Assembly (NCBI RefSeq): GCF_006547045.1
Contig: NZ_CP041242.1
Span: 2,800,001 to 2,864,000 of the forward strand
Reading direction: 5' to 3'
DNA from: Lysobacter alkalisoli
GTDB lineage: Bacteria; Pseudomonadota; Gammaproteobacteria; Xanthomonadales; Xanthomonadaceae
Length of the DNA: 64,000 nt
The notes beneath the pieces were generated by a model. It did no database searches. It was given only the letters and a program-made list of their open reading frames with translations, and was not told the DNA's origin. Shown piece after piece: positions 1 to 64,000 of this stretch (positions are counted from its first letter, which is position 1; the number at the start of each line of letters is the position of its first letter). Both the position numbers and the translations under genes were made by a program.

Positions 1-393
1 CAGAAGGAAGTCGTCGACCGCATGGCCGCCGGCCCGGGCAGCAAGATATATGGACGCCTCTCGGTGATGCTGCAGGCCTATTGCGCGGTCACGCCGCTGT
101 TCAACGTCCCGCCCGGAGCGTTCCGCCCACCGCCGAAGGTCGACTCCGCCGTGGTGCGGATGGTGCCGCGCGCACCGGAGAAGATCGGCATCGACGATCC
201 GGACCTGTTCGCCGCGGTCGTGCGCGACGCTTTCGGCCAGCGCCGCAAAACCCTGCGCAACGCGCTGTCCAAGATCTGCGATACGTCCGCGATCGAGGCC
301 GCCGGAGTCCGGCCCGACGCCCGCGCCGAACAACTGGAAGTCGCCGACTTCATTCGCATGGCCAACGCCTTGGCCGCCAGCAGCAGCCACTGA
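1..393 (+). CDS. rsmA: 16S rRNA dimethyladenosine transferase RsmA, C-terminal part
   Basis: RsmA (KsgA) dimethylates two adjacent adenines near the 3' end of 16S rRNA late in 30S assembly. The frame is open from base 1, so the start and the SAM-binding core lie upstream of the window; about 130 C-terminal residues remain. Visible are the end of the methyltransferase fold ([19 protein letters not shown], typical of the family) and the helical C-terminal rRNA-binding part with [12 protein letters not shown]. It is followed at 52 bases by apaG and then apaH, the standard gammaproteobacterial order rsmA-apaG-apaH. Identification is secure; only truncation by the window edge limits it. Confidence 0.95.
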
Positions 394-445
394 TCGCAAC
401 TGCCCCTGCCTCGCCAGCGCACTTCTGGCGGGTACACTGTCATCC

Positions 446-829
446 ATGAATTCCCCCGCCGACTACGCTTTCGAAATCCAGGTCGCCACCCGATACCTCG
501 ACGACCAGTCAGAGCCGGAGCAGGACCGCTACGTCTTCTCCTACACCATTCACATCCGCAACAGCGGCACCGTGCCCGCGCGGCTGCTGGCGCGCCACTG
601 GATCATCACCGACGCCAACGGCAAGGTGCAGGAGGTCGAGGGCGATGGCGTGGTCGGCGAACAACCGTGGCTGCGTCCGGGCGAAGCATTCGAATACACC
701 TCCGGTGCGATGCTGGAGACCGACCTCGGCACCATGCAGGGCCACTACCAGATCCTCGCCGACGACGGTACCCGCTTCGATGCGCCGATTCCGCCGTTTA
801 CCCTGACCATTCCCCGTACATTGCATTGA
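446..829 (+). CDS. apaG: ApaG/CorD family protein
   Basis: ApaG is a small soluble all-beta protein of immunoglobulin/FN3-like fold, linked genetically to Co2+ resistance and Mg2+ efflux; its biochemical role is unsettled. The 127-residue length is typical. The family signature [17 protein letters not shown] lies near residues 71-87, and the C-terminal [20 protein letters not shown] stretch is also conserved. It sits between rsmA and apaH as in many gammaproteobacteria and is probably co-transcribed with them. The ATG at 446 gives the usual N-terminus. There is a 97-base gap before apaH with no clear terminator. Confidence 0.95.
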
Positions 830-926
830 GGCAGGAACGAGTGAAAGGGAACAACACTGCAGAAGCCAATCGTTCTGTTCTCCCGCTTTTACTCGCCCCT
901 CACTTCTCGTCACTTACTACTGCCCC

Positions 927-1820
927 ATGAGTATCTGGGCCATCGGCGACCTGCAGGGTTGCTACGACGCCACCCAGCGCCTGCTGGAGAAAATCGCCTT
1001 CGATCCGGCGCGCGACCGGCTATGGTTCTGCGGCGACCTGGTCAACCGTGGCGGACAATCGCTGGAAACATTGCGGCTTGTGCATTCGCTGCGCGACTCC
1101 AGCACCATGGTGCTTGGCAACCACGACCTCTCGCTGCTGGCGATCGGCCAGCGCAGCGAGGAGGAACAGCGCAAGGTCAACCCCGACCTGCAGCGGGTGG
1201 TGCTGGCCGAGGATCGCGACACCCTGCTCGACTGGCTGCGCACGCAGAAGCTCTGCCATGTCGACCGCAAGCTGGGCTGGATGATGGTCCATGCCGGGCT
1301 GGCGCCGAAATGGACCACGTCGATGGCCGAGCGCCATGCCCGCGAGGTCGAGCAGAAGCTGCACGGCGACCAGGCCGGGCGCCTGCTCAAGGCCATGTAC
1401 GGCGACGGCCCGGCGTGGAACCCGCAGCTGACCGGCAACGATCGCCTGCGCGCGATCATCAACATCATGACCCGGCTGCGCTACTGCACCCCGCGCGGCC
1501 GTATCTCCTACGAGGACAAAGGCTCGCCCGGTACCCAGCCGGCCGGTCTGTACCCGTGGTACGAAGTACCCGGCCGTGCCGAACGCGACCTGAAGATCGT
1601 CTGCGGCCACTGGTCGACCCTGGGGCTGTTCATTGGCCATGGCGTCCACGCGATCGACACCGGCGCGGTCTGGGGCGGCAAGCTGACCGCGTTGCAGCTC
1701 GACACCGACGAGCTGCGCGTGGTGCAGGTTGCGGGCCGCGACCAGCCTGCCGCACCGCCGAAGCCCCGGCACAAGTCCAGACCGGGCAGGCACAGGCCTC
1801 GACAGGAATCGCGGCGATGA
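927..1820 (+). CDS. apaH: Symmetrical bis(5'-nucleosyl)-tetraphosphatase ApaH
   Basis: ApaH hydrolyses diadenosine tetraphosphate (Ap4A) to two ADP, and in E. coli also removes Np4 caps from RNA. The metallophosphatase motifs are all present near the N-terminus: GDLQGCYD (residue 7 on), GDLVNRGG and GNHD, then a MVHAGL segment and GHWS further on. At 297 residues it is slightly longer than the E. coli enzyme, with a basic, Arg/Pro/His-rich tail. Its stop overlaps the next start (ATGA at 1817-1820), so translational coupling with the DUF1287 gene is likely. Confidence 0.95.
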   Translation: MSIWAIGDLQGCYDATQRLLEKIAFDPARDRLWFCGDLVNRGGQSLETLRLVHSLRDSSTMVLGNHDLSLLAIGQRSEEEQRKVNPDLQRVVLAEDRDTLLDWLRTQKLCHVDRKLGWMMVHAGLAPKWTTSMAERHAREVEQKLHGDQAGRLLKAMYGDGPAWNPQLTGNDRLRAIINIMTRLRYCTPRGRISYEDKGSPGTQPAGLYPWYEVPGRAERDLKIVCGHWSTLGLFIGHGVHAIDTGAVWGGKLTALQLDTDELRVVQVAGRDQPAAPPKPRHKSRPGRHRPRQESRR

Positions 1821-2542
1821 ACACGGCGACCAACCGGCATCGTGCTGGCAAGCGGCGATGGTTGGCCGCCATCGCGGCGATACTGGCCGCGGCCGCGATA
1901 CTTGCCTTGGCGCTTCCCGGGCGGCAACCGCAGCACCCCATGCCGGCCCGGATGTTCGTCGGCAGCGGAGCCCCGTCCCGGCCGGACGCCGCCCCGGAAC
2001 CTGCCACCCTCGCATCGGCGGAGGAGTCGGCACCATTGAGGGTCCATGCAGCGCGCAACCAGGTTGGCGTGACCCGCCATTACGATCCCGCCTACGTGGC
2101 TCTGGCCTACCCCGGTGGCGACGTGCCGATCGAGCGCGGCGTCTGCACCGACGTGGTGATCCGCGCCTTGCGCCATGAGGGCCTGGACCTGCAGCAGACC
2201 GTGCACGAGGACATGCGCACAAACTTCGGCGCCTACCCGCCGCTGTGGGGCCTGCGCGCCCCCGATCGCAACATCGACCACCGCCGCGTACCCAACCTGC
2301 GGCGCTGGTTCGAGCGACAGGGCTGGGCGCTGCAGGCCGGGCGCGAGCCGGACGGCTACCTGCCCGGCGACCTGGTGACCTGGACCCTGCCGGGCGGCCT
2401 GCCGCATATCGGCATCGTCTCCGAGCGCCGCAGCGGCGCCGGGGTGCCACTGGTCATCCACAACGTCGGCCACGGCACCCGCGAGGAAGACGCGTTGTTC
2501 GCCTACACGATGACCGGGCACTATCGGCCACGCCTCGATTGA
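1817..2542 (+). CDS. DUF1287 family exported protein
   Basis: A 241-residue protein with an N-terminal membrane segment or uncleaved signal (about residues 14-34, Ala/Leu/Ile-rich after a basic start), a short Pro/Ala-rich linker, and a C-terminal DUF1287 domain. The domain shows GVCTDVVIRA, DRNIDHRRVPNL and LPHIGIVS. DUF1287 is related to the NlpC/P60-like (YiiX/CHAP) cysteine hydrolase group; a conserved Cys (GVCTD) and a His (LPHIG) are compatible with that, but activity is inference. The start was chosen because ATG at 1817 overlaps the apaH stop and gives a proper signal sequence; the longer open frame from 959 is an apaH shadow. It converges with folA only 4 bases away. Confidence 0.85.
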   Translation: MNTATNRHRAGKRRWLAAIAAILAAAAILALALPGRQPQHPMPARMFVGSGAPSRPDAAPEPATLASAEESAPLRVHAARNQVGVTRHYDPAYVALAYPGGDVPIERGVCTDVVIRALRHEGLDLQQTVHEDMRTNFGAYPPLWGLRAPDRNIDHRRVPNLRRWFERQGWALQAGREPDGYLPGDLVTWTLPGGLPHIGIVSERRSGAGVPLVIHNVGHGTREEDALFAYTMTGHYRPRLD

Positions 2543-2546
2543 ACCG

Positions 2547-3041
2547 TCAGGACCGAACGTAATCGACAAACTCGAACGCGAAGGCGTGGCGGTCATCGGC
2601 CGGGTGCGGCTCGCGGGCGACAACCTGCCAGCCGGCGTGATCGAAGGCGGGGAAATGCGCATCCGCGCCCTCGACCACGGTATCGACGTGGGTCAGGTGC
2701 ATCCGCTTCGCGTATGGCAGACACAACGCGTAGACCTCGCCGCCACCGATCACGCACAGCGTATCGGCGCCATCGTCCGCGGCGACGCGCAACGCCTCGT
2801 CGACGCTGGCCACCGGTTCCATACCTTCGAACGGCACCCGTCCGCTGCGGGTCAACACCAGGTTGCGCCGCCCCGGCAGCGCGCGGCCGAGCGACTCGGC
2901 GGTCTTGCGGCCCATCAGCAGCGGCTTGCCGAGGGTCAATGCCTTGAAGCGCTTCAGATCATCAGGCAACCGCCATGGCAGGTCGTTGTCGCGACCGATG
3001 GCGCGGTTCATGTCAAGCGCGGCGATCAGAACCATCTGCAT
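2547..3041 (-). CDS. folA: Dihydrofolate reductase
   Basis: FolA reduces dihydrofolate to tetrahydrofolate with NADPH and regenerates the folate consumed by thymidylate synthase, encoded just upstream. The 164 residues fit the chromosomal family. Motifs: IAALDMNRAIGRDNDLPW at the N-terminus (active-site Met20-type loop), MGRKTAESLGRALPGR for NADPH binding, and CVIGGGEVY in the second half. I start at ATG 3041 (MQMVLIAALD), not at 3074, because the extra residues are unlike the family. The gene overlaps the 3' end of the upstream small membrane gene by 29 bases, suggesting one transcript thyA-orf-folA. Confidence 0.95.
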   Translation of the reverse strand: MQMVLIAALDMNRAIGRDNDLPWRLPDDLKRFKALTLGKPLLMGRKTAESLGRALPGRRNLVLTRSGRVPFEGMEPVASVDEALRVAADDGADTLCVIGGGEVYALCLPYAKRMHLTHVDTVVEGADAHFPAFDHAGWQVVAREPHPADDRHAFAFEFVDYVRS

Positions 3042-3336
3042 CGGGGTGCAACTCCGTATAGATCGACATCGCATGTTCGCGCGACGAGACCGCCAGCCAT
3101 ACGATCAGCAAATAGAGCACTACGAACACCAGCGCCTCGAAGGACGGAATGTCCTTCACCGCCTCGAACAGGGAGGATGCCTCGTCGCCGGGAGTCACCA
3201 AGGCGCGGAACACAGCACCCAAAGGCGCCAGCAAAAGGGTGGCCATCAGGCCAATGATCAAACCGTTCGACAACGTAAAGAGCGAATCTGCAAACTTCTC
3301 GCGCGATCTTGATGAATGTTTTTTCTGGCGAGCCAT
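3013..3336 (-). CDS. Small two-helix membrane protein, unknown function
   Basis: This 107-residue protein begins with a very basic segment (MARQKKHSSRSREK) and has two predicted membrane helices, about residues 24-48 (LIIGLMATLLLAPLGAVF region) and 68-86 (ALVFVVLYLLIVWLAVS), joined by a loop with several acidic residues. The start is an ATG, and the gene lies between thyA and folA on the same strand with a 29-base overlap into folA, so it is likely co-transcribed. I do not recognise the family. The amphipathic basic N-terminus followed by hydrophobic helices supports a real product rather than a chance frame. Confidence 0.7.
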   Translation of the reverse strand: MARQKKHSSRSREKFADSLFTLSNGLIIGLMATLLLAPLGAVFRALVTPGDEASSLFEAVKDIPSFEALVFVVLYLLIVWLAVSSREHAMSIYTELHPDADGSDRRA

Positions 3337-3404
3337 GGCACGTAGGTCCGATTGGGGGTCGCTTGAAATCGTCGATCACCGCGGTCTCATGCCGCGAGAC
3401 ACGC

Positions 3405-4199
3405 TCAAACCGCCACCGGCGCCTTGATCGCCGGATGCGGGTCGTAACCCTTGATCGCGATGTCCTCATACCGGAAACCGAAAATGTCGCGCACCTCCGG
3501 GTTCAACACCAATGTCGGCAACGGGCGCGGCTCGCGCGACAGCTGCTCGCGCGCCTGCTCGAAATGATTCGAATACAGATGCGCATCGCCCAGCGTGTGC
3601 ACGAAATCGCCGACGCCCAAACCGCACACCTGGGCCACCATGTGCGTGAGCAGCGCGTAGCTGGCGATGTTGAACGGCACTCCCAGGAAGATGTCGCCGC
3701 TGCGCTGGTACAGCTGGCAGCTCAGCTTGCCGTCGACCACGTAGAACTGGAACATCGTGTGGCACGGCATCAGTGCCATCTTCGGCAGATCGGCCACGTT
3801 CCAGGCGCTGACGATCAGCCGCCGTGAATCCGGATTGCGCCTGATCTCCTCGATCACCCAGCGGATCTGGTCGATCCCGCCCTCGCTGCCGTCGGACCAG
3901 TGCCGCCACTGGTGGCCGTAGACCGGGCCGAGGTCGCCGTTGGCGTCGGCCCACTCGTCCCAGATCGACACCTTGTTGTCCTTAAGGTAGGCGATGTTGG
4001 TGTCGCCCTGCAGGAACCACAGCAGTTCGTGGACGATCGAACGCAGGTGCAGCTTCTTGGTGGTGACCAGCGGAAAACCTTCGGCCAGATCGAAGCGCAT
4101 CTGCCAGCCGAACACGCTGCGGGTGCCGGTGCCGGTGCGATCGCTCTTTTCGGCACCGCGTTCGAGGACGTGGCGGAGCAGATCAAGGTATTGACGCAT
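3405..4199 (-). CDS. thyA: Thymidylate synthase
   Basis: ThyA converts dUMP to dTMP using methylene-tetrahydrofolate, releasing dihydrofolate for FolA. The 264-residue length matches the E. coli enzyme. Key features seen: [11 protein letters not shown] near residue 21 (phosphate-binding Arg), WDEWAD near 80, [11 protein letters not shown] near 91, RRLIVSAWN near 126, and the nucleophilic Cys at residue 146 in [12 protein letters not shown], followed by QRSGD. It starts 3 bases after the lgt stop, so the two are probably in one operon with the small membrane gene and folA downstream. No anomalies. Confidence 0.97.
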
Positions 4200-4202
4200 C
4201 GG

Positions 4203-5084
4203 TCATTCCTTGGTGGTGGCAGGTTGCGGCTGCAGGGTCGGCGAGCGTCGCGACAACCACAGCCAGAACAGGCCCAGGGCGATCAACGGAAGACTCAGCA
4301 CCTGTCCCATGGTCAACCAGTCGAAGGCAAGATAGCCGAGCTGTTCGTCAGGCACGCGAACGAACTCGACCAGGAAACGGAAACAGCCGTACAGCAGCGC
4401 AAACAGGCCGGCGACAGCGTAGCGCGGCCGCGGCCGGCTGGAGAACCACCACAGCACCACGAACATCACCAGTCCCTCGAGGCAGGCCTGGTAAAGCTGC
4501 GAAGGATGGCGGGCGAAGGTGTCGAGCGCGCCACTGGCATGCAGGCTGCGCAGCTCCTCCAGCGGCAGGTATGCATACTGCTGCGGCAGCGCGCCGGGGA
4601 ACACCACACCCCAGTCGCCTCCGGTCGTCTTGCCCCACAACTCACCGCCGATGTAGTTGCCAAGCCGGCCAAATCCCAGTCCCGGGGGCACCAGCGGAAC
4701 GATGAAGTCGGCCACGTCGAAGAAATGCAACTTGTGCCGGCGGGCCCACAGCAAGGCCGCAACCATGACCCCGACCAGGCCGCCGTGGAAACTCATCCCG
4801 CCTTCCCAGATCCGGAACAGCATCAACGGATCGCGGATCAGCTCGCCAAAAGCATAGAAGAGGACATAGCCGATACGCCCGCCCAGCACCACGCCGAGCA
4901 TGCCGTAGAACAGCAAATCGCCGAAGCCCTGCTCATCGACTCCCGGCAGACGCCCGGCACGGATCCGCTGGCGCCCCAGCCACCAGGCGGCCAGGAAACC
5001 AAGCAGGTACATGATTCCGTACCAATGGACGGAGAGCGGACCCAGCGAGAAGGCGATCGGGTCTATCTGGTGCAGGAAGATCAT
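4203..5084 (-). CDS. lgt: Prolipoprotein diacylglyceryl transferase
   Basis: Lgt transfers diacylglyceryl from phosphatidylglycerol to the lipobox Cys of prolipoproteins, the first step of lipoprotein maturation in the inner membrane. The 293-residue polytopic protein shows several hydrophobic helices. Family motifs include [11 protein letters not shown] near the N-terminus, [11 protein letters not shown], the Lgt signature [26 protein letters not shown] and [14 protein letters not shown] near the C-terminus. Genes encoding lipoproteins with good lipoboxes occur in this window (38.0-38.6 kb). The gene precedes thyA by 3 bases, a linkage also seen in E. coli (lgt-thyA). Confidence 0.96.
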
Positions 5085-5345
5085 GCGTTCGGCAGGCTCG
5101 AGTCGGCGACAGGGCCCCTATTGTGCCCGACCCGGGCGGGTGACAGCTTCCATCGTACAGCTGCGCCGGGCCCACAGGTTCAGACATTCCGCCAGCGCCG
5201 AGAAACCCATCGCGCCCTAGATATACCCGCGCGGAACGAAATGCACTGAGCGTGAGCAGGCTGATCCAGGCGTTCGGATCGCTCAACAGCTCAACCACGG
5301 TCAGCGACTTCCGCCTGCATCAATGGCGACCCGCGTACGCGGAGT

Positions 5346-5726
5346 TCAGAACAACCTCGGCAGCACGATCGCGCCCCAGACCAGCGCCACGTTCACCATC
5401 ACCACGAACACCGCGGCCGAACCCATGTCCTTGGCTCGCCCGGCCAGTTCGTGGTGCTCGTCGCCGAAGCGCTCGATCACGGCCTCGATGGCCGAATTGA
5501 GCAGTTCCACACTGAGCACCAGCAGCATCGAGCCGATCAGCAGCGCCCGTTCCACCGCCGTATCGCCGAGCCACCAGCCCAGCGGCGCCAGGATCGCGAA
5601 CAGGTATACCTCCAGCCGGAACGAGGATTCGTGCAGCCAGGCTGCCTTGAGCCCCTGTAGCGACCAGATCGTGGCCTTGAGGATGCGGCTCGGGCGGCGT
5701 GGCAGATGTCCGAATTCGTCGGCCAT
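5346..5726 (-). CDS. dgkA: Diacylglycerol kinase (DgkA type)
   Basis: DgkA is a small integral membrane kinase that phosphorylates diacylglycerol to phosphatidic acid, recycling the diacylglycerol left by membrane-derived glycan synthesis and related reactions. The 126-residue length fits. It has three hydrophobic segments, and the catalytic stretch is clear: VELLNSAIEAVIERFGDEHH with the conserved Glu-Leu-Leu-Asn-Ser-Ala-Ile-Glu core, followed by RAKDMGSAAV. The N-terminal region KATIWSLQGLKAAWLHESSFR is also family-like. It is separated from lgt by 261 bases with no other gene I can support, and from the isoaspartyl peptidase gene by 92 bases. Confidence 0.94.
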   Translation of the reverse strand: MADEFGHLPRRPSRILKATIWSLQGLKAAWLHESSFRLEVYLFAILAPLGWWLGDTAVERALLIGSMLLVLSVELLNSAIEAVIERFGDEHHELAGRAKDMGSAAVFVVMVNVALVWGAIVLPRLF

Positions 5727-5818
5727 GGATCATGCGTCTCGCTGGGTGGATGGCGCGGCGGGACGCCGGACGGCCGACGATTTTGCCACAGGCCCGCAGC
5801 ACCCGCCCCGGCGGCCGC

Positions 5819-6901
5819 TCAATCGGCCCCGCCGCCATCCCCCGCTTCGTGGATCGCGGTGCCCCGGCTACCGTCGGGGCGGATCCAGCCGCGGAACATG
5901 CTGCCGCTGTTGAACGGCATGGCGATGTTGCCGTCGACATCGAGCGCGATCGCGCCACCATCGCCACCGGCGGCCGGCACGATCCGGTTGACGACCTCCT
6001 CGGCGGCTTCGGTCAGGCTGTCGCCGCGATAGGCGACGCGGGCACAGATGTCGTGGGCAACCGCGTTGCGGATGTAGAACTCGCCCCAGCCGGTGCCGGA
6101 CACGCCGCAACGGTCGTCGGCCCAGGTACCGGCACCGATGACCGGCGAATCGCCGACCCGGCCCCAGCGCTTGTTGGTCATGCCGCCGGTGCTTGTGCCC
6201 GCGGCGATGTGGCCATGAACGTCGAGCGCGACCGCGCCAACGGTACCGAAATAGCCTTCCTTACGCTCAAGTGCTTGCGCACTTGATTCGTGGGCTGGCG
6301 TGTCCCCGCCCAGCACCGCCTGCGGGTCGCGCGCCTCTTTCTCCTTGGCCTGCTCCAGTGCACGGCGACGCTGCTCGGTATCGAACCAGCTGTTCTCGAC
6401 CCGCTCGATCTCCGGCCGCGAATCGGCGAAAACCTCGGCGCCGGCGCCGGCCATCATCACGTGCTGGCTATGCTCCATCACCGCGCGTGCCAGCCGGATC
6501 GGATTGCGCACGGTGGTGACCCCGGCCACCGCACCGGCGCGGCGGGTATGGCCCTCCATCACCGAGGCATCGAGCTCGTGCCCGCCGATGGCGTTGAACA
6601 CCGCGCCCTTGCCGGCGTTGAAGCGCGGCGACTCCTCCAGCACCAGGATGGCCGCCTCCACCGCGTCCAGCGCCGCGCCGCCCTTCGCCAGCACCGCGTT
6701 GCCGGCGTCCAGCGCGCGATTGAGAGTGGCGTGCACATCACGCAGGTCGGCCTTGCTCAGCGCGTCCTTCGGCACGAAGCCGGCGCCACCGTGGATGACC
6801 AGCGCGGTCCTGCCGGACGGCTGGTCCTCGGCGGATGGCGCGGTCTGGGCCTGGGCGGTGATGGTCATGGCGGCAAGGGCGAGCGTGATCAGCAGTCGCA
6901 T
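5819..6901 (-). CDS. Exported isoaspartyl peptidase / plant-type L-asparaginase (Ntn hydrolase)
   Basis: This 360-residue protein belongs to the IaaA/EcAIII family, which cleaves beta-aspartyl dipeptides and asparagine after autoproteolysis into two subunits. The start at 6901 gives a clear signal peptide (MRLLITLALAAMTITAQAQT), so the enzyme is probably periplasmic; the upstream extension to 7045 lacks family similarity. The alpha part contains VIHGGAG and FNAGKGAVFN. The nucleophile is Thr220 in GYFGTVGAVALD, with GTSTGGMTNKRWGRVGDSPVIGAGT downstream providing substrate-binding residues (described here by its key GTSTGG and GRVGDSP). A 20-bp perfect palindrome (6267-6286) falls in the linker just before the cleavage site and is read as part of SSAQALERK. 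Confidence 0.9.
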   Translation of the reverse strand: MRLLITLALAAMTITAQAQTAPSAEDQPSGRTALVIHGGAGFVPKDALSKADLRDVHATLNRALDAGNAVLAKGGAALDAVEAAILVLEESPRFNAGKGAVFNAIGGHELDASVMEGHTRRAGAVAGVTTVRNPIRLARAVMEHSQHVMMAGAGAEVFADSRPEIERVENSWFDTEQRRRALEQAKEKEARDPQAVLGGDTPAHESSAQALERKEGYFGTVGAVALDVHGHIAAGTSTGGMTNKRWGRVGDSPVIGAGTWADDRCGVSGTGWGEFYIRNAVAHDICARVAYRGDSLTEAAEEVVNRIVPAAGGDGGAIALDVDGNIAMPFNSGSMFRGWIRPDGSRGTAIHEAGDGGGAD

Positions 6902-6990
6902 CGGTGGTCTCCATTGACGAAGACCAAGGATAACGCCGTGAGGCGGAATGATCTGAACCCGGCTTTGGATTTCCCACCAGCACCAGCAGA

Positions 6991-7117
6991 GTGTCCAGAA
7001 GCCGGTGGCCATGGGGTTTGCGGGACACGCTGTGAACCCATCCATGGGCGCTCATCGTCGGCATCCTGCCTCCGAAGGTCCCGCAAACCCCATGGCCACC
7101 GGCTTCCCTGCGGACAC
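6991..7117. repeat. Long inverted repeat, 29-bp perfect arms
   Basis: Positions 6998-7026 and 7078-7106 are perfect reverse complements (29 bp; the arm contains ggtggccatggggtttg), separated by 51 bases; a shorter matching hexamer (gtgtcc/ggacac) extends the symmetry to 6991 and 7117. It lies between the peptidase gene and the MacB-like permease gene, both on the minus strand. It could fold into a large cruciform or RNA hairpin and could stop or slow transcription leaving the permease gene, but there is no U-run. A mobile miniature element is another possibility. Confidence 0.75.
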
Positions 7118-7149
7118 TACGCCACCGGATTCCCGGGTGCAGCCTGGGA

Positions 7150-7168
7150 ACCGCGCCCGAGGGCGCTC
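7150..7168. repeat. Short REP-like palindrome (gcgctcctac family)
   Basis: The sequence gcgcccgagggcgctcctac around 7150-7171 matches the degenerate palindrome found again at about 35190-35210 (gcgcccaaggacgctcctac). Such elements with a terminal gctcctac are widespread between genes in xanthomonads and pseudomonads. It directly abuts the 3' end of the permease gene. Confidence 0.5.
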
Positions 7169-8404
7169 CTACTGTTGTCGCAGGGCCTCGATCGGATCCA
7201 GCTGCGAGGCCTTGCGCGCCGGGTAATAGCCGAAGAACAGGCCGGTGCAGATCGAGAACCCGGCCGCGAGCGCGACCACCTGCCCATTCAGCGCCACCGG
7301 CAGATCACTGACCTGGCCCACCACCAGCGCACCGGCGATGCCGATGCCGATGCCGAGCACGCCACCGATCAGCGAGATCAACATCGCCTCGGCGAGGAAT
7401 TGCCGGCGTACGTCCGAAGGCCCCGCACCGACCGCCATGCGCAGGCCGATCTCGCGGATCCGCTCGGTCACCGACACCAGCATGATGTTCATGATGCCGA
7501 TGCCGCCGACCACCAGCGAAATCGTCGCCACCGCGCCCAGCAGCAGCGACATCAGCCGGGTGGTCGCGGTGCGGGTCTCGATGATCTCGGCGATGTTGCG
7601 CACGCGGAAATCGTCCTCGGCGCCGGGCTGGATGCGGTGGCGCTGTCGCAGCAGCGCCTCGACCTCACCCTGCACGTACGACAGATCGTCGGCATGGCCA
7701 ACACCGAGGGTGATCTGCTGCACCGCCCCGGGCGGTATCGCCATCGCACCCATCAGCCGCCGCCGCGAGGTCTCCAGCGGCACCAGGATGGCGTCGTCCT
7801 GGTCCTGGCCCCAGCCGCCCTGTCCCTTCGGCTTGAGCGTACCGACCACGGTGAACGGTACCCGGCCGACCCGGATCGACTGCCCGACCGCATCCTCGTC
7901 GCCGAACAGTTCGCGGCGCACGGTCTCGCCGATGATCACGGTCTTGGCGGCGCTGGAGTAGTCGCGTGCGTCGAACACGTCGCCATTGGCGATCTGCCAG
8001 CTCTCGATCTCGAAGAAGTCCGGCTGCACACCCTGCCACTGGGTCGACCAGTTCTTCTCCGCGAACACCACCTGGGTGCCGCCGCGCAGCGACGCGGCGA
8101 CGTACTGCACCTCCGGGATCTCGCTGCGGATCGCCTCGGCATCGCCCTCGTTGATGGTGTAGAAGCTGCTGCCGGCCATGCGCGCACCGCCCATGCCGCG
8201 GCCGGCGCCCGGGCTGATGTCGAGCCGGTTCGAGCCCAGCCCGGACACCAGCTTGTCGATCTCGGCCTGGGTGCCCTGGCCGACCGAGACCATCACGATC
8301 ACTGCGGCAATGCCGATGATCACGCCCAGCGAGGTCAGTGCGCTGCGCATCCAGTTGCCGCGCAGGGCATGGGCGGCGGTGCGCAGGACTTCGAGGAAGT
8401 TCAT
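7169..8404 (-). CDS. ABC transporter permease, MacB/FtsX type
   Basis: A 411-residue permease of the MacB family. It has an N-terminal membrane helix (about residues 20-42, SLGVIIGIAAVIVMVSVG), a large periplasmic MacB_PCD domain (about 45-270), and three C-terminal FtsX helices (about 288-315, 335-360, 370-395), ending in YPARKASQLDPIEALR, the standard C-terminal motif. In MacB the permease and ATPase are one polypeptide; here they are separate genes overlapping by ATGA (8401-8404), as in YknY/YknZ-like systems. With the adaptor upstream it forms a tripartite exporter of unknown substrate (peptides, antibiotics or toxins are usual for the family). Confidence 0.9.
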   Translation of the reverse strand: MNFLEVLRTAAHALRGNWMRSALTSLGVIIGIAAVIVMVSVGQGTQAEIDKLVSGLGSNRLDISPGAGRGMGGARMAGSSFYTINEGDAEAIRSEIPEVQYVAASLRGGTQVVFAEKNWSTQWQGVQPDFFEIESWQIANGDVFDARDYSSAAKTVIIGETVRRELFGDEDAVGQSIRVGRVPFTVVGTLKPKGQGGWGQDQDDAILVPLETSRRRLMGAMAIPPGAVQQITLGVGHADDLSYVQGEVEALLRQRHRIQPGAEDDFRVRNIAEIIETRTATTRLMSLLLGAVATISLVVGGIGIMNIMLVSVTERIREIGLRMAVGAGPSDVRRQFLAEAMLISLIGGVLGIGIGIAGALVVGQVSDLPVALNGQVVALAAGFSICTGLFFGYYPARKASQLDPIEALRQQ

Positions 8405-9141
8405 GCCCCGCCTCCGGCGCGCTCATGCAGGCGCTCGTGCAGGCGCCCATCATGCATCTCCAGCACCCGGCCGCAATGCGCGGCGACCTCGGCATCGTGG
8501 GTGATCAGCACCACCGTCTGGCCCTCGTCCTGCAGGCGCTTGAACAGGGCCAGGATCTCCTCGCCGGTACGGCTGTCGAGGGCGCCGGTCGGCTCGTCGG
8601 CGAGCAGGATCGAGGGCCGGTTGACCAACGCCCGCGCGATCGCCACGCGCTGCTGCTGGCCGCCGGACAGTTCACTGGGCCTGTGACCGGCGCGTTCGGC
8701 CAGGCCGACCACGGCCAGCGCTTCGCGCGCACGTTGCAGGCGTTCTTCGCGCGGCACGCCGGCATAGCCCATCGGCATGGCGACGTTTTCCAGCGCGCTC
8801 ATCCGGCTGAGCAGATTGAAACCCTGGAATACGAAGCCGATCTTCTCCAGCCGCAACTGCGCCCGTTCCTCGGCATCGAGGCGGGCGATATCGATGCCGC
8901 CGCACAGGTACTGACCGCTGCTGGGCGTGTCGAGGCAGCCGATCAGGTTCATCAGGGTCGACTTGCCGGAGCCGGACGGGCCCATGATCGAAACCAGTTC
9001 GCCGCCCCCGATCCGCATGTCGACATCGCGCAGTGCGACCACCTCGGCCGGGGTGCCGGGCGAATAGACCTTGCCCAGCGCGCGGGTCTCGATGACCGGC
9101 ACCGCAGTATCGGGAACCGTATTGCGGACGACGGCATTCAT
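8401..9141 (-). CDS. ABC transporter ATP-binding protein, MacB/LolD type
   Basis: This 246-residue ATPase has Walker A GPSGSGKST (about residue 54), the Q-loop in FVFQGFNLL, the signature LSGGQQQRVAIARAL, Walker B ILLADEPTGALDS and the switch His in LITHDAE. These place it in the LolD/MacB group that powers mechanotransmission rather than substrate channelling. I chose ATG 9141, which overlaps the adaptor stop (ATGA); the open frame further upstream is a shadow of the adaptor. The C-terminal tail is short with the unusual repeat RLHERLHERAGGG. It works with the adaptor and permease encoded on either side. Confidence 0.93.
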   Translation of the reverse strand: MNAVVRNTVPDTAVPVIETRALGKVYSPGTPAEVVALRDVDMRIGGGELVSIMGPSGSGKSTLMNLIGCLDTPSSGQYLCGGIDIARLDAEERAQLRLEKIGFVFQGFNLLSRMSALENVAMPMGYAGVPREERLQRAREALAVVGLAERAGHRPSELSGGQQQRVAIARALVNRPSILLADEPTGALDSRTGEEILALFKRLQDEGQTVVLITHDAEVAAHCGRVLEMHDGRLHERLHERAGGGA

Positions 9142-10652
9142 CGGGTCGAGCGCTCGCGGCCGGTGACGACGGTATCGCCGTCGGCGATGTCGCCGGACAC
9201 CTCGGTCCAGCTGCCGTCGCTGGCACCCACGCGCACCATCACGCCCTGCAGGCTGCCGCCCTCGAGCCGGTACAGCGGCGCCCGGCGCGCGCCGAGCCGG
9301 TCGGCCAGCTCCGCGTTCCACGCCGCCCGCTGGCGGTCGTCGAGCAGCGCGGTGAACGCGGCGAACTGCTGATTGAAGCGCTCCATCATCCGCTGCCGCT
9401 GCTCGCCGCTCATGCCGGCCGAACCGGTCGTGCCGCCACCACCCGGACCACGTCCGAACAGTGCGTTGCCACCACCTCCTTGGGGCGCCGCCACGGTCCT
9501 GCGGGCAGACATGCGTTCGCGCATCTGCGACAGCGCCGCATCGAAGCCGGCCTGCTGGTCGGCGTCCAGTTCGAGCGCGGCGGCGATGCGCGGCAATTCG
9601 TCCTGCAAGCCGCCACGGCCGCCCTGGGCACCGCTCATCTCCACGTTACCGTCCGGGCGGTAGCGCAGCGCCGCGTTGGGCACGCGCAGCACGTCGTCGC
9701 GACGGTTGACCTCGATCTCGGCATTGGCGGTCATGCCGGGCAGCAACAGCTGTTCGCTGTTGTCGACCGCGACCACCACCGGATAGGTGATGACATTGTT
9801 GGTGTTGGTCGCCGCCAGCCTCACCTGCTGGACCTCGCCACGGAATCGGCGGTCCGGAAAGGCATCGACAGTGAAAGCCACGCCCTGCCCGGCCTTGACC
9901 TGGCCGATGTCGGCCTCGTCGATGGCCAGCACGATCTCCATCTTCGACAGGTCCTCGGCGATCTGGAACAACACCGGCGCCTGCAGGCTGGCGGCCACGG
10001 TCTGGCCGCTCTCGATCGAACGGGTCAGCACCACGCCATCGACCGGCGAGCGGATCACGGTGCGCTCGAGGTTGAGGCGCGAGGTGCGGGTCGAGGCGAT
10101 CTGCTGGTCGATCTGCGCCCGGGCCGAGGCGACCTGGGCCCGGGCCTGGTCGCGCGCGGCACGGGCGAGATCGGCGTCGCTGCGCGCGACCAGTTGGGTC
10201 TCGGCCAGCGCAATCTTGCGCTGGTAGTCGGCCTCGGCGTTCGTCAGCGTGGCTTCGGCGGTGGCCAGGGCGGCGCGAGCGGCAGCCACTGACGCGTCGC
10301 CCTGCGCGATCTGCGCCTCATAGGTACTCGGGTCGATGCGGGCGATCACCTGCCCTTTCTTGACCCGGTCGTTGAAGTCGGCCAGCACCTCGGTGATCTG
10401 GCCGGAAATCTGGCTGCCGACATCGACGGTGGAAATCGCCGACAGACTTCCGGTGGCGGAAATGCCGACGCGGATGTCGCCGCGCTCGACCTGGGCGCTG
10501 CGCCAGCCCCCGGCGGAGGCCTCGGCGTTGCGCTGCTGGATCAGCCAGGCGCCCATGCCCACCAGCGCGGCCACGGCCAGCACGGAGACGCCGCGGCGAA
10601 CCCACGGTGAGCGTTTACGGGAAGTATTCGGCATGCGGCTTGCGGGACTCAT
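9138..10652 (-). CDS. MacA-like periplasmic adaptor with a long extra insert
   Basis: A 504-residue membrane-fusion protein with an N-terminal anchor helix (about residues 19-37), barrel-sandwich halves (about 55-115 and 196-230), an alpha-hairpin (about 115-195) and a beta-barrel domain (about 235-325). It would connect the MacB-type complex to an outer membrane channel, not encoded here. The odd feature is an insert at about residues 335-458 (DNA 9279-9650) before the last membrane-proximal strands. It has two helical parts (LELDADQQAGFDAALSQMRE and MMERFNQQFAAFTALLDDRQ) around a Gly-rich linker; each helix carries an L-D-x-x-Q pattern like the LTxxQ repeats of Spy/CpxP chaperones. A second ATG lies at 10634. 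The stop overlaps the ATPase start. Confidence 0.88.
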   Translation of the reverse strand: MSPASRMPNTSRKRSPWVRRGVSVLAVAALVGMGAWLIQQRNAEASAGGWRSAQVERGDIRVGISATGSLSAISTVDVGSQISGQITEVLADFNDRVKKGQVIARIDPSTYEAQIAQGDASVAAARAALATAEATLTNAEADYQRKIALAETQLVARSDADLARAARDQARAQVASARAQIDQQIASTRTSRLNLERTVIRSPVDGVVLTRSIESGQTVAASLQAPVLFQIAEDLSKMEIVLAIDEADIGQVKAGQGVAFTVDAFPDRRFRGEVQQVRLAATNTNNVITYPVVVAVDNSEQLLLPGMTANAEIEVNRRDDVLRVPNAALRYRPDGNVEMSGAQGGRGGLQDELPRIAAALELDADQQAGFDAALSQMRERMSARRTVAAPQGGGGNALFGRGPGGGGTTGSAGMSGEQRQRMMERFNQQFAAFTALLDDRQRAAWNAELADRLGARRAPLYRLEGGSLQGVMVRVGASDGSWTEVSGDIADGDTVVTGRERSTR

Positions 10653-10798
10653 CGGTGCGACCAGGGAACGGACATGGAGTCAACGCCCATCGCCGCTTCA
10701 CGTTGACAACATGGAACCGCCGAAAGCGGGACGTTCAGGCACCCTGCCGTTCTGCCTTTTCCCGGCCCAGCATCCTCCCGTCCCAGGATCGGCAGACT

Positions 10799-12097
10799 TC
10801 AGGCGGAAAAATGGATCGTCGCCACCGTCCCCTCGCCCGGCTCGCTGACCAGCGCCACCGGCCAGCCAAAGCGGTCGCCGAGCCGGCGCACGATCGACAG
10901 GCCCATGCCGCGACCCTCGTCGCGGTCCGGGTCGACCCGGTAGAACGGGTCGAACACGCGTGCCAGAGCTTCCTCGCTCATGCCGATGCCGGTATCGCGG
11001 ACATCGAGCCGGTCAGGCGATATCCGCACTTCGATCCTGCCGCTCTCGGTGAAGCGGGCGGCATTGCTGAGCAGGTTGCCCAGCATCACGTTGAGCACGT
11101 TGGGCGGTGCGTACAACCGGGGCGCACCGTCGTCGATGACCTCTACTTCGACCGGTCGGCCGTTGAGCAACGGCAGAATCCGCTCGACCTCATGGTTGAC
11201 CACGTCGATGACCGGAAATTCCTCGCTCTGCGGCTCGATCTCGGCTTCCCGGGCCAGGATCAGGAACGCCTCGATCACCGCCTCCATGTCGCGGCCGGCG
11301 CGCTGGATTCGGGCCAGCGAGCGCCGCGACTGCGGGTTGGTCGCGGGGTCGGCCAGCATCAGATCGGTGGCAACCCGGACCACGGTCAGCGGCGTGCGCA
11401 ACTCATGGCTGGCATCGCGGGTGAAATCGCGTTCACGGGCGACGAACTCCTCCACGCGGCCGGCAAGCCCGCGCAGCGCGCGGGCCAGGGAGCGTACTTC
11501 GCCGCCGGCATCGGTCGGCAACGCACTGGTCGAAATCGCGTCGGTATCAGGCGCGCGCGGATCCCAGCGCGAGACCATGTCGGCCAGCCAGCTCACCGGC
11601 GTGACCAGACGCCTTGAAGTGCGGTAGCTCAGCCAGGAAATCACCACGATGGTCAGCATCGCCAGCAGAAAGCTGGCCAGGCCGGTCAGCAGGATCGCCT
11701 TCTCCACATCGCCGGCACCCATCTCCAGGTAGAGCGTGCCTTCAGGCCGGCGATCGACATACACCGTCAGCCGCTTCGACGGCAGCCAGTGCAAGCCGTG
11801 TGGCAGATGCCGGTAGGCTTTCTGCATCGTTCCGGGATCATGCGCGCGCAACCCGTCGTCCAGCGCGCCTTCCCGCTCCAGCTCGCCGCGCAGCGCGCTC
11901 GTCATCGGCAGCGGATGCTCCGGATCCTCGGCACGCTGGTTCCAGAACTGCTCCGCTTCGGCCTGCATGCGCTGGTCCAGGATCACGTGCCGTACCGCCA
12001 TGCCCAGCAAGACGATGCCCATCGCGATCAGCAAGGTGCTGATCAGCGCCTGGAGGATGAACACCATCTTGATCTGGCGTGACAGACCGTAGGACAT
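10799..12097 (-). CDS. Sensor histidine kinase
   Basis: A 432-residue inner-membrane kinase. Two membrane helices (about residues 12-36 and 135-157) enclose a periplasmic sensor of roughly 95 residues rich in charged and His residues. After a HAMP-like linker comes the dimerisation box DASHELRTPLTVVR with the phosphorylated His at residue 231, then N box NLLSNAARF, G1 DTGIGMS and G2 GRGMGLSIV. It lies 33 bases downstream of its response regulator gene and 146 bases upstream of the adaptor gene on the same strand, so it probably controls the export operon, perhaps in response to envelope stress; this is inference from position. Confidence 0.92.
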   Translation of the reverse strand: MSYGLSRQIKMVFILQALISTLLIAMGIVLLGMAVRHVILDQRMQAEAEQFWNQRAEDPEHPLPMTSALRGELEREGALDDGLRAHDPGTMQKAYRHLPHGLHWLPSKRLTVYVDRRPEGTLYLEMGAGDVEKAILLTGLASFLLAMLTIVVISWLSYRTSRRLVTPVSWLADMVSRWDPRAPDTDAISTSALPTDAGGEVRSLARALRGLAGRVEEFVARERDFTRDASHELRTPLTVVRVATDLMLADPATNPQSRRSLARIQRAGRDMEAVIEAFLILAREAEIEPQSEEFPVIDVVNHEVERILPLLNGRPVEVEVIDDGAPRLYAPPNVLNVMLGNLLSNAARFTESGRIEVRISPDRLDVRDTGIGMSEEALARVFDPFYRVDPDRDEGRGMGLSIVRRLGDRFGWPVALVSEPGEGTVATIHFSA

Positions 12098-12130
12098 GGC
12101 AGCGGTGGACGGATCGCCTCGGCGTACTCG

Positions 12131-12841
12131 TCAGTCGGGTGACTGCGAGATATCCGCGATGCGGTAGCCGGCGCTCTGCACGGTATGCAGCAGCTGTTTG
12201 TCGAACGGCTTGTCGATGGTCTTGCGCAGGTTGTACAGGTGGCTGCGCAGGGTGTCCGAATCGGGCAGGCCGTTGCCCCATATCTCGCGCTCGATCTCCT
12301 GCCGGCTTACCACCCGCGGCGACTCGCGCATCAGGATGGTCAACAGGCGCAGGCCGATCGGCGACAACTGCAGTTCGTTGCCACCGCGGGTCACCCGCAG
12401 GCTGGCCGGGTCGAGCACAAGGTCGGCGACCTTGAGCACCTCGCCGCCGACCTGGCGCCGCTCACGGCGGATCAGCGCACGCAGGCGGGCCTCCAGCTCC
12501 TGGATCGCAAACGGCTTGGTCAGGTAGTCATCGGCGCCGGCGCCAAGGCCGGTCAGTTTTTCGTCCAGGGTGTCGCGCGCGGTCAGCATCAACACCGGCG
12601 TGGACTTGCGTGCTTCCTCGCGCAGCCGTTTGCAGACCTCGACGCCGTCCATCCGCGGCAACATCAGGTCGAGCACGATCACGTCATAGTTGTTGTCGGT
12701 CGCCAGCCGGTAGGCATCGACGCCATCGGCTGCGTAATCGACCTCGAAACCGCGGCCCTCCAGGTACTCGCCGACCATTTCGGAGATGTTTCGGTTGTCC
12801 TCGACGATGAGGACCAGACCTCCCTCACGCGTGCCCTGCAT
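12131..12841 (-). CDS. OmpR/PhoB-family response regulator
   Basis: A 236-residue regulator with a receiver domain (phospho-acceptor Asp58 in VLDLMLPRMDG, acidic pair VEDN at 13-16, Lys in YLTKPF) and a C-terminal winged-helix DNA-binding domain (LSPIGLRLLTILM through SHLYNLRKTIDKPF). It is the partner of the histidine kinase 33 bases downstream. The start is ATG 12841; the longer frame to 13321 runs through the neighbouring DUF962 gene and is not coding. The 161-base stretch upstream contains no gene I can support and probably holds the operon promoter. Confidence 0.93.
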   Translation of the reverse strand: MQGTREGGLVLIVEDNRNISEMVGEYLEGRGFEVDYAADGVDAYRLATDNNYDVIVLDLMLPRMDGVEVCKRLREEARKSTPVLMLTARDTLDEKLTGLGAGADDYLTKPFAIQELEARLRALIRRERRQVGGEVLKVADLVLDPASLRVTRGGNELQLSPIGLRLLTILMRESPRVVSRQEIEREIWGNGLPDSDTLRSHLYNLRKTIDKPFDKQLLHTVQSAGYRIADISQSPD

Positions 12842-13002
12842 AAACACTCCCGCATCTTCAGTTTCGTGAAGACTGCCGATGGTCAGGTCGACGGCTTGTG
12901 AAAACGGGCGCCAAAATCGGGCAATCGGCCATTGCGGGGTGCACAAGACCGTCTCCAGATGCCGTTGCCTGCAGGCCGAACCACCGCAGCGTGATGCTCG
13001 TC

Positions 13003-13302
13003 TCAGAACCTGATCTTTCCGCGCAGGATATCCCCGAACATCGCCCAGTCGCCGATGAACGAATAGAACGGGTGCCGGAAAGTCGCCGGCCGGTTCTTCT
13101 CGAAGAAGAAATGGCCCACCCAAGCGAAGCCGTAGCCGCATACCAGTGCCGCCAGCAGCCACCACGGGTTGCCGCGCACGATCGCGACCACGACCAGGGC
13201 CAGCACTCCGCAGCTGCCGATGAAGTGCAGTCGCCGGCAGGTGCGGTTGCGGTGTTCGCCGAGGTAGTAGGGGTAGAACTCGCGGAAGCTGTTGAAAGCC
13301 AT
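13003..13302 (-). CDS. DUF962 / Mpo1-like membrane protein
   Basis: This 99-residue protein matches DUF962: FREFYPYYLGEHRNRTCRRLHFIG at the N-terminus (key H-R-x-C-R-x-x-H-F pattern), two or three hydrophobic helices in the middle, and HFFFEKNRPATFRHPFYSFIGDW near the C-terminus (key motif F-x-E-K-N-R-P). The yeast homologue Mpo1/YGL010w is an iron-dependent dioxygenase for 2-hydroxy fatty acids; the conserved His residues needed are present here, but bacterial function is not proven. The gene ends 161 bases from the response regulator start and is followed upstream by another small gene 15 bases away. Confidence 0.88.
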   Translation of the reverse strand: MAFNSFREFYPYYLGEHRNRTCRRLHFIGSCGVLALVVVAIVRGNPWWLLAALVCGYGFAWVGHFFFEKNRPATFRHPFYSFIGDWAMFGDILRGKIRF

Positions 13303-13317
13303 CGTCGGCCGACCTCC

Positions 13318-13665
13318 TCAAGCCATTTCGATAATGGTTTCCGGCGCATTGTGGCCGGCCTCGCCATAGCGCAGGCGCACGCTGAGACGGCTGAGGAAGC
13401 CACTGGACAGCAAGGCTGGCTTCACGCTTTCCAGCAGGCGGTCGGCATCCGGGCCATAGAGGAAGAAGCTGCCATCGCTGCCGTCGGCGGCGATCTCATG
13501 GCCGTCGTATTCGCCCGTTCCGGCCTGTTCGATCGCCTCGCGCAGGCGCTCGCCGAGTTCCAGCAGCGGTCCGATGTCGGACGAGCCATATTCGAAGGAA
13601 ACGATCACCGCGTGCTCGCCCGCGTCGGGTGCACGCCTGCCGAACAATCTCGACCACCAGCCCAT
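13318..13665 (-). CDS. Conserved small hypothetical protein
   Basis: A 115-residue soluble protein starting MGWWSRLFGRR. It has an alternating beta/alpha pattern (VIVSFEYGS, LLELGERLREAIEQAG, EYDGHEIAADGSDGSFFLYG, RLLESVKPALLSS, LSVRLRYG), suggesting a small ferredoxin-like fold. I cannot name a characterised family. It lies 15 bases upstream of the DUF962 gene on the same strand and is likely co-transcribed. The coding character (consistent GC third positions, balanced composition) supports a real gene. Confidence 0.7.
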   Translation of the reverse strand: MGWWSRLFGRRAPDAGEHAVIVSFEYGSSDIGPLLELGERLREAIEQAGTGEYDGHEIAADGSDGSFFLYGPDADRLLESVKPALLSSGFLSRLSVRLRYGEAGHNAPETIIEMA

Positions 13666-13683
13666 AAGCCCCCCTGCTGTTGA

Positions 13684-13808
13684 TCGCCATTCCCGTGCAG
13701 ACGGGAATCCATGGACTTGGCCCTTCTCTGACCTCCAGGGCCTGGAGTCGTTGGGTTCCCGCTTCCCGACTCAATCACTCGGGGACAGACTTCGCGGGAA
13801 CGACGGCG
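13684..13808. repeat. Intergenic palindromic repeat (cattcccg...cgggaat type)
   Basis: The gap between mazG and the small hypothetical gene contains ccattcccgtgcagacggga near its left end and tcgcgggaacgacggcgga at its right end, with ccatggacttggcc between. The ends are partly complementary (attcccg / cgggaa), the usual form of a common xanthomonad intergenic repeat. It may end transcription of mazG-upstream or downstream units. No gene is seen here. Confidence 0.55.
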
Positions 13809-13829
13809 GATTTTCGTGGCGCCCCCGGG

Positions 13830-14657
13830 TTACTCGTCTGCCTTCGCGCGCGCCCAATAGGCATCCTGCGCGTCCAGCGGCAAGTTCTCAAGTGCGGAGC
13901 CGTCGGCGGAGGCCATCGCCTCCATCGCCCGGAACCGGCGCTCGAACTTCAGGTTGGCGCGACGCAGGGCGGCGCCGACGTCGACCTTGCCGTGGCGGGC
14001 GACGTTGGCGGCGACGAACAGCAGGTCGCCGATCTCCTCCTCCAGCCGGTCCCGCGCGCCGTCATCGGTCGGTGCACGCCCGTCGGCAGCGAACTCGGCC
14101 CGGACCTCGCCGATCTCCTCACGCAGCTTGTCCAGCACCGGGTCGATGCCGGGCCAGTCGAAGCCGACCCGGGCAGCGCGTTTCTGCAGCTTCACCGCCC
14201 GCTGCCACTCGGGCAGGCCCCGGGCGACACCGGCCAGCGCGGAAGCGTCGGTGTCGCCATTGCCCTCGCGTTCGCGGCGCTTGAGCTCCTCCCACGCAGC
14301 GGTCTGGGCCTCGGCATCCTCGAATGATGCATCGCCGAACACGTGCGGGTGCCGGCGCACCATCTTGTCGCTGATCGCGGCGACCACGTCGGCAAAACCG
14401 AACGCGCCCTGTTCCTCGGCCATGCGTGCATGGAAGACCACCTGCAACAGCAGGTCGCCGAGCTCGTCCTTCAGGTCGGCCATGTCGCCGCGGTCGATCG
14501 CATCGGCGACCTCGTAGGCCTCCTCGATCGTGTACGGGGCGATGGTCGAGAAGTCCTGCTCGACATCCCAGGGACAGCCATCCACGGGGTCGCGCAGGCG
14601 GGCCATGATGTCGAGCAGGGTCTGGATCTCGCGCGGATTGCCGGTGACTTCGCTCAT
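13830..14657 (-). CDS. mazG: Nucleoside triphosphate pyrophosphohydrolase MazG
   Basis: MazG hydrolyses NTPs and dNTPs to the monophosphate and pyrophosphate, acting in house-cleaning and, in E. coli, in lowering ppGpp. The 275-residue protein has the two tandem MazG domains: the first with DIMARLRDPVDGCPWD and EEAYEVADAI...DELGDLLLQVVFHARM (metal-binding E-E-x-x-E and E-x-x-D), the second with DKLREEIGEVRAEF and EEEIGDLLFVAANVAR. Start ATG 14657 was chosen because the family N-terminus follows; the frame beyond it is a cysQ shadow. It lies 7 bases after the cysQ stop in a probable nudE-cysQ-mazG operon. Confidence 0.95.
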   Translation of the reverse strand: MSEVTGNPREIQTLLDIMARLRDPVDGCPWDVEQDFSTIAPYTIEEAYEVADAIDRGDMADLKDELGDLLLQVVFHARMAEEQGAFGFADVVAAISDKMVRRHPHVFGDASFEDAEAQTAAWEELKRREREGNGDTDASALAGVARGLPEWQRAVKLQKRAARVGFDWPGIDPVLDKLREEIGEVRAEFAADGRAPTDDGARDRLEEEIGDLLFVAANVARHGKVDVGAALRRANLKFERRFRAMEAMASADGSALENLPLDAQDAYWARAKADE

Positions 14658-14664
14658 CCGTCGC

Positions 14665-15471
14665 TCACCCCGCCCAGTCTTTCCACGGCAGCGCAGTATC
14701 GCCCAGCGCGACGAACTCCCCGTTGAGCAGGGTGTCGCGCTGGTTGTAGCGGAACGGCCGGCCCCGCGGGTCGAACACGGCACCGCCCGCACCTTCCAGT
14801 ACGCACTGGCCGGCGGCGGTGTCCCATTCACTGGTCGGACCGAAGCGCGGGTAGACGTCCATCCCGCCCTCGGCGATGCGGCAGAACTTGAGCGAAGAGC
14901 CCAGCCCGATCGGCTCGACCTCACCCATGCGAGCGATGAAGGCCTCGGTCCGCTCATCGCGGTGCGAACGGCTGGCCGCCACCCGCAGCGGCGCGATGGC
15001 CGGGGCACGGACCTTCATTTCGGCACCGGCCCCACCCTTCTCGCGCCGGAACGCCCCCAGATCGCGCCCGCCGTACCAGGCCACGCCGGTCACCGGCGCC
15101 TGGACCACGCCGAACACCGGCTCGCCGGCCTCGACCAGGGCGATGTTGACGGTGAACTCACCATTGCGCTTGATGAATTCGCGGGTGCCGTCGAGCGGGT
15201 CGACCACCCACAGCCGGGTCCAGCTCCGGCGCTCGGCGGTGGCCACTTCGTGGGCGGACTCCTCCGACAGCACCGGGATGTCCGGGGTCAATGCTTCCAG
15301 GCCAGCGAGGATGCAGCGATGCGCGGCGAGATCGGCCGCGGTCAACGGCGAACGGTCGTCCTTGTGCTGGACAGCGAACTCGCTCTCGTAGACCTCGAGG
15401 ATGGCATCGGCGGCACGATAGGCGAGTTCGACAACCTGCTCGCGCAGGACGGGGGAAACGGGGTCTGTCAT
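14665..15471 (-). CDS. cysQ: 3'(2'),5'-bisphosphate nucleotidase CysQ
   Basis: CysQ removes the 3' phosphate from PAP/PAPS and so controls sulfate assimilation intermediates. The 268-residue protein has the Li+-sensitive phosphatase motifs: DRSPLTAADLAAH near the N-terminus, PVLSEES, the metal-binding VVDPLDGTREFI, and SEWDTAAGQCVLEGAGG in the C-terminal half. Start ATG 15471 overlaps the nudE stop (ATGA). The combination with nudE (Nudix hydrolase) and mazG is a nucleotide house-cleaning operon, an arrangement also found in pseudomonads (nudE-cysQ). Confidence 0.94.
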   Translation of the reverse strand: MTDPVSPVLREQVVELAYRAADAILEVYESEFAVQHKDDRSPLTAADLAAHRCILAGLEALTPDIPVLSEESAHEVATAERRSWTRLWVVDPLDGTREFIKRNGEFTVNIALVEAGEPVFGVVQAPVTGVAWYGGRDLGAFRREKGGAGAEMKVRAPAIAPLRVAASRSHRDERTEAFIARMGEVEPIGLGSSLKFCRIAEGGMDVYPRFGPTSEWDTAAGQCVLEGAGGAVFDPRGRPFRYNQRDTLLNGEFVALGDTALPWKDWAG

Positions 15472-16019
15472 TTCTGTTGGGTCCTCAGCCACTCGCGGGC
15501 AATGAACAGCGCCGCGATCGAGCGGCCTTCGGAAAAATCCTCGCGCAGGATCAGTTCGTGCAGGGCATCGAGCCTCCACGGCACCACTTCCAGTTCCTCC
15601 GGCTCGTCGCCGGGCAGGCGCTCGGGATAGAGGTCGCGCGCAACGACCAGATGCGCCTCGTGGCTCATGTAGGTCGGCGCCAGGGTCAACGCACGCAACA
15701 CCGTCAGCGAACGGGCACCGTAGCCGGCCTCCTCCTTGAGCTCGCGGTCGGCGGCCTGCAGCGGGGTCTCGCCGGCATCGATCCGACCCTTGACCAGCCC
15801 CAGTTCGTAGCGGTGTACGCCGGCCGCATATTCGCGCACCAGCAATACGGTGTCGTCGTCGAGCAGCGGCACCACTACCACCGCACCGTGGCCGCGGCCG
15901 TGCAGGCGCTCGTAGCGGCGGCGCTCGCCATTGCTGAACTCAAGGTCCAGCCGCTCCAGGCGGTACGGACCGGCATCATGCTCGGTGATGCCGTGGATGG
16001 TCGGCAAGCGATGACTCAC
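15468..16019 (-). CDS. nudE: ADP compounds hydrolase NudE (Nudix)
   Basis: NudE hydrolyses ADP-ribose, NADH and Ap3A. The Nudix box is intact: G-RIDAG-E-TPLQAAD-REL-KEEAGYG, matching G-x5-E-x7-R-E-U-x-E-E-x-G-U. It also has LERLDLEFSNGERRRYERL, typical of the family N-terminus, and LTLAPTYMSHEAHLVVARDL after the box. I prefer the GTG at 16019 (VSHRLPTIHG, 183 residues); an upstream start at 16058 would add 13 residues without family similarity. It is divergent from bioA, whose start lies 60 bases away, so the shared region holds both promoters. Its stop overlaps the cysQ start. Confidence 0.9.
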   Translation of the reverse strand: MSHRLPTIHGITEHDAGPYRLERLDLEFSNGERRRYERLHGRGHGAVVVVPLLDDDTVLLVREYAAGVHRYELGLVKGRIDAGETPLQAADRELKEEAGYGARSLTVLRALTLAPTYMSHEAHLVVARDLYPERLPGDEPEELEVVPWRLDALHELILREDFSEGRSIAALFIAREWLRTQQK

Positions 16020-16078
16020 GCGGCACCCCCGTTCATGGCGGCACTGCACGATCGGCATCGGGGCGGGATAATGGCGGT

Positions 16079-17551
16079 ATGCAGAAGAAGTCTCACGATC
16101 CCGAGATGCTAGCAGAGCCTGATGAAGCGCAGCGCTGGCGCGAGCGCGATCTGGCCGTGCTGTGGCACCCGTGCACGCAGATGCGCGAGCATCCCGATAC
16201 CCTGCCCCTGCTGCCGATCGCGCGTGGCGAAGGCCCGTGGCTGATCGGCCGCGACGGCCGCCGCTATCTGGATGCGATCAGCAGTTGGTGGACCAATCTG
16301 TTCGGCCATGCCGAACCGCGTATTGCCGCCGCGATCGCGCAGCAGGCCTCGACGCTGGAGCACGTGATCCTGGCCGGCTGTTCGCACGCGCCCGCAGTCG
16401 AGCTGGCCGAGAAACTGCTCGCGATCGCCCCGAAGGAGCCGGCCCGGGCACCGCTCTCGAAAGTGTTCTACGCCGACAACGGCTCGGCCGGAGTCGAGGT
16501 CGCCTTGAAGATGGCGTTCCACTGGTTCCGCAACCGCGGCATCGAGGGACGGCACAAGTTCATCGCACTGGAAGGCGGCTACCACGGCGAAACCCTCGGT
16601 GCGCTCGCGGTCGGCGACATTCCGCTGTACCGCCGCGTCTACGCGCCACTGCTGACCGAGGCGCTGTTCGCACCCTCGCCGGACGCCTACCTGTGTGAGC
16701 CCGGCGAAAGTCCAGCCGACCGCGCCCGCCGCGCCGCCAATGCCCTGCGCGAACTGCTCGAACGCCATGCCGGCGAAGTCTGCGCGCTGATCCTGGAACC
16801 GCGACTGCAATGCGCCGGCGGCATGCGCATGCACGACCCGCTGTACCTCAGGCTCGCACGCGAGCTGTGCGACGAACACGGTGTGTACCTGATCGCCGAC
16901 GAGATCGCCGTTGGCTTCGGCCGCACCGGCACGATGTTCGCCTGCGAGCAGGCCCCGCCCTCACTCCCCTCTTCCGCCAGCGGGACAGGCAGTGAGGGCA
17001 ACACGGCTGGCATCCAGCCGGACTTCCTCTGCCTGTCCAAGGGTCTCACCGGCGGCTCACTGCCGCTGGCGGCGGTACTGACCACCGAATCGATATACGA
17101 GGGATTCCTCGATGATTCGCGCGAAAAGGCCTTTCTGCATTCGCACAGCTACACCGGCAACCCGATCGCCTGCGCCGCCGCGCTGGCCACGCTGGCCATC
17201 TTCGAGCAGGACAACGTGATCGCCCGCAACCGGTTTACCGCCGCGCGCATGACTGAGCTCGCCGCACCGTTTGCCGACCACCCGCATGTTGCCGACGTGC
17301 GCCAGGCCGGGATGGTGGTCGCGTTCGAACTGACGAACAACGGCAACAAGGCCACGCCGTTCGATCCGGCCTCACGCATCGGCCTGCGGGCCTACCGCGA
17401 GGCGCTGCGCCGTGGCGTGCTGCTGCGGCCGCTCGGCAACATTCTGTACTGGATGCCGCCGTACTGCGTGGATGACGAGGCGCTGCAACTGCTGGCCGAC
17501 ACCACGCGTACGGCCATCGACACGGCCATCGGGGAAGCCGCATGCGCCTGA
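16079..17551 (+). CDS. bioA: Adenosylmethionine-8-amino-7-oxononanoate aminotransferase BioA
   Basis: BioA makes 7,8-diaminopelargonic acid in biotin synthesis, using SAM as amino donor and PLP as cofactor. At 490 residues it is longer than usual (about 430-450). Motifs: WHPCTQM near residue 30, SSWWTNLFGH near 68, ADNGSAGVEVALKMA, YHGETLGAL, and IADEIAVGFGRTG. The PLP Lys is at about residue 321 in CLSKGLTGGSLPLA. Part of the extra length is a 43-bp palindrome at 16957-16999 read as PPSLPSSASGTGSEG between FACEQA and the PDFLCLSKG segment. The last 10 bases overlap rsmE. Confidence 0.94.
   Translation: MQKKSHDPEMLAEPDEAQRWRERDLAVLWHPCTQMREHPDTLPLLPIARGEGPWLIGRDGRRYLDAISSWWTNLFGHAEPRIAAAIAQQASTLEHVILAGCSHAPAVELAEKLLAIAPKEPARAPLSKVFYADNGSAGVEVALKMAFHWFRNRGIEGRHKFIALEGGYHGETLGALAVGDIPLYRRVYAPLLTEALFAPSPDAYLCEPGESPADRARRAANALRELLERHAGEVCALILEPRLQCAGGMRMHDPLYLRLARELCDEHGVYLIADEIAVGFGRTGTMFACEQAPPSLPSSASGTGSEGNTAGIQPDFLCLSKGLTGGSLPLAAVLTTESIYEGFLDDSREKAFLHSHSYTGNPIACAAALATLAIFEQDNVIARNRFTAARMTELAAPFADHPHVADVRQAGMVVAFELTNNGNKATPFDPASRIGLRAYREALRRGVLLRPLGNILYWMPPYCVDDEALQLLADTTRTAIDTAIGEAACA
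16957..16999. repeat. Palindromic element inside bioA, in frame
   Basis: The 43-bp stretch has 9-bp perfect arms, gccctcact and agtgagggc, around a core with cgccagcggg. It resembles the common xanthomonad repeat that starts gccctcaccc and has a cccgc-gcggg core (compare 35604-35650 in tsaB). It keeps the bioA frame and would form a surface loop before the PLP-lysine segment. Confidence 0.6.
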
Positions 17552-18279
17552 CCCGCGTCCACGTCGATGCCCCCCTGATCGCCGGCAGTGAACTCGACCT
17601 GCCCGAAGGCCCCGCCGCACATCTCGGCCGCGTGTTGCGGCTCGGCATCGGCGACGCCTGCGTGCTGTTCAACGGCGACGGTCACGACTACGCCGCCCGC
17701 ATCACCGCCGCCGGCAAGCGCGAGTTGCGCGTCGCCGTCGAACAGGCGACGAGAATCGAGAATGAATCCCCGCTCGCGATCACCCTGCTGCAGGGCGTCG
17801 CCCGCGGCGAGAAGATGGACCTGATCCTGCAGAAGGCGACCGAACTCGGCGTCGCCGCGATCGTGCCGCTGTGGTCGCAGCGCAGCGAAGTGAAGCTCGA
17901 CGGCGCCCGCGCCGAGAAGCGCCTCGTCCACTGGCGCAACGTCGTCGTTTCAGCCTGCGAACAGTCCGGTCGCGCCCGCGTCCCGACCGTCGCCGAACCG
18001 CTGGCGCTGGACAGGGCACTGGCCGCATTGCCACAAGGCGGTCTGCGCCTGACCCTCGACCCCGAGGGCATACACACCTTTACCACTCTCGACGTGGACC
18101 GACACCAGCCCATCCACCTCGCCATCGGCCCCGAAGGCGGCTGGTCCCCGCGCGACCTCGAACAACTGCAGGCCGAAGATTTTGCCGGGCTGAAACTCGG
18201 CCCGCGCATCCTGCGCACCGAAACCGCCGGCTTGGCCGCGATCGCGGCGCTGCAGGCACGGTTCGGGGATTTCGGCTGA
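17542..18279 (+). CDS. rsmE: 16S rRNA m3U1498 methyltransferase RsmE
   Basis: RsmE methylates N3 of U1498 in 16S rRNA. The 245-residue protein has an N-terminal PUA-like domain (HLGRVLRLGIGDACVLFNGDG) and a C-terminal SPOUT fold with the trefoil knot: ATELGVAAIVPLWSQRSEVK, SACEQSGRARVPTV, LAIGPEGGWSPRDLE and LGPRILRTETAGLAA, the last two forming the SAM site. It overlaps bioA by 10 bases and is probably co-translated. It converges with the next gene on the minus strand; the 90-base gap shows no obvious terminator. Confidence 0.96.
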   Translation: MRLTRVHVDAPLIAGSELDLPEGPAAHLGRVLRLGIGDACVLFNGDGHDYAARITAAGKRELRVAVEQATRIENESPLAITLLQGVARGEKMDLILQKATELGVAAIVPLWSQRSEVKLDGARAEKRLVHWRNVVVSACEQSGRARVPTVAEPLALDRALAALPQGGLRLTLDPEGIHTFTTLDVDRHQPIHLAIGPEGGWSPRDLEQLQAEDFAGLKLGPRILRTETAGLAAIAALQARFGDFG

Positions 18280-18369
18280 CCGGGACGGACAACCTGACGC
18301 CTGCTCGAACCGCTTCGCAACTGATCGCCAGCTCAGTAACGAAGACCCGACCGTCCTCCGCTGCGCAGC

Positions 18370-18876
18370 TCAACCCTTCCCGTCGCCCGCATACCTCAGG
18401 CGGGTCACGAACGCCGCCAGTCCCCGGCTGCCGAACACCAGCCAGCCACCAAGCAGCAATTCGACGACGGTCGCCGCCGCATTCGCCCAGTTTTCGGACC
18501 CGAATTCGATGGGATACGGCTGCCGGCTGGTGTGGAACAGGTAAGTGATCCAATAGGTCATATCGACGATCGCCATCGCCAGCACCCAGAAGCCGATTGC
18601 GGTCAATGCCAGCTCAAGCGCGGTGCGGGATCCGGGATCGACCAGCGGCCGCGGCTCCTTCATGACCGGCAACAGCTTCCGCGCCACGGTCAGCGGGAAG
18701 AACCACAACAAGGCCGCAACCAGCAGGAACGGCACGGATACGGCCGCCGCCAGCAGGAGCATATCCCTGACTGATTCCGGGGCTATCGCGACCGAAGCGA
18801 GGTAACGGATCTGCACCACCACCAGAAAGATGGCGAACAAGCGCGTGGCGATGGCGACAATGTCTTCCCGACTCAT
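18370..18876 (-). CDS. Polytopic membrane protein, unknown function
   Basis: A 168-residue protein with four hydrophobic helices (about residues 8-30, 39-60, 87-110 and 133-152). It starts at ATG 18876, preceded by a good ribosome site (aggagca); the longer frame to 19056 has no support. A possibly exposed loop carries HTSRQPYPIEFGSENWAN. I do not recognise the family. It follows, on the same strand, two small membrane genes and a nagX-like gene, so the four may form one unit. Confidence 0.75.
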   Translation of the reverse strand: MSREDIVAIATRLFAIFLVVVQIRYLASVAIAPESVRDMLLLAAAVSVPFLLVAALLWFFPLTVARKLLPVMKEPRPLVDPGSRTALELALTAIGFWVLAMAIVDMTYWITYLFHTSRQPYPIEFGSENWANAAATVVELLLGGWLVFGSRGLAAFVTRLRYAGDGKG

Positions 18877-18961
18877 TCCCTGCTCCTGTGGTGGCAAGTC
18901 GAATATGGCCCCGATTATTGCCCAGTGAGGGCGCTGGATGACAGGCGGTGGGGCAGCGTGC

Positions 18962-19138
18962 TTATCGCGCTTTGACCTGGACAGCCTTGCCCGACTCGAC
19001 CCGCCAGCGCCACAGGCAGATGCCCAGCGGCAGCAGGAAAGTTTCAGCCATCCCATCGACCAGCAGCATGCCGATGATGCCGATCGCGCTGATCACCGCG
19101 AGCACGGTCACCATCTTCAGTGCGTTGCGCCCCTTCAT
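18962..19138 (-). CDS. Small membrane protein, unknown
   Basis: A 58-residue product starting MKGRNALKM with one or two hydrophobic segments (VTVLAVISAIGIIGMLLVDG and ETFLLPLGICLW) and a basic tail. The ATG at 19138 overlaps the inferred stop of the upstream small gene (ATGA at 19135-19138), a typical coupled arrangement that supports the start choice. No family recognised. Confidence is moderate because the gene is short. Confidence 0.55.
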   Translation of the reverse strand: MKGRNALKMVTVLAVISAIGIIGMLLVDGMAETFLLPLGICLWRWRVESGKAVQVKAR

Positions 19139-19349
19139 GCCGATGCTCCGCTGGTTCCGGCATTCCTGTCGATGTTCTTGTCCACAGCCAGGTGCCATTG
19201 GCGGTGATGAACAGGGGCAGATCGAGATGCAACAGACGCGTACCGCGTCCGCGCCGTAGCACGCCGAAGGCGATGCGCTTGACGTAGGGCACGTACACCA
19301 CCAGCCCCGACAGCAACGACGCCAGCATCAGCATCGTCCAGGACAGCAC
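19135..19349 (-). pseudogene. Small membrane protein, apparently frameshifted
   Basis: After the nagX stop there is aagagg, then a GTG start at 19349 and a sensible product: a hydrophobic N-terminus (VLSWTMLMLASLLSGLVVYV), then a basic and hydrophobic region ending LFITANGTWLWT. From about 19182 the codon pattern fails in this frame and continues in another as KNIDRNAGTSGASA, ending at a TGA that overlaps the next ATG (ATGA). One extra G in the tgtgg run (giving W-L-W-D-K-N-I-D) would join the two parts into about 71 residues. So this is either a one-base deletion or a sequencing error. Function unknown. Confidence 0.5.
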
Positions 19350-19361
19350 ACGCGGCCTCTT

Positions 19362-20422
19362 TCAGACCTTGAAATGGATCCGCCGCGCATCCAGCCAGTG
19401 CACCACACCCCACCACACCGCGACGAATGCGAGCGCATACGCCAGTGACGGCAGGTATGGCCCGGAACGCGGCGTCATCCAGTCGGCGAAGCCGTGCCGA
19501 TACAGCGGTTCCAGCCAGCCGGCCGCGGCCAGTGCATACAGCATGAAAGCCGAACCTGCGTAGGCGGCAATCGCATTGACTCCGAAGGTACGGCCCAGCG
19601 GCGGCCAGCCATGGATGTCGATGAGCCGGTGACAGAGCGCGAGCAGACTGCAGGCCAAACCACCACTCCACAATACGTAGGACGGCGTCCACAGGTTCTT
19701 GTTCAATGGCAGCCACATCGACCAGGCCGCTCCAAGAGCCAGCAACACCGCCGCTGCCAACCACAGCGTGCGCAGCCGCCCACGGCGCAACCAGTCGCCC
19801 GCGCGCAGACCGAGCAGCGTGGTCGCCAGCGCACCGAGCGTGCTGACCAGGCCCTCGGGATCGTGGCCCTGCCCGCTTGCGGCGTCATACTGGTAGGCGT
19901 GCGGGCCCAACACGGCGGTATCGACGCGGCTGACGATATTCGCGTTCGGCTCCAGTGAACCGCCGACCGCCAGCAGCGCCCAGTAGCCCACCAGCAGCAC
20001 CACGATCGACCCCCACTGCATGCGCGGCGGCAGCCACAGCATGATCAGCGCGGCGGCGAGATAGCACAGGCCGATCCGCTGCAGTACGCCCATCACCCGG
20101 TAGTAGTCGAGGTCGAACGCCAACCATGCGCACAGGTGCAGCAGCAGGCCGAGACCGATGATGCGCGCGGCACGGCCCAGCACCGGCCGCACCAGGGTGG
20201 CGGGGACGACGCCCTTTTCCAGCTGGCGACCGAGGGCGAGACTGATCGACACCCCGACGATGAACAGGAACAGCGGGAAGATCAGGTCGGTCGCTGTGAA
20301 ACCATGCCAGTCGGCATGCAGCAGCGGCGCGTAAACACGGCCCAATCGCCCGGGTTGTTGACCAGCAGCATTGCCGCCACGGTCAGTCCGCGCAGCGCAT
20401 CGACCGAAGCCAGCCTCGACAC
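19362..20422 (-). pseudogene. NagX-like / DUF5009 acyltransferase-family membrane protein, frameshifted
   Basis: NagX-type proteins are polytopic and related to heparan-alpha-glucosaminide N-acetyltransferase; in Xanthomonas NagX is linked to N-acetylglucosamine use. The N-terminus (V at 20422: VSRLASVDALRGLTVAAML, LVNNPGDW) is in one frame, and the rest (RVYAPLLHADWHGFTATDL to the end at 19362) is in another. The break is at a CCC run (GGG on the coding strand) at 20341-20343; one more G gives D-W-G-R-V-Y-A-P-L-L, which fits the family. The second part is intact and has about nine membrane helices. A TTG at 20345 could only give an N-terminally truncated product. Confidence 0.8.
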
Positions 20423-20477
20423 GCCGACAGCCTGTCCGGAAACCGGGGTCAAACCGGCGACGGCAACAGTGCGAGGC

Positions 20478-20978
20478 TCAGGCGGCCTGCGCCGCCGCCA
20501 CTTCGGCGATCCGCGCTTCGATGAAAGCGAGGTCCGGCAGCAGGGCGGGATCGTCGTTGTGCAGCACCCGGGCCAGCACGCCTTCGGGCAGGTCGTCCTG
20601 CTCGCCTGCAACGCCAAGTCCGGCCCGGCTCACCGTCACCAGGCGCGGGAAGCCCTGTGCCACGATCGCGAAGTACGGTGCATGGGAGTCGCCGCCCAGA
20701 GCCTTCAGCACTACCACCTTGCTGCCGAGCCCGGGCTGCTCCCCGGCGATTCCGGCCAGCCGGGAGAACGCCACCAGGGGCACCCGCCAGCCGTGCCAAC
20801 GGATCCGCCCGAGCAGCCAGTCCGGAACGTCGGCGTCATAGGATTCGGGCGGCGCATAGGTCAACACCTCGGCGATTGTCGCATTCGGCAACAGCAGGCG
20901 CGCGTCGGCAACCTGGATCAGCACGCCACGGATATCGTTGACTGGGGCCGCGGTTTCTTGGCGGGTGGACGCATGCAT
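20478..20978 (-). CDS. chpC: ChpC-like CheW-domain protein
   Basis: A 166-residue CheW-type adaptor at the 3' end of the Pil-Chp cluster. The CheW pattern is visible: VADARLLLPNATIAEVLTY (usual position of the first strands), GRIRWHGWRVPLVAFSRLAG (the W-R-G-x-x-x-P-L-V-like core), then KVVVLKALGG and YFAIVAQGFPRLVTV. In P. aeruginosa ChpC is the second CheW homologue of the cluster, thought to couple additional input to ChpA. I chose ATG 20978; the frame beyond runs into chpB. It starts 11 bases after the chpB stop. Confidence 0.8.
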   Translation of the reverse strand: MHASTRQETAAPVNDIRGVLIQVADARLLLPNATIAEVLTYAPPESYDADVPDWLLGRIRWHGWRVPLVAFSRLAGIAGEQPGLGSKVVVLKALGGDSHAPYFAIVAQGFPRLVTVSRAGLGVAGEQDDLPEGVLARVLHNDDPALLPDLAFIEARIAEVAAAQAA

Positions 20979-20989
20979 CGTCGTATTCC

Positions 20990-22666
20990 TCAGGCCGGCC
21001 AGCGCTCGGCCAGGCGTTGCGCTAGTTCGACCGGAGGCGCGAGTTCGCCGCCACGTGCCGCCAGCTGTCCGGGCGCGGCAGGGTCGTAGCAACCTTCCGG
21101 CGATTGGCCGACCACCAGCGCACCGTCGACGCGGTGCTTGAGCACGATGTCGATACTGTCAGGATCGCTGCCACTGAGCATCAACACGCCGCTGTCCGCG
21201 GATGGCAGCCCGGCCAGGATGTCGCCGTCGGCGCTGAAATTCATGCCGTTGGCGCCAGCTTCGATGCCGACCCCGGCCGGCACCACATAGACGAAGCCGG
21301 CCATGACCATCCGCCCGGGCTCAGCCAGTTGCACCGGCAGCGTGGTGGCACGCTGCATCTGCGCGACCAGCCGGTCGTAGCGGCCGCCGTCGAGGCGTTG
21401 CTGCACCAGCACCGGGCGCGGGAAATCATTGGGCAGAGCGCCGAGCAGTTGGCGCACCGCATCCGGACCACCGATGCCCGCCATCACCAGCACAGCACCG
21501 GGGATGTGCTCGACCGGGGCGTCGTCGACCAGTTCCAAGGAGGCGATGCGTGCGTCGAGGTCGGAAAGATCGTGGCCGAAACCTGCATCACCGGACTGGC
21601 TTCCGGCGGTCCAGTACGCGCCGCTGCCGTCATCCAGGGTCAACTCGCCAAAGCCCGTGTCCGTAGCAGGCGTCGACGGCCCAGCGCCCTCTTCCGCAGG
21701 CACTTCGGCGACGGGCAGTGGTGGCGGCTCGGCCGCACCGTGGTCCTTGTCCTGCGCGATGGAAGACAGGCTGTCGAGGTGCTCGTCCAGCCCGGGGGAC
21801 GGCGTTGCATCTGCTGTCGTGGCCGTGCCATCGAAGATGATTTCAAAGTCGCCGGCCGCATCGTCGCCGAACTCGAGTTCGCTGGCGACATCGACATCGA
21901 CCGTCTCGGCGGCAACCGGATCGAAGTTGATCTCGAAACCACCTGAGCCCTCGCCGGCCTCATCCGACTCGATGGTCTCCATGAGCGTCTGGCCGCCCGC
22001 ATCCTCGTCTTCGAGTTCGAGGGTTATGCCGTCGCCATCGCTACCGTTATCAGGCGATGCTTCTGCGTCGATCCCGATATCCACATCGAAATCGAGGCTG
22101 ATGCCACCTTCGGCGAGCTCCATGACATCGGCAGCAGGTGCCTCGGATTCGAATCGGGCCGATGGCTCATGCGCCGGCACCTGGGTGTCGATCGCTACAT
22201 CATCCTCCCCGGCATTCGGGTCGAACGCGGCCAAGGCCTCGTCGCTGATCTCCGGAGCCGAATGCACGCGGAGCCCGGCCGGCTCCTCGGCCGCGTTGTC
22301 CGGCCGCGGTGGCAATACGCGGTCATGACCCTGCAGCTTGGCCAGCAGGTGACGCTTCCAGCGTGCGGCCTCCCAGCCCTCGCGTGCGGCGGCCAGTTCG
22401 GCCTCTTCGTAGATCACATTGACACCGGGATTGCCGAGCACGGACTCGAAACGCTCCAGTGCGTTCTCCATGTCCGGATCGAGCGCGACCAGCACGATCT
22501 CCGGACGGGCCTCGCTCAGGGCTTCGGCGGGCAGTTCGTTGGGGTCGCCGTGCAGGACGCTCTCGATGCCGGCTTCGGCCAGCAGCTCGCGCAAGCGCTC
22601 GCCGGCGATACCCGGGCGCACGAGCAAGGCTACGCGAGGCGCTGGTTCGTTTCGGTAGTCAGTCAT
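20990..22666 (-). CDS. chpB: ChpB-like CheB-domain protein, catalytic residues missing
   Basis: A 558-residue protein in the chpB position. The N-terminus (about 1-110) resembles a degenerate receiver, followed by about 250 acidic low-complexity residues, then a C-terminal CheB-like domain (about 385-558). CheB enzymes remove methyl groups from chemoreceptors with a Ser-His-Asp triad. Here the nucleophile motif G-A-S-x-G-G is [10 protein letters not shown] (Ser replaced by Gly) and the catalytic His motif V-V-Q-H-M is VQQRL (His replaced by Arg). The fold motifs [12 protein letters not shown] and VYVVPAG are kept. So it is probably a scaffold rather than an esterase. It overlaps chpA by 8 bases. 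Confidence 0.85.
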
Positions 22667-25600
22667 GCTGCTGCTCGATTCCCAGCAGTTCGTACACGTT
22701 TCGCAACAGCTCGGGCTCCTGATAGGGCTTGCCGAGGTAGCGGTCGACGCCGATCTCCATCGCGCGCTGGCGGTGCTTCTCGCCGGTTCGCGAGGTGATC
22801 ATGATGATCTTCACATCACGCAAGCGCGAGTCGGCCTTCATCTGTGTCGCCAACTCGTAGCCGTCCATGCGCGGCATCTCGATGTCGAGCAGCATCAGGT
22901 CCGGCACGGTTTCGACCATGCGCTCGAGCGCGTCGATGCCGTCCTTCGCGGTCGAGACCTCGAAGCCCTGACGCTCGAGTACGCGACCGCTGACCTTGCG
23001 CATGGTGATCGAGTCGTCGACCACCATGACCAGCGGCACCCGCCGGGTCTCGGCCACCGGTACCGGCTCGATCACGGCTTCCTGCGGCAGTGCGTGACGG
23101 CGGCGGACCAACGGCGCGACGTCGAGGATCACCACCACGCTGCCGTCACCCATGATGGTGGCGCCGAAGATGCCGGGCACCGAGGCGACCTGTGGGCCGA
23201 CCGTCTTCACCACGATCTCGCGGTTGCCGACCACCTGGTCGACACAGACCGCGGCGCGCAGGTCGCCGGAGCGGATCAGCAGCACCGGCATCTGCAGGTG
23301 GCCTTCGGCCTTGGCCGGGGCGTGCCCGATCAGCTGGCCGAGGTCGTGCACGGCGTAGTCCTCACCGCCATACTCGTAACTGGGCGCATCGCCATCGAGC
23401 ACGTCGCGGGAGACGCGGCCCACGCCCTGCACCGAGGCGATCGGCACCGCGAAAGCGGTCTCGCCGATCTTGACGAACACTGCCTGGGTGACCGCCAGGG
23501 TCTGCGGCAGGCGCAAGGTGAAGACGACGCCCTTGCCCGGCACCGAATGGATGTCGAGGGTGCCGCCGAGCTGATGGACCTCGCTGGCGACCACGTCCAT
23601 GCCGACGCCACGGCCGGCCAGGCGACTGACCTCGTTGGCGGTCGAGAAGCCCGGCTGCAGGATCAACATGTCGAGTTCGCTGTCGGCCAGGATCGCGTTG
23701 TCGGCGACCAAGCCGCGCTCGATGCCGCGGCTGCGGATCGCTTCGCGATCCAGGCCGCGGCCGTCGTCGGCCACTTCCAGCACCACTTCCGAGCCTTCGC
23801 GGCGGACCGCGATGCGGATACTGCCTTCTTCCGGCTTGCCGGCTTTCTTGCGCTCGGCCGGCGTTTCCAGGCCGTGCGCGACCGCGTTGCGCAGCATGTG
23901 TTCCAGCGGCGCGGTCATGCGTTCGAGCACATTGCGATCCAGTTCGCCCTGCGAGCCTTCCAGCTTGAGCTGGACGTGCTTGCCGAGCTCGCCGGACGCC
24001 TGGCGGACGACGCGGCGCAGGCGAGGCAGCAGGCCGTCGATCGGCACCATGCGCGTGCGCATGAGACCTTCCTGCAGCTCCGAACTGACCCGCGACTGCT
24101 GCAACAGCAGGGTTTCGTACTGACGGGTCAGATCATCGAGGGTCTGCTGCAGGCTGTTCTGGTCGGTGGCGGATTCCGACAACGCGCGCGACAACTGCTG
24201 CAGGGTCGAGAAGCGGTCCAGTTCCAGCGGATCGAACGCCGGATTGGCATCGTCCTGCTCGCGCTGATAGCGGGCGATGATCTGCGCCTCGGTCTCGATC
24301 TCCAGGCGACGCAGCTGGTCGCGCATGCGGATGTTGGTCTGCTCCATTTCCGCGATGGCAGCGCGGAAGGCACCCAGCTGCTGCTCCAGCCGCGCGCGAT
24401 AGATGGCGACCTCGCCTGCATAGTTGACCAGACGGTCGAGCAGGTCGGCGCGGATGCGCACCTGCTCCTGCGGCGCGCGCGCACTGATCTCGTCGTCGTC
24501 GCCCGGCACCGGCGCATCGCTGATCGGGGGCGACAGCGACGGCAATGCATGGCCCGGCACGGTGGCGGCGATCGGCTCGACTGCGGGCACATCGATTGCA
24601 GCCGTATCCAAGGCCGTCGTATCGGCGATGGCGGGCATTTCCGGAACATCGGGCGTCTCCGGAACAGCCGGAATCGGCGACGTGGGAACGTCGACCGCAG
24701 CCTCAACCGGCGTTGCCTCGTCCGACGGAGATTCGATGGCTGCGTCTTCGACGGCAATGTCTTCGATGACGACGTCTTCGGGAGCGTCGTCATCGACCGC
24801 TGTGGTAGCGGGCGCGACAGCAGTGCTGTCCGCAATCGCTTCCAGAGTGGTTTCCCCACGGGAGCGCGCCTCGAACTCGGCGATCAACGCCTTCGGCAAC
24901 GCAATCGCGTTACGTTCGCCGACCCGGGTGACCATCGCATGCAGGCGGTCGAAGCCCTGCTCCAGCAACGGCACGCCTCCGCGGCCAAGCACGCAACGTC
25001 CCTCGACCACCGACTCCAGCAACGACTCCATGACGTGGCCGAGTTCTCCCACGGCCATGATGCCGGCCATGCGCGCACCGCCCTTCAGGGTGTGCAGGTC
25101 GCGCTGCAGGCCGATCAGGACGTCACGATCGTTCGGCATTCCGCGCAGACGCGCGAGCAGGCCATCGGAATGATCGAGCAGGTCGCCCGCCTCCTCGACG
25201 AAGATATCGACCAGTTCGACATCGAGTTCGCTGGTGTCGAACGCTTCGTCCGGATCGGGCTCGATCGCAAGCGCAGCCAACAGCATATGGGCAGCAGCTG
25301 GCTCGATCGCGGCAGTTGCCTCCCGTTCGGCTTCGAGACGCTCTGCTTCAAGACGTTCGGCCTCGAGACGCTCGGCTTCGGCACGTTCGGCTTCGAGACG
25401 CTCGGCTTCAAGACGTTCGGCCTCGAGACGCTCGGCTTCGGCACGTTCGGCCTCGAGACGCTCGGCCTCGAGACGCTCTGCTTCGAGACGTTCGGCTTCG
25501 AGACGTTCGGCTTCGAGACGTTCGGCTTCGAGACGCTCTGCTTCGAGACGTTCGGCTTCGAGACGTTCGGCCTCGAGACGCTCTGCTTCGAAACGTTCGG

Positions 25601-28600
25601 CCTCGAGACGTTCGGCCTCGAGACGCTCTGCTTCGAGACGTTCGGCTTCGAGACGTTCGGCCTCGAGACGCTCTGCTTCGGCACGTTCGGATACGAGACG
25701 CTCTGCCTGCAGACGGCGTTCGGTCTCCTCGCGCGCGACGCGCAAGCGCTGTTCCGTCTCGATACGTTCTGCTTCGAGGCGCTCCGACTCCAGGCGTTCG
25801 GCCGCGCGGCGTTCGGTTTCCAGCCGCTCGGCTTCAATCCGCGCGGCTTCGGCCAACTCGGCTTCGATGGCATCTGTCGGGCGTGCGAGATGGCCGGGAA
25901 CGGCTTCGTCAGCCTGGTCGGCAAACCGGCTGAGGTCGATCGCCGAGAAATCAGCAGAGGTGCTGGCATCGATGCCAGCCGGGGCTCCGGCCCCGCCGGC
26001 CGCAACCCGGGTGCCGGAACGGTCATCCATGAGCGCCGGTGCCTGCACGCCAGGCAATGCATCGCGCAAAGCAGCCACGCGTTCGGCCAACCCCTCGAAC
26101 ATCGGTATCCGTGGCGACGGCGTCTTCAGTGCTTCCAGGGTGCGACGGATGGCGTCGGCGACCAGTGCGAGCACGGCCACGCCTTCCGGTCCGACCGGAG
26201 TACCGGCCGCCAACAGACGCTTGATGTATCCCTCGGCCGGCGCGGTGATGTCGGTGATCACCGGCACCTCGGTCATCGCGAAGGCACCGTTGAGGGTGTG
26301 GATCGCACGCTGAAGGGCATCGTTGGCAGATCGCTGGGCGACCTGGGCTTCGCCGATCCAGGACTCGATGGTCGCTAGATGACCGGTCACCTCGGCATCG
26401 AGGATCTCCAGCAGCACCGCATCGACCGAGGCCGGTACGCCCGCCTGCACCTCCGGCGGCCCGCTCTCGACCGCTGCGCTTTCGACCGGCGGCAGCGTTT
26501 CAACAGGTGCTTCAGTGGCGGGCGCTTCAGCGGCGGGCGCTTCGGCCACAACCGGAATGTCCGCTGCCGGGCTGGCTTTTTCGACAGCGACTTCGGCCGG
26601 AGCGTAGAAGACATCCTCGCCGCCGGCGACGCGGTCGGCGATGCCCTGCATCGCCGCCAGATCGGCACTGACCGGTGCCTTGCCTTCGAGTGCGGCATGG
26701 AACTGCGGCAGCACCTCGAAGGCCTGCCCGACCAGCGCGATCACTGCCGGGCTGGCCGGCCGCGTGCCTTCCAGCACACGGTTGAGCATGTTCTCGATCT
26801 TCCAGCTGAACTCGCCCAGCGCGCGCGCGCCGACCAGCCTGCCACTGCCCTTGAGGGTGTGGAACACGCGCCTGATCGGACGCATCCGCTCGGCGTTGTC
26901 GGGCTCTTCGTGCCAGACCGGCAGCAGCGCACCGAGATGGGCCATCTCTTCGCTGAGTTCCTCGAGAAACACCTCGCGGATGTCGTCGTCGATGTCCTCG
27001 TTCTGCTCGAAGCCGCCCTGCTCGCCGGCGATCGAACCCGCGGGCGGCGCGGGAGACACCGGTTTCGCCGTCGCGAATCCAGCGGTGGCGCCGGGCGAGA
27101 CCGGGATCTCCGGCGACATCGCGCCGGCCAGCGCCTGCGAGACCGCTTCGCGGGTGGCGTCGTCGATGTTGATCGCACCGGGCACATCGGCCGCAACGAC
27201 ATGCGCAGCGACGTCCGGGACCGGCCAGTAACCCAGCGCCTCCAGGCTCTGGCGGGCGATATCGAGGATACGGTCGCGGTTGGCGCGCTGGTCGCGCACC
27301 GCTTCGAGGTAGTACTCCAGGCTGGCCAGGGTGTCGGCCATGGTGTCGAGCTGTGGCCCGCCGGGCACGCGGCGTTTCTCCAGCAGTTCGACCTCGGTGT
27401 AGCGCCTCAGGCCGACCAGGTACTCGGCCGGCAGCGGCAGGTCGAGCATGCGCAGCGCGCCGCTGACCTCGGCGAGCAGACGCGGCACGTCGGCCAGCTC
27501 GTCATGGCTCCAGTTGGTCTCGACGAAGGCGACAAACGACTGCCGGGCATCGCTGAAGTTGGCGATCGCCTCGCGTACCACCACCTCGAGCACGCGGCGC
27601 GACTCGTTGGCAAGCAGGCTTTCCTCGGTCTTCTCGTCGAAGTGGCCGAGTCGCGTGACCTGGTCGTCGAGGGTCGCATCGACGTACAGCAGGGCGCCGG
27701 CGACATCGAGCAGCACGTTCTCGTCGGCCGGGCGTTGCCCTCTGACGACCTGCTGCAGGGTGTCGCGGTGCTGGACCACGACGTTGCGCGCCATGCCTAG
27801 GCCCATCATGCCGAGGGTGTCGGCGACACTGGCCAGCACGTCGACCTGCGGCGCAAGCTCGCCGACATCGCTCTGCTGGGTGCGCAGGAACAGGTCCAGC
27901 GCGTCCTTGACCCTCAACAGGTCTTCCTTGATCGCCGCCGAGACGGTGTCGAGCAGTTCGCGATTGCGTCCGCTGAGACTGCCGCGAGCATGGTCGATCT
28001 CCGACTGGCTCGGCATCTGCGCGTCGAGGTCGAAGGTCCGGCGCAGGCCATCCAGCCCCGGGTGGCCGGCATCGCTGTGGGCCACGTGATAAAGCAGCTG
28101 GCGGGTCGGCTCGGCCGCGGGGGTGCTGCGCGGGCCGCTGAAGTCGTCGCCTTCCAGCATCTGCCGGGCCTCGCGCTCGACCCCGCTGAACGCCTGGCGC
28201 AGTGCACGGGTCGGCGGCAACGCCTTGTCGCGGATCGCGCTGGCGACCGACTGCGCCACCCACAGCATCCGCCGCAGCGGTTCGATCGCGACATCGGCAA
28301 GCAGGCCGTCGATTGCCGCCGCCAGGCCGGCCGGATCGGCTGGTCCTCCGAGCTCGGGCCAATCGGCCAGGGCCTGTCGCAACGCGGCCAGGTGCGAGGT
28401 GGGTGCGGTGTCGCCCTTCGCCGGTGCTTCGGGCGGCAATGGCAGGCTGTCGGGCAGCGGGCGGTCGAGGTTGGGCGCGAACAGCACGCTCTCGTTCAGG
28501 CCGACCTCGCCGCGGGTCGCGCGCAGCTCGTTGAGCAGCGGCAACAGCACGATCGGAATGTCGCGATGACCTCCCTGCAGACGCTCCAGGTAGTCCGGCA

Positions 28601-28904
28601 GTTGCACCGCGCCGCGCATCAGCACCGCGCAGGCGTCGTCGCAATTGTCGATCTCACCGTGCAGCAGTGCCAGCGACAGCCGTTCCATCTCCTCCGCGAC
28701 CATTGCCGGGGCGTACAGCTCGACCATGCGCAGGGTGCCGTGCACCTGGTGCAGGTGGCTCGCGCACACGCGCATGCGCGCGGTGTCGGTCCGGTTCTCG
28801 GCAAACGCCTCGATCTCCTCGCGCGCCTGGCGCAGGGTCTGGTCCAGCTCGGGCTTGATCCAGCCAAGCGTGGTGGTGTCGATCGCATCGCTCATCACGG
28901 TCAT
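22659..28904 (-). CDS. chpA: ChpA hybrid chemosensory kinase (PilL type)
   Basis: ChpA is the CheA-type kinase that relays PilJ signals to PilG/PilH and controls twitching and cAMP in type IV pilus bacteria. This one has about 2,081 residues. Hpt-like domains lie near residue 52 (degenerate, HQVHGTL), His682 (VFHTLKGSG), His869 (AIHTLNG) and His1271 ([11 protein letters not shown]). A 24-copy pentapeptide repeat precedes the last Hpt. Then follow the dimerisation helices, the ATPase domain ([29 protein letters not shown]), a CheW domain, and a C-terminal receiver ([28 protein letters not shown]). P. aeruginosa ChpA has more Hpt/Spt/Tpt modules. I used ATG 28904; ATG 28895 is also possible. 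Confidence 0.95.
25321..25689 (-). repeat. 15-bp coding tandem repeat in chpA (about 24 copies)
   Basis: Twenty-four consecutive 15-base units (plus strand cttcgagacgttcgg type) encode L-E-A-E-R pentapeptides, with occasional Ala or Phe in place of Leu. Four-unit (60-base) blocks are themselves nearly repeated, for example 25321-25380 and 25381-25440, suggesting block duplication. The peptide is rich in E and R at i to i+4 spacing, typical of a stable single alpha-helix; it would form a rigid spacer of about 120 residues before the Hpt domain at His1271. Confidence 0.95.
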
Positions 28905-28987
28905 GCCATCCCCCGTTCTCACGGCAGGAGTGCGGCGTATGCGTCGCGGACATGCTCGGCTCGATCATCGTGCTGACAGGTCCTGCG

Positions 28988-31009
28988 TCAGGCCGGGAGT
29001 TTGAAGTCGGCGACCGAGCGGCGCAGATCGGCGGCGAGCTGGGCCAGGTTGCCGATCGACTGTGCGGTCTGGCTGGCGCCCTGCGAAGTCTGTGCGGTGA
29101 TCGACTGGATCGTGTTCATGGTCACGGTGATGTTCGATGCCGCGCTCGTCTGCTGTTGTGCTGCACTGGAGATGCCCTGGATCAGGCCCGACAGGTCGGA
29201 CGACACCTTTTCGATCTCGCCCAGTGCGGTACCGGCATCCTCGGCCAGGCGCGCACCGGCGACCACTTCGGATGTCGTCTGCTCCATCGAGCTCACAGCT
29301 TCGTTGGTATCGGACTGAATTGTCTGGACCAGGGTCTCGATTCGCTTGGTCGCGTTGGAGGCGCGTTCGGCGAGTCGCTGCACTTCGTCGGCCACGACCG
29401 CGAAGCCGCGGCCTGCTTCACCAGCCGACGCCGCCTGGATGGCCGCGTTCAACGCCAGGATGTTGGTCTGTTCCGAGATGTCGTTGATGAGCTCGATGAT
29501 CGAGCCGATCTCCTGTGAACTCTCGCCCAGTCGCTTGATCCTCTTTGAGGTCTCCTGGATCTGGTCGCGGATGTTGTCCATGCCTGCGATCGTCTGGCGT
29601 ACCACGCCCGCGCCCTTGGTCGCGATCTGCACCGAGCGCTGCGCCACGTCGGCGGACTCAGCGGAGTTGCGCGAAACCTGGTTGATGCTTTCGGCGATCT
29701 CGCTGATGCGGCTGGAGGCGGAGTTGATCTCCTGCGCCTGATGCTCGGCGGCCTCGGCCAGGTGCATGGCGGTGGCCTGGGTTTCCTGGGCGCTGGACGC
29801 CACCTGCACCGAGGTATCGGTAATCGTCTGCACCAGGCTGCGCAGCTGCTCGACGGCGAAGTTGATCGAGTCCGCGATCGCGCCGGTCATGTCTTCGGTC
29901 ACGGTCGCCTTGACGGTCAGGTCGCCTTCCGCCAGCGAGCCCATTTCGTCCAGCAGGCGCATGATCGCCTCCTGGTTGCGGTCGTTGAGCTCTTTGGTGG
30001 TCAGGTAACGTTGTTTCTGCGCGGTATTCAGCGAAACCACCAGCAGGACGATGGCGAGCAGCGCGATCGCGCCGGACACGATGCTGATCCAGATGTTGCC
30101 GAGCAGGCTGGTGTCCTTGAGCGAGCCGAATGCGGTAAGCGCGTTGAACAGGCCTTCACTGTCGCCCAGCAGCTTGTCGGCACCCTCGGTGATCGCGGTG
30201 GCCGAAGCCTGGGCCTGGAACAGATCCGGCGAAGCGGCCAGGATCGCGTCCACGTCCTCCTTCATCCCGCTCCACAGTTCCTCGACCTGGGTCAGCGCTG
30301 CGACCGCGCCAGAATTGGTCAGCGCGGTGATGGTCGGGTTGTCGGCTCCGTTTCGCAGGCCGGCCAGGACGTTGTCGAACACCAGCACGTCGCGGGCCAG
30401 TGCGTCGCCGGCCATGGTCGCGCCGCTGCCGCCGGCCTGGATCTCCGTGATGCGTCGGGCGATGGTGCCCGACAGCACGACCTGGCGCAGTGCGTAATAG
30501 ACCTGCGAAGCCGGCGAGCCGCTGGAGGACATCGCCCGGACCAGCTCGTCGAGGTTGGCCTGCAGCTGCGGGACCTTGGCGTTGAAGTTGCTGGCGTTGC
30601 CTGCAAAGCCGGTCACCGCGGCCTCATTGGCGATCAGCTGGTTGGCGCTCTGCCCCAGTGGAGTCCAGGTCGAGGCCACGGCGTTGATCGGACCGGCCAC
30701 GCCGGCGGTGTCGCCGAAGTTGGAAGTGAGCTGCGACAGGTTGCTCTCGATCGCGGACCGTGTGTTGCGGAACGCGGCGAAGGCGCGTTCGTCGCCGCCG
30801 ACCGCCTCGCGCCCCTGCACCGCCAGCTGCTGCGAGAGCACGCGCAGGTCCGAGGCCGAGGTGCTGGCGCCGCCAAGACGGGAGGCCTTGTAGATCGAGT
30901 AGCCGGTATTGAGGCCGAACACCAGCAAGGCGATGCCCAGGACCGCGAGCCAGGTGTTGACGCCGTACTGGCGGCCCTTGCCCATTGCGTTATTCATGTC
31001 ACTGCTCAT
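28988..31009 (-). CDS. pilJ: Type IV pilus methyl-accepting protein PilJ
   Basis: PilJ is the inner-membrane receptor of the Pil-Chp system. The 673-residue protein has membrane helices at about 20-42 and 312-338, a helical periplasmic sensor with PilJ-type repeats between them, a HAMP-like segment ([18 protein letters not shown]), and a long cytoplasmic coiled coil with the signalling tip ([37 protein letters not shown]). There is no C-terminal CheR/CheB-tethering pentapeptide. Its ATG overlaps the pilI stop (ATGA). With no pilK methyltransferase in the cluster and a ChpB lacking catalytic residues, methylation-based adaptation may be absent. Confidence 0.96.
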
Positions 31010-31653
31010 GATACGACCTCAAGTGCGTTGCGATTGCCTGGTTCGGCATGGTGTCCAGCGCGTTGATCGGCCCGCGGCAAGTCCGCCGCGGTCTGTCTGA
31101 ATTCGGGAGTGCGGGTCAGCTTGTCCAGGCTGAAGATGCCCCAGGTGGTGCCGCCTGGCTGATAGGTACGGTCGATGAAATGCTGGTAGCGGCCCGCGAC
31201 CAGGGCGTCGTTCCCGGCCTGTCCAGCGTCGACTTGCCCGCCCGCTTCGACCATGTGCTCCTCGACGAAGCTGCGCTGGCCGTACAGTTCGTCGATCAGC
31301 ACCGCGACGTTGCCGCCCGACTGACGCACCAGCAGGATCCGCTGGCCCTCGTGCAGCACGGTGCGCTCGCCTTCGAGGAACTGCTTGAGGTCGACCACCG
31401 GCAGCAGGTTGCCGCGCACGTTGGCCAGGCCCAGCAGCCAAGGCTGCGCACCTGGCACCGGAGTGACCGCGGGCAAGGTCAGGATCTCGAGGACCTCATC
31501 GAAACCCGAAGCCAGGCGCCGGTTGCCGATCCGGTAACCGACCCCACGCCACATGCCCGGCGCATCGATCTGCTCGGGCAGACCGACCACATGCGCGAGG
31601 CTGCGACGCTCGTAATCGGCCAGCACCTCGAATGGAGTCATCTGTGTGGCCAC
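31006..31653 (-). CDS. pilI: CheW-like adaptor PilI
   Basis: PilI couples PilJ to ChpA. The 215-residue protein has a CheW domain starting around residue 38 ([21 protein letters not shown]; short form R-I-G-N-R), the core [21 protein letters not shown], and [20 protein letters not shown]. The C-terminus extends beyond the domain (about residues 185-215) with a His/Arg-rich tail. It sits between pilH (7 bases upstream) and pilJ (4-base overlap) in the conserved order. No oddities. Confidence 0.93.
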
Positions 31654-31660
31654 GCCCGCC

Positions 31661-32029
31661 TCAATCGCCCAGCAGGTCGTTGATGCGCGCGACCAGCTCG
31701 TCCTCGCGGGGCGGCTTGACGATGTAGTCGCGGGCGCCTTGGCGCAGGCCCCAGGCCTTGTCGGTGTCCATGCCCTTGGTGCTGACGATCAACACCGGGA
31801 TGTGCTTGGTGTCAGCGTCGCGCGACAGCGCGCGGGTGGCCTGGAAGCCGTTCATGCCGCCGGGCAGGACCACGTCCATCAACACCAGGTCGGGCCGCTC
31901 GCGGCGGCAAACATCGATGCCGTCCTCCGCATTCCCGGACGCCAGCACCTGGTGTCCATTGCGTTCGAGCAACTGGGTCAGGACCGCCGTGTCGGTCGGC
32001 GAGTCCTCGATCAGCAGAATACGTGCCAT
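31661..32029 (-). CDS. pilH: Response regulator PilH
   Basis: A stand-alone receiver of 122 residues: acidic pair IEDSPTD near residue 8, phospho-acceptor Asp52 in LVLMDVVLPGGMNGFQ, Thr/Ser at VSTKG and Lys in YIVKPPRE. In P. aeruginosa PilH acts with PilG downstream of ChpA, tuning pilus retraction and cAMP production. It lies 18 bases after pilG on the same strand and 7 bases before pilI, so a polycistronic message is expected. Confidence 0.95.
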   Translation of the reverse strand: MARILLIEDSPTDTAVLTQLLERNGHQVLASGNAEDGIDVCRRERPDLVLMDVVLPGGMNGFQATRALSRDADTKHIPVLIVSTKGMDTDKAWGLRQGARDYIVKPPREDELVARINDLLGD

Positions 32030-32047
32030 GGTAGCCCTACCCCCCGG

Positions 32048-32461
32048 TCAGGCGTTGTGTGCTTCGGTGTGTACGTGGGTGCGGATCGCGCCGAGGAGCT
32101 CCTCGCGCGTGAATGGTTTGGTCAGGTACTGCTCGGAACCGACGATGCGGCCACGCGCCTTGTCGAACAGGCCGTCCTTGGAGGACAGCATGATCACCGG
32201 CGTACCCTTGAACATCTGGTTGTTCTTGATCAGCGCGCAGGTCTGGTAGCCGTCCAGCCGCGGCATCATGATGTCCACGAAGATGATGTGCGGCTGCTGG
32301 TCGGCGATCTTCGCCAGTGCCTCGAATCCATCCACGGCGGTTACAACCGCGCATCCCTCGCGTTTCAGCAACGTCTCTGCGGTTCGCCTGATGGTGCGGG
32401 AGTCATCGATCACCATGACCCGCAAGCCATCGAGATTGCCTGTACGGCCCTCGTCAAACAT
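32048..32461 (-). CDS. pilG: Response regulator PilG
   Basis: First gene of the Pil-Chp operon. The 137-residue receiver shows VIDDSRTIRRTAETLL, phospho-acceptor Asp63 in FVDIMMPRLDGYQ, MLSSKDG and YLTKPFTREEL. PilG is the ChpA phosphorylation target that promotes pilus extension and CyaB activation in P. aeruginosa. I start at ATG 32461 (MFDEGRTGNL); a TTG at 32488 would add 9 residues but lacks a ribosome site. A sigma70-like promoter is seen about 78-106 bases upstream of the ATG. It is divergent from gshB. Confidence 0.94.
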   Translation of the reverse strand: MFDEGRTGNLDGLRVMVIDDSRTIRRTAETLLKREGCAVVTAVDGFEALAKIADQQPHIIFVDIMMPRLDGYQTCALIKNNQMFKGTPVIMLSSKDGLFDKARGRIVGSEQYLTKPFTREELLGAIRTHVHTEAHNA

Positions 32462-32538
32462 TACCTGCTTCCCCGGGAAATTCCCCAAATGCGGGCGCCA
32501 TAGTTATCAGGACATGGCAGCGCCTCGCGATACCCGCC

Positions 32539-32567
32539 TATATTCCAACCCTGACTGCCCGTGTCAA
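32539..32567 (-). promoter_or_regulatory. Probable sigma70 promoter of the pilG operon
   Basis: On the minus strand TTGACA (32567-32562) is followed after exactly 17 bases by AATATA (32544-32539). The perfect -35 box and near-consensus -10 point towards pilG, leaving an untranslated leader of roughly 70 bases. The region lies in the 244-base gap between the divergent pilG and gshB genes. Confidence 0.65.
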
Positions 32568-32705
32568 GCACAAAAACAGGTGCGTCACAGTTGAACAGGC
32601 AAACCCGTGACCGGTTCCGGGGGCATTGTCGCAGTTCCCGGAGCACCTGCCGGGCCGCGATCCCGGCCTGCTACCATCGCCTCACTTCCGCTGCGCCACG
32701 CCTCC

Positions 32706-33668
<963 letters not shown>

Positions 33669-33793
33669 GGAACGGCGGGACTGCCGCTCCCGGTGGCCAG
33701 CTTAGGCCCAGCCGTCCAAAAGGACGGAAGCAGCAGACTCGACGCAGCCTTACCATTCCCCTTTCCTGCTCCCCAGTTCCTTTTTGCCCCGTC
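33669..33793 (+). other. Leader between gshB and tonB with stacked short hairpins
   Basis: The 125-base gap contains three consecutive potential hairpins: gcgggactgccgc, ggccagcttaggcc, and ccgtccaaaaggacgg, followed by agcagcagactcgacgcagcc. None is followed by a U-run, so a simple terminator is unlikely. The last 45 bases before tonB are pyrimidine-rich without an obvious ribosome site. It could be a structured 5' leader or processed RNA; no known riboswitch consensus was matched. Confidence 0.35.
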
Positions 33794-34659
33794 ATGTCCA
33801 CCCTCGCCCAGCCCGCCAACGAAGACGGCCGCCTCAGCGCCACCCTGGTGCTGTCATTGCTGGTGCACGGTGTGCTGCTGCTCGGGGTCGGCTTCGCCCT
33901 GGAGCGGGCTGCGCCGGTGGTGCCGACACTGGACGTGATCCTGACCCAGACCCGCAGCCCGCTGACCCAGGCGCAGGCTGACTTCCTCGCCCAGGCCAGC
34001 AACCAGGGGGCGGCGAACACGACAAGAGCACCCGTCCGCGCGAAAGCCAGAGCGGGCCGGCACCGCACGAGACACCGGGACTGGCGCCACAACCTCTGCG
34101 CGCGCAATCGCCCGAAGCGCAACCGGCGCCGGTCGCGCGGGTGATCAGCAGCACCCGCGGCGACGACCGGATCGAAACCGCCCGCGACACCCCTGAACCG
34201 GACGAGCTGCCGCTACCGCCCGGTGACGAGAAGATCGAGCGCGACATGCAGATGGCGCGGCTGGCGGCCGAGATCCACCTGCGCTCGGAACGCTACGCCA
34301 GGCGCCCGAGCCGCAAGTTCGTCTCCGCCAGCACCCAGGAATACGCCTGGGCGACCTATTTGCGCGAGTGGGTGGACCGGGTCGAGCGGATCGGCAACCT
34401 CAACTATCCCGACGAGGCGCGGCGGCGCCGGCTCGGCGGCCAGGTGGTGATCAGCGTGGCGATCCGCCGCGATGGCTCGATCGAGCGCTCCGACATCGTC
34501 CGCAGCAGCGGTATTCCGCTGCTGGATTCCTCGGCGCTGCGCATCGCCCGTCTTGCCGAGCCTTACCCGCCGCTGCCCAGGACGGAGGAGAATCCCGACG
34601 TCCTGCACGTGACCCGGACCTGGAACTTCCTGCCGGGCGGGCAGCTCATCGACGAATAG
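33794..34659 (+). pseudogene. tonB: TonB-family energy transducer, apparently frameshifted
   Basis: The first part (33794 on) has an N-terminal membrane anchor (SATLVLSLLVHGVLLLGVGF) as in TonB, then LTQTRSPLTQAQADFLAQAS. The second part, in another frame up to 34659, contains a Pro/Arg/Gln-rich spacer and the TonB C-terminal domain (YPDEARRRRLGGQVVISVAI, VRSSGIPLLDSSALRIARLA). The frame changes at a run of five G at 34006-34010; a sixth G gives a continuous 288-residue protein (NQGGGEHDKSTR...). TonB proteins energise outer-membrane receptors with the proton gradient. So this is a one-base deletion or a read error. The position after gshB is conserved. Confidence 0.85.
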
Positions 34660-34781
34660 GGCGATACCCGGGCTGGGCCCGGGCATCCCCGAAGTTTGGT
34701 TCTTCCGGCAAGTGAGGGGGAGTTCGCCTTCTGCCGCTTGCGTTTTGCGTTTGATCACCGGCTCTCACCGCTACCTGGCTG

Positions 34782-34887
34782 TCCCGACGCGACCTGCCGG
34801 CCTTGACGGCGAATGTCCCCCGGCCGCCGCCCGTGGCGGCGGCCTCCTCCTTGATTTCGCCGTCAAGGCCGGCAGGCCACGTCGGGA
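34782..34887 (-). repeat. Nested double hairpin element, copy 1
   Basis: Outer arms 34782-34812 and 34857-34887 pair over 31 bases with two mismatches; inside lies a 10-bp GC hairpin (34822-34831 with 34835-34844). Read on the minus strand, the core is gcgaaatcaaggagga, hairpin, gggggacattcgc. The same core occurs in copy 2 at 34990-35035 on the other strand, with unrelated arms. It lies in the 548-base gap between the convergent tonB and tsaB genes, which holds no gene I can support. Confidence 0.8.
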
Positions 34888-34961
34888 TCGCGCGGCCACG
34901 CTGGAACCCGAAGCAGACCCTCCCTGGGAGTGCGCTTCTGGAACCACCGGTCATGTCGGAA

Positions 34962-35060
34962 CGCCGGGGGCGAAGGCCCTTGGGTGCGAAATCAAGGCGG
35001 AGGCGCCGGCCCTGGCCGGCGCCGGGGGACATTCGTACCCAAGGGCCTTCGCCCCCGGCG
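34962..35060 (+). repeat. Nested double hairpin element, copy 2
   Basis: Outer arms 34962-34985 and 35037-35060 are perfect 24-bp reverse complements (containing gggggcgaaggccc). The core is gcgaaatcaaggcgga, a 10-bp GC hairpin (35002-35011 with 35014-35023), then gggggacattcg. The core agrees with copy 1 at all but one base of 16 on the left and all 12 on the right, while arms and hairpin sequence differ but remain self-complementary, as expected for selected structure. Confidence 0.8.
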
Positions 35061-35186
35061 CCCCGATCACCCAACAGACCCGGCGCTTTCCCCTTGATTG
35101 GGCGAAGAACCCAAAGTCTGCAGCGCAAACCTTGGGCCCCATCAATGCACCTCCACACCCCCATTCGCGCTGACTCAGGGGGCTGA

Positions 35187-35212
35187 GGATCGCGCCCAAG
35201 GACGCTCCTACG
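35187..35212. repeat. REP-like palindrome (gcgctcctac family)
   Basis: The sequence atcgcgcccaaggacgctcc followed by tacg at 35189-35212 is the second copy in this window of the short palindrome ending gctcctac (see about 7150-7171). It touches the 3' end of tsaB. Confidence 0.55.
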
Positions 35213-35960
35213 AACGTGATTGACGCAGGGCCTGCTGCTCGGCGATGGTCAGGGCGACGTTGTTGCGCAGGTAGGCGGGTTCGGCCTGTTCCGGGGCCAC
35301 CGCCTCGCCGCGGGCGAACGCGGCCGCGCCGAGCCGGGCGACGTCGGCGGCGTGCGGCAGTTCCTGCGCGGCAACCGATGCCAGTCGACCGCCCAGGTGC
35401 CGCTGAAGTGCGCCGTCGAGTGCATCGAAACCGGTGCCGACGCCGTGCCAGCCCTCGCCGCCCGGCAAGACGACATCGGCCGGCGGCAGCACGCGTTCGC
35501 CGTCGAGAAGGACGGGCTCGCCATCGCGACGCTCGAACGCGGCGACGTAGATCTCGCCCATGCGCGCGTCGATCGCCGCCAGGATGCGTTGGCCGTCGTG
35601 TCTGCCCTCACCCCTGCCCTCTCCCGCTAGCGGGAGAGGGGGACAAGGTGCGCAAGCGCGCATCGACAAGGCGGCCAAGGTCGACACCGGCAACAGCGGA
35701 CGGTCGAGCGCCAGCGCCATGCCCTGCGCCAATGCAATCGCCAGGCGCACGCCAGTAAACGCGCCGGGACCGCGGCCGACCGCGATCGCGTCGAGCTGGC
35801 TGCGCGCGATGCCGGCTTCGGCCAGCAATTCACCGGCCCACGGCAGGGCCAGCTCGGCATGCCGGCGCGGGGCGATCTGGAAGCGCTCGACAACCTCGCC
35901 GTCCAGCCAGAGGGCGACGGAGCAGGCTTCGGTGGCGGTTTCGAGGGCGAGGATTTTCAT
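35208..35960 (-). CDS. tsaB: tRNA t6A biosynthesis protein TsaB
   Basis: TsaB is an ASKHA-fold scaffold that activates TsaD in making threonylcarbamoyl-adenosine at position 37 of ANN-decoding tRNAs; it is essential in most bacteria. The 250-residue protein begins MKILALETATEACSVAL, and has AVGRGPGAFTGVRLAIALAQG and DARMGEIYVAAFER. Between residues about 104 and 119 there is an extra peptide, ACAPCPPLPLAGEGRGEG, encoded by a palindromic repeat (35604-35650) that keeps the frame. The C-terminus (PAYLRNNVA) is standard. It is 19 bases downstream of the helicase gene on the same strand. Confidence 0.95.
   Translation of the reverse strand: MKILALETATEACSVALWLDGEVVERFQIAPRRHAELALPWAGELLAEAGIARSQLDAIAVGRGPGAFTGVRLAIALAQGMALALDRPLLPVSTLAALSMRACAPCPPLPLAGEGRGEGRHDGQRILAAIDARMGEIYVAAFERRDGEPVLLDGERVLPPADVVLPGGEGWHGVGTGFDALDGALQRHLGGRLASVAAQELPHAADVARLGAAAFARGEAVAPEQAEPAYLRNNVALTIAEQQALRQSRS
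35604..35650. repeat. Palindromic element inside tsaB, in frame
   Basis: The element starts gccctcacccctg and contains a perfect 24-base palindrome at 35617-35640 (ccctctcccgct paired with agcgggagaggg), followed by ggacaaggtg. This is the well-known xanthomonad intergenic repeat, here read as CPPLPLAGEGRGEG within TsaB. Confidence 0.8.
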
Positions 35961-35979
35961 TCAGGGGCGTGGAGACCGG

Positions 35980-38031
35980 CTATTCGGGAAGGATACCCGC
36001 CTGCTCCCGGTCTCCGGCAAAAAACGCCTGCACATCGGCCACGTCCCGGCTGCGCGGCAGTGGCGGCAGCGAGTCCATGAATACCTTGCCGTAGCTGCGG
36101 CCTAGCAGGCGCGGGTCGCACAGCACCAGCACGCCACGATCAGTTTCGCTGCGGATCAGGCGGCCGGCGCCCTGCTTGAGCGCGATCACCGCCTGTGGCA
36201 GCTGTTCGTCGCGGAATGGATTGCCGCCGCCGCGACGGATCGCCTCCAGCCGCGCCTCGAACACCGGGTCATCGGGCGCGGCGAATGGCAGTTTGTCGAT
36301 GACGACCACGCTCAATGCGTTGCCGGCGACGTCCACGCCCTCGCGGAAACTGGCCGCACCCAGCAGCACACCGTTGCCGGAGGCGCGGAAACGCTCCAGC
36401 AGCAGCCCGCGCGGCGCTTCACCCTGCACGAACAATGGCCATGGGCAATCGCTTTCGCGCAACAGGGCGGCGACTTCACGCAGCGCGCGGTGCGAGGCAA
36501 ACAGCAGGAAGGCGCGGCCGCCGGAGGCCTCCAGCACCGGGCGTACCGCCTCGACCAGGGCCTGGCCGTAGTCGCGGGAGGACGGTTCCGGCATCCGCTT
36601 CGGCAGGTAGCACAGAGCCTGCGTCTGCCAGTCGAACGGACTGGGCGCGAGCAGCGTGTCCGGCTCGGCCAGGCCCAGCTTGCCGGCGTAATGGCCGAAC
36701 TGGCCGCCGACCGCCAGCGTGGCCGAGGTGAACACCCAGGCCGCCTTCGAACGCTCACGGTGCTCGGCCAACGGACCGGCGACATCGAGCGGGGTGCGGC
36801 TGAGGCGGAAGCCGCGCGCGGTGAGTTCGTACCAGCGCACGCTGTCGGCATCGTCCGGAAGACTCACCGGCATGCGTTCGTCGGGATCGGGCGGTGGCGG
36901 CATATCTTCATCGCCGTTCTCTTCACCTGCCGCGCCTTCGATGTCGCGCCATCGCCGCAGCTTGGCCGCATAGTCGCCGACCCGGAACATGCAGGCCTCG
37001 AAGCCCGGCGAGGTCGAGCGCAGGGGTTCCAGTACCGCGGCCATGTCCTTCAGCGCCCGGGCCAGCGCTTCCAGCGCGGCCTCGGCGGCATCCAGTTCGG
37101 CCGCGCGCGACCGGGTGCCGCGCACCGGCAGATCGTCCATCGCTGCGCGCAATGCGCGTGTCGCCTGTTCCAGCACGCGGGCCGGCTCCTGCACGCTGGC
37201 CAATGCGCCGGGTACCTCCTTGCATTCGGCAATCGCGTCGCGGGCCAGCTCGACCAGCGGCCGCGCGCTCACTGCCTCGCCGAAGAACTGCGAGGCCAGC
37301 TCCGGCAGCTGGTGCGCCTCATCGACGACGAAGGCCTGCGCGCCGGGCAGGATCTCGCCGAAGCCCTCCTGCTTGAGTGCAAGGTCGGCCAGCAGCAGGT
37401 GGTGGTTGACGACGACGATGTCGGCCGACTGCGCCCGCTGTCGCGCCTGTACGACGAAACAGTCGGAGAAGAACGGGCATTCGCTGCCGAGGCAGTTGTC
37501 GACGGTCGAGGTGACGATGGGAATGAGCGGAGAATCCTCGCCCAGGCCTTCGACCTCGGCCAGGTCGCCCATCTTCGTCCGCCCGCCCCAGGCGACGATG
37601 CGCTGGAACTGCGCGGCCATCTCGCGGCTGTGGAAACGCGGCTCGCCCCTGGCCTGGTTGAGCCGGTAGTGGCACAGGTAATTGGCACGCCCCTTGAGCA
37701 GCGCGGCCTTCAGACCGACACCGAGCGCATCGCGCACCCGCGGTAGATCGCGGTGGTAGAGCTGGTCCTGCAGCGCGCGGGTACCGGTGGAAACGATGGT
37801 CTTGAGTCCCGACAACAGCGCCGGCACCAGGTAGGCAAAGGTCTTGCCAGTGCCGGTGCCGGCCTCGGCGATCAGGGTGCCGCGGTTCTCGAAGGCGACG
37901 GCGATCGCGGCCGACAGATCCTGCTGTGCCGGCCGTGGGGCGAACGTCTCGAGCTGGCTGGCCAGTCGCCCGCCATCGTCCAGTGCTTCGCGCGCGGCTC
38001 GGGCGAGCCGGGAATCCTGTCCTGTCATCAA
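35980..38031 (-). CDS. ATP-dependent helicase, DinG/YoaA family
   Basis: A 683-residue XPD-like superfamily 2 helicase. Walker A is EAGTGTGKT (about residue 57), the DEAH box is VVDEAHQL, and helicase motif VI is KQGAGRLIRSETDRG. Four Cys of an Fe-S cluster are visible between motifs Ia and II: one in RANYLCHYRL and three in DNCLGSECPFFSDCF. Such enzymes unwind R-loops, D-loops or forked DNA, and YoaA works with HolC in replication repair. An acidic/proline-rich insert (GEENGDEDMPPPPDPDE) lies in the middle. ATG at 38028 is an alternative start. The pairing with tsaB is common. Confidence 0.9.
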   Translation of the reverse strand: MMTGQDSRLARAAREALDDGGRLASQLETFAPRPAQQDLSAAIAVAFENRGTLIAEAGTGTGKTFAYLVPALLSGLKTIVSTGTRALQDQLYHRDLPRVRDALGVGLKAALLKGRANYLCHYRLNQARGEPRFHSREMAAQFQRIVAWGGRTKMGDLAEVEGLGEDSPLIPIVTSTVDNCLGSECPFFSDCFVVQARQRAQSADIVVVNHHLLLADLALKQEGFGEILPGAQAFVVDEAHQLPELASQFFGEAVSARPLVELARDAIAECKEVPGALASVQEPARVLEQATRALRAAMDDLPVRGTRSRAAELDAAEAALEALARALKDMAAVLEPLRSTSPGFEACMFRVGDYAAKLRRWRDIEGAAGEENGDEDMPPPPDPDERMPVSLPDDADSVRWYELTARGFRLSRTPLDVAGPLAEHRERSKAAWVFTSATLAVGGQFGHYAGKLGLAEPDTLLAPSPFDWQTQALCYLPKRMPEPSSRDYGQALVEAVRPVLEASGGRAFLLFASHRALREVAALLRESDCPWPLFVQGEAPRGLLLERFRASGNGVLLGAASFREGVDVAGNALSVVVIDKLPFAAPDDPVFEARLEAIRRGGGNPFRDEQLPQAVIALKQGAGRLIRSETDRGVLVLCDPRLLGRSYGKVFMDSLPPLPRSRDVADVQAFFAGDREQAGILPE

Positions 38032-38047
38032 TGCATCCGCTGCCGTC

Positions 38048-38644
38048 TCAATACCGCGGCGGCGGCGCCACCGTGCAGGCGTCGCGACGTCGGGCAGCCT
38101 CTTCCACCGACACCCGCGGCAGGCCCGACTCGGCGGCCGGCGGTCGGGAGCCGGCCTTGCGGGCCTGGATCATCGTCTCCCATGCCCTGCGGCACAGCGG
38201 CCCGACCGCGGTGCCGATGCTGCGGACACGCAATGCAAGCAGTTCAGCCATGTCGGGCTCGCCCAGCAACAGAGCCAGCTCGGCCCGCTGCTGCAACACA
38301 CTGGGGTCATCGGGAACGATCCCGAGCGCCTCGTCGATGCGCTCGGCAGCGGCGAGGTACAGGTGACTCGCTTCGAGTGCGGCGGCCTCCTCGCGCAGGT
38401 CGGCGACCTGCGGATCGATCAACGGCTGCACGTCGAGTTCATCGCCGCTGGCGGTGCCGGCGGCGCGGATCGTGGCCACCGCTGCGACCGGGTCGAAATC
38501 CGGTGGCAGGGACGGCGTCGGCGCGGTCGTGCAGCCGGCCAGAACGATGGTGGCAATCAGGCCGGCCCGGAGCCCCGGGGCCGGGAGAATTCTGCCGTGC
38601 GGGTGCCCGGAGGCAACCCGGGGGCGACGGAACATCGGATTCAT
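38048..38644 (-). CDS. TPR-like lipoprotein, candidate PBP1b activator (LpoP-like)
   Basis: A 198-residue lipoprotein: after a basic N-terminus, a signal with lipobox LAGC at about residues 35-38, then two or three helix pairs with TPR-like spacing (EEAAALEASHLYLAAAERID and DDPSVLQQRAELALLLGEP) and a C-terminal stretch with AWETMIQARKAG. Its ATG overlaps the PBP1b stop (38641-38644), so it is translationally coupled. In P. aeruginosa the TPR lipoprotein LpoP, encoded next to the PBP1b gene, activates that enzyme from the outer membrane. The same arrangement makes this a good LpoP candidate; that is inference. Confidence 0.75.
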   Translation of the reverse strand: MNPMFRRPRVASGHPHGRILPAPGLRAGLIATIVLAGCTTAPTPSLPPDFDPVAAVATIRAAGTASGDELDVQPLIDPQVADLREEAAALEASHLYLAAAERIDEALGIVPDDPSVLQQRAELALLLGEPDMAELLALRVRSIGTAVGPLCRRAWETMIQARKAGSRPPAAESGLPRVSVEEAARRRDACTVAPPPRY

Positions 38645-41088
38645 TGCGATGGCGTCTCGGAGGGGGAGGGGGATGACGGCTGCGCCGGACTCGAATCGCG
38701 GTCGCGGCCGAAGCCAAACCAGTCGCGCCAGCTACGACGCTCACGGTCCGGTTCGGGCTCCGGCTCGGGCAGCCGGCACGGGGCGTGGGCCGGCGCATGG
38801 CCGGCGACGAAGGGGAAACGGCGGGCTTCGGGGCAGCCGGCATCGGTGCTGTTGCTGCCGACCACCCACTGCCAGTCCAGACCTTCGTTGCCGACGCTCA
38901 GTGTTGCGCTGGGCAGGTTGCTGAAAATGTTCGACCACACTTTCATCGCGCCGGTGGCGCCGTACAGGCCAGTGGCCTGGTTCTGGTCATTGCCGACCCA
39001 GACCACCGCAAGATGGTCGCCGGTCCAGCCGGCGAACCAGCTGTCGCGGCCGTCGTTGCTGGTGCCGGTCTTGCCGGCGGGCGCGAGGTGGCCAAGGCCA
39101 TCAGCGACCAGTTGCCGGGCGGTGCCATTGGTGACCGCCTGTTGCAGGGCGATGGTGATCAGCCGGGCAGCGACCGCGTCGCCGGGCTGGGCCGGTGCCG
39201 GCTCATTGTCGTAGCGGTTCAGGGCGCGGCCTTCGGCATCGAGCACGCCACGTACCGCCCGCAGTGGCTGGATCTCGCCGCCGGAAGCGAGGAACTGGTA
39301 CAGCTGCGCCATCGCGTACGGGCTCTGGTCGAGCGAACCGAGGATCAGCGCCGGGTTCGGTTCGGCCTCGATCCCGGCCAGGGTCTTGAGCAGGCCGGCG
39401 AGACGTTCGGGCGCGACCTCCATGCCGATGCGGACGGTGGCCTGGTTGTAGGAACGCGCCAATGCATCGACCAGCCGCACCATGCCGTGACTGCGGCCGT
39501 CGGAATTGCCCGGCTTCCAGGTCCGGCCACGGCCGAGGGTGACGGTAACCGGCGAATCGTCGACCCAGCTGGCCAGCGACCAGCGTGTTGGCTGGGCCAG
39601 CGCGAGCAGGTTCACGAACGGCTTGAGCAGGGATCCGACCGGACGCTGGGCCTCGATCGCACGATTGAAACCGTGCGCGGTGAACTGGCGGCTGCCGACC
39701 AGGGCCACGACCTCGCCGTTGTGGACATCGGTGACCACCAGACCGGCTTCCAGCGGCGGCCGCTTGTCGCTGTCGAGCGACTTGAGGGTGGCGGTGACGG
39801 CAGCCTCGGCCCGGGCCTGGGCCGAGGGCGACATCCCGCTCATCACGCTAAGCCCTGCGCCGGACAGGGCACCGGCCGGGTAGTCGCGCGCGAGCTGGCG
39901 ACGGATCAGGTCGACATAGGCCGGGAAACGGTTGGCCGACAACCTGCCGGGACTGTCGCTGATGCCAAGCGGGGCTTCGAGCGCGCGCTTGTATTCGGCT
40001 TCGTCTATCAGCCCGCTGCCATGCATCTCGCCAAGCACGAAGTTGCGCCGTTGCAGCGCCGCCTGCGGGTGGCGCCGCGGGTCGTAGGCCGATGGTCCCT
40101 TGACGATGCCGATCAGCAACGCGATCTGCTCGGTGCGCAGGCTGTCGAGATCGCGGCCGAACCAGAACTCGGCACCGGCGGCCACGCCATGCACGGCCTG
40201 GGCGCCGCGCTGGCCCAGGTAGACCTGGTTGAGATAGGCCTCGAGGATGGTGCCCTTGTCGTAGCGGGCCTCGATCAGCAGCGCGTACAGGATCTCCTTG
40301 CCCTTGCGGGTGAAGGTCTGCTCGCGGCCGATGCCGAGCAGGCCGCTACGGGCGAGCTGCTGGGTCAGGGTGCTGCCGCCCTGGCGGGCGCTGCCGGAGC
40401 GCAGGTTGACCCAGGTCGCGCGCAGCATGCCGCTGACGTCGATGCCGTGGTGGTGGGCGAAATCGCGGTCCTCGACCGCCTGCAGGCCGGTCACCAGCAA
40501 CTCGGGCACGTCGCGGACCCGGACCAGCCGCCGCTCCTCCTGCTTCTGGCCGTAGAGGGTGGCGATGCGGGCCGGGTCGAGCCGGGCGCGCCGGGCCGCC
40601 TCACCGGGCGTGCCGTCGGCAGCGACGTCGCGCAGACTGGACACGCGACCGGCCGAGAGGGTCAGCTCCAGCCGCCGCGGCGCCACCATGCCGTCGACAT
40701 CGTTGAAACCGCGACTGGAAATGCGCCAGCGGCTGCCGTCGCGGAGATACGTGCCGGGCGTCAGGCCGTCGCCTTCGTGATAGGCGGCGGCATCGAGTTC
40801 GGTCTTGAGCGTCGCCGCGTCCATCGCCAGGCCCGGCGACAGCACCAGCGGGCGGGCATGGACCCGGGTCGGGATCTGCCACTGCAGCTGTCCGAAGCGC
40901 TCGCCGACCTCATGGTTCAGGTACAGCGTGTACGGGATCAGGAAGCCCAGGCCCAGCGCGGCAACGGCCAGCGCCCAGGTGACCAGCCGGCGGCGCCATT
41001 GCGGACGCGCGTCATCGTCGGTGTCGTCTTCGTCGTACCGGAGCTTGTGCTGGTGCGTGTGCTGCTTTCTGGCCACGGCGTGGGACAA
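38641..41088 (-). CDS. mrcB: Bifunctional penicillin-binding protein 1b
   Basis: PBP1b polymerises and crosslinks peptidoglycan. The 815-residue protein has a cytoplasmic His/Asp/Glu-rich tail, one membrane helix (about residues 33-53), a UB2H domain, a GT51 transglycosylase domain with AVEDRDFAHHHG (catalytic Glu) and RQGGSTLTQQLARSG, and a transpeptidase domain with the three penicillin-binding motifs: S-L-L-K in RPVGSLLKPF, S-Y-N in ARSYNQATV, and K-T-G in AGKTGTSNDGRDSW. The C-terminus is an Arg/Glu/Pro-rich tail ending in Ser. It is coupled to the downstream lipoprotein gene. Confidence 0.96.
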   Translation of the reverse strand: MSHAVARKQHTHQHKLRYDEDDTDDDARPQWRRRLVTWALAVAALGLGFLIPYTLYLNHEVGERFGQLQWQIPTRVHARPLVLSPGLAMDAATLKTELDAAAYHEGDGLTPGTYLRDGSRWRISSRGFNDVDGMVAPRRLELTLSAGRVSSLRDVAADGTPGEAARRARLDPARIATLYGQKQEERRLVRVRDVPELLVTGLQAVEDRDFAHHHGIDVSGMLRATWVNLRSGSARQGGSTLTQQLARSGLLGIGREQTFTRKGKEILYALLIEARYDKGTILEAYLNQVYLGQRGAQAVHGVAAGAEFWFGRDLDSLRTEQIALLIGIVKGPSAYDPRRHPQAALQRRNFVLGEMHGSGLIDEAEYKRALEAPLGISDSPGRLSANRFPAYVDLIRRQLARDYPAGALSGAGLSVMSGMSPSAQARAEAAVTATLKSLDSDKRPPLEAGLVVTDVHNGEVVALVGSRQFTAHGFNRAIEAQRPVGSLLKPFVNLLALAQPTRWSLASWVDDSPVTVTLGRGRTWKPGNSDGRSHGMVRLVDALARSYNQATVRIGMEVAPERLAGLLKTLAGIEAEPNPALILGSLDQSPYAMAQLYQFLASGGEIQPLRAVRGVLDAEGRALNRYDNEPAPAQPGDAVAARLITIALQQAVTNGTARQLVADGLGHLAPAGKTGTSNDGRDSWFAGWTGDHLAVVWVGNDQNQATGLYGATGAMKVWSNIFSNLPSATLSVGNEGLDWQWVVGSNSTDAGCPEARRFPFVAGHAPAHAPCRLPEPEPEPDRERRSWRDWFGFGRDRDSSPAQPSSPSPSETPSQ

Positions 41089-41258
41089 TGGCGGGGCTGC
41101 GCCCTCGAACCGCCCGAGTCTAGCGCAGGCCGAAACTGCGCCAACGCGGTTCCTGAACGATTGATGGGAGTTCCTTCAGCAATGCGTGAGAGCCTGTCCG
41201 CGACCTTTCCGTGGCCCACTCAGCTTCATGGCCATCAAGGAACCGGGGACGGGCGCCG

Positions 41259-43367
41259 ATGACCCTGGCCGATCTGCGGTTCCTGTTCGACCGGGCCACC
41301 GGGCTGGCCTGGCGCGGTCTGACCAGCCTGCGCACGCGCGGCTGGCGCGCCTCCTGGCAGCGGGTGCTGAAGCAGTTCCACCGGGTGCCGGCACACCAGC
41401 GACCGGCGTTGTACCTGCCGGCGGCAGAGCCATTCGCACCATTCGCGGTACCGGCTTCGACCGATCCACGGGCCAGCATCGTGATTCCGGTCTACAACCA
41501 GTTCGCCTTCACCCTCGCCTGCCTGCGCGCGATCGCCGCGCACCCGCCTGCCGCCGGGATCGAGATCATCGTGGTCGATGACGGCTCCAGTGACGAAACC
41601 GGGGCTTCGTTGCGCCAGCTAGAGGGCCTGCATTACCACCGCCGGGCGGAGAACGGCGGCTTCATCGCCGCCTGCAACGACGGTGCGGCGCTGGCGCGCG
41701 GTGAATACCTGGTGTTCCTCAACAACGACACGGTGCCGCAGCCGGGCTGGCTGGACGCGCTGCTGCGCACCTTCGACGAGCATCCCGGCACCGGGCTGGC
41801 CGGCGCGCAACTGTTGTATCCCGATGGCCGGCTGCAGGAGGCCGGCGGGATCGTCTTTGCCGACGGCAGTGGCTGGAACCATGGCCGCTTCGAGTCACCG
41901 CTGGACCCTCGTTTTGCCTTCGTACGCGAAGCCGACTACCTCTCGGGCGCTGCGATCGCACTGCCCTGTGAAGTGTTCTCGCAACTGGGCGGTTTCGATA
42001 CGCGCTATGCGCCGGCCTACTACGAGGACACGGACCTCGCCTTCGCCATCCGGAAACTGGGGCTGAAAACCCTCTATCAACCTGCCGCCCGCGTGGTGCA
42101 TGACGAGGGGGCGACCTCCGGCACCGACCTCAACCAGGGACCCAAGGCCTACCAGGTTCGCAACCAGAACATCTTCGCCGACAAGTGGCGGGATGCGCTG
42201 GCGGGCCAGTATCCGCTCGGTACCGGACCGGACGACGCAGCCCTGCCGAAGGGCCGGCAGACCGTCCTCATCATCGATGCCCTCACCCCGCAACCCGACC
42301 GCGACTCCGGTTCGCTGCGGCTGGTCAACCTGATGCGGCTGTTGCGCGAGGAAGGCGCGCACGTGGTGTTCATGGCCGCCGACCGGCAGCACATCGGTGC
42401 GCCGACCCAGACCCTCCAGCAGATGGGCGTGGAAGTCTGGCACGGGCCGCACGCGCGCGGCTGGCCGGCCTGGCTGCGCGAGCACGGACCGCGCCTGGAT
42501 ACGGTCATGGTGTGCCGCCATTACGTGATGCGCGAGATGCTGCCGCTGCTGCGCCTGCACGCCCCCCAAGCCCGGGTGGTGTTCGATACCGTCGACCTGC
42601 ACTACCTGCGCGAGCGGCGCGGCGCCGAGGTCGCCGGCGACACGGCCCTGCTCAGGGCGGCCGAGCGCACCCGCGCGCTTGAACTGGACGTGATCGCACA
42701 CAGCGATGCGACCCTGGTGGTCAGCAGCGTGGAACGCGAGCTGCTGGCCATCGATGCACCGGATGCCCGGGTCGAGATCCTCTCCAACCTGCACCGGGTG
42801 CCGGCGGCGGGTCCGGGGTTCGAGGCGCGGCGCGACCTGATGTTCGTCGGCGGTTTCCGCCACCCGCCCAATGTCGATGCGGTGCGCTGGTTCGTGGGCG
42901 AGGTCTGGCCGCGCATGCGCACCGCCCTGCCCGACATGCGCTTCCACTGCATCGGTGGCGACGTGCCTGACGAGATCCGTGCCCTGCACGGCCACGACGG
43001 CGTCGAGATCCACGGCCATGTGCCCGACCTGTCGCCGTTCCTCGATGGTACGCGGCTGGCGGTCGCACCGCTGCGCTACGGTGCCGGAGTCAAGGGCAAG
43101 GTCAACCAGAGCATGGCCCACGGCCAGCCGGTGATCGCGACCTCGTGCGCGGTGGAGGGCATGCATCTGCGCGACGGGATCGACGTACTGGTCGCCGACA
43201 CCCCCGAAGCCTTCGCCGACGCGGTGGTGCGGGCGTATCGCGACGGGCGGCTCTGGCAGACACTGGCCACCCATGCACGTGCGAACGTCGAACGCCATTT
43301 CTCGCTCGATGCCGGCCGTGACGTGGTGCGCCGCGTGCTGCTCGGATACGACGACCGCCAGCCGTAG
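41259..43367 (+). CDS. Two-domain glycosyltransferase (GT2 plus GT4)
   Basis: A 702-residue cytosolic or membrane-associated enzyme. The N-terminal GT2 domain (about 65-300) has SIVIPVYNQFAFTLACLRAI, IIVVDDGSSDETG, the nucleotide-sugar site LVFLNNDTVPQPGW and YYEDTDLAFAIRK. The C-terminal part (about 345-700) is GT4-like: VVFDTVDLHYLRERRG, LMFVGGFRHPPNVDAVRW, IHGHVPDLSPFLDGTRL and APLRYGAGVKGKVNQSMAHG. Such fusions add two sugars in O-antigen, capsule or glycoprotein synthesis; the acceptor is unknown and no other polysaccharide genes flank it. I chose ATG 41259. It is divergent from mrcB. Confidence 0.9.
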   Translation: MTLADLRFLFDRATGLAWRGLTSLRTRGWRASWQRVLKQFHRVPAHQRPALYLPAAEPFAPFAVPASTDPRASIVIPVYNQFAFTLACLRAIAAHPPAAGIEIIVVDDGSSDETGASLRQLEGLHYHRRAENGGFIAACNDGAALARGEYLVFLNNDTVPQPGWLDALLRTFDEHPGTGLAGAQLLYPDGRLQEAGGIVFADGSGWNHGRFESPLDPRFAFVREADYLSGAAIALPCEVFSQLGGFDTRYAPAYYEDTDLAFAIRKLGLKTLYQPAARVVHDEGATSGTDLNQGPKAYQVRNQNIFADKWRDALAGQYPLGTGPDDAALPKGRQTVLIIDALTPQPDRDSGSLRLVNLMRLLREEGAHVVFMAADRQHIGAPTQTLQQMGVEVWHGPHARGWPAWLREHGPRLDTVMVCRHYVMREMLPLLRLHAPQARVVFDTVDLHYLRERRGAEVAGDTALLRAAERTRALELDVIAHSDATLVVSSVERELLAIDAPDARVEILSNLHRVPAAGPGFEARRDLMFVGGFRHPPNVDAVRWFVGEVWPRMRTALPDMRFHCIGGDVPDEIRALHGHDGVEIHGHVPDLSPFLDGTRLAVAPLRYGAGVKGKVNQSMAHGQPVIATSCAVEGMHLRDGIDVLVADTPEAFADAVVRAYRDGRLWQTLATHARANVERHFSLDAGRDVVRRVLLGYDDRQP

Positions 43368-43450
43368 TGTCCCGCGACGCGGGCGGACGGAAGCCCGCTC
43401 GGGAAGCCTGCCCAGAAGGCCTGCCCAGAAAGCTTGTCCGGGACGCCCTT
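43368..43450. repeat. Short direct repeats between convergent genes
   Basis: The 83-base gap contains three near-repeats: gcctgcccagaag, gcctgcccagaaa and gcttgtccgggac, after gtcccgcgacgcgggcgga. The first and last parts are partly complementary (gtcccg, cgggac), so the whole may fold as a terminator serving both convergent genes. Confidence 0.35.
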
Positions 43451-45040
43451 TCAGTCGGCGCCCGTGGCCGCCGCCACCCGCCGGGCGAAGTCATCCAACC
43501 CGACGGCTGAAGGGTCGAGCGCGCGCGCCGACTCCAGCGCCGTCCGTGCCGCCACCAGCTCACCGGCACCGAGACGCTCGTCGCCGACCTCGATCCAGCG
43601 CCGGGCCAACCGCTGCCGCGATTCGCGCAGGGCATCGGGATCGCCCCCCAGTTCCACACTGGCCTGCAGGCAGCGGCCGGCCGCGACCAGACGGTTGTCG
43701 CGCAGGGCCTCGCGATAGCACTCACGAGAGGCAGGCAGCAGGCGCGCAGTGGCTTCGGCCACGCGGGCATCGCCCGGGGCCAGCGCACGCGCCGCTGCGA
43801 TGCGATCGAAGGCGCTCTCGCCAGGTGGAGTGAGCAGGTGGCCACGCGCCTCGGCGGCACGGGCATCGCGCAGCAGACGTGTCAGCCGCCGCTCGAGTTC
43901 GGCCGCCGGCATCGACCCGGCCTCCGTTGCCAGCAGCCGCTGCCGCGATTCGCGCGCCTGCGCGATGCGACGTTCCGCTTCGGCGATCGCCGACCTGGCG
44001 TCGGGCGCATCGGCGACGGTATCGCGGGCTTCGGCCAATGTCGCCTCGGCCGCCTCGAAGCGGAAGTCCTGCGCCTCTCGCACGGCCTGTCCGGCCTGCG
44101 CGCGCGCCACCTCCCGCAACCCACGCCGCGCGTCCGCGTCCTCGGCGTTGACCGCCAGCACCTCCCGCCACAATGTGCGCGCGCGCGTCAGCTGGCCACG
44201 CTGCAGGGCGGTACGGGCACGCGCATGGTGGCGCTCGACCAGACGCGCCAGTTCCGCCATCGCATCGGGCAGTTCGGCATGACCGCTGTCGTACCCGCGC
44301 GCCGCGTGGATGATCCGGCCGGCGCGGGCCAGTTCGTCGTCCCGGATCGCCTGCCAGGCCTGTTGCAACAGAGCGCTGATCGCGTCTTCGCGTCCCTCCA
44401 GCGCTTCGGTGCGGCTCGGCTGCAAGGCCAGTACGCGCTGGTAGAGCGGCAGCGCTGCGGTTTTGTCTCCGGTCAGATGGCCGGCCTTCAAAGCCGACGC
44501 CGCCGACACCAGCATCTGGTCGAGGCCGGCCCGCGAAGCCTCGCGCTCGCGCAGTTCCGTCGCCAGCGCATCGGATTCGGCCCGCGGCACGCTCAGCTGG
44601 CGGGCCAGGCCGAGCAGCTGGTGGGCTTCGTGATAGCGGCCGTCTTCCATCGCCTCACGCGCCTGTTCCAGTGCCGCCTGGCCGACCCGGGCCAGGCCCG
44701 CGTGGGCTTCGAGGCGGTCGGGTTCGAGCGCGAGCGCGGCCTCGTAGAGTTCGCGCGCGCCGCTACCGTCGTCGGCAGTCAGACGACCCTCGGCCAGGGC
44801 GCGCTCGGCATCGGCACGCAGCTGCTGGGCCCGGGTTTCCGGCCAAAGCCGGTCCGCCAGGGGTTGTCGAACCAGGTGCAGGGCAATCAGCACGAGTCCC
44901 AGCCCGGCCAGCATGCCCCACCAACCCCAGCCCGTCCGTGGCCAGTGCGGGCGCACTGTGCGGACGCGCGAGACAAGCGGGCGACGCGGCATCCCGGAGT
45001 CCGGGCGCTGTTCGGGCGGGTCGACGCGATTCCTCTCCAT
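43451..45040 (-). CDS. TPR-rich single-pass membrane protein
   Basis: A 529-residue protein with a Pro/Arg-rich N-terminus, one membrane helix (about residues 42-62, WGMLAGLGLVLIALHLV) and a long helical region of TPR-like repeats, for example ARELYEAALALEPDRLEAHA and ALPLYQRVLALQPSRTEALE. Such proteins usually act as scaffolds facing the periplasm. Ala, Arg and Glu make up much of it. No family name can be assigned. ATG 45088 would add 16 residues; neither start has a clear ribosome site. It lies 56 bases downstream of relA. Confidence 0.8.
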   Translation of the reverse strand: MERNRVDPPEQRPDSGMPRRPLVSRVRTVRPHWPRTGWGWWGMLAGLGLVLIALHLVRQPLADRLWPETRAQQLRADAERALAEGRLTADDGSGARELYEAALALEPDRLEAHAGLARVGQAALEQAREAMEDGRYHEAHQLLGLARQLSVPRAESDALATELREREASRAGLDQMLVSAASALKAGHLTGDKTAALPLYQRVLALQPSRTEALEGREDAISALLQQAWQAIRDDELARAGRIIHAARGYDSGHAELPDAMAELARLVERHHARARTALQRGQLTRARTLWREVLAVNAEDADARRGLREVARAQAGQAVREAQDFRFEAAEATLAEARDTVADAPDARSAIAEAERRIAQARESRQRLLATEAGSMPAAELERRLTRLLRDARAAEARGHLLTPPGESAFDRIAAARALAPGDARVAEATARLLPASRECYREALRDNRLVAAGRCLQASVELGGDPDALRESRQRLARRWIEVGDERLGAGELVAARTALESARALDPSAVGLDDFARRVAAATGAD

Positions 45041-45096
45041 GGCGATACCAGCATAGTGCGCCGGCCGGCCATCGACACAGTGCTTCATGAAGCCGT

Positions 45097-47247
45097 TCAG
45101 GCCCGTCGTGCGTATTCGACGCCCGGCAGTGCCGCGAGCTTGCCGAGCACGGTCGAAAGCCGGCCGAAGTCGGCGACGCGCAGGCGCAGGCGTACGCGTA
45201 CATGGGCGCCGTCGCGCTCGAAGTCGGTGCGCATGCTGGTGACGTGCACGTTGTCCTGGGCGACCAGGTTGGTGATGTCCTTGAGCAGCCATTTGCGATC
45301 GATCGCACGCAGTTCGGTATCGACCTCGTGGCTGCTGCCGGCCCGGCCCCATTCCACCGGCAACACCCGTTGCGGATGCTGCGCGGACAGACGGGCGAAG
45401 GTGGCGCAGTCGGGACGATGCACGCTGACACCCCGCCCCTTCGTCAGGTAGCCGACGATCGGCTCGCCCGGCAGCGGCTGGCAACAGCGCGCCAGCTGGG
45501 TCAGCACGTTGCCGACCCCCTCGACTGTGAACTCGCTGGTACGTTCGCGCGGGCGCTTCGGTGCCTGTTCCGGTACAGACGGCACCGCGGGCGGGGCGGG
45601 TTCCCCGGCCCGTTCGTGCTCAAGCAGCACGCGGCCGATCTGATGCGGGCCGAGATCGCCCAGCGCGACCAGGATGTGGAGATCGCTGTCGTGGGCGACG
45701 CTGAAGCGTTCGCGGGCCGGTGTCAGGTCGGCACCGAGCAGGCCGAGCTTGCGCAGCTCCCTGTCGAGCATCTCCTTGCCGGCAGCCTCGTTGCGGACGC
45801 GGTCGAGCTTGTGGAACCAGGTTCGCACCTTCTGCCGCGAACGACTGCTGGCGAGGAAACCATTGGCCTCGAGCAGCCAGTCGCGACGCGGCTCGCCGGT
45901 CTTGGCGGTCATGATCTCGATCCTGTCTCCGCTGTGCAGCTTGTGGTTCAGCGGCACGATGCGGCCATCGACCTTGGCGCCGCGGCAGCGATGACCGACC
46001 TCGGTATGCACGTGGTAGGCGAAGTCGAGCGGGGTCGCTCCGGCCGGCAGGTCGATCACCTCGCCCTTCGGCGTCAGCACGTAGACGCGATCCTCGACCA
46101 GTTCGGTATCGAGATCGCCGGCGAGCTGCGCCTCGTCTTCGCGGTTCTCCAGCAGCTGCCGCATCCACGCAATCTTGCGGTCGAAGGCGGCGTCGGCGGC
46201 CTGGCTGCCGGATTCCTTGTACTTCCAGTGCGCGGCCACGCCAAGCTCGGCCTGGCGGTGCATCTCGTCGGTGCGGATCTGCACCTCCAGGGTCTTGCCC
46301 TCCGGGCCGATCACCGCGGTGTGCAGCGAGCGGTAGTCGTTGCGCTTGGGCCGGGCGATGTAGTCGTCGAACTCGCTCGGGATAGGCGCCCACTGCGCAT
46401 GCACGATGCCCAGCGCGGCATAGCAGGCAGCGACGTCGTCGACCATCACCCGCACGGCGCGCAGGTCGTACAGCTCGCCGATCGGCACGTCCTTGCGCTG
46501 CATCTTCTTCCAGATGCTGTAGATGTGCTTGGGCCGGCCGGCGATCTCGGCACGGATGCCCTGCGCGGCCATCGCCTCGCGAAGGGTCCGCTTGACCGCC
46601 TCGATGTAGCGCTCGCGGTCGCCGCGCTTCTCGTCGAGCAGGCACGCGATCCGCTTGTAGGTGTCGGGCTCGAGGTAGCGGAAGGCCAGGTCCTCCAGCT
46701 CCCACTTGAGCTGCCAGATGCCGAGCCGGTTGGCCAGCGGCGCATGGATGTCGCGGGTGAGCCGGGCGAGCTGGCGGCGCTCGGCCTCGTCCAGCGACAC
46801 CGCGTGGCGCATCCGCGCCAGCTGCCTCGCCAGCAGGATCGACACCACGCGCAGATCGCGAACGATCGCCAGCAGCAGCCGGCGCAGGCCCTCGCTGCCA
46901 GAGCGGGTGGTCTGCTCGGCATGCAGCAGCCGCACCTGCGCAGCCGCCTGCTGCCCCTCCAGAAGGCCGAATGCTGCCGGATGCGCCTGCTCGAAGTCCT
47001 TGCCCAAGTGTTCCCGCAGGGCCGGGTACTGACGCAGCAGCGCCGCCATCACGGTGTCGCCGTCGGCACCGAGGCGGGCCAGCGAGCCGAACATGTCGGC
47101 CACCACCGGTACCGGGTCGCGGGCCCCGGCGACGCTCGCCGGCCCGGACAGCACCTGCCGCAGGATGGCGCGGTCGGCTTCGGCGATGGCCGCGGCGGCG
47201 GGCTCGTCCAGCAACGTGATCGGATCGGGGGCGGGCGGCGAAGTCAT
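45097..47247 (-). CDS. relA: GTP pyrophosphokinase RelA
   Basis: RelA makes (p)ppGpp on stalled ribosomes. The 716-residue protein has a degenerate N-terminal HD domain without the H-D-x-x-E-D motif, so hydrolase activity is not expected, distinguishing it from SpoT. The synthetase domain is intact (GRPKHIYSIWKKMQRKD, LYDLRAVRVMV, YIARPKRNDYRSLHTAVIGP, HRQAELGVAAHWKYKE). A TGS domain (VYVLTPKGEVIDLPAGATPL), a zinc-finger-like ARCCQPLPGEPI region and a C-terminal ACT domain follow. ATG 47247 is my start; TTG 47256 is possible. A separate SpoT would be needed elsewhere. Confidence 0.95.
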   Translation of the reverse strand: MTSPPAPDPITLLDEPAAAAIAEADRAILRQVLSGPASVAGARDPVPVVADMFGSLARLGADGDTVMAALLRQYPALREHLGKDFEQAHPAAFGLLEGQQAAAQVRLLHAEQTTRSGSEGLRRLLLAIVRDLRVVSILLARQLARMRHAVSLDEAERRQLARLTRDIHAPLANRLGIWQLKWELEDLAFRYLEPDTYKRIACLLDEKRGDRERYIEAVKRTLREAMAAQGIRAEIAGRPKHIYSIWKKMQRKDVPIGELYDLRAVRVMVDDVAACYAALGIVHAQWAPIPSEFDDYIARPKRNDYRSLHTAVIGPEGKTLEVQIRTDEMHRQAELGVAAHWKYKESGSQAADAAFDRKIAWMRQLLENREDEAQLAGDLDTELVEDRVYVLTPKGEVIDLPAGATPLDFAYHVHTEVGHRCRGAKVDGRIVPLNHKLHSGDRIEIMTAKTGEPRRDWLLEANGFLASSRSRQKVRTWFHKLDRVRNEAAGKEMLDRELRKLGLLGADLTPARERFSVAHDSDLHILVALGDLGPHQIGRVLLEHERAGEPAPPAVPSVPEQAPKRPRERTSEFTVEGVGNVLTQLARCCQPLPGEPIVGYLTKGRGVSVHRPDCATFARLSAQHPQRVLPVEWGRAGSSHEVDTELRAIDRKWLLKDITNLVAQDNVHVTSMRTDFERDGAHVRVRLRLRVADFGRLSTVLGKLAALPGVEYARRA

Positions 47248-47345
47248 CCTGGACAACGGTTCGACTGCAAGCAGGAAAGGGACACGACTACACTAGCAGG
47301 ACCGTCGGCAGCGGTTCGTCGACCCACCGATCCTGGAGGACTCCC

Positions 47346-47885
47346 ATGCTTCCCAAGCCACGCCTGCTTCTTCCTCTCGCCATCGTGGCCGCGCTGGCAC
47401 TGGCCCCGGCGGCATTCGCCCAGCAGTCCGCGCCGCCGATCGAACAGGAAATGAGCGCCGGAGAGTTCAGGGCCGCCGGTCTCGACAAGCTGAGTCCGGA
47501 AGAGCTCGCCAATCTCAACCGCTGGCTCGACCGCAAGGTCGAAACCGTGGCTGCCGAGGTCACCGCGCAGGTCACCGAACAGGTGACCGAGCAGGCCCGG
47601 GAGGAAGGCCGCAAGGAGGTGGTGGAGAAAAACCGCGGCTTCCTCACCTTCGGTTCCAACGAGCCGATCACCGGCGTCATGGCCGGCTCGTTCCGGGGCT
47701 TCGGCAAGGGCCGCGTCTACACGCTCGACAATGGCCAGGTCTGGGAACAGGTCGACGACGTCACGCTTGCCGGCGTCCGCAATCCGAATCCGAACGTGAC
47801 GATCAGGCCGAGTCTGGTCGGCAATGTCTGGTACATGTCGATCGAGGGCTACAACAAGCGGGCCAAGGTCAGACGGGTGAAGTGA
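47346..47885 (+). CDS. Secreted hypothetical protein
   Basis: A 179-residue protein with a clear signal peptide (MLPKPRLLLPLAIVAALALA, cleavage after AFA), then a short helix, a Val/Thr/Glu-rich helical segment (VETVAAEVTAQVTEQVTEQA, possible coiled coil) and a C-terminal beta-rich part (GFGKGRVYTLDNGQVWEQVD, then GNVWYMSIEGYNKRAKVRR). The C-terminus resembles a small SH3-like fold. A good ribosome site (ctggaggact) precedes the ATG. I do not recognise a family. It is followed by a strong hairpin (47896-47921). Confidence 0.8.
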   Translation: MLPKPRLLLPLAIVAALALAPAAFAQQSAPPIEQEMSAGEFRAAGLDKLSPEELANLNRWLDRKVETVAAEVTAQVTEQVTEQAREEGRKEVVEKNRGFLTFGSNEPITGVMAGSFRGFGKGRVYTLDNGQVWEQVDDVTLAGVRNPNPNVTIRPSLVGNVWYMSIEGYNKRAKVRRVK

Positions 47886-47895
47886 GTCCAGCCTG

Positions 47896-47928
47896 CAGGA
47901 GGGCGCCTCGGTGCCCTCCTGTTCCTTC
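47896..47928. terminator. Bidirectional intrinsic terminator
   Basis: Perfect 9-bp arms caggagggc (47896-47904) and gccctcctg (47913-47921) with an 8-base loop are followed by ttccttctc. It lies between the convergent secreted-protein gene and hrpA and can serve the plus-strand gene; on the other strand the following bases are less U-rich. Confidence 0.75.
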
Positions 47929-50024
47929 TCAGCCCAGCTGCGCCACTCGTTGCGCGAGCTTCTTCGGCGACACGCCGCCACGGGTGCCGAGTTCCTGCGC
48001 GAACAACGATACCCGCAGCTCCTCCAGGTCGCGGGCGAAGTCCCGCCACCCGGGGGTGTTGCCCCGCCCTTCGTTGCGCGCGGCATCGAGCGCATCGACG
48101 AAAGGCTTGAGTTCCAGCATCCGCGACTGGTCGCGCGACGGATCGCGCAGCGCGCGTTCTCCGCGCAACGACAGTGCCTTCAGGTAGCGCGGGTATTCAC
48201 GCAGGGTTTCGGCCGGCACGTCGCGCAGGAATCCCGGCGGCGTCAGCGCGGCCAGATGCGCGCGCATGTCGTCGAGGTTGCCGCTGGCCCAGCCCATCAG
48301 CGGCGATTCCAGCTTCGCCCGCACCTCCGCCACCGCGGTGAGGATGGCCTCGGCCTGCCTGAGCCGCTCGACCGCCTCCGCGAACAGCGCCTTGCCGACC
48401 GACTCGACCCTGACGGCGAAGGCATCGGCATCGCGGATGTCGCCGAGCGCGTCGGTCGCAAGCGCTTCGAACGCGCCGTCGACCAGATCGTTGCGAAGAC
48501 GGTCGCCGTCCTTCAATCCGTCGCGTCGCGGCGCAGCCGCTTCGATCGCCGCGTACAGCAGTCCGGTCTTCGGCGACACCGGCAACTGCTTGCGCGCCTG
48601 TTTCATGCGATCGGCAAGGGCCAGCGCGAGCAGGCGACGGACACCGCGCGGATGCGCGACCTCGGCCACCTCGCGCTCGGCGTGCACACGCAGCGAAGCA
48701 CTGTCGCCGTCGTCGTGCAGCGCCGGCCAGGCCGGCACGCCACCCGCACCGGGGACCGAGATCGGAATCGCCTGTTCGGGAAACGCCGTCAGACCTTGTT
48801 GCGCCAGGCCGTCGGCGGCACGGGCGGCGAAGGCGTTCGCGGCACGCTCGCCGAACCTGCGCTTCAGCTCATCGAGGTCGCGGGATTCTGCAAGGACATG
48901 CCCGACCCGCGCGGTCTTTCCGTCGCGATCGAGCAGGCGCAGATTGATGCGCAGGTGCGGCTCCAGCGCAGTCTCGTCGAAATCGACCGCCGCGACCTCG
49001 GCACCGGTCAGCTTCTTCAGGAAGCGGGCCAGGGTGCCGGCGAAGGTGTCGGTGGCTTCCTGGTCCGGATGTGCCGGATGCGCCTCGCGGAATGCATGCG
49101 CGAAATCCGGCGCCGGCACGAAGTTGCGGCGCTGCGCTTTCGGCAGGCTCTTGATCAGTGCCGCGGCCTTGTCCTCGACGAAGCCCGGCGCCAGCCACGA
49201 CAGCCGCACCGGGTCGAGCGCGTTGAGCAGGTGCAACGGCACCACGACAGTCATGCCATCATCCGGCGCCCCCGGTTCGAAGCGGTACTTCACCGCCAGC
49301 CGCGCATCGCCGAGCGCGATGTATGGCGGAAAGAGCGTGGCATCGCTCTCGTCGACGACCATCAGGTCATCCAGCGACCATTCCAGCTTCGCCTTGTCCG
49401 CCGCCGGCAGCTTGCGGTACCAGGCATCCAGCGCCTGCGCGTTGTGGACCTCCGGCGGCAGCCGGTCGAGGTACCAGCGGGCCATCCAGTCCTCGTCGAC
49501 GACCAGGCCGGTGCGACGCTGCTTGGCCTCTTCCTCGTGCGCCTTCGCCAGCGTGGCGAGGTTGCGGGAGAGGAACGCGCTGCGGGTGTTGATCTCGCCG
49601 GTGACCAGGGCATCGCGGGCGAAGATCGCGCGGCTTTCCTCCGGGAACAGCGCGCCGTAGTGGATCGGCTTCTTCGGCGCCAGCACCAGGCCGAACAGGC
49701 TGATCTGCTCGCTGCCGACCACCCGCCCCTGCGAACGCGCCCAGCGCGGGTCGTGCTGGCGGCGTGCGAGAAGGTGCGGCAGTTCGGCGATCACCCACTC
49801 CGGTTCGATCGCGGCGTTGGTCAGCGCCCATACCCGCTCGGTGTCGAGCAGGGTCGCCGACAGCACCCACGGCGGTGGCTTCTTCGACAACGGCGAGCCG
49901 GGGAACAGCTGGTAGCGGCGCCCGCGCGGACCTTCGTACAGGCCCTTGTCCCCGCGGTGCGCGACCTGGGTCGGCAGGCCGGCGAGGATGGCGCGGTGGA
50001 GGGTCGTGTAGGCGGCGGCATCCA

Positions 50025-50102
50025 GTAGCCCGGGCAAGGCCAAAGGCCGCACCCGGGAGCCCTCCCGACCTGCCCCCGGGTGCGCTTCGCTTGCCCGGAC
50101 CG
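50025..50102. repeat. REP element in hrpA, in frame (gtagcccggg type)
   Basis: Arms gtagcccgggcaaggcc...cgcacccggg and cccgggtgcgcttcgcttgc followed by ccgga are roughly complementary around a short loop (cctcccgacctg). The same family occurs at 59132-59199 between recQ and the next gene. Inside hrpA it adds about 25 residues, including EAHPGAGREGSRVRPLALPG, without breaking the frame. Confidence 0.75.
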
Positions 50103-51096
50103 CGGTCTGCCAGCCGATGTCTTCCACCATCAACTTCAACTGCCTATGCAACTCGCGCCATTCGCGCATGCGCAGGAAGCCGAGAAAATGTTTCTCGCAC
50201 CACTTGCGCAGCCGCGACTGGGTCAGCTCTTCGTGCGCGACCTGATAGGCCTCCCAGAGCTTGAGGATGCCGACGAACTCGGACTTCGGATCGGCGAACT
50301 CCGCATGCGCGGCATCGGCGGCGCCACGCTGGTCGGCAGGGCGCTCGCGCGGATCCTGGATGCCGAGGAAGGATGCGATCGCAAGCATCTCGCGCAGGCA
50401 ACCATGGCTGTTGGCAGCGACCAGCATCCGCGCCAGCTTCACGTCGACCGGCAGTCGCGCCATCAGCTTGCCGGTCGCGGTCAGGCCACGTTTGTCGTCG
50501 ACCGCGCCCAGCTCCGACAGCTGCTGCCAGCCATCGGCAATCGCGCGCGAATCCGGCGCCTCCAGGAACGGGAAACTCTCGATGTCGCCCAGCCCGAGCG
50601 CCAACATCCGCAGGATCACCCCGGCCAGTGCGGTACGACGGATCTCGGGGTCGGTGAACTCGGGCCGCGATTCGAAATCGGCCTCGGAATAGAGCCGATA
50701 GCACACGCCCTCGGCGATTCGCCCACAACGGCCCTTGCGCTGGTTGGCGCTGGCCTGGCTGACCGGCTCGATGTGCAGGCGGTCGAGCTTGCCGCGCGGA
50801 CTGTAGCGCTTGACCCGCGCCAGCCCCGGATCGATCACGTAGCGGATCCGCGGCACCGTCAGCGAGGTCTCGGCGACGTTGGTCGCCAGCACGATCCGGC
50901 GCCGGACGCCGGGGTTGAACACCCGGTCCTGATCGCGCGCCGACAGCCGCGCGTACAGCGGCAGCACCTCGGTATCGCGATATTTGCGTCGCTCCAATGC
51001 CTGATGGACATCGCGGATCTCGCGCTCGCCGGGCAGGAACACCAGGACGTCTCCGCGTGGGTCCTCGCGGGTGATCTCGTCGCAGGCGGCCAAAAT

Positions 51097-51138
51097 GGGG
51101 TCAGAGTCGTTTCTCGCTCGGGATGATGACTCTGCCCC
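51097..51138. repeat. GTCAGAG-type palindrome in hrpA
   Basis: Left arm ggggtcagagtc (51097-51108) and right arm gactctgcccc (51128-51138) differ only by one missing base in the right arm. Elements with ggggtcagagtc arms are frequent in Xanthomonadaceae and belong to the type mobilised by REP-associated tyrosine transposases. This copy lies between the RecA-like domains of HrpA. Confidence 0.8.
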
Positions 51139-52077
51139 GTTCTCGACCCCGTGCCCTCCTCCTCCAGGTAGCGCACCTCGACCGGATGCGTCCGCCCTTC
51201 GACCTCGATCACCGGCGCATCATCGAAATGCGCGGCGAAACGGGCGGTGTCGATGGTCGCCGAGGTCACGATGACCTTGAGGTCGCGGCGCTTCTTCAGC
51301 AGCTGCTTCAGGTAGCCGAGCAGGAAGTCGATGTTGAGGCTGCGCTCATGGGCCTCGTCGATCAGCAGGGTGTCGTAGCGCGACAGCCAGCGATCGGACT
51401 GGATCTCGGCCAGCAGGATGCCGTCGGTCATGAACTTGATCGCGGTCTGCTCGCCGACGTTCTCGGTGGACACTTTGCCTTCAAACCGGACCTGGTAGCC
51501 GACCGCGCCACCCAGCGGCACGTGCAGTTCCTCGGCGACCCGACGCGCCACCGCACGCGCGGCAATCCGCCGCGGCTGGGTGCAACCGATCAGGCCCGCC
51601 GCACCGCGGCCGGCGGCCAGGCACAGCTTCGGCAACTGGGTGGTCTTGCCCGAGCCGGTCTCGCCAGCCACCACGATGACCTGGTGCTTGCGGATCAGTT
51701 CGACGATGCGGTCGGCTTCGCGTCCGATCGGCAGCGACTCGTCCGCCGGCGCCTGCGGCAGGGACGCGGCGCGCGCTTCGCGGCGGGCGACCGATTCCGT
51801 CAATGCCTTGGTGAAGTCGGCGCGGGCTTTCTCGTCGGCCGGCCGCCCTTTCCAGCGCGACCACAGGCCATGCAGACGGCCACGGTCGCGGCTCAGGGCA
51901 CCGTCGATCGCCCGCCGGGCCTGCTGCAACGCATTGCCCTCCCTGTCTTTTCGACGGGATGGCCGTGACGTGGAATTTGCATTCGGACGGATAGACTCCA
52001 TCTGTTCTTTTGAGCCGTATGACGTTTTGCGAATCAGGCGACATTGTCGCCGCAACGCATCCCCAAGGAGAAACCGC

Positions 52078-52641
52078 ATGGCCAAGTCCAAGTCCCCCAA
52101 GCCATCCAAGGCCGCAAAGAAGGCCCCGAAACCGGTCGCATCGCCGGCATCCGGTTCCGACGCGCCGGCCATCGACATCGGCATTTCCGGCGCCGACCGC
52201 AGGAAGACCGCCGACGGGCTGTCGCACTTCCTGGCCGACGCCTACACGCTGTATCTGAAGACCCACAACTTCCACTGGAACATCACCGGGCCGATGTTCA
52301 ACAGCCTGCACGTGATGTTCGAGACCCAGTACACCGAGCAATGGACGGCGCTGGACGAGATCGCCGAGCGGATCCGCGCACTGGGCTTCAATGCCCCGGG
52401 TTCCTACGCGGAGTTCACCCGCCTGTCCTCGATCCCGGAGGAGCCTGGCCTGGCCGACGCTGCCGACTGGCGCGAGATGGTGCGCCAGCTCGTGGTCGGC
52501 AACGAGGCGGTCTGCCGCACCGCGCGCAAGACGCTCAAGACCGCCGACAGCGCAGGCGATGACCCGTCCGTCGACCTGATGACCCAGCGCCTGCAGACCC
52601 ACGAGAAGTATGCGTGGATGCTGCGGTCGCTGTTGCAGTAA
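52078..52641 (+). CDS. dps: DNA protection during starvation protein Dps
   Basis: Dps forms a 12-subunit ferritin-like shell that oxidises Fe2+ with peroxide and compacts DNA. The 187-residue protein has a Lys-rich N-terminal tail ([19 protein letters not shown]) suited to DNA binding and the ferroxidase region [20 protein letters not shown] followed by [17 protein letters not shown] (key His, His, Asp, Glu residues present). ATG 52078 is preceded by aaggag at 7 bases. The 76-base divergent gap to hrpA holds its promoter; no OxyR site was identified by eye. A hairpin (52662-52683) follows the stop. Confidence 0.95.
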
Positions 52642-52661
52642 GGGACCCCACCCCCACCCAA

Positions 52662-52683
52662 CCCTCCCCCTGAGGGGGGAGGG
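52662..52683 (+). terminator. Hairpin after dps
   Basis: The stretch ccctccccctgagggggg followed by aggg forms a GC hairpin, then cttctta. It is preceded by ccccacccccacccaa, the usual lead-in of a xanthomonad intergenic repeat. It may act as the dps terminator. Confidence 0.5.
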
Positions 52684-52702
52684 CTTCTTAGCTGCCGTAG
52701 CC

Positions 52703-52791
52703 CGTAGGATGGGTAGAGCCGCAGGCGGAACCCATCAATGACGGGTTCCGCATCGATGATGGGATTCGCCTTCGGCTCATCCCATCCTACG
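52703..52791. repeat. Palindromic repeat (gtaggatggg type)
   Basis: Ends ccgtaggatggg (52702-52713) and cccatcctacg (52781-52791) are complementary, with an inner pair aacccatc / gatgatggg and gacgggttccgc in the centre. This type of intergenic repeat is common in proteobacteria. It lies between dps and the convergent 1,410-residue gene. Confidence 0.8.
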
Positions 52792-52808
52792 AATCTGCGA
52801 GTCACCCC

Positions 52809-55800
52809 TCAGTTCTTTTCATCCGGAAGCGGCGGCGGGGTGCTGATGCTCTTCGGGCGTGAGCGCCAATAGCCGCCCTTGACCCAAGCGCGGAAGCCCC
52901 AGCCGGCCCAGCGCAGCACGGCGACCGCCAGCCACAACGCCCAGGCCAGCATCGCGGTGCGGTACAGCCACATCGGCATCGTGATGGCAGAGCCACGCGG
53001 CAGGATGTCGGTACTCTGGTCCGCGAACCAGCTCAGGGCGTGTGCAGTCGAGCCGTTGCCGCGGATGTGCATGTCCGGACTGCCGAGCAGGCCGTAGGGA
53101 ATCGCCGCCACCAGGGCGAACGCGGCGGCGAGGGTCAGCACGACCAGGCCGATCTGCGCCAGGTTGAAGCCCAGGCGGTTGAAGCGCATGCCATTGGAGC
53201 CGATGTTGCCGGCGTCCGTATCGACGGGTGGCACGGCATTGCGGTCGCGCCAGGCCACGGCGAACAGCCAGGCCACGACCACGAACAGCGCCAGCCACGA
53301 GAAGGTGGAGAAACCGATCCCGAGCAGCAGCCATTCGTGCAGCTTCAATGGCGCCCAGCGCAGGCGGCTCAGGGCGAAGGCCACCAGCACGAGCACCAGC
53401 AGCTCGCCCCAGTACAGCACCGCCGGCCCCAGCCGCGGTCCTCGGGTCAGCAATACCCAGCGATCCCGTGGCAGGTCCAGCCGGAGGTCGATGTTCGCGG
53501 CCGGCAAGCCCAGGTCGATCGACGGCGTGGTGTTGCGCATGGCCACACCCTCGCTGTCGCGGAAGCGGATCTCGAACCGTTGCACGCCCGGCAGCAGGGG
53601 CAGGCTCAGGCGGCCGTCCTGCGGACGCAGATTGAGGACTTCGCTGCCGCGCCGGACCGACAGCACTTCCGCGCCGGCCGGCAGGACGAGGGTGTGGTCG
53701 CCGCCCTGGCTGGCGCGCACGGTCAGACCCAGCGTGTGTTCGCCGGCACGCTGGCCGATCTGGCTCTGCAGTCGCACCGCGTCGATGGCGCGGGTGGCAC
53801 CGGAGGCGGCGGCGGGACGGGACACGGTGATCTTCAGCGTCTCGCCCGGCAGCGGGTAGAAGCGGAACACGTGCCAGTCGTTGGCGTCGTCTTCGGGCAG
53901 CGGGGCGCTTTCGGGCACGCCTTCGAAGCCGAGGTGCCACAGCGGGCTGGCGCTGATTTCCCATACTTCGGCGTGATCGTTCAATGCAGGCGCGGTCAGG
54001 GTCAGGGTGTCGGTCTTGTCGAGGCTGCCCCGCCACTCGGCGGTGTCGTCGCCATCGGGAATCGGCAGTTCGACATGGCCCGCGCGCACTTCCAGGCCCG
54101 CGGTGCCGACCTTCTCGCCCGCGACCAGAGGCAGCTTCACGGTGAAGCCGCCCTCTTCAGGTGCGAGCCGCTCCGCCACCGAGCGCAGATGCCAGTCCAG
54201 CCCCAGGTCGAGGTGCCGGGTCAGGCGTACGTACGGCGGGAACTCCTGTGCGCCCAGGCGCGTGGCGGCGCCATCCGGGGCGGAACCGGTCTCGCGGCTG
54301 CGAGCCAAGGTCAGGCTGCCGGCAGGCAGGCGGTTGTCGGTGATGCCGCTGGCCTGCCAGCCGGCACCGTCGAACGCGATCCGTGCCGGCGGCAGCGGAA
54401 ACGCGAGCACGGCCTTGTCGGCCATGGCGCGGGTCTCGATCTCGACGCGATGCACGCCGCGATCCAGCACGATCCAGCGGCGCCCCTGCGCCTGCAGTAC
54501 GCCTCCGGCATCGGCGCCGTCTACGCGCAGGCGCAGCGGCGACAGGTCGACATCGTCGACAGGCAGCGGAACGAACACGCGGGCGGCGGCGTGCACATCC
54601 AGCGCAATGCGCACGTCGTCGCCGTCGGCGCGCACCTGTGCGGCGGCGATCGTGGCGCAATCCGGCGCGCAGTCCGGCAGGCGGGTCAGGCGGTTCTTCA
54701 GTTCCTCGAGCAATTCCGGCGAGGGCATCGACGCCTGTGCGTGGGCAGGCGAGACCATCATTGGTCCGGCCAGCGCGAATGCGGCAAGCGCGGCCGCCAC
54801 CGGACGCAGGGGCGGCCAGCGCAAGCGGACACCGAGCACACGCAAGGCCAGCAGGGCCAGCAGCGCGACCGCGAGCACGCGCAGCAGTCGGGTCAGCCAC
54901 GGTGGCGAGATCAGCAGGCGCACACTCTGGTCCTGGGTGATCGGGCCGCTCCAGCGCAGCCGGTAGCTGTGCCCGCCCTGCCAGCTCGGCAGGCCGCGGC
55001 CGGTCTGGACCACCGTACCCTGGGTATAGCGATCGAGCACGTCGGCGCGCTTGATGCGGCTGCCGGTGACCATGATGCTGTCGAGCTCGACTCCCTGCCC
55101 GACACTGACCGGGGTAGGCGGAGGTGGAGGAAGTGCGGGCATATCGACCGGCGAAGGGTCATCGAATACCACTGCCGGAACCTCGGGCGGTGGCGCCAAC
55201 TCCCTGTACGCGTACGCCTCCTCGGCAGCTGTAGCCGCAGCATCGGCCGCTTCCATCGCCATCTTCTTGCTCATCCCGACATGCAGCGCCGGCATCAGCG
55301 CCGCCCCTTCCAGTTGCGGGTGCAGGGCCATGCGCAACTGCGTCGCCACGAACGGCAGCGCGATCAGTACGAGCAGCACCAGCGCCGCGCGCCGCGCCCA
55401 TTCGCCGATCCTGCGCAGGCGACCGGCAGGCAGCGCCTGCACGATCAGAGCGAGCGCCAATACCACACCAAGACTCAGGATCGGCGCACCGCGCTCGTGA
55501 TAGGCAAGCAGCAGGTACACCGCCGCGAGCCCCGCACCGGTCCAGCCGAACAGCCGCCACGACAACAACGCGATCACCGCCGCGATGAACACGTCCAGCA
55601 GGGTCCAGCGCGACATCCAGCTGCCATCGGCGCGGTCGGCGCCTGGTGCGGCGAACAGGCGATAGCCGTAGGGCAGGTGCACGGTGGTGGTGACCGTGTC
55701 GAAACTCTGCCGCCAGCCCGCGATCGGCCACTTTCCGCCGCCCGATTGCAGGCGCAGGCCGGCATCGAGGCCTACTCGCGGTGTCCGCCATTCGACCCCG

Positions 55801-57041
55801 GCGGCACCCTCCTCGTCCAGGCGGGTCACCAGCAACGGGGCGTTCTCGACCAGCGACTGCGCACGCTCCAGTATGTAGGGCGCAGCGGCTTCCAGCCGCC
55901 AGTCGCGGCGCATCTCGCCTTCCATGCGATCGCGCAAGGTCCAACCGCCACCAGCAAAATCCAGCCAGGCTTCACGTTGCAGACTCAGGCGGTTGCCCTC
56001 GTCGGCAGCCACGCCGCGCGCACGCTCCTCGATGGTGATCGTCTGCGACGGCTCCAGCGCGAAGGCCGGCAGTGCGTGCCAATCCTCCGGGACGCCGGCA
56101 TTGTCCGGATCGACCTGCACCGGACCGCCGGCGCTGGTGGAGCGCAGTGCCGGGGCGGCCTCGTAGCTCCATATTTCCTGTGCCGGCCACGGTTTGCCGG
56201 CCTCGGTCTGGGCGGCTAGTTGCACTTGCTGCAGCGGTTCGAGCATGCGGGCGCGCAGCACCAGTTCGGCCTGCTCCGGCTGGACCTGCACGCGCAGGCG
56301 GCCATCGGATTCCAGTCGCGCCGGCCAGTCGCCGTCCAGCGTCAGCGGCGCGAAGCCGGCTGGCAGCACCGGCCCGATCAATTCTTCGCGCGCCTGCCCG
56401 GCTCCGGTCAGGAGTATCCGTGTTTCCAGCTCCGCGGGCAGGCCGTCACCGAGCTTGCGGTAGACGCGGATGTCAAGCGCATCGGCCTCCGGTGCGGCGG
56501 ATTCGCCACGGCCCAGCACGAGGTTGTCGCCGTCACGCTGCAAGGGTCGGATCGACTGACCGTCCACCTGCAATTCAACCAGGCTGACCCCGGCCGGCAG
56601 TGCCAGTGCCTGCGGTCGCTGTGCCCACGGGATGCGCCCACGCAGTTCGTAATGACCCGGATCCAGCCACACACCCGGCCGGCCGGCATGCCTGACCACC
56701 GGCACCGCATTGCCATTGGCGGTCACTTGCTGCGGCCAGTACTGGACATCGCCCGGAAGCACCACCCTGCCGCGCTTCTGAAGCGTATAGCGCAGCGCGA
56801 ACGCGACCCCACCGGCATCGGCCTGCACATGCAGTACGCCGGGCCAGACGCAGATCCGCTGCGCGCCCTTCTGGCCGGCACCGGCCAGCAGCGGGCAATC
56901 GCGCCCGGGCTCATCCTGCAACACCCATTCGCGCCACGGCTCCAGGGGCGCCGGCACCGACACCGGTTGGGCCTGGGCAATCAGGGCACACGACAGCGAC
57001 AGGGCAGCGGCAAACCAGCAAATCACGGTTCTGCGTATCAC
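52809..57041 (-). CDS. Very large membrane/periplasmic protein with TonB-receptor-like segment
   Basis: A 1,410-residue protein of no family I can name. GTG 57041 is preceded by aaggag and gives a signal peptide ([20 protein letters not shown]). Residues about 25-470 are beta-rich; about 480-575 hold three membrane helices; a Pro-rich linker follows; residues about 651-690 contain [20 protein letters not shown], like the N-terminal plug of TonB-dependent receptors. Helices at about 717-740 are followed by a second signal-peptide-like stretch ([13 protein letters not shown] through SPAHAQA, about 750-770), another beta-rich part to about 1,215, then three or four C-terminal helices. No neighbour shares the strand, so no operon clue exists. 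Confidence 0.8.
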
Positions 57042-57252
57042 GGCTCGACTCCTTTGCAAGCACGATGGCGGCAACGATACAACGGCCGATGTTCCGCCGT
57101 GGGGTCAAGGCAACGCTGAAAAGTCGTCACTCCGGCAAAAAAAGCCGGGGGCCCGCTCTTCGGCAGAGGCTCGACTTGTTCAGCGTTTCCCCTACCTGCC
57201 GACGCGATGTTTTCCGACATCCGGGCGCCATCCGCCTGTTACCCTTTTGCGC

Positions 57253-59112
57253 ATGGAGAACACCGCGCTTGACCTGCTTCGCACCGTTTTTGGACATCCC
57301 GACTTCCGTGGCGAGCAGGCCGAGATCGTCACCCATGTCGCCGACGGCGGCGATGCCCTCGTGCTCATGCCCACCGGCGGCGGCAAGTCGCTGTGTTACC
57401 AGCTGCCGGCGATGCTGCGCGACGGCTGCGGTATCGTCATCTCGCCGCTGATCGCGTTGATGCAGGACCAGGTCGAAGGCCTGCGCCAGCTCGGCGTGCA
57501 TGCGGCCTTCCTGAATTCATCGCTGGACGCCGAAACCGCCGCACGGATCGAGCGCGAATGGCTCGGCGGCGAACTCGACCTGCTCTACGTCGCACCCGAA
57601 CGCCTGCTGACGAGCCGCATGCTTGGTTTGCTCGACCGCGTTCACCAACATGGCCGGCTGGCCCTGTTCGCAATCGACGAAGCCCATTGCGTCTCGCAAT
57701 GGGGCCACGATTTCCGTCCCGAATACCGCCAGCTGACCGTGCTCCACGAGCGCTGGCCCGACGTGCCGCGGATCGCGCTGACCGCCACCGCTGACCCGCC
57801 GACCCAGCGCGAGATCGCCGAGCGCCTGCAGCTGGACGACGCGCGCCGCTTCGTCAGTTCCTTCGACCGTGCCAACATCCGCTATACCGTGGTGCAGAAG
57901 GACAACGCCAGGCGGCAGCTGTTCGATTTCCTGCAGGGTCATGCTGGCGAGGCCGGTATCGTCTATTGCCTGTCTCGGCGCAAGGTCGAGGAGATCGCCG
58001 AGTTCCTCGCCGGTCATGGCATCGATGCGGTGCCCTACCACGCCGGCATGGACGCACGCTTGCGTGCGGAGAACCAACGCCGTTTCCTGCACGGCGAGGG
58101 CGTGGTGGTAGTTGCGACGATTGCCTTCGGCATGGGTATCGACAAGCCGGACGTGCGCTTTGTCGCCCACATGGATCTGCCCAAGTCGATCGAGGGCTAT
58201 TACCAGGAAACCGGTCGCGCCGGCCGCGACGGCGAACCGGCCGAAGCGTGGATGTGCTACGGCCTCGGCGACCTGGTGCTGCTGCGGCAGATGATCGAGC
58301 AGTCCGAATCCGGCGAGGAGCGCAAGCGGCTCGAACACCGCAAGCTCGACGCCCTGGTCGGCTACTGCGAATCGATGCGCTGCCGCCGGCAGGTACTGTT
58401 GTCCAACTTCGGCGAGGAATACTTGCCTGTCGAGGCACCGCAGAGCTCGCCTTGCGGTGCCTCTGGTTCAATCTGTGGCAACTGCGACAACTGCCTGCAG
58501 CCGCCCGAGGCCTGGGATGCCACCGAAGCCACACAAAAAGCCTTGAGCTGCGTCTACCGCAGCGGCCAGCGTTTCGGCGCCGCCCATCTCATCGACATCC
58601 TGCGCGGCAGCGACAGCGAGAAGATCCGCCAGTTCGGCCACGATCGGCTCAGCACCCATGGTATCGGCGCCGACCTCGATGCGAAGACATGGCGCGGCGT
58701 GTTCCGCCAATTGGTCGCGCACGGCCTGCTAGACGTGGATGCCGAAGGCTATGGTGGCCTGCGCCTGACCGCCGCCAGCCGCGCAGTGCTCAAGGGCGAG
58801 CAGACCGTGATGCTGCGGAAGATCGTGGTCAAGCGCGAACGCACCCGCGTTGCGGCGAGGACCCCGGCTGCCGTCCTCGCCCTCGCCCCGGCCGATGTCC
58901 CGCTATTCGAGGCCCTGCGCGAGATGCGTGCACGGCTGGCACGCGAACAGAACGTGCCGGCCTATGTGATCTTCCACGACCGCACCCTGCGCGAGATCGC
59001 CGCCCGACGTCCGGCCAGCGAGGGCGAACTGGCCGGCATCGGCGGCATCGGCACCGGCAAACTGGAGCGCTACGGCGGGCTGGTGCTGGATACCGTGGCT
59101 GCTGCCGGCTGA
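57253..59112 (+). CDS. recQ: ATP-dependent DNA helicase RecQ
   Basis: RecQ unwinds DNA 3' to 5' in recombination and fork repair. The 619-residue protein has Walker [20 protein letters not shown] motif [32 protein letters not shown], and [14 protein letters not shown] with the arginine finger. The zinc-binding Cys follow (RCRRQVLL, then SICGNCDNC), then the winged helix and a C-terminal HRDC domain ([20 protein letters not shown]). Between the first and the later Cys there is an extra stretch, [14 protein letters not shown], encoded by a small palindrome (58432-58463). I start at ATG 57253; TTG 57247 is less likely. Confidence 0.96.
58432..58463. repeat. Small palindrome inside recQ, in frame
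   Basis: Perfect 11-bp arms gaggcaccgca (58432-58442) and tgcggtgcctc (58453-58463) with a 10-base loop. It falls between zinc ligands, a region where RecQ proteins are usually shorter, and the frame is kept. Confidence 0.65.
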
Positions 59113-59131
59113 GAAAACGCCAATCGTCAGG

Positions 59132-59199
59132 CCCGTAGCCGGACAAGGTCGCATCCGGGCGGCATTGCCCCGGGTGCGCTGCGCCTGCCCGGACTACGG
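59132..59199. repeat. REP element between convergent recQ and the next gene
   Basis: The left part cccgtagccggacaaggtcg then catccggg pairs imperfectly with ccccgggtgcgctgcgcctg then cccggactacgg. It is the same family as the hrpA element at 50025-50102. Its right end supplies the TAG stop codon (59194-59196) of the minus-strand gene. Confidence 0.75.
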
Positions 59200-60747
59200 C
59201 TGCCCGCTGGCGGTCACCGTGCAGGTGAGCTCGAACGTTGCCTGGCCGCCCGCCGGCAGGGTCGGGATCGCCACCCCGGTCGACTGCAACTGCGCCACGC
59301 TCGGGCTGGCGGGGCAGACCGCGCCGCCGCTGGCGCTGCAGCTTGGCACCGCCGCCGTGCAGTCGAGTCCATCCACGGCCGGATCGCGCAATACCGCGCC
59401 ATCGGCGGCCGCGGGGCCAGCATTGGCAACCTCCAGGGTGAAGGTCACCTGCCCGCCGGATACGACGGTCTCCGGCAAGGCCGTTTTCACGACCGACACG
59501 TCGGCCTGCGGCAATGGCGTGTTGATGAGATCGCAATCGACCACGTCGCCCATCTCCAGGATGTTCAAGGTGGGCGGTGACGCCGAGTCGTATCCGTCGT
59601 CCAGCACGGTCTCGCCGGTCCGGGTGTTCACGCACACGATACGGCGCGCGTAGGCGTCCAGTGCCGATGCACTGCCGGGCGCCATTTCCTCGACCAGGGT
59701 GAGTGCGTTGCCGGACATCGCCATCGTGCTGATGTACGGATAGGCGCCGGTGGCCGTACCGGTCGTGGTTCCGGTGCTCACGGTCTGATCGTTGACGTTG
59801 ACGATGCTGTAGGTGAACTGGTCGGCAGGATCGGCGCGTCCTTCGGGCAGCACCTTGCGCAGGCGCATCGCGCAGCAGCGCACGCCGATCGCGAAACCCT
59901 GGCCGGCAGCGGAGTGGATCTGCCCCATCACCGTGAACGGCTGCGCGCTGCCCACCACCTTCTGCGACGCCAGCACCACGGCGTTGGCGTCGCTGCCACC
60001 GGTCATGCCCTTGAACCGGAGGCAGTCGACGTAGCTGCCCAGGCAGGCCGAGGCCACGCCCGGATCCAGCGTGGCCGGCGTGCCCTGCTGCACGGCCGAG
60101 GCCGGCGCGTTGCCCAGCCACTCCAGCACGCTCCAGGGCGTACCGCCGGAGACCACGCCGAAATCCAGATACTCCGGATTGGAATTCAGGCGCTCGGCAT
60201 CGGCCACCACGATCTCGAACGGCAGGTCGGTCACCTCCAGTCCGTCGGGGGCGTACAGGCGAATGTCCGCCAGCGTCAGCACGGCCTGGTTACCGCGCCC
60301 ATCGGGCGAATGCAGCGCCGCCGCGTTCGGCGTGAGGATGGTGTAGTAGCCGGAATTGCCGCTGAAGTTGGAACCGGTCCAGGTCGGTGCCTGACGGACC
60401 GTCAAGCGTGGATTCGCGGCACTGCCGCCGCTGACGCTCACGTTGAGTTCCACCCTGGAACCGTCCGGCAGATCAAATTCGAACGGCACGTTGGAGGTGT
60501 CGCTGGGCAGGTCCTCGTCGACCGCGCCGAACTGGAACCAGCAGATCGTGCCGACATGCTCACCGTTGGAATTCGGATCGGCCAAGCGACACTCGTTGGC
60601 CGCCGCGGGAAGCATCGCGCCAAGCAGCCACAGTGTCGCCAGGGCAAGCAATCCGCGGATGCCGGACCGGATACGGCCACCACGAGGCCGGAAAACAGGA
60701 TGGCCGGCACCCCAGGCTGCCGGATACTGCTGAGAGAACGCATTCAT
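59194..60747 (-). CDS. Secreted protein with C-terminal DUF11-type domain
   Basis: A 517-residue exported protein. A long N-terminal region with a signal sequence (LLALATLWLLGAMLPAAA, about residues 33-50) is followed by a Cys-containing start ECRLADPNSN and about 350 residues of beta-rich, Gly/Ser/Asp-rich sequence (choice-of-anchor-like). The last 100 residues are a DUF11-type Ig-like domain (ADVSVVKTALPETVVSGGQV, VANAGPAAADGAVL) with four Cys. The C-terminal module is paralogous to that of the next gene. A Clp/CRP-like site lies about 73-88 bases upstream of ATG 60747. Surface or biofilm roles are guesses. Confidence 0.75.
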   Translation of the reverse strand: MNAFSQQYPAAWGAGHPVFRPRGGRIRSGIRGLLALATLWLLGAMLPAAANECRLADPNSNGEHVGTICWFQFGAVDEDLPSDTSNVPFEFDLPDGSRVELNVSVSGGSAANPRLTVRQAPTWTGSNFSGNSGYYTILTPNAAALHSPDGRGNQAVLTLADIRLYAPDGLEVTDLPFEIVVADAERLNSNPEYLDFGVVSGGTPWSVLEWLGNAPASAVQQGTPATLDPGVASACLGSYVDCLRFKGMTGGSDANAVVLASQKVVGSAQPFTVMGQIHSAAGQGFAIGVRCCAMRLRKVLPEGRADPADQFTYSIVNVNDQTVSTGTTTGTATGAYPYISTMAMSGNALTLVEEMAPGSASALDAYARRIVCVNTRTGETVLDDGYDSASPPTLNILEMGDVVDCDLINTPLPQADVSVVKTALPETVVSGGQVTFTLEVANAGPAAADGAVLRDPAVDGLDCTAAVPSCSASGGAVCPASPSVAQLQSTGVAIPTLPAGGQATFELTCTVTASGQP

Positions 60748-60819
60748 ATGCCGCTGCCACCTTGACCACCGGCAGGCGTACTGACGGCGGCCTTCTGCGT
60801 GAAAGTGGCGTGAATGTTA

Positions 60820-60835
60820 CGTGATACACATCACA
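60820..60835. promoter_or_regulatory. Clp/CRP-type operator
   Basis: The palindrome cgtga-tacaca-tcaca (60820-60835) fits TGTGA-N6-TCACA with one mismatch on the minus strand. In xanthomonads such sites are bound by Clp, a c-di-GMP-responsive CRP homologue, which activates many extracellular-factor genes. It lies 73 bases upstream of the start of the 517-residue secreted protein, next to an AT-rich stretch. Confidence 0.6.
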
Positions 60836-60883
60836 TTTTTAATCACGAAAAATCACCGTCCATCTCAGGTCTGCAGCACCGCT

Positions 60884-60935
60884 TTTTAGCGGCCGCAACC
60901 CGTGCATCGTTGGATGGGCTCGACGGGTCGCGGCT
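60884..60935. repeat. Imperfect palindrome between secreted-protein genes
   Basis: The sequence ccgcaacccgt (60892-60902) pairs with acgggtcgcgg (60923-60933) with one mismatch, in the 292-base gap between the two secreted-protein genes. It resembles the xanthomonad repeat ending gggtcgcgacttgc. It might end transcription from the upstream gene. Confidence 0.45.
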
Positions 60936-61039
60936 TGCGCCACTCCTGCAGGAGCTGGATCCCGCGGTCGTCGGGCGTAAGAAAGCCCGGGCCGCGCCTG
61001 AGGCGCCACCCGAGCCATGGGGCAAGCCCTTGGCGAGGC

Positions 61040-63427
61040 TCAGTTGCCGGTGGCGGTCACCGTGCAGGTCAGCTCCAGGGTGACGGTGCCACCAACGGGG
61101 AAGGTCGGAATCGCCAGCCCGGCTGCCAGTTGCGCCGGGGTCGGCGAGCCTGGGCAGACCGCACCGCCCCCAACCGAGCACGACAGCGTCGTACATTCCA
61201 GGCTGCCCGGCACTCCGGCGTCGGTGACCACCGCGCCGTCCGCGGCATCCGGACCGTTGTTGGCGACCTGCAGCGTATAGACCACCTCGTCGCCCGATAC
61301 CACCGCGTCCGGGGTCACGGTTTTCACGACCCCAAGGTCCGCACAGGGATCGCCGGCAAAAATGAAGTTGTCGACGAACAGCCCGGTATTCTGGGTCGCC
61401 GGAGCGGCGTTGTTGACGAACTGGATCGTCGCCTCTGTGCCCGTCGCGATGAAGGTGTGGGTAAAGGTGCTCCAGACCACCGACCACTGCGGGGTGTCCG
61501 GCACACCGGCGTTTCCATTGAAGATGCCATCGGCAACCGGCTGCAGCGTTGCCAGGGTGACGGGTGTCGCCCCGACGCCATTGCCCAACTGGACGACGGC
61601 AATCGAGTTCGCCGCCGACAGACCCGAGTAATCCACCGAGAAGGTGTACTGCCCGCCCGGAACGAGCCCGGTGAACGTCTGCCGTAGCGTTGCCGCCGCC
61701 GTGCCCCAGAGATCGATGCTCTGCAGTTCTGCACTGGCGTTGTTGTAATGACGCAGGATGTCAATGGTGCCGGCGACGGTTTCCCAGCCGCTGATCGGAT
61801 TGGTCGTTGTCCGCCAGACCGCAAAGCCGTTCACGTAGGCCGTATTGTCGCCCGGGCCTTCCGGATCGTTCTGGATGTCCGGCGATTCGAAGGAGCCGTT
61901 GTTGGCGATGTTGCATACGCCAGGAACGGGACCGGGTGGAGACGTGAACTGGGTGTTGGTGTCGCTGGCCGTGTTGTTGGACGGATCGGTATCGGTCATG
62001 CCGGCCGGCACGTCCACCGTGGCCGTGTTGGTGAGGTCCCCGCTGTAGCTGACCGGAACCGGTACCGTCAGTGTGTAGGTGACCGAAGTGCCCACCGGCA
62101 GGTCCGCCGTGGTGGCGATCGCGCCCGTACCACTCGCCTCTCCGCAGGCGCTGCCGCTGCCGCCGCCGTCGTCCGCGCAGGTCCAGCTGGCGTCGGTGAT
62201 GCCGTCGGGCAGCGGATCGCTGACCAGGGCGCCCAGCACATCCGCCGGGCCGTTGTTGGTCACGACGATCTCGTAGATGACCGTGCCACCCGGCGAGTAA
62301 GCCGTCTGGCCGTCGTCCTTGGTGATGGCGAGGTCGACTTCGATGTCATCATCAAGGATTGTGTATGTGCTGCTTGCCAGTGCTGGCGCACCACAGGTCT
62401 GAGTGCTCAGAACCATGTAGTCGGACGAAGTCGCATCCAGTTCGAACACGATCGTCTCGTCGTCTTCCTGCGAATCGTCGTCGATGATCTCGACACCCAG
62501 CGGAAAGAGAGCCCCGGCATATTGGCCGGCCGGGATCATCACCTGAAAGCTGCTGGAGCCACTCGGCGTCGTATAGTCGGTGCCCAGCGTGGCGGTGCCT
62601 CCCACCACGTTGACAGTGATGGGTGTCGGCGCCAGGAAGCTGCCGCTGACCGCGATCTGCGGAATGTTCCCGCCGCCCGCCTCGGCGTCGGAGCCGCTCG
62701 CGGTGGCGAATTCCACGAATGGCGTCAGGTCGAAGTGGATTTCGTCCAGGTAATTGCCGACGCTCGCTCCGCTGAGCGCCTGGAAACCGACCGTCTGCAT
62801 GCCGGTTGACCCGGACCAGGTGAAGCTGCCGGAGTAATTGGCCCAGTTGTTCACATTGCTTGCAACGCTGGCCGATCCAGTGCCGACCGAATTGATCGTG
62901 CCGGTTCCGGTTGTCGTTGTTGTGACATCGACGATGAGCTGGCTGCCGGCCCCCGAAGGATTCGTTCCGATATTGAACGCCGCCCTTTCGGTATTGGAAG
63001 CCCTACCCTTGTGGGCGAACTGCCACTGCACGACGTCGCCGCTTATCAGACAGGCAGTCTGATAGAGGCGGGAAGGCGTGTAGGCGTTCAGTTCCGCGTA
63101 CTGCGAACCGGAGGCAGGGTTCGCGCCCTGGAAATTCCCCTTGAAGATCTGCATCGCGCCCTCGATGGGAGGCGATGGCTTGTGCCCCCCACAGGTGCCG
63201 TGCTCGGTGGGGGTCCAGTTGCCGGTCCAGGTCGGCTCGGTCGTCTCCCAGCCGGGCACAAGCTGGGATTCACGAATCGACCAGCAGGCGTCGCTGGGCA
63301 ATACGGGTTCTTCGAAACTCGAATTTATGAAGCTTCTCTGTACCTGCGCCTGCGCGCCGGAAGCCGCCAGCAGCACGAGCGCGCACAGCACCACCGCGGC
63401 GGCCCTTGGAGCGGAAGTGAACATCAT
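61040..63427 (-). CDS. Secreted multidomain protein with Calx-beta and DUF11 domains
   Basis: A 795-residue exported protein; ATG 63427 overlaps the stop of the upstream barrel gene (TGATG), so coupling is expected. The signal peptide is RAAAVVLCALVLLAASGAQA. Domains: an N-terminal carbohydrate-binding-like domain (about 30-220, NSSFEEPVLP and YAELNAY), a Calx-beta-like part (about 225-345, VNVVGGTATLGTDYTTPSGS, IIDDDSQEDDETIVFEL), a DUF11 repeat (about 350-460, VTNNGPADVLGALVSDPLPD), a second binding-like domain (about 475-690, NNGSFESPDI), and a final DUF11-type module with VVKTVTPDAVVSGDE. It is probably a surface adhesin or matrix protein. Confidence 0.8.
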   Translation of the reverse strand: MMFTSAPRAAAVVLCALVLLAASGAQAQVQRSFINSSFEEPVLPSDACWSIRESQLVPGWETTEPTWTGNWTPTEHGTCGGHKPSPPIEGAMQIFKGNFQGANPASGSQYAELNAYTPSRLYQTACLISGDVVQWQFAHKGRASNTERAAFNIGTNPSGAGSQLIVDVTTTTTGTGTINSVGTGSASVASNVNNWANYSGSFTWSGSTGMQTVGFQALSGASVGNYLDEIHFDLTPFVEFATASGSDAEAGGGNIPQIAVSGSFLAPTPITVNVVGGTATLGTDYTTPSGSSSFQVMIPAGQYAGALFPLGVEIIDDDSQEDDETIVFELDATSSDYMVLSTQTCGAPALASSTYTILDDDIEVDLAITKDDGQTAYSPGGTVIYEIVVTNNGPADVLGALVSDPLPDGITDASWTCADDGGGSGSACGEASGTGAIATTADLPVGTSVTYTLTVPVPVSYSGDLTNTATVDVPAGMTDTDPSNNTASDTNTQFTSPPGPVPGVCNIANNGSFESPDIQNDPEGPGDNTAYVNGFAVWRTTTNPISGWETVAGTIDILRHYNNASAELQSIDLWGTAAATLRQTFTGLVPGGQYTFSVDYSGLSAANSIAVVQLGNGVGATPVTLATLQPVADGIFNGNAGVPDTPQWSVVWSTFTHTFIATGTEATIQFVNNAAPATQNTGLFVDNFIFAGDPCADLGVVKTVTPDAVVSGDEVVYTLQVANNGPDAADGAVVTDAGVPGSLECTTLSCSVGGGAVCPGSPTPAQLAAGLAIPTFPVGGTVTLELTCTVTATGN

Positions 63428-64000
63428 CAATAGCTCCCCACGAAGTTGACGAACCAGCCTTTGTGGTCGTAGTCGAAATCGGTCAGGTCGTCGCTGAAGT
63501 CGGTGAAGTTGTAGCCGGCACCGATGCGGAAGTTGCGGCCGATGTCGCGGTCCACGCCGACCAGGAAGCCCTGCCGGGTGCCGCCGTCGGTCACCCCCAG
63601 CCAGCGGTACTCGGCCAGCGCGTGCCACTTCTGCCGCAGTTCGTAGCGGACCTGACCGGCAGCGAAGGTGGTCGCCGAGTCGAACCACTCGCCGGTGCCG
63701 CGGCCGAACCGCGCCTCGCCCTCGCGCCGTGCCAGCTTGCCCGCCAGCTCCCAGTGGTGGTCGAGCCGAACCACGCCCTCGAATGCCAGCACCTGGGTCT
63801 TCTGGTCGACCTGCGCCCCGCCCACCTGACCCAGCGTGGCCAGGTCGTACAGGTAGGTGTAGCGGCCGAACAGGCCCCAGCGGCTGTTGTTCCACGGCCG
63901 GTAGGCGAAGCCGAAGTTGCCCTCGATGAACTTCGCGCCGGCGGCCGGGTTCAGCTCGTCGTCGGTGTCGGCATAGTTGAAGCGTGCGGCGATCCGCCAG
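63427..64000 (-). CDS. Outer membrane beta-barrel protein, C-terminal part
   Basis: The frame is open at the window edge; the upstream part is missing. The visible 190 residues form alternating amphipathic strands with many aromatic residues (WRIAARFNYADTDDEL, FGFAYRPWNNSRWGLFGRYT, LAGKLARREGEARFG, ALAEYRWLGV, FRIGAGYNFTDFSDDL) and end in DHKGWFVNFVGSY, close to a C-terminal aromatic outer-membrane insertion signal. This suggests the barrel part of a large surface protein, perhaps one with DUF11 domains further upstream. It is coupled to the 795-residue secreted protein, so the two may work together at the surface. Confidence 0.75.
   Translation of the reverse strand, partial: WRIAARFNYADTDDELNPAAGAKFIEGNFGFAYRPWNNSRWGLFGRYTYLYDLATLGQVGGAQVDQKTQVLAFEGVVRLDHHWELAGKLARREGEARFGRGTGEWFDSATTFAAGQVRYELRQKWHALAEYRWLGVTDGGTRQGFLVGVDRDIGRNFRIGAGYNFTDFSDDLTDFDYDHKGWFVNFVGSY

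What the first reader, a model, noticed from the sequence alone, without database searches (positions are those of the whole stretch)
16957..58463. Palindromic repeats are read in frame inside conserved genes
Five palindromic elements lie inside bioA, tsaB, recQ and hrpA (twice) and add peptide segments without stopping translation. At least two (35604-35650, 50025-50102) belong to families seen between genes in this same window or known from xanthomonads. Rickettsia palindromic elements are a described parallel, where repeats insert into genes as extra loops. Such behaviour by REP-type elements in a free-living gammaproteobacterium would be a source of new protein segments.
Basis: partly seen in the sequence, partly recalled or inferred. 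Interest (0 to 1): 0.75.

Follow-up and report, generated by a model that had tools for sequence, protein, structure and literature searches.

The report
Palindromic DNA repeats inside core genes
In a free-living relative of Lysobacter, short palindromic DNA repeats sit inside many core genes without breaking the reading frame and so code for extra protein loops; this kind of event is already known, but its extent here is unusual.

Summary
Four of the five elements hold. Palindromes in bioA, tsaB, recQ and the first hrpA site are read in frame and add residues that most relatives lack. The second hrpA element (51097-51150) shifts the frame and splits hrpA. The recQ palindrome was found once only, so it is not shown to be a repeat. 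The bioA and tsaB elements belong to one family (CCTCTCCCGCNAGCGGGAGAGG, 39 loci) resembling published 'intrastrand triplex' repeats. I place 28 loci between genes or at gene ends and 11 inside genes, all 11 in frame (recD, homoserine dehydrogenase, gcvP, icmF twice, murB, rnr, bioA, tsaB, pgeF, an E2 gene). A GGGGTCAGAGTC family adds in-frame copies in icmF and priA. Of 15 repeat insertions found inside genes, 14 keep the frame. The hrpA linker is a recurrent site: relatives carry about ten different palindromes there. Best reading: repeats insert widely, selection removes frame-breaking copies, survivors sit in tolerant loops. In-frame REPs in genes, xanthomonads included, were published in 2013; this is a rich new member of a known kind. 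No benefit to the proteins is shown.

The parts
16079..17551 (+). bioA, intact frame carrying an 18-residue insert
   Evidence: NCBIfam bioA; relatives' BioA
16957..16999 (+). in-frame palindrome in bioA, diverged copy of the CCTCTCCC family (2 mismatches)
35208..35960 (-). tsaB, intact frame, one match in the genome
   Evidence: NCBIfam TsaB
35604..35650 (-). in-frame copy of the CCTCTCCC family in tsaB (0 mismatches); right arm GGGGTGAGGG as in the triplex motif
50859..52184 (-). N-terminal part of hrpA, one frame
   Evidence: NCBIfam HrpA profile 11-249
47929..51093 (-). remainder of hrpA, in a different frame
   Evidence: NCBIfam HrpA profile from 270
50025..50111 (-). in-frame GTAG-ended palindrome pair in the hrpA linker (site S1)
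   Evidence: two further copies of the type in the genome
51097..51150 (-). GGGGTCAGAGTC terminal-inverted-repeat element in hrpA (site S2), frame-shifting
57247..59112 (+). recQ, intact frame
   Evidence: NCBIfam recQ
58432..58463 (+). in-frame palindrome in the loop between zinc-binding cysteines of recQ; one place in the genome
   Evidence: zinc role of the cysteines recalled
52662..52683 (.). intergenic hairpin resembling the CCTCTCCC family
   Evidence: sequence
52703..52791 (.). intergenic palindrome with GTAGGATGGG ends (GTAG-type)

Best explanation
Several families of short palindromic repeats insert at many places in this genome. Most surviving copies lie between genes. Copies that land in a gene survive mainly if the net change is a multiple of three, no stop codon is read and the site is a tolerant loop or linker; they are then translated as roughly 5 to 40 extra residues. 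Shown: the repeats, their frames, their absence in orthologs for the genes compared, and no gene-interior copy of the main family found out of frame. Inferred: that purifying selection, not insertion preference, makes the frame bias; that the proteins are made and work (tsaB and murB each gave one match in this genome; that cells need them is recalled); that an IS200-like REP-associated transposase moves the GGGGTCAG family. What moves the CCTCTCCC family is unknown.
For: CCTCTCCC family: 48 matches per strand, 49 positions in my rescan, merged by hand to 39 loci. 11 lie inside genes, all in frame (names). Of 19 loci between same-strand frames, Pfam put different families on the two sides in 17 directly and in one (2985221) by reusing the hit of the same ORF under another locus; one (3668929) had no hit on one side (37 of 38 flank ORFs scanned). 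Nine more lie between opposite-strand frames by the coding model alone. rnr spacing is 42 nt in 15 of 15 measured relatives (16 tried) and 78 here; murB 48 nt in 10 of 10 (11 tried) and 63 here; recQ 15 nt in 27 of 29 and 57 here. The same tsaB loop in G054 holds another CCCTCTCCC-type hairpin, in frame. GGGGTCAGAGTC copies are in frame in icmF and priA. 14 of 15 in frame has p = 2e-6 if one in three were expected. All three frames of the element are used (peptides, read by hand), as passive tolerance predicts. hrpA linker in 80 named loci: 80 of 80 in frame, 14 of 80 with a hairpin at p <= 0.01. Predicted hrpA segment: linker residues 121-150 at mean pLDDT 49-56 between helices at 85-88. One REP-associated tyrosine transposase with GGGGTCAGGT ends lies in the genome (its NCBIfam score, 72, is below the curated cut-off of 80).
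Against: No expression or activity data. tsaB, gcvP and hrpA loops vary in length among relatives, and G033 has a tsaB loop of 81 nt with no hairpin, so extra length need not come from a palindrome. Insert sizes do not match palindrome ends exactly (bioA 54 nt net against a 43-nt palindrome; rnr 36 net against about 44). The flank calls rest on a small coding model (176 kb). Three copies counted as outside genes lie within the last codons of an ORF (100625, 1754173, 3708562). Of five structure models three were poor (mean pLDDT 44-46). One frame-breaking copy survives, in hrpA. Orthologs of recD, homoserine dehydrogenase, pgeF, icmF and E2 were not compared residue by residue with relatives.
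Confidence: 0.85

Rival explanations
1. The repeats have evolved to be protein-compatible, like a 'coding' selfish element: lengths and stop-free frames are selected so that insertion in genes is tolerated more often than chance.
For: The core is free of stops in all frames of both strands, and the full palindrome in two of three. 11 of 11 gene-interior copies are in frame.
Against: All three frames are used, and net lengths differ (15, 36, 54 nt), so no fixed 3n unit is seen. The window is 68% GC, where stop-free frames are common. The GGGGTCAG family includes a frame-breaking copy.
Confidence: 0.1
2. Some sites, such as the hrpA linker and the gcvP and tsaB loops, are insertion targets at the DNA level, not only tolerated sites.
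For: About ten different palindromes in the hrpA linker across genera; the gcvP loop holds inserts with similar peptides in G000, G007 and G009; the tsaB loop holds CCCTCTCCC-type hairpins in G000 and G054.
Against: A permissive linker gives the same pattern with no targeting. I did not test for a shared target sequence nor compare other variable linkers.
Confidence: 0.12
3. The hairpins are not insertions but GC-rich low-complexity linkers that happen to fold.
For: GC 68%; the recQ hairpin was found once; most hrpA linkers show no significant hairpin (45 of 58 and 59 of 80 have p > 0.05); G033's long tsaB loop has none.
Against: The bioA and tsaB elements match a family with 28 loci outside genes; hrpA linkers hold perfect stems of up to 30 bp, with 0 of 33 control windows of that locus as good (L300).
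Confidence: 0.05

Closest known systems
Intragenic REPs (GTAG and CGTC families; 2013, PMC3733652; section 15 and found passages read)
   Same: Short palindromes inside ORFs of free-living bacteria, Xanthomonas and Stenotrophomonas included; helicase and repair genes hit; tolerance in linkers or loops proposed; different REPs at about the same site in recB of two Xanthomonas species.
   Different: The CCTCTCCC family carries neither GTAG nor CGTC ends. Here the flanks of copies outside genes were controlled, and one linker (hrpA) holds about ten different palindromes over many genera.
Rickettsia palindromic elements (RPE), as described in PMC2229807 and PMC10969869 (passages read; the original papers not held or not read)
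   Same: Palindromic repeats fused in frame into conserved genes.
   Different: RPEs are given there as 105-146 or about 150 bp, each with a conserved peptide. Here most elements are about 40-60 bp and use three frames. A longer shared peptide of about 40 residues was seen in recD and icmF only (by eye).
Intrastrand triplex motifs of E. coli (TMECO; PMC4666352, passages read)
   Same: CCCTCTCCC-loop-GGGAGAGGG followed by GGGGTGAGGG; the tsaB copy follows this pattern.
   Different: The passages read describe distances to neighbouring ORFs and do not mention coding copies; I did not read the whole paper. Triplex formation was not tested here.
TIR elements of TIR-associated tyrosine transposases (GGGGWSAS ends; PMC3733652, passages read)
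   Same: The hrpA S2, icmF and priA elements begin with GGGGTCAG; this genome's REP-associated tyrosine transposase is flanked by GGGGTCAGGT repeats.
   Different: Beyond GGGGTCAG the ends of the transposase locus and of the elements are similar but not identical.

Membership tests
Protein-coding palindromic repeats (RPE-like class) | Multi-copy palindromic element found both between and inside genes | tested here: met
   28 loci outside and 11 inside genes for the CCTCTCCC family
Protein-coding palindromic repeats (RPE-like class) | In-frame insertion in conserved genes, absent in orthologs | tested here: met
   bioA, rnr, murB; tsaB with one long exception; five further genes not compared residue by residue
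Protein-coding palindromic repeats (RPE-like class) | Conserved encoded peptide in one frame | tested here: not met
   Three frames used; not filed as an RPE
GTAG REP | GTAG tetranucleotide at one end of a short stem-loop | tested here: met
   hrpA S1 element has GTAG next to CCCGGGCAAG; not met for the CCTCTCCC family
Intrastrand triplex motif | Purine/pyrimidine hairpin followed by a third purine stretch GGGGTGAGGG | tested here: met
   tsaB copy by sequence against the table in PMC4666352; the bioA copy is degraded
Intrastrand triplex motif | Forms a triplex | not testable with these tools
   needs CD, NMR or footprinting
TIR/TIRYT elements | Ends shared with a tyrosine transposase locus | tested here: inconclusive
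   GGGGTCAG shared, the following bases differ
TIR/TIRYT elements | Mobilised by that transposase | not testable with these tools
   needs a transposition assay

The most novel reading that the evidence does not exclude
In Lysobacteraceae, palindromic repeats are a steady supplier of new linker and loop segments in core proteins, and certain linkers, hrpA above all, are repeatedly renewed by whatever palindrome family is active in a lineage, perhaps with insertion preference for those sites.
Probability: 0.3. Interest if true: 0.75.

Novelty: new member of a known kind. Interest (0 to 1): 0.52.

Why it matters
It gives a free-living bacterial family in which the fate of repeat insertions inside core genes can be measured: how many are tolerated, where, and how they erode (the shorter bioA inserts of G011 and G013 may be eroded copies). 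On crude assumptions (uniform insertion, 89% coding density assumed, not measured) about 15-22% of frame-compatible insertions would have been tolerated. The hrpA linker, with different palindromes in different genera, is a natural experiment on how protein linkers gain length.

Tried and rejected
A first coding-frame script mixed left and right flanks for minus-strand genes; its frame table was discarded and replaced. In one search minus-strand loci were read on the wrong strand; one search corrects this. That each insert equals one exact palindrome was rejected. That copies outside genes are hidden frame breaks was rejected by the Pfam control. My hairpin score wants a loop of at least 3 and so underrates perfectly self-complementary centres (it gives the tsaB element only 6); hairpin counts in hrpA are therefore likely low. 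The pattern was too strict and missed the window's own S1 copy; that may miss further GGGGTCAG copies. Rfam found nothing in the window at gathering scores. Paper searches (listings seen) showed no report of the CCTCTCCC family inside genes or of the hrpA linker; most subscription papers are not held, and Ogata 2002 was asked for and not held.
Full report
Where it lies. The window is bases 2,800,001-2,864,000 of a single-contig genome of 3,857,091 bases, 67.7% GC in the window. It is a member of the Xanthomonadaceae/Lysobacteraceae: relative G005, placed in the same genus, has a contig of 340,495 bases, the length of a named contig of Lysobacter spongiae, and the named relatives are mostly Lysobacter, Luteimonas, Pseudoxanthomonas, Stenotrophomonas, Thermomonas and Arenimonas.

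The five elements. bioA: relatives read EQA-GIxPD; this genome has 18 residues between, encoded by the palindrome GCCCTCACT...AGTGAGGGC and some flanking bases. 16 of 18 relatives examined (29 had loci) lack it; G011 and G013 have 9 and 8 residues there, perhaps eroded copies. tsaB: 78 nt between fixed anchors, 18-63 nt in 28 of 29 relatives with loci, 81 nt without hairpin in G033; in G054 the same loop holds another CCCTCTCCC-type hairpin (an earlier reading by pattern, saw 20 of the 29). recQ: 57 nt against 15 nt in 27 of 29 relatives with loci, 27 and 33 nt in two; against solved RecQ the gap falls between the cysteines of the CRR and CGNCDNC motifs, which I recall to bind zinc. hrpA S1: 99 nt of linker. 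hrpA S2: 80 nt, a frame break, seen also as two HrpA matches in two frames. So four are in frame, three of these four in types found elsewhere in the genome; the recQ palindrome was found once, the hrpA S1 type at two other places, the S2 type in icmF and at 3,455,250. Of the two other S1-type copies, L159 lies between frames and L160 is unclear on one side.

Genome-wide test. The pattern CCTCTCCCGCNAGCGGGAGAGG with up to 3 mismatches has 48 matches on each strand and none for the reversed control; my rescan of the fetched loci gives 49 positions, which I merged by hand to 39 loci. With a three-phase coding model trained on 123 ORFs (176 kb), 11 loci lie inside one open frame with coding sequence on both sides: recD, homoserine dehydrogenase, gcvP, icmF (two), murB, rnr, bioA, tsaB, pgeF (two adjacent elements) and a lipoyl E2 gene (names). 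One search also flagged 356969 and 736158/736231 as same-frame; one search shows different ORFs on the two sides, and I count them as outside. Of the other 28 loci, 19 lie between same-strand frames and 9 between opposite strands (the nine rest on the coding model alone). Pfam gave different families on the two sides for 17 of the 19 directly; for 2985221 one side was taken from the same ORF scanned under another locus, and for 3668929 one side had no hit (37 of 38 flank ORFs scanned). No gene-interior copy of this family was found out of frame. Three copies (100625, 1754173, 3708562) lie within the last codons of an ORF; I count these as outside.

Other families. The GGGGTCAGAGTC type was found at three places in this genome, all inside genes: hrpA (frame broken), icmF and priA (in frame; the best PriA profile covers the protein in one stretch). 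Adding hrpA S1, 14 of 15 repeat insertions inside genes are in frame; p = 2e-6 if one in three were expected. One Y1 transposase was found in the genome; it matches the REP-associated tyrosine transposase model at 72 bits, under its cut-off of 80, and is flanked by GGGGTCAGGT repeats.

Orthologs of the other genes. Spacing between fixed anchors in rnr is 42 nt in 15 of 15 relatives measured (one more gave no anchor) and 78 nt here. In murB it is 48 nt in 10 of 10 (one gave no anchor) and 63 nt here. In gcvP it varies, 42-180 nt in 11 relatives, all multiples of 3, with 72 nt here; G007 and G009 carry LPPQAG and LPPPAGEGARRADGG peptides, of the same repeat type as far as the peptide shows, in G007 as tandem copies. 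I did not compare relatives for recD, homoserine dehydrogenase, pgeF, icmF and E2; there the evidence is profile matches on both sides and, for icmF, an alignment to solved IcmF that leaves the two N-terminal inserts unaligned.

The hrpA linker. In 58 family genomes, own included, the linker is 24 nt in 13 and up to 291 nt in others; 57 of 58 are multiples of 3, the exception being G017, whose hrpA match is also split. Nine of 58 have a hairpin that none of 100 dinucleotide shuffles reached and 13 of 58 have p <= 0.05, one of these (G073) a trivial 24-nt linker; the window's own S1 has p = 0.05. In 80 named loci (the best 80 of 469 found, themselves from a capped list), 80 of 80 are multiples of 3, 14 of 80 have p <= 0.01 and 21 of 80 p <= 0.05. 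The two sets overlap: together they give 126 distinct linkers, 21 with p <= 0.01, where about one would be expected by chance. By eye, not by program, the palindromes fall into about ten types, among them GTCATCCCGAGCGCAGCGAGGG (G055), GTAGGGCGGGT (G037, G040), GTAGGGGCTTCAGCCCC (G054), CCCCCTTTGAAAAAGGGGG and near forms (seven named loci, one of them the record of G013), GGAACGAGGAACGAG (G030, L278), GGGGTCAG (G032, L292, L312) and a 30-bp perfect stem in L300. A prediction for the window's segment on 34 sequences puts linker residues 121-150 at mean pLDDT 49-56 between helices at 85-88; two of five models were usable, three poor. In E. coli HrpA the corresponding stretch is about 8 residues.

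How it works. Shown: position, frames, copy numbers, absence in the orthologs compared. Inferred: insertion at many sites followed by purifying selection that leaves frame-compatible copies in tolerant loops. With 28 copies outside genes, an assumed coding density of 89% and uniform insertion, about 227 gene hits would be expected, 50-76 of them frame-compatible; 11 remain. This is a rough figure. Use of three frames and differing net lengths argue against an element adapted for coding.

What is known. Intragenic REPs of the GTAG and CGTC types, with cases in Xanthomonas and Stenotrophomonas, were listed in 2013 with the suggestion that linkers tolerate them (PMC3733652: section 15 and passages). 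RPEs are described in two reviews (PMC2229807, PMC10969869: passages). The CCTCTCCC hairpin matches the intrastrand triplex motif of PMC4666352 (passages). A recent REP survey states that REPs seldom overlap protein-coding regions (PMC12306157, passages). Among relatives the family is patchy at 2 mismatches: 19 of 40 genomes have it, own included, and four of six same-genus relatives have none. So this is a new, unusually rich member of a known kind; what I did not find in print are coding copies of the triplex-type family and the serial use of the hrpA linker.

Noticed in passing
G000 2,272,942 (L315): A REP-associated tyrosine transposase flanked by GGGGTCAGGT inverted repeats, a possible mover of the GGGGTCAG elements; a second right end follows about 110 bp downstream.
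   Followed up: partly
L010 (recD) and L004 (icmF): A longer shared peptide of about 40 residues (SLLPxAGDK...LDDEVARR...QRARRADEGA) is inserted in both proteins, RPE-like in length.
   Followed up: partly
window 50859-51093: hrpA is split by a frameshift in an otherwise complete genome; pseudogene or assembly error.
   Followed up: partly
L052 (G054 tsaB): An independent CCCTCTCCC-type hairpin, in frame, in the same tsaB loop of another genus.
   Followed up: partly
window 34759-35066: Two long neighbouring inverted repeats (55 and 35 nt arms) just beyond the 3' end of tsaB, which also pair with each other.
   Followed up: no
window 6998-7106: Perfect 29-bp inverted repeat with a 51-nt spacer, overlapping long ORFs on both strands.
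   Followed up: no
G007 gcvP (L205): Tandem copies of a repeat-type peptide (SLPPQAGS) inside glycine dehydrogenase.
   Followed up: partly
L148, upstream of murB: Another repeat-like stretch (VIPAKAGTH...LDPGFRRDDE) just before murB.
   Followed up: no
L302-L305, G012, G075 hrpA linker: Stenotrophomonas, a Pseudoxanthomonas and some other relatives share a long conserved linker (TRGQLHRAARLAREGK); most of these show no significant hairpin (L303 does).
   Followed up: no
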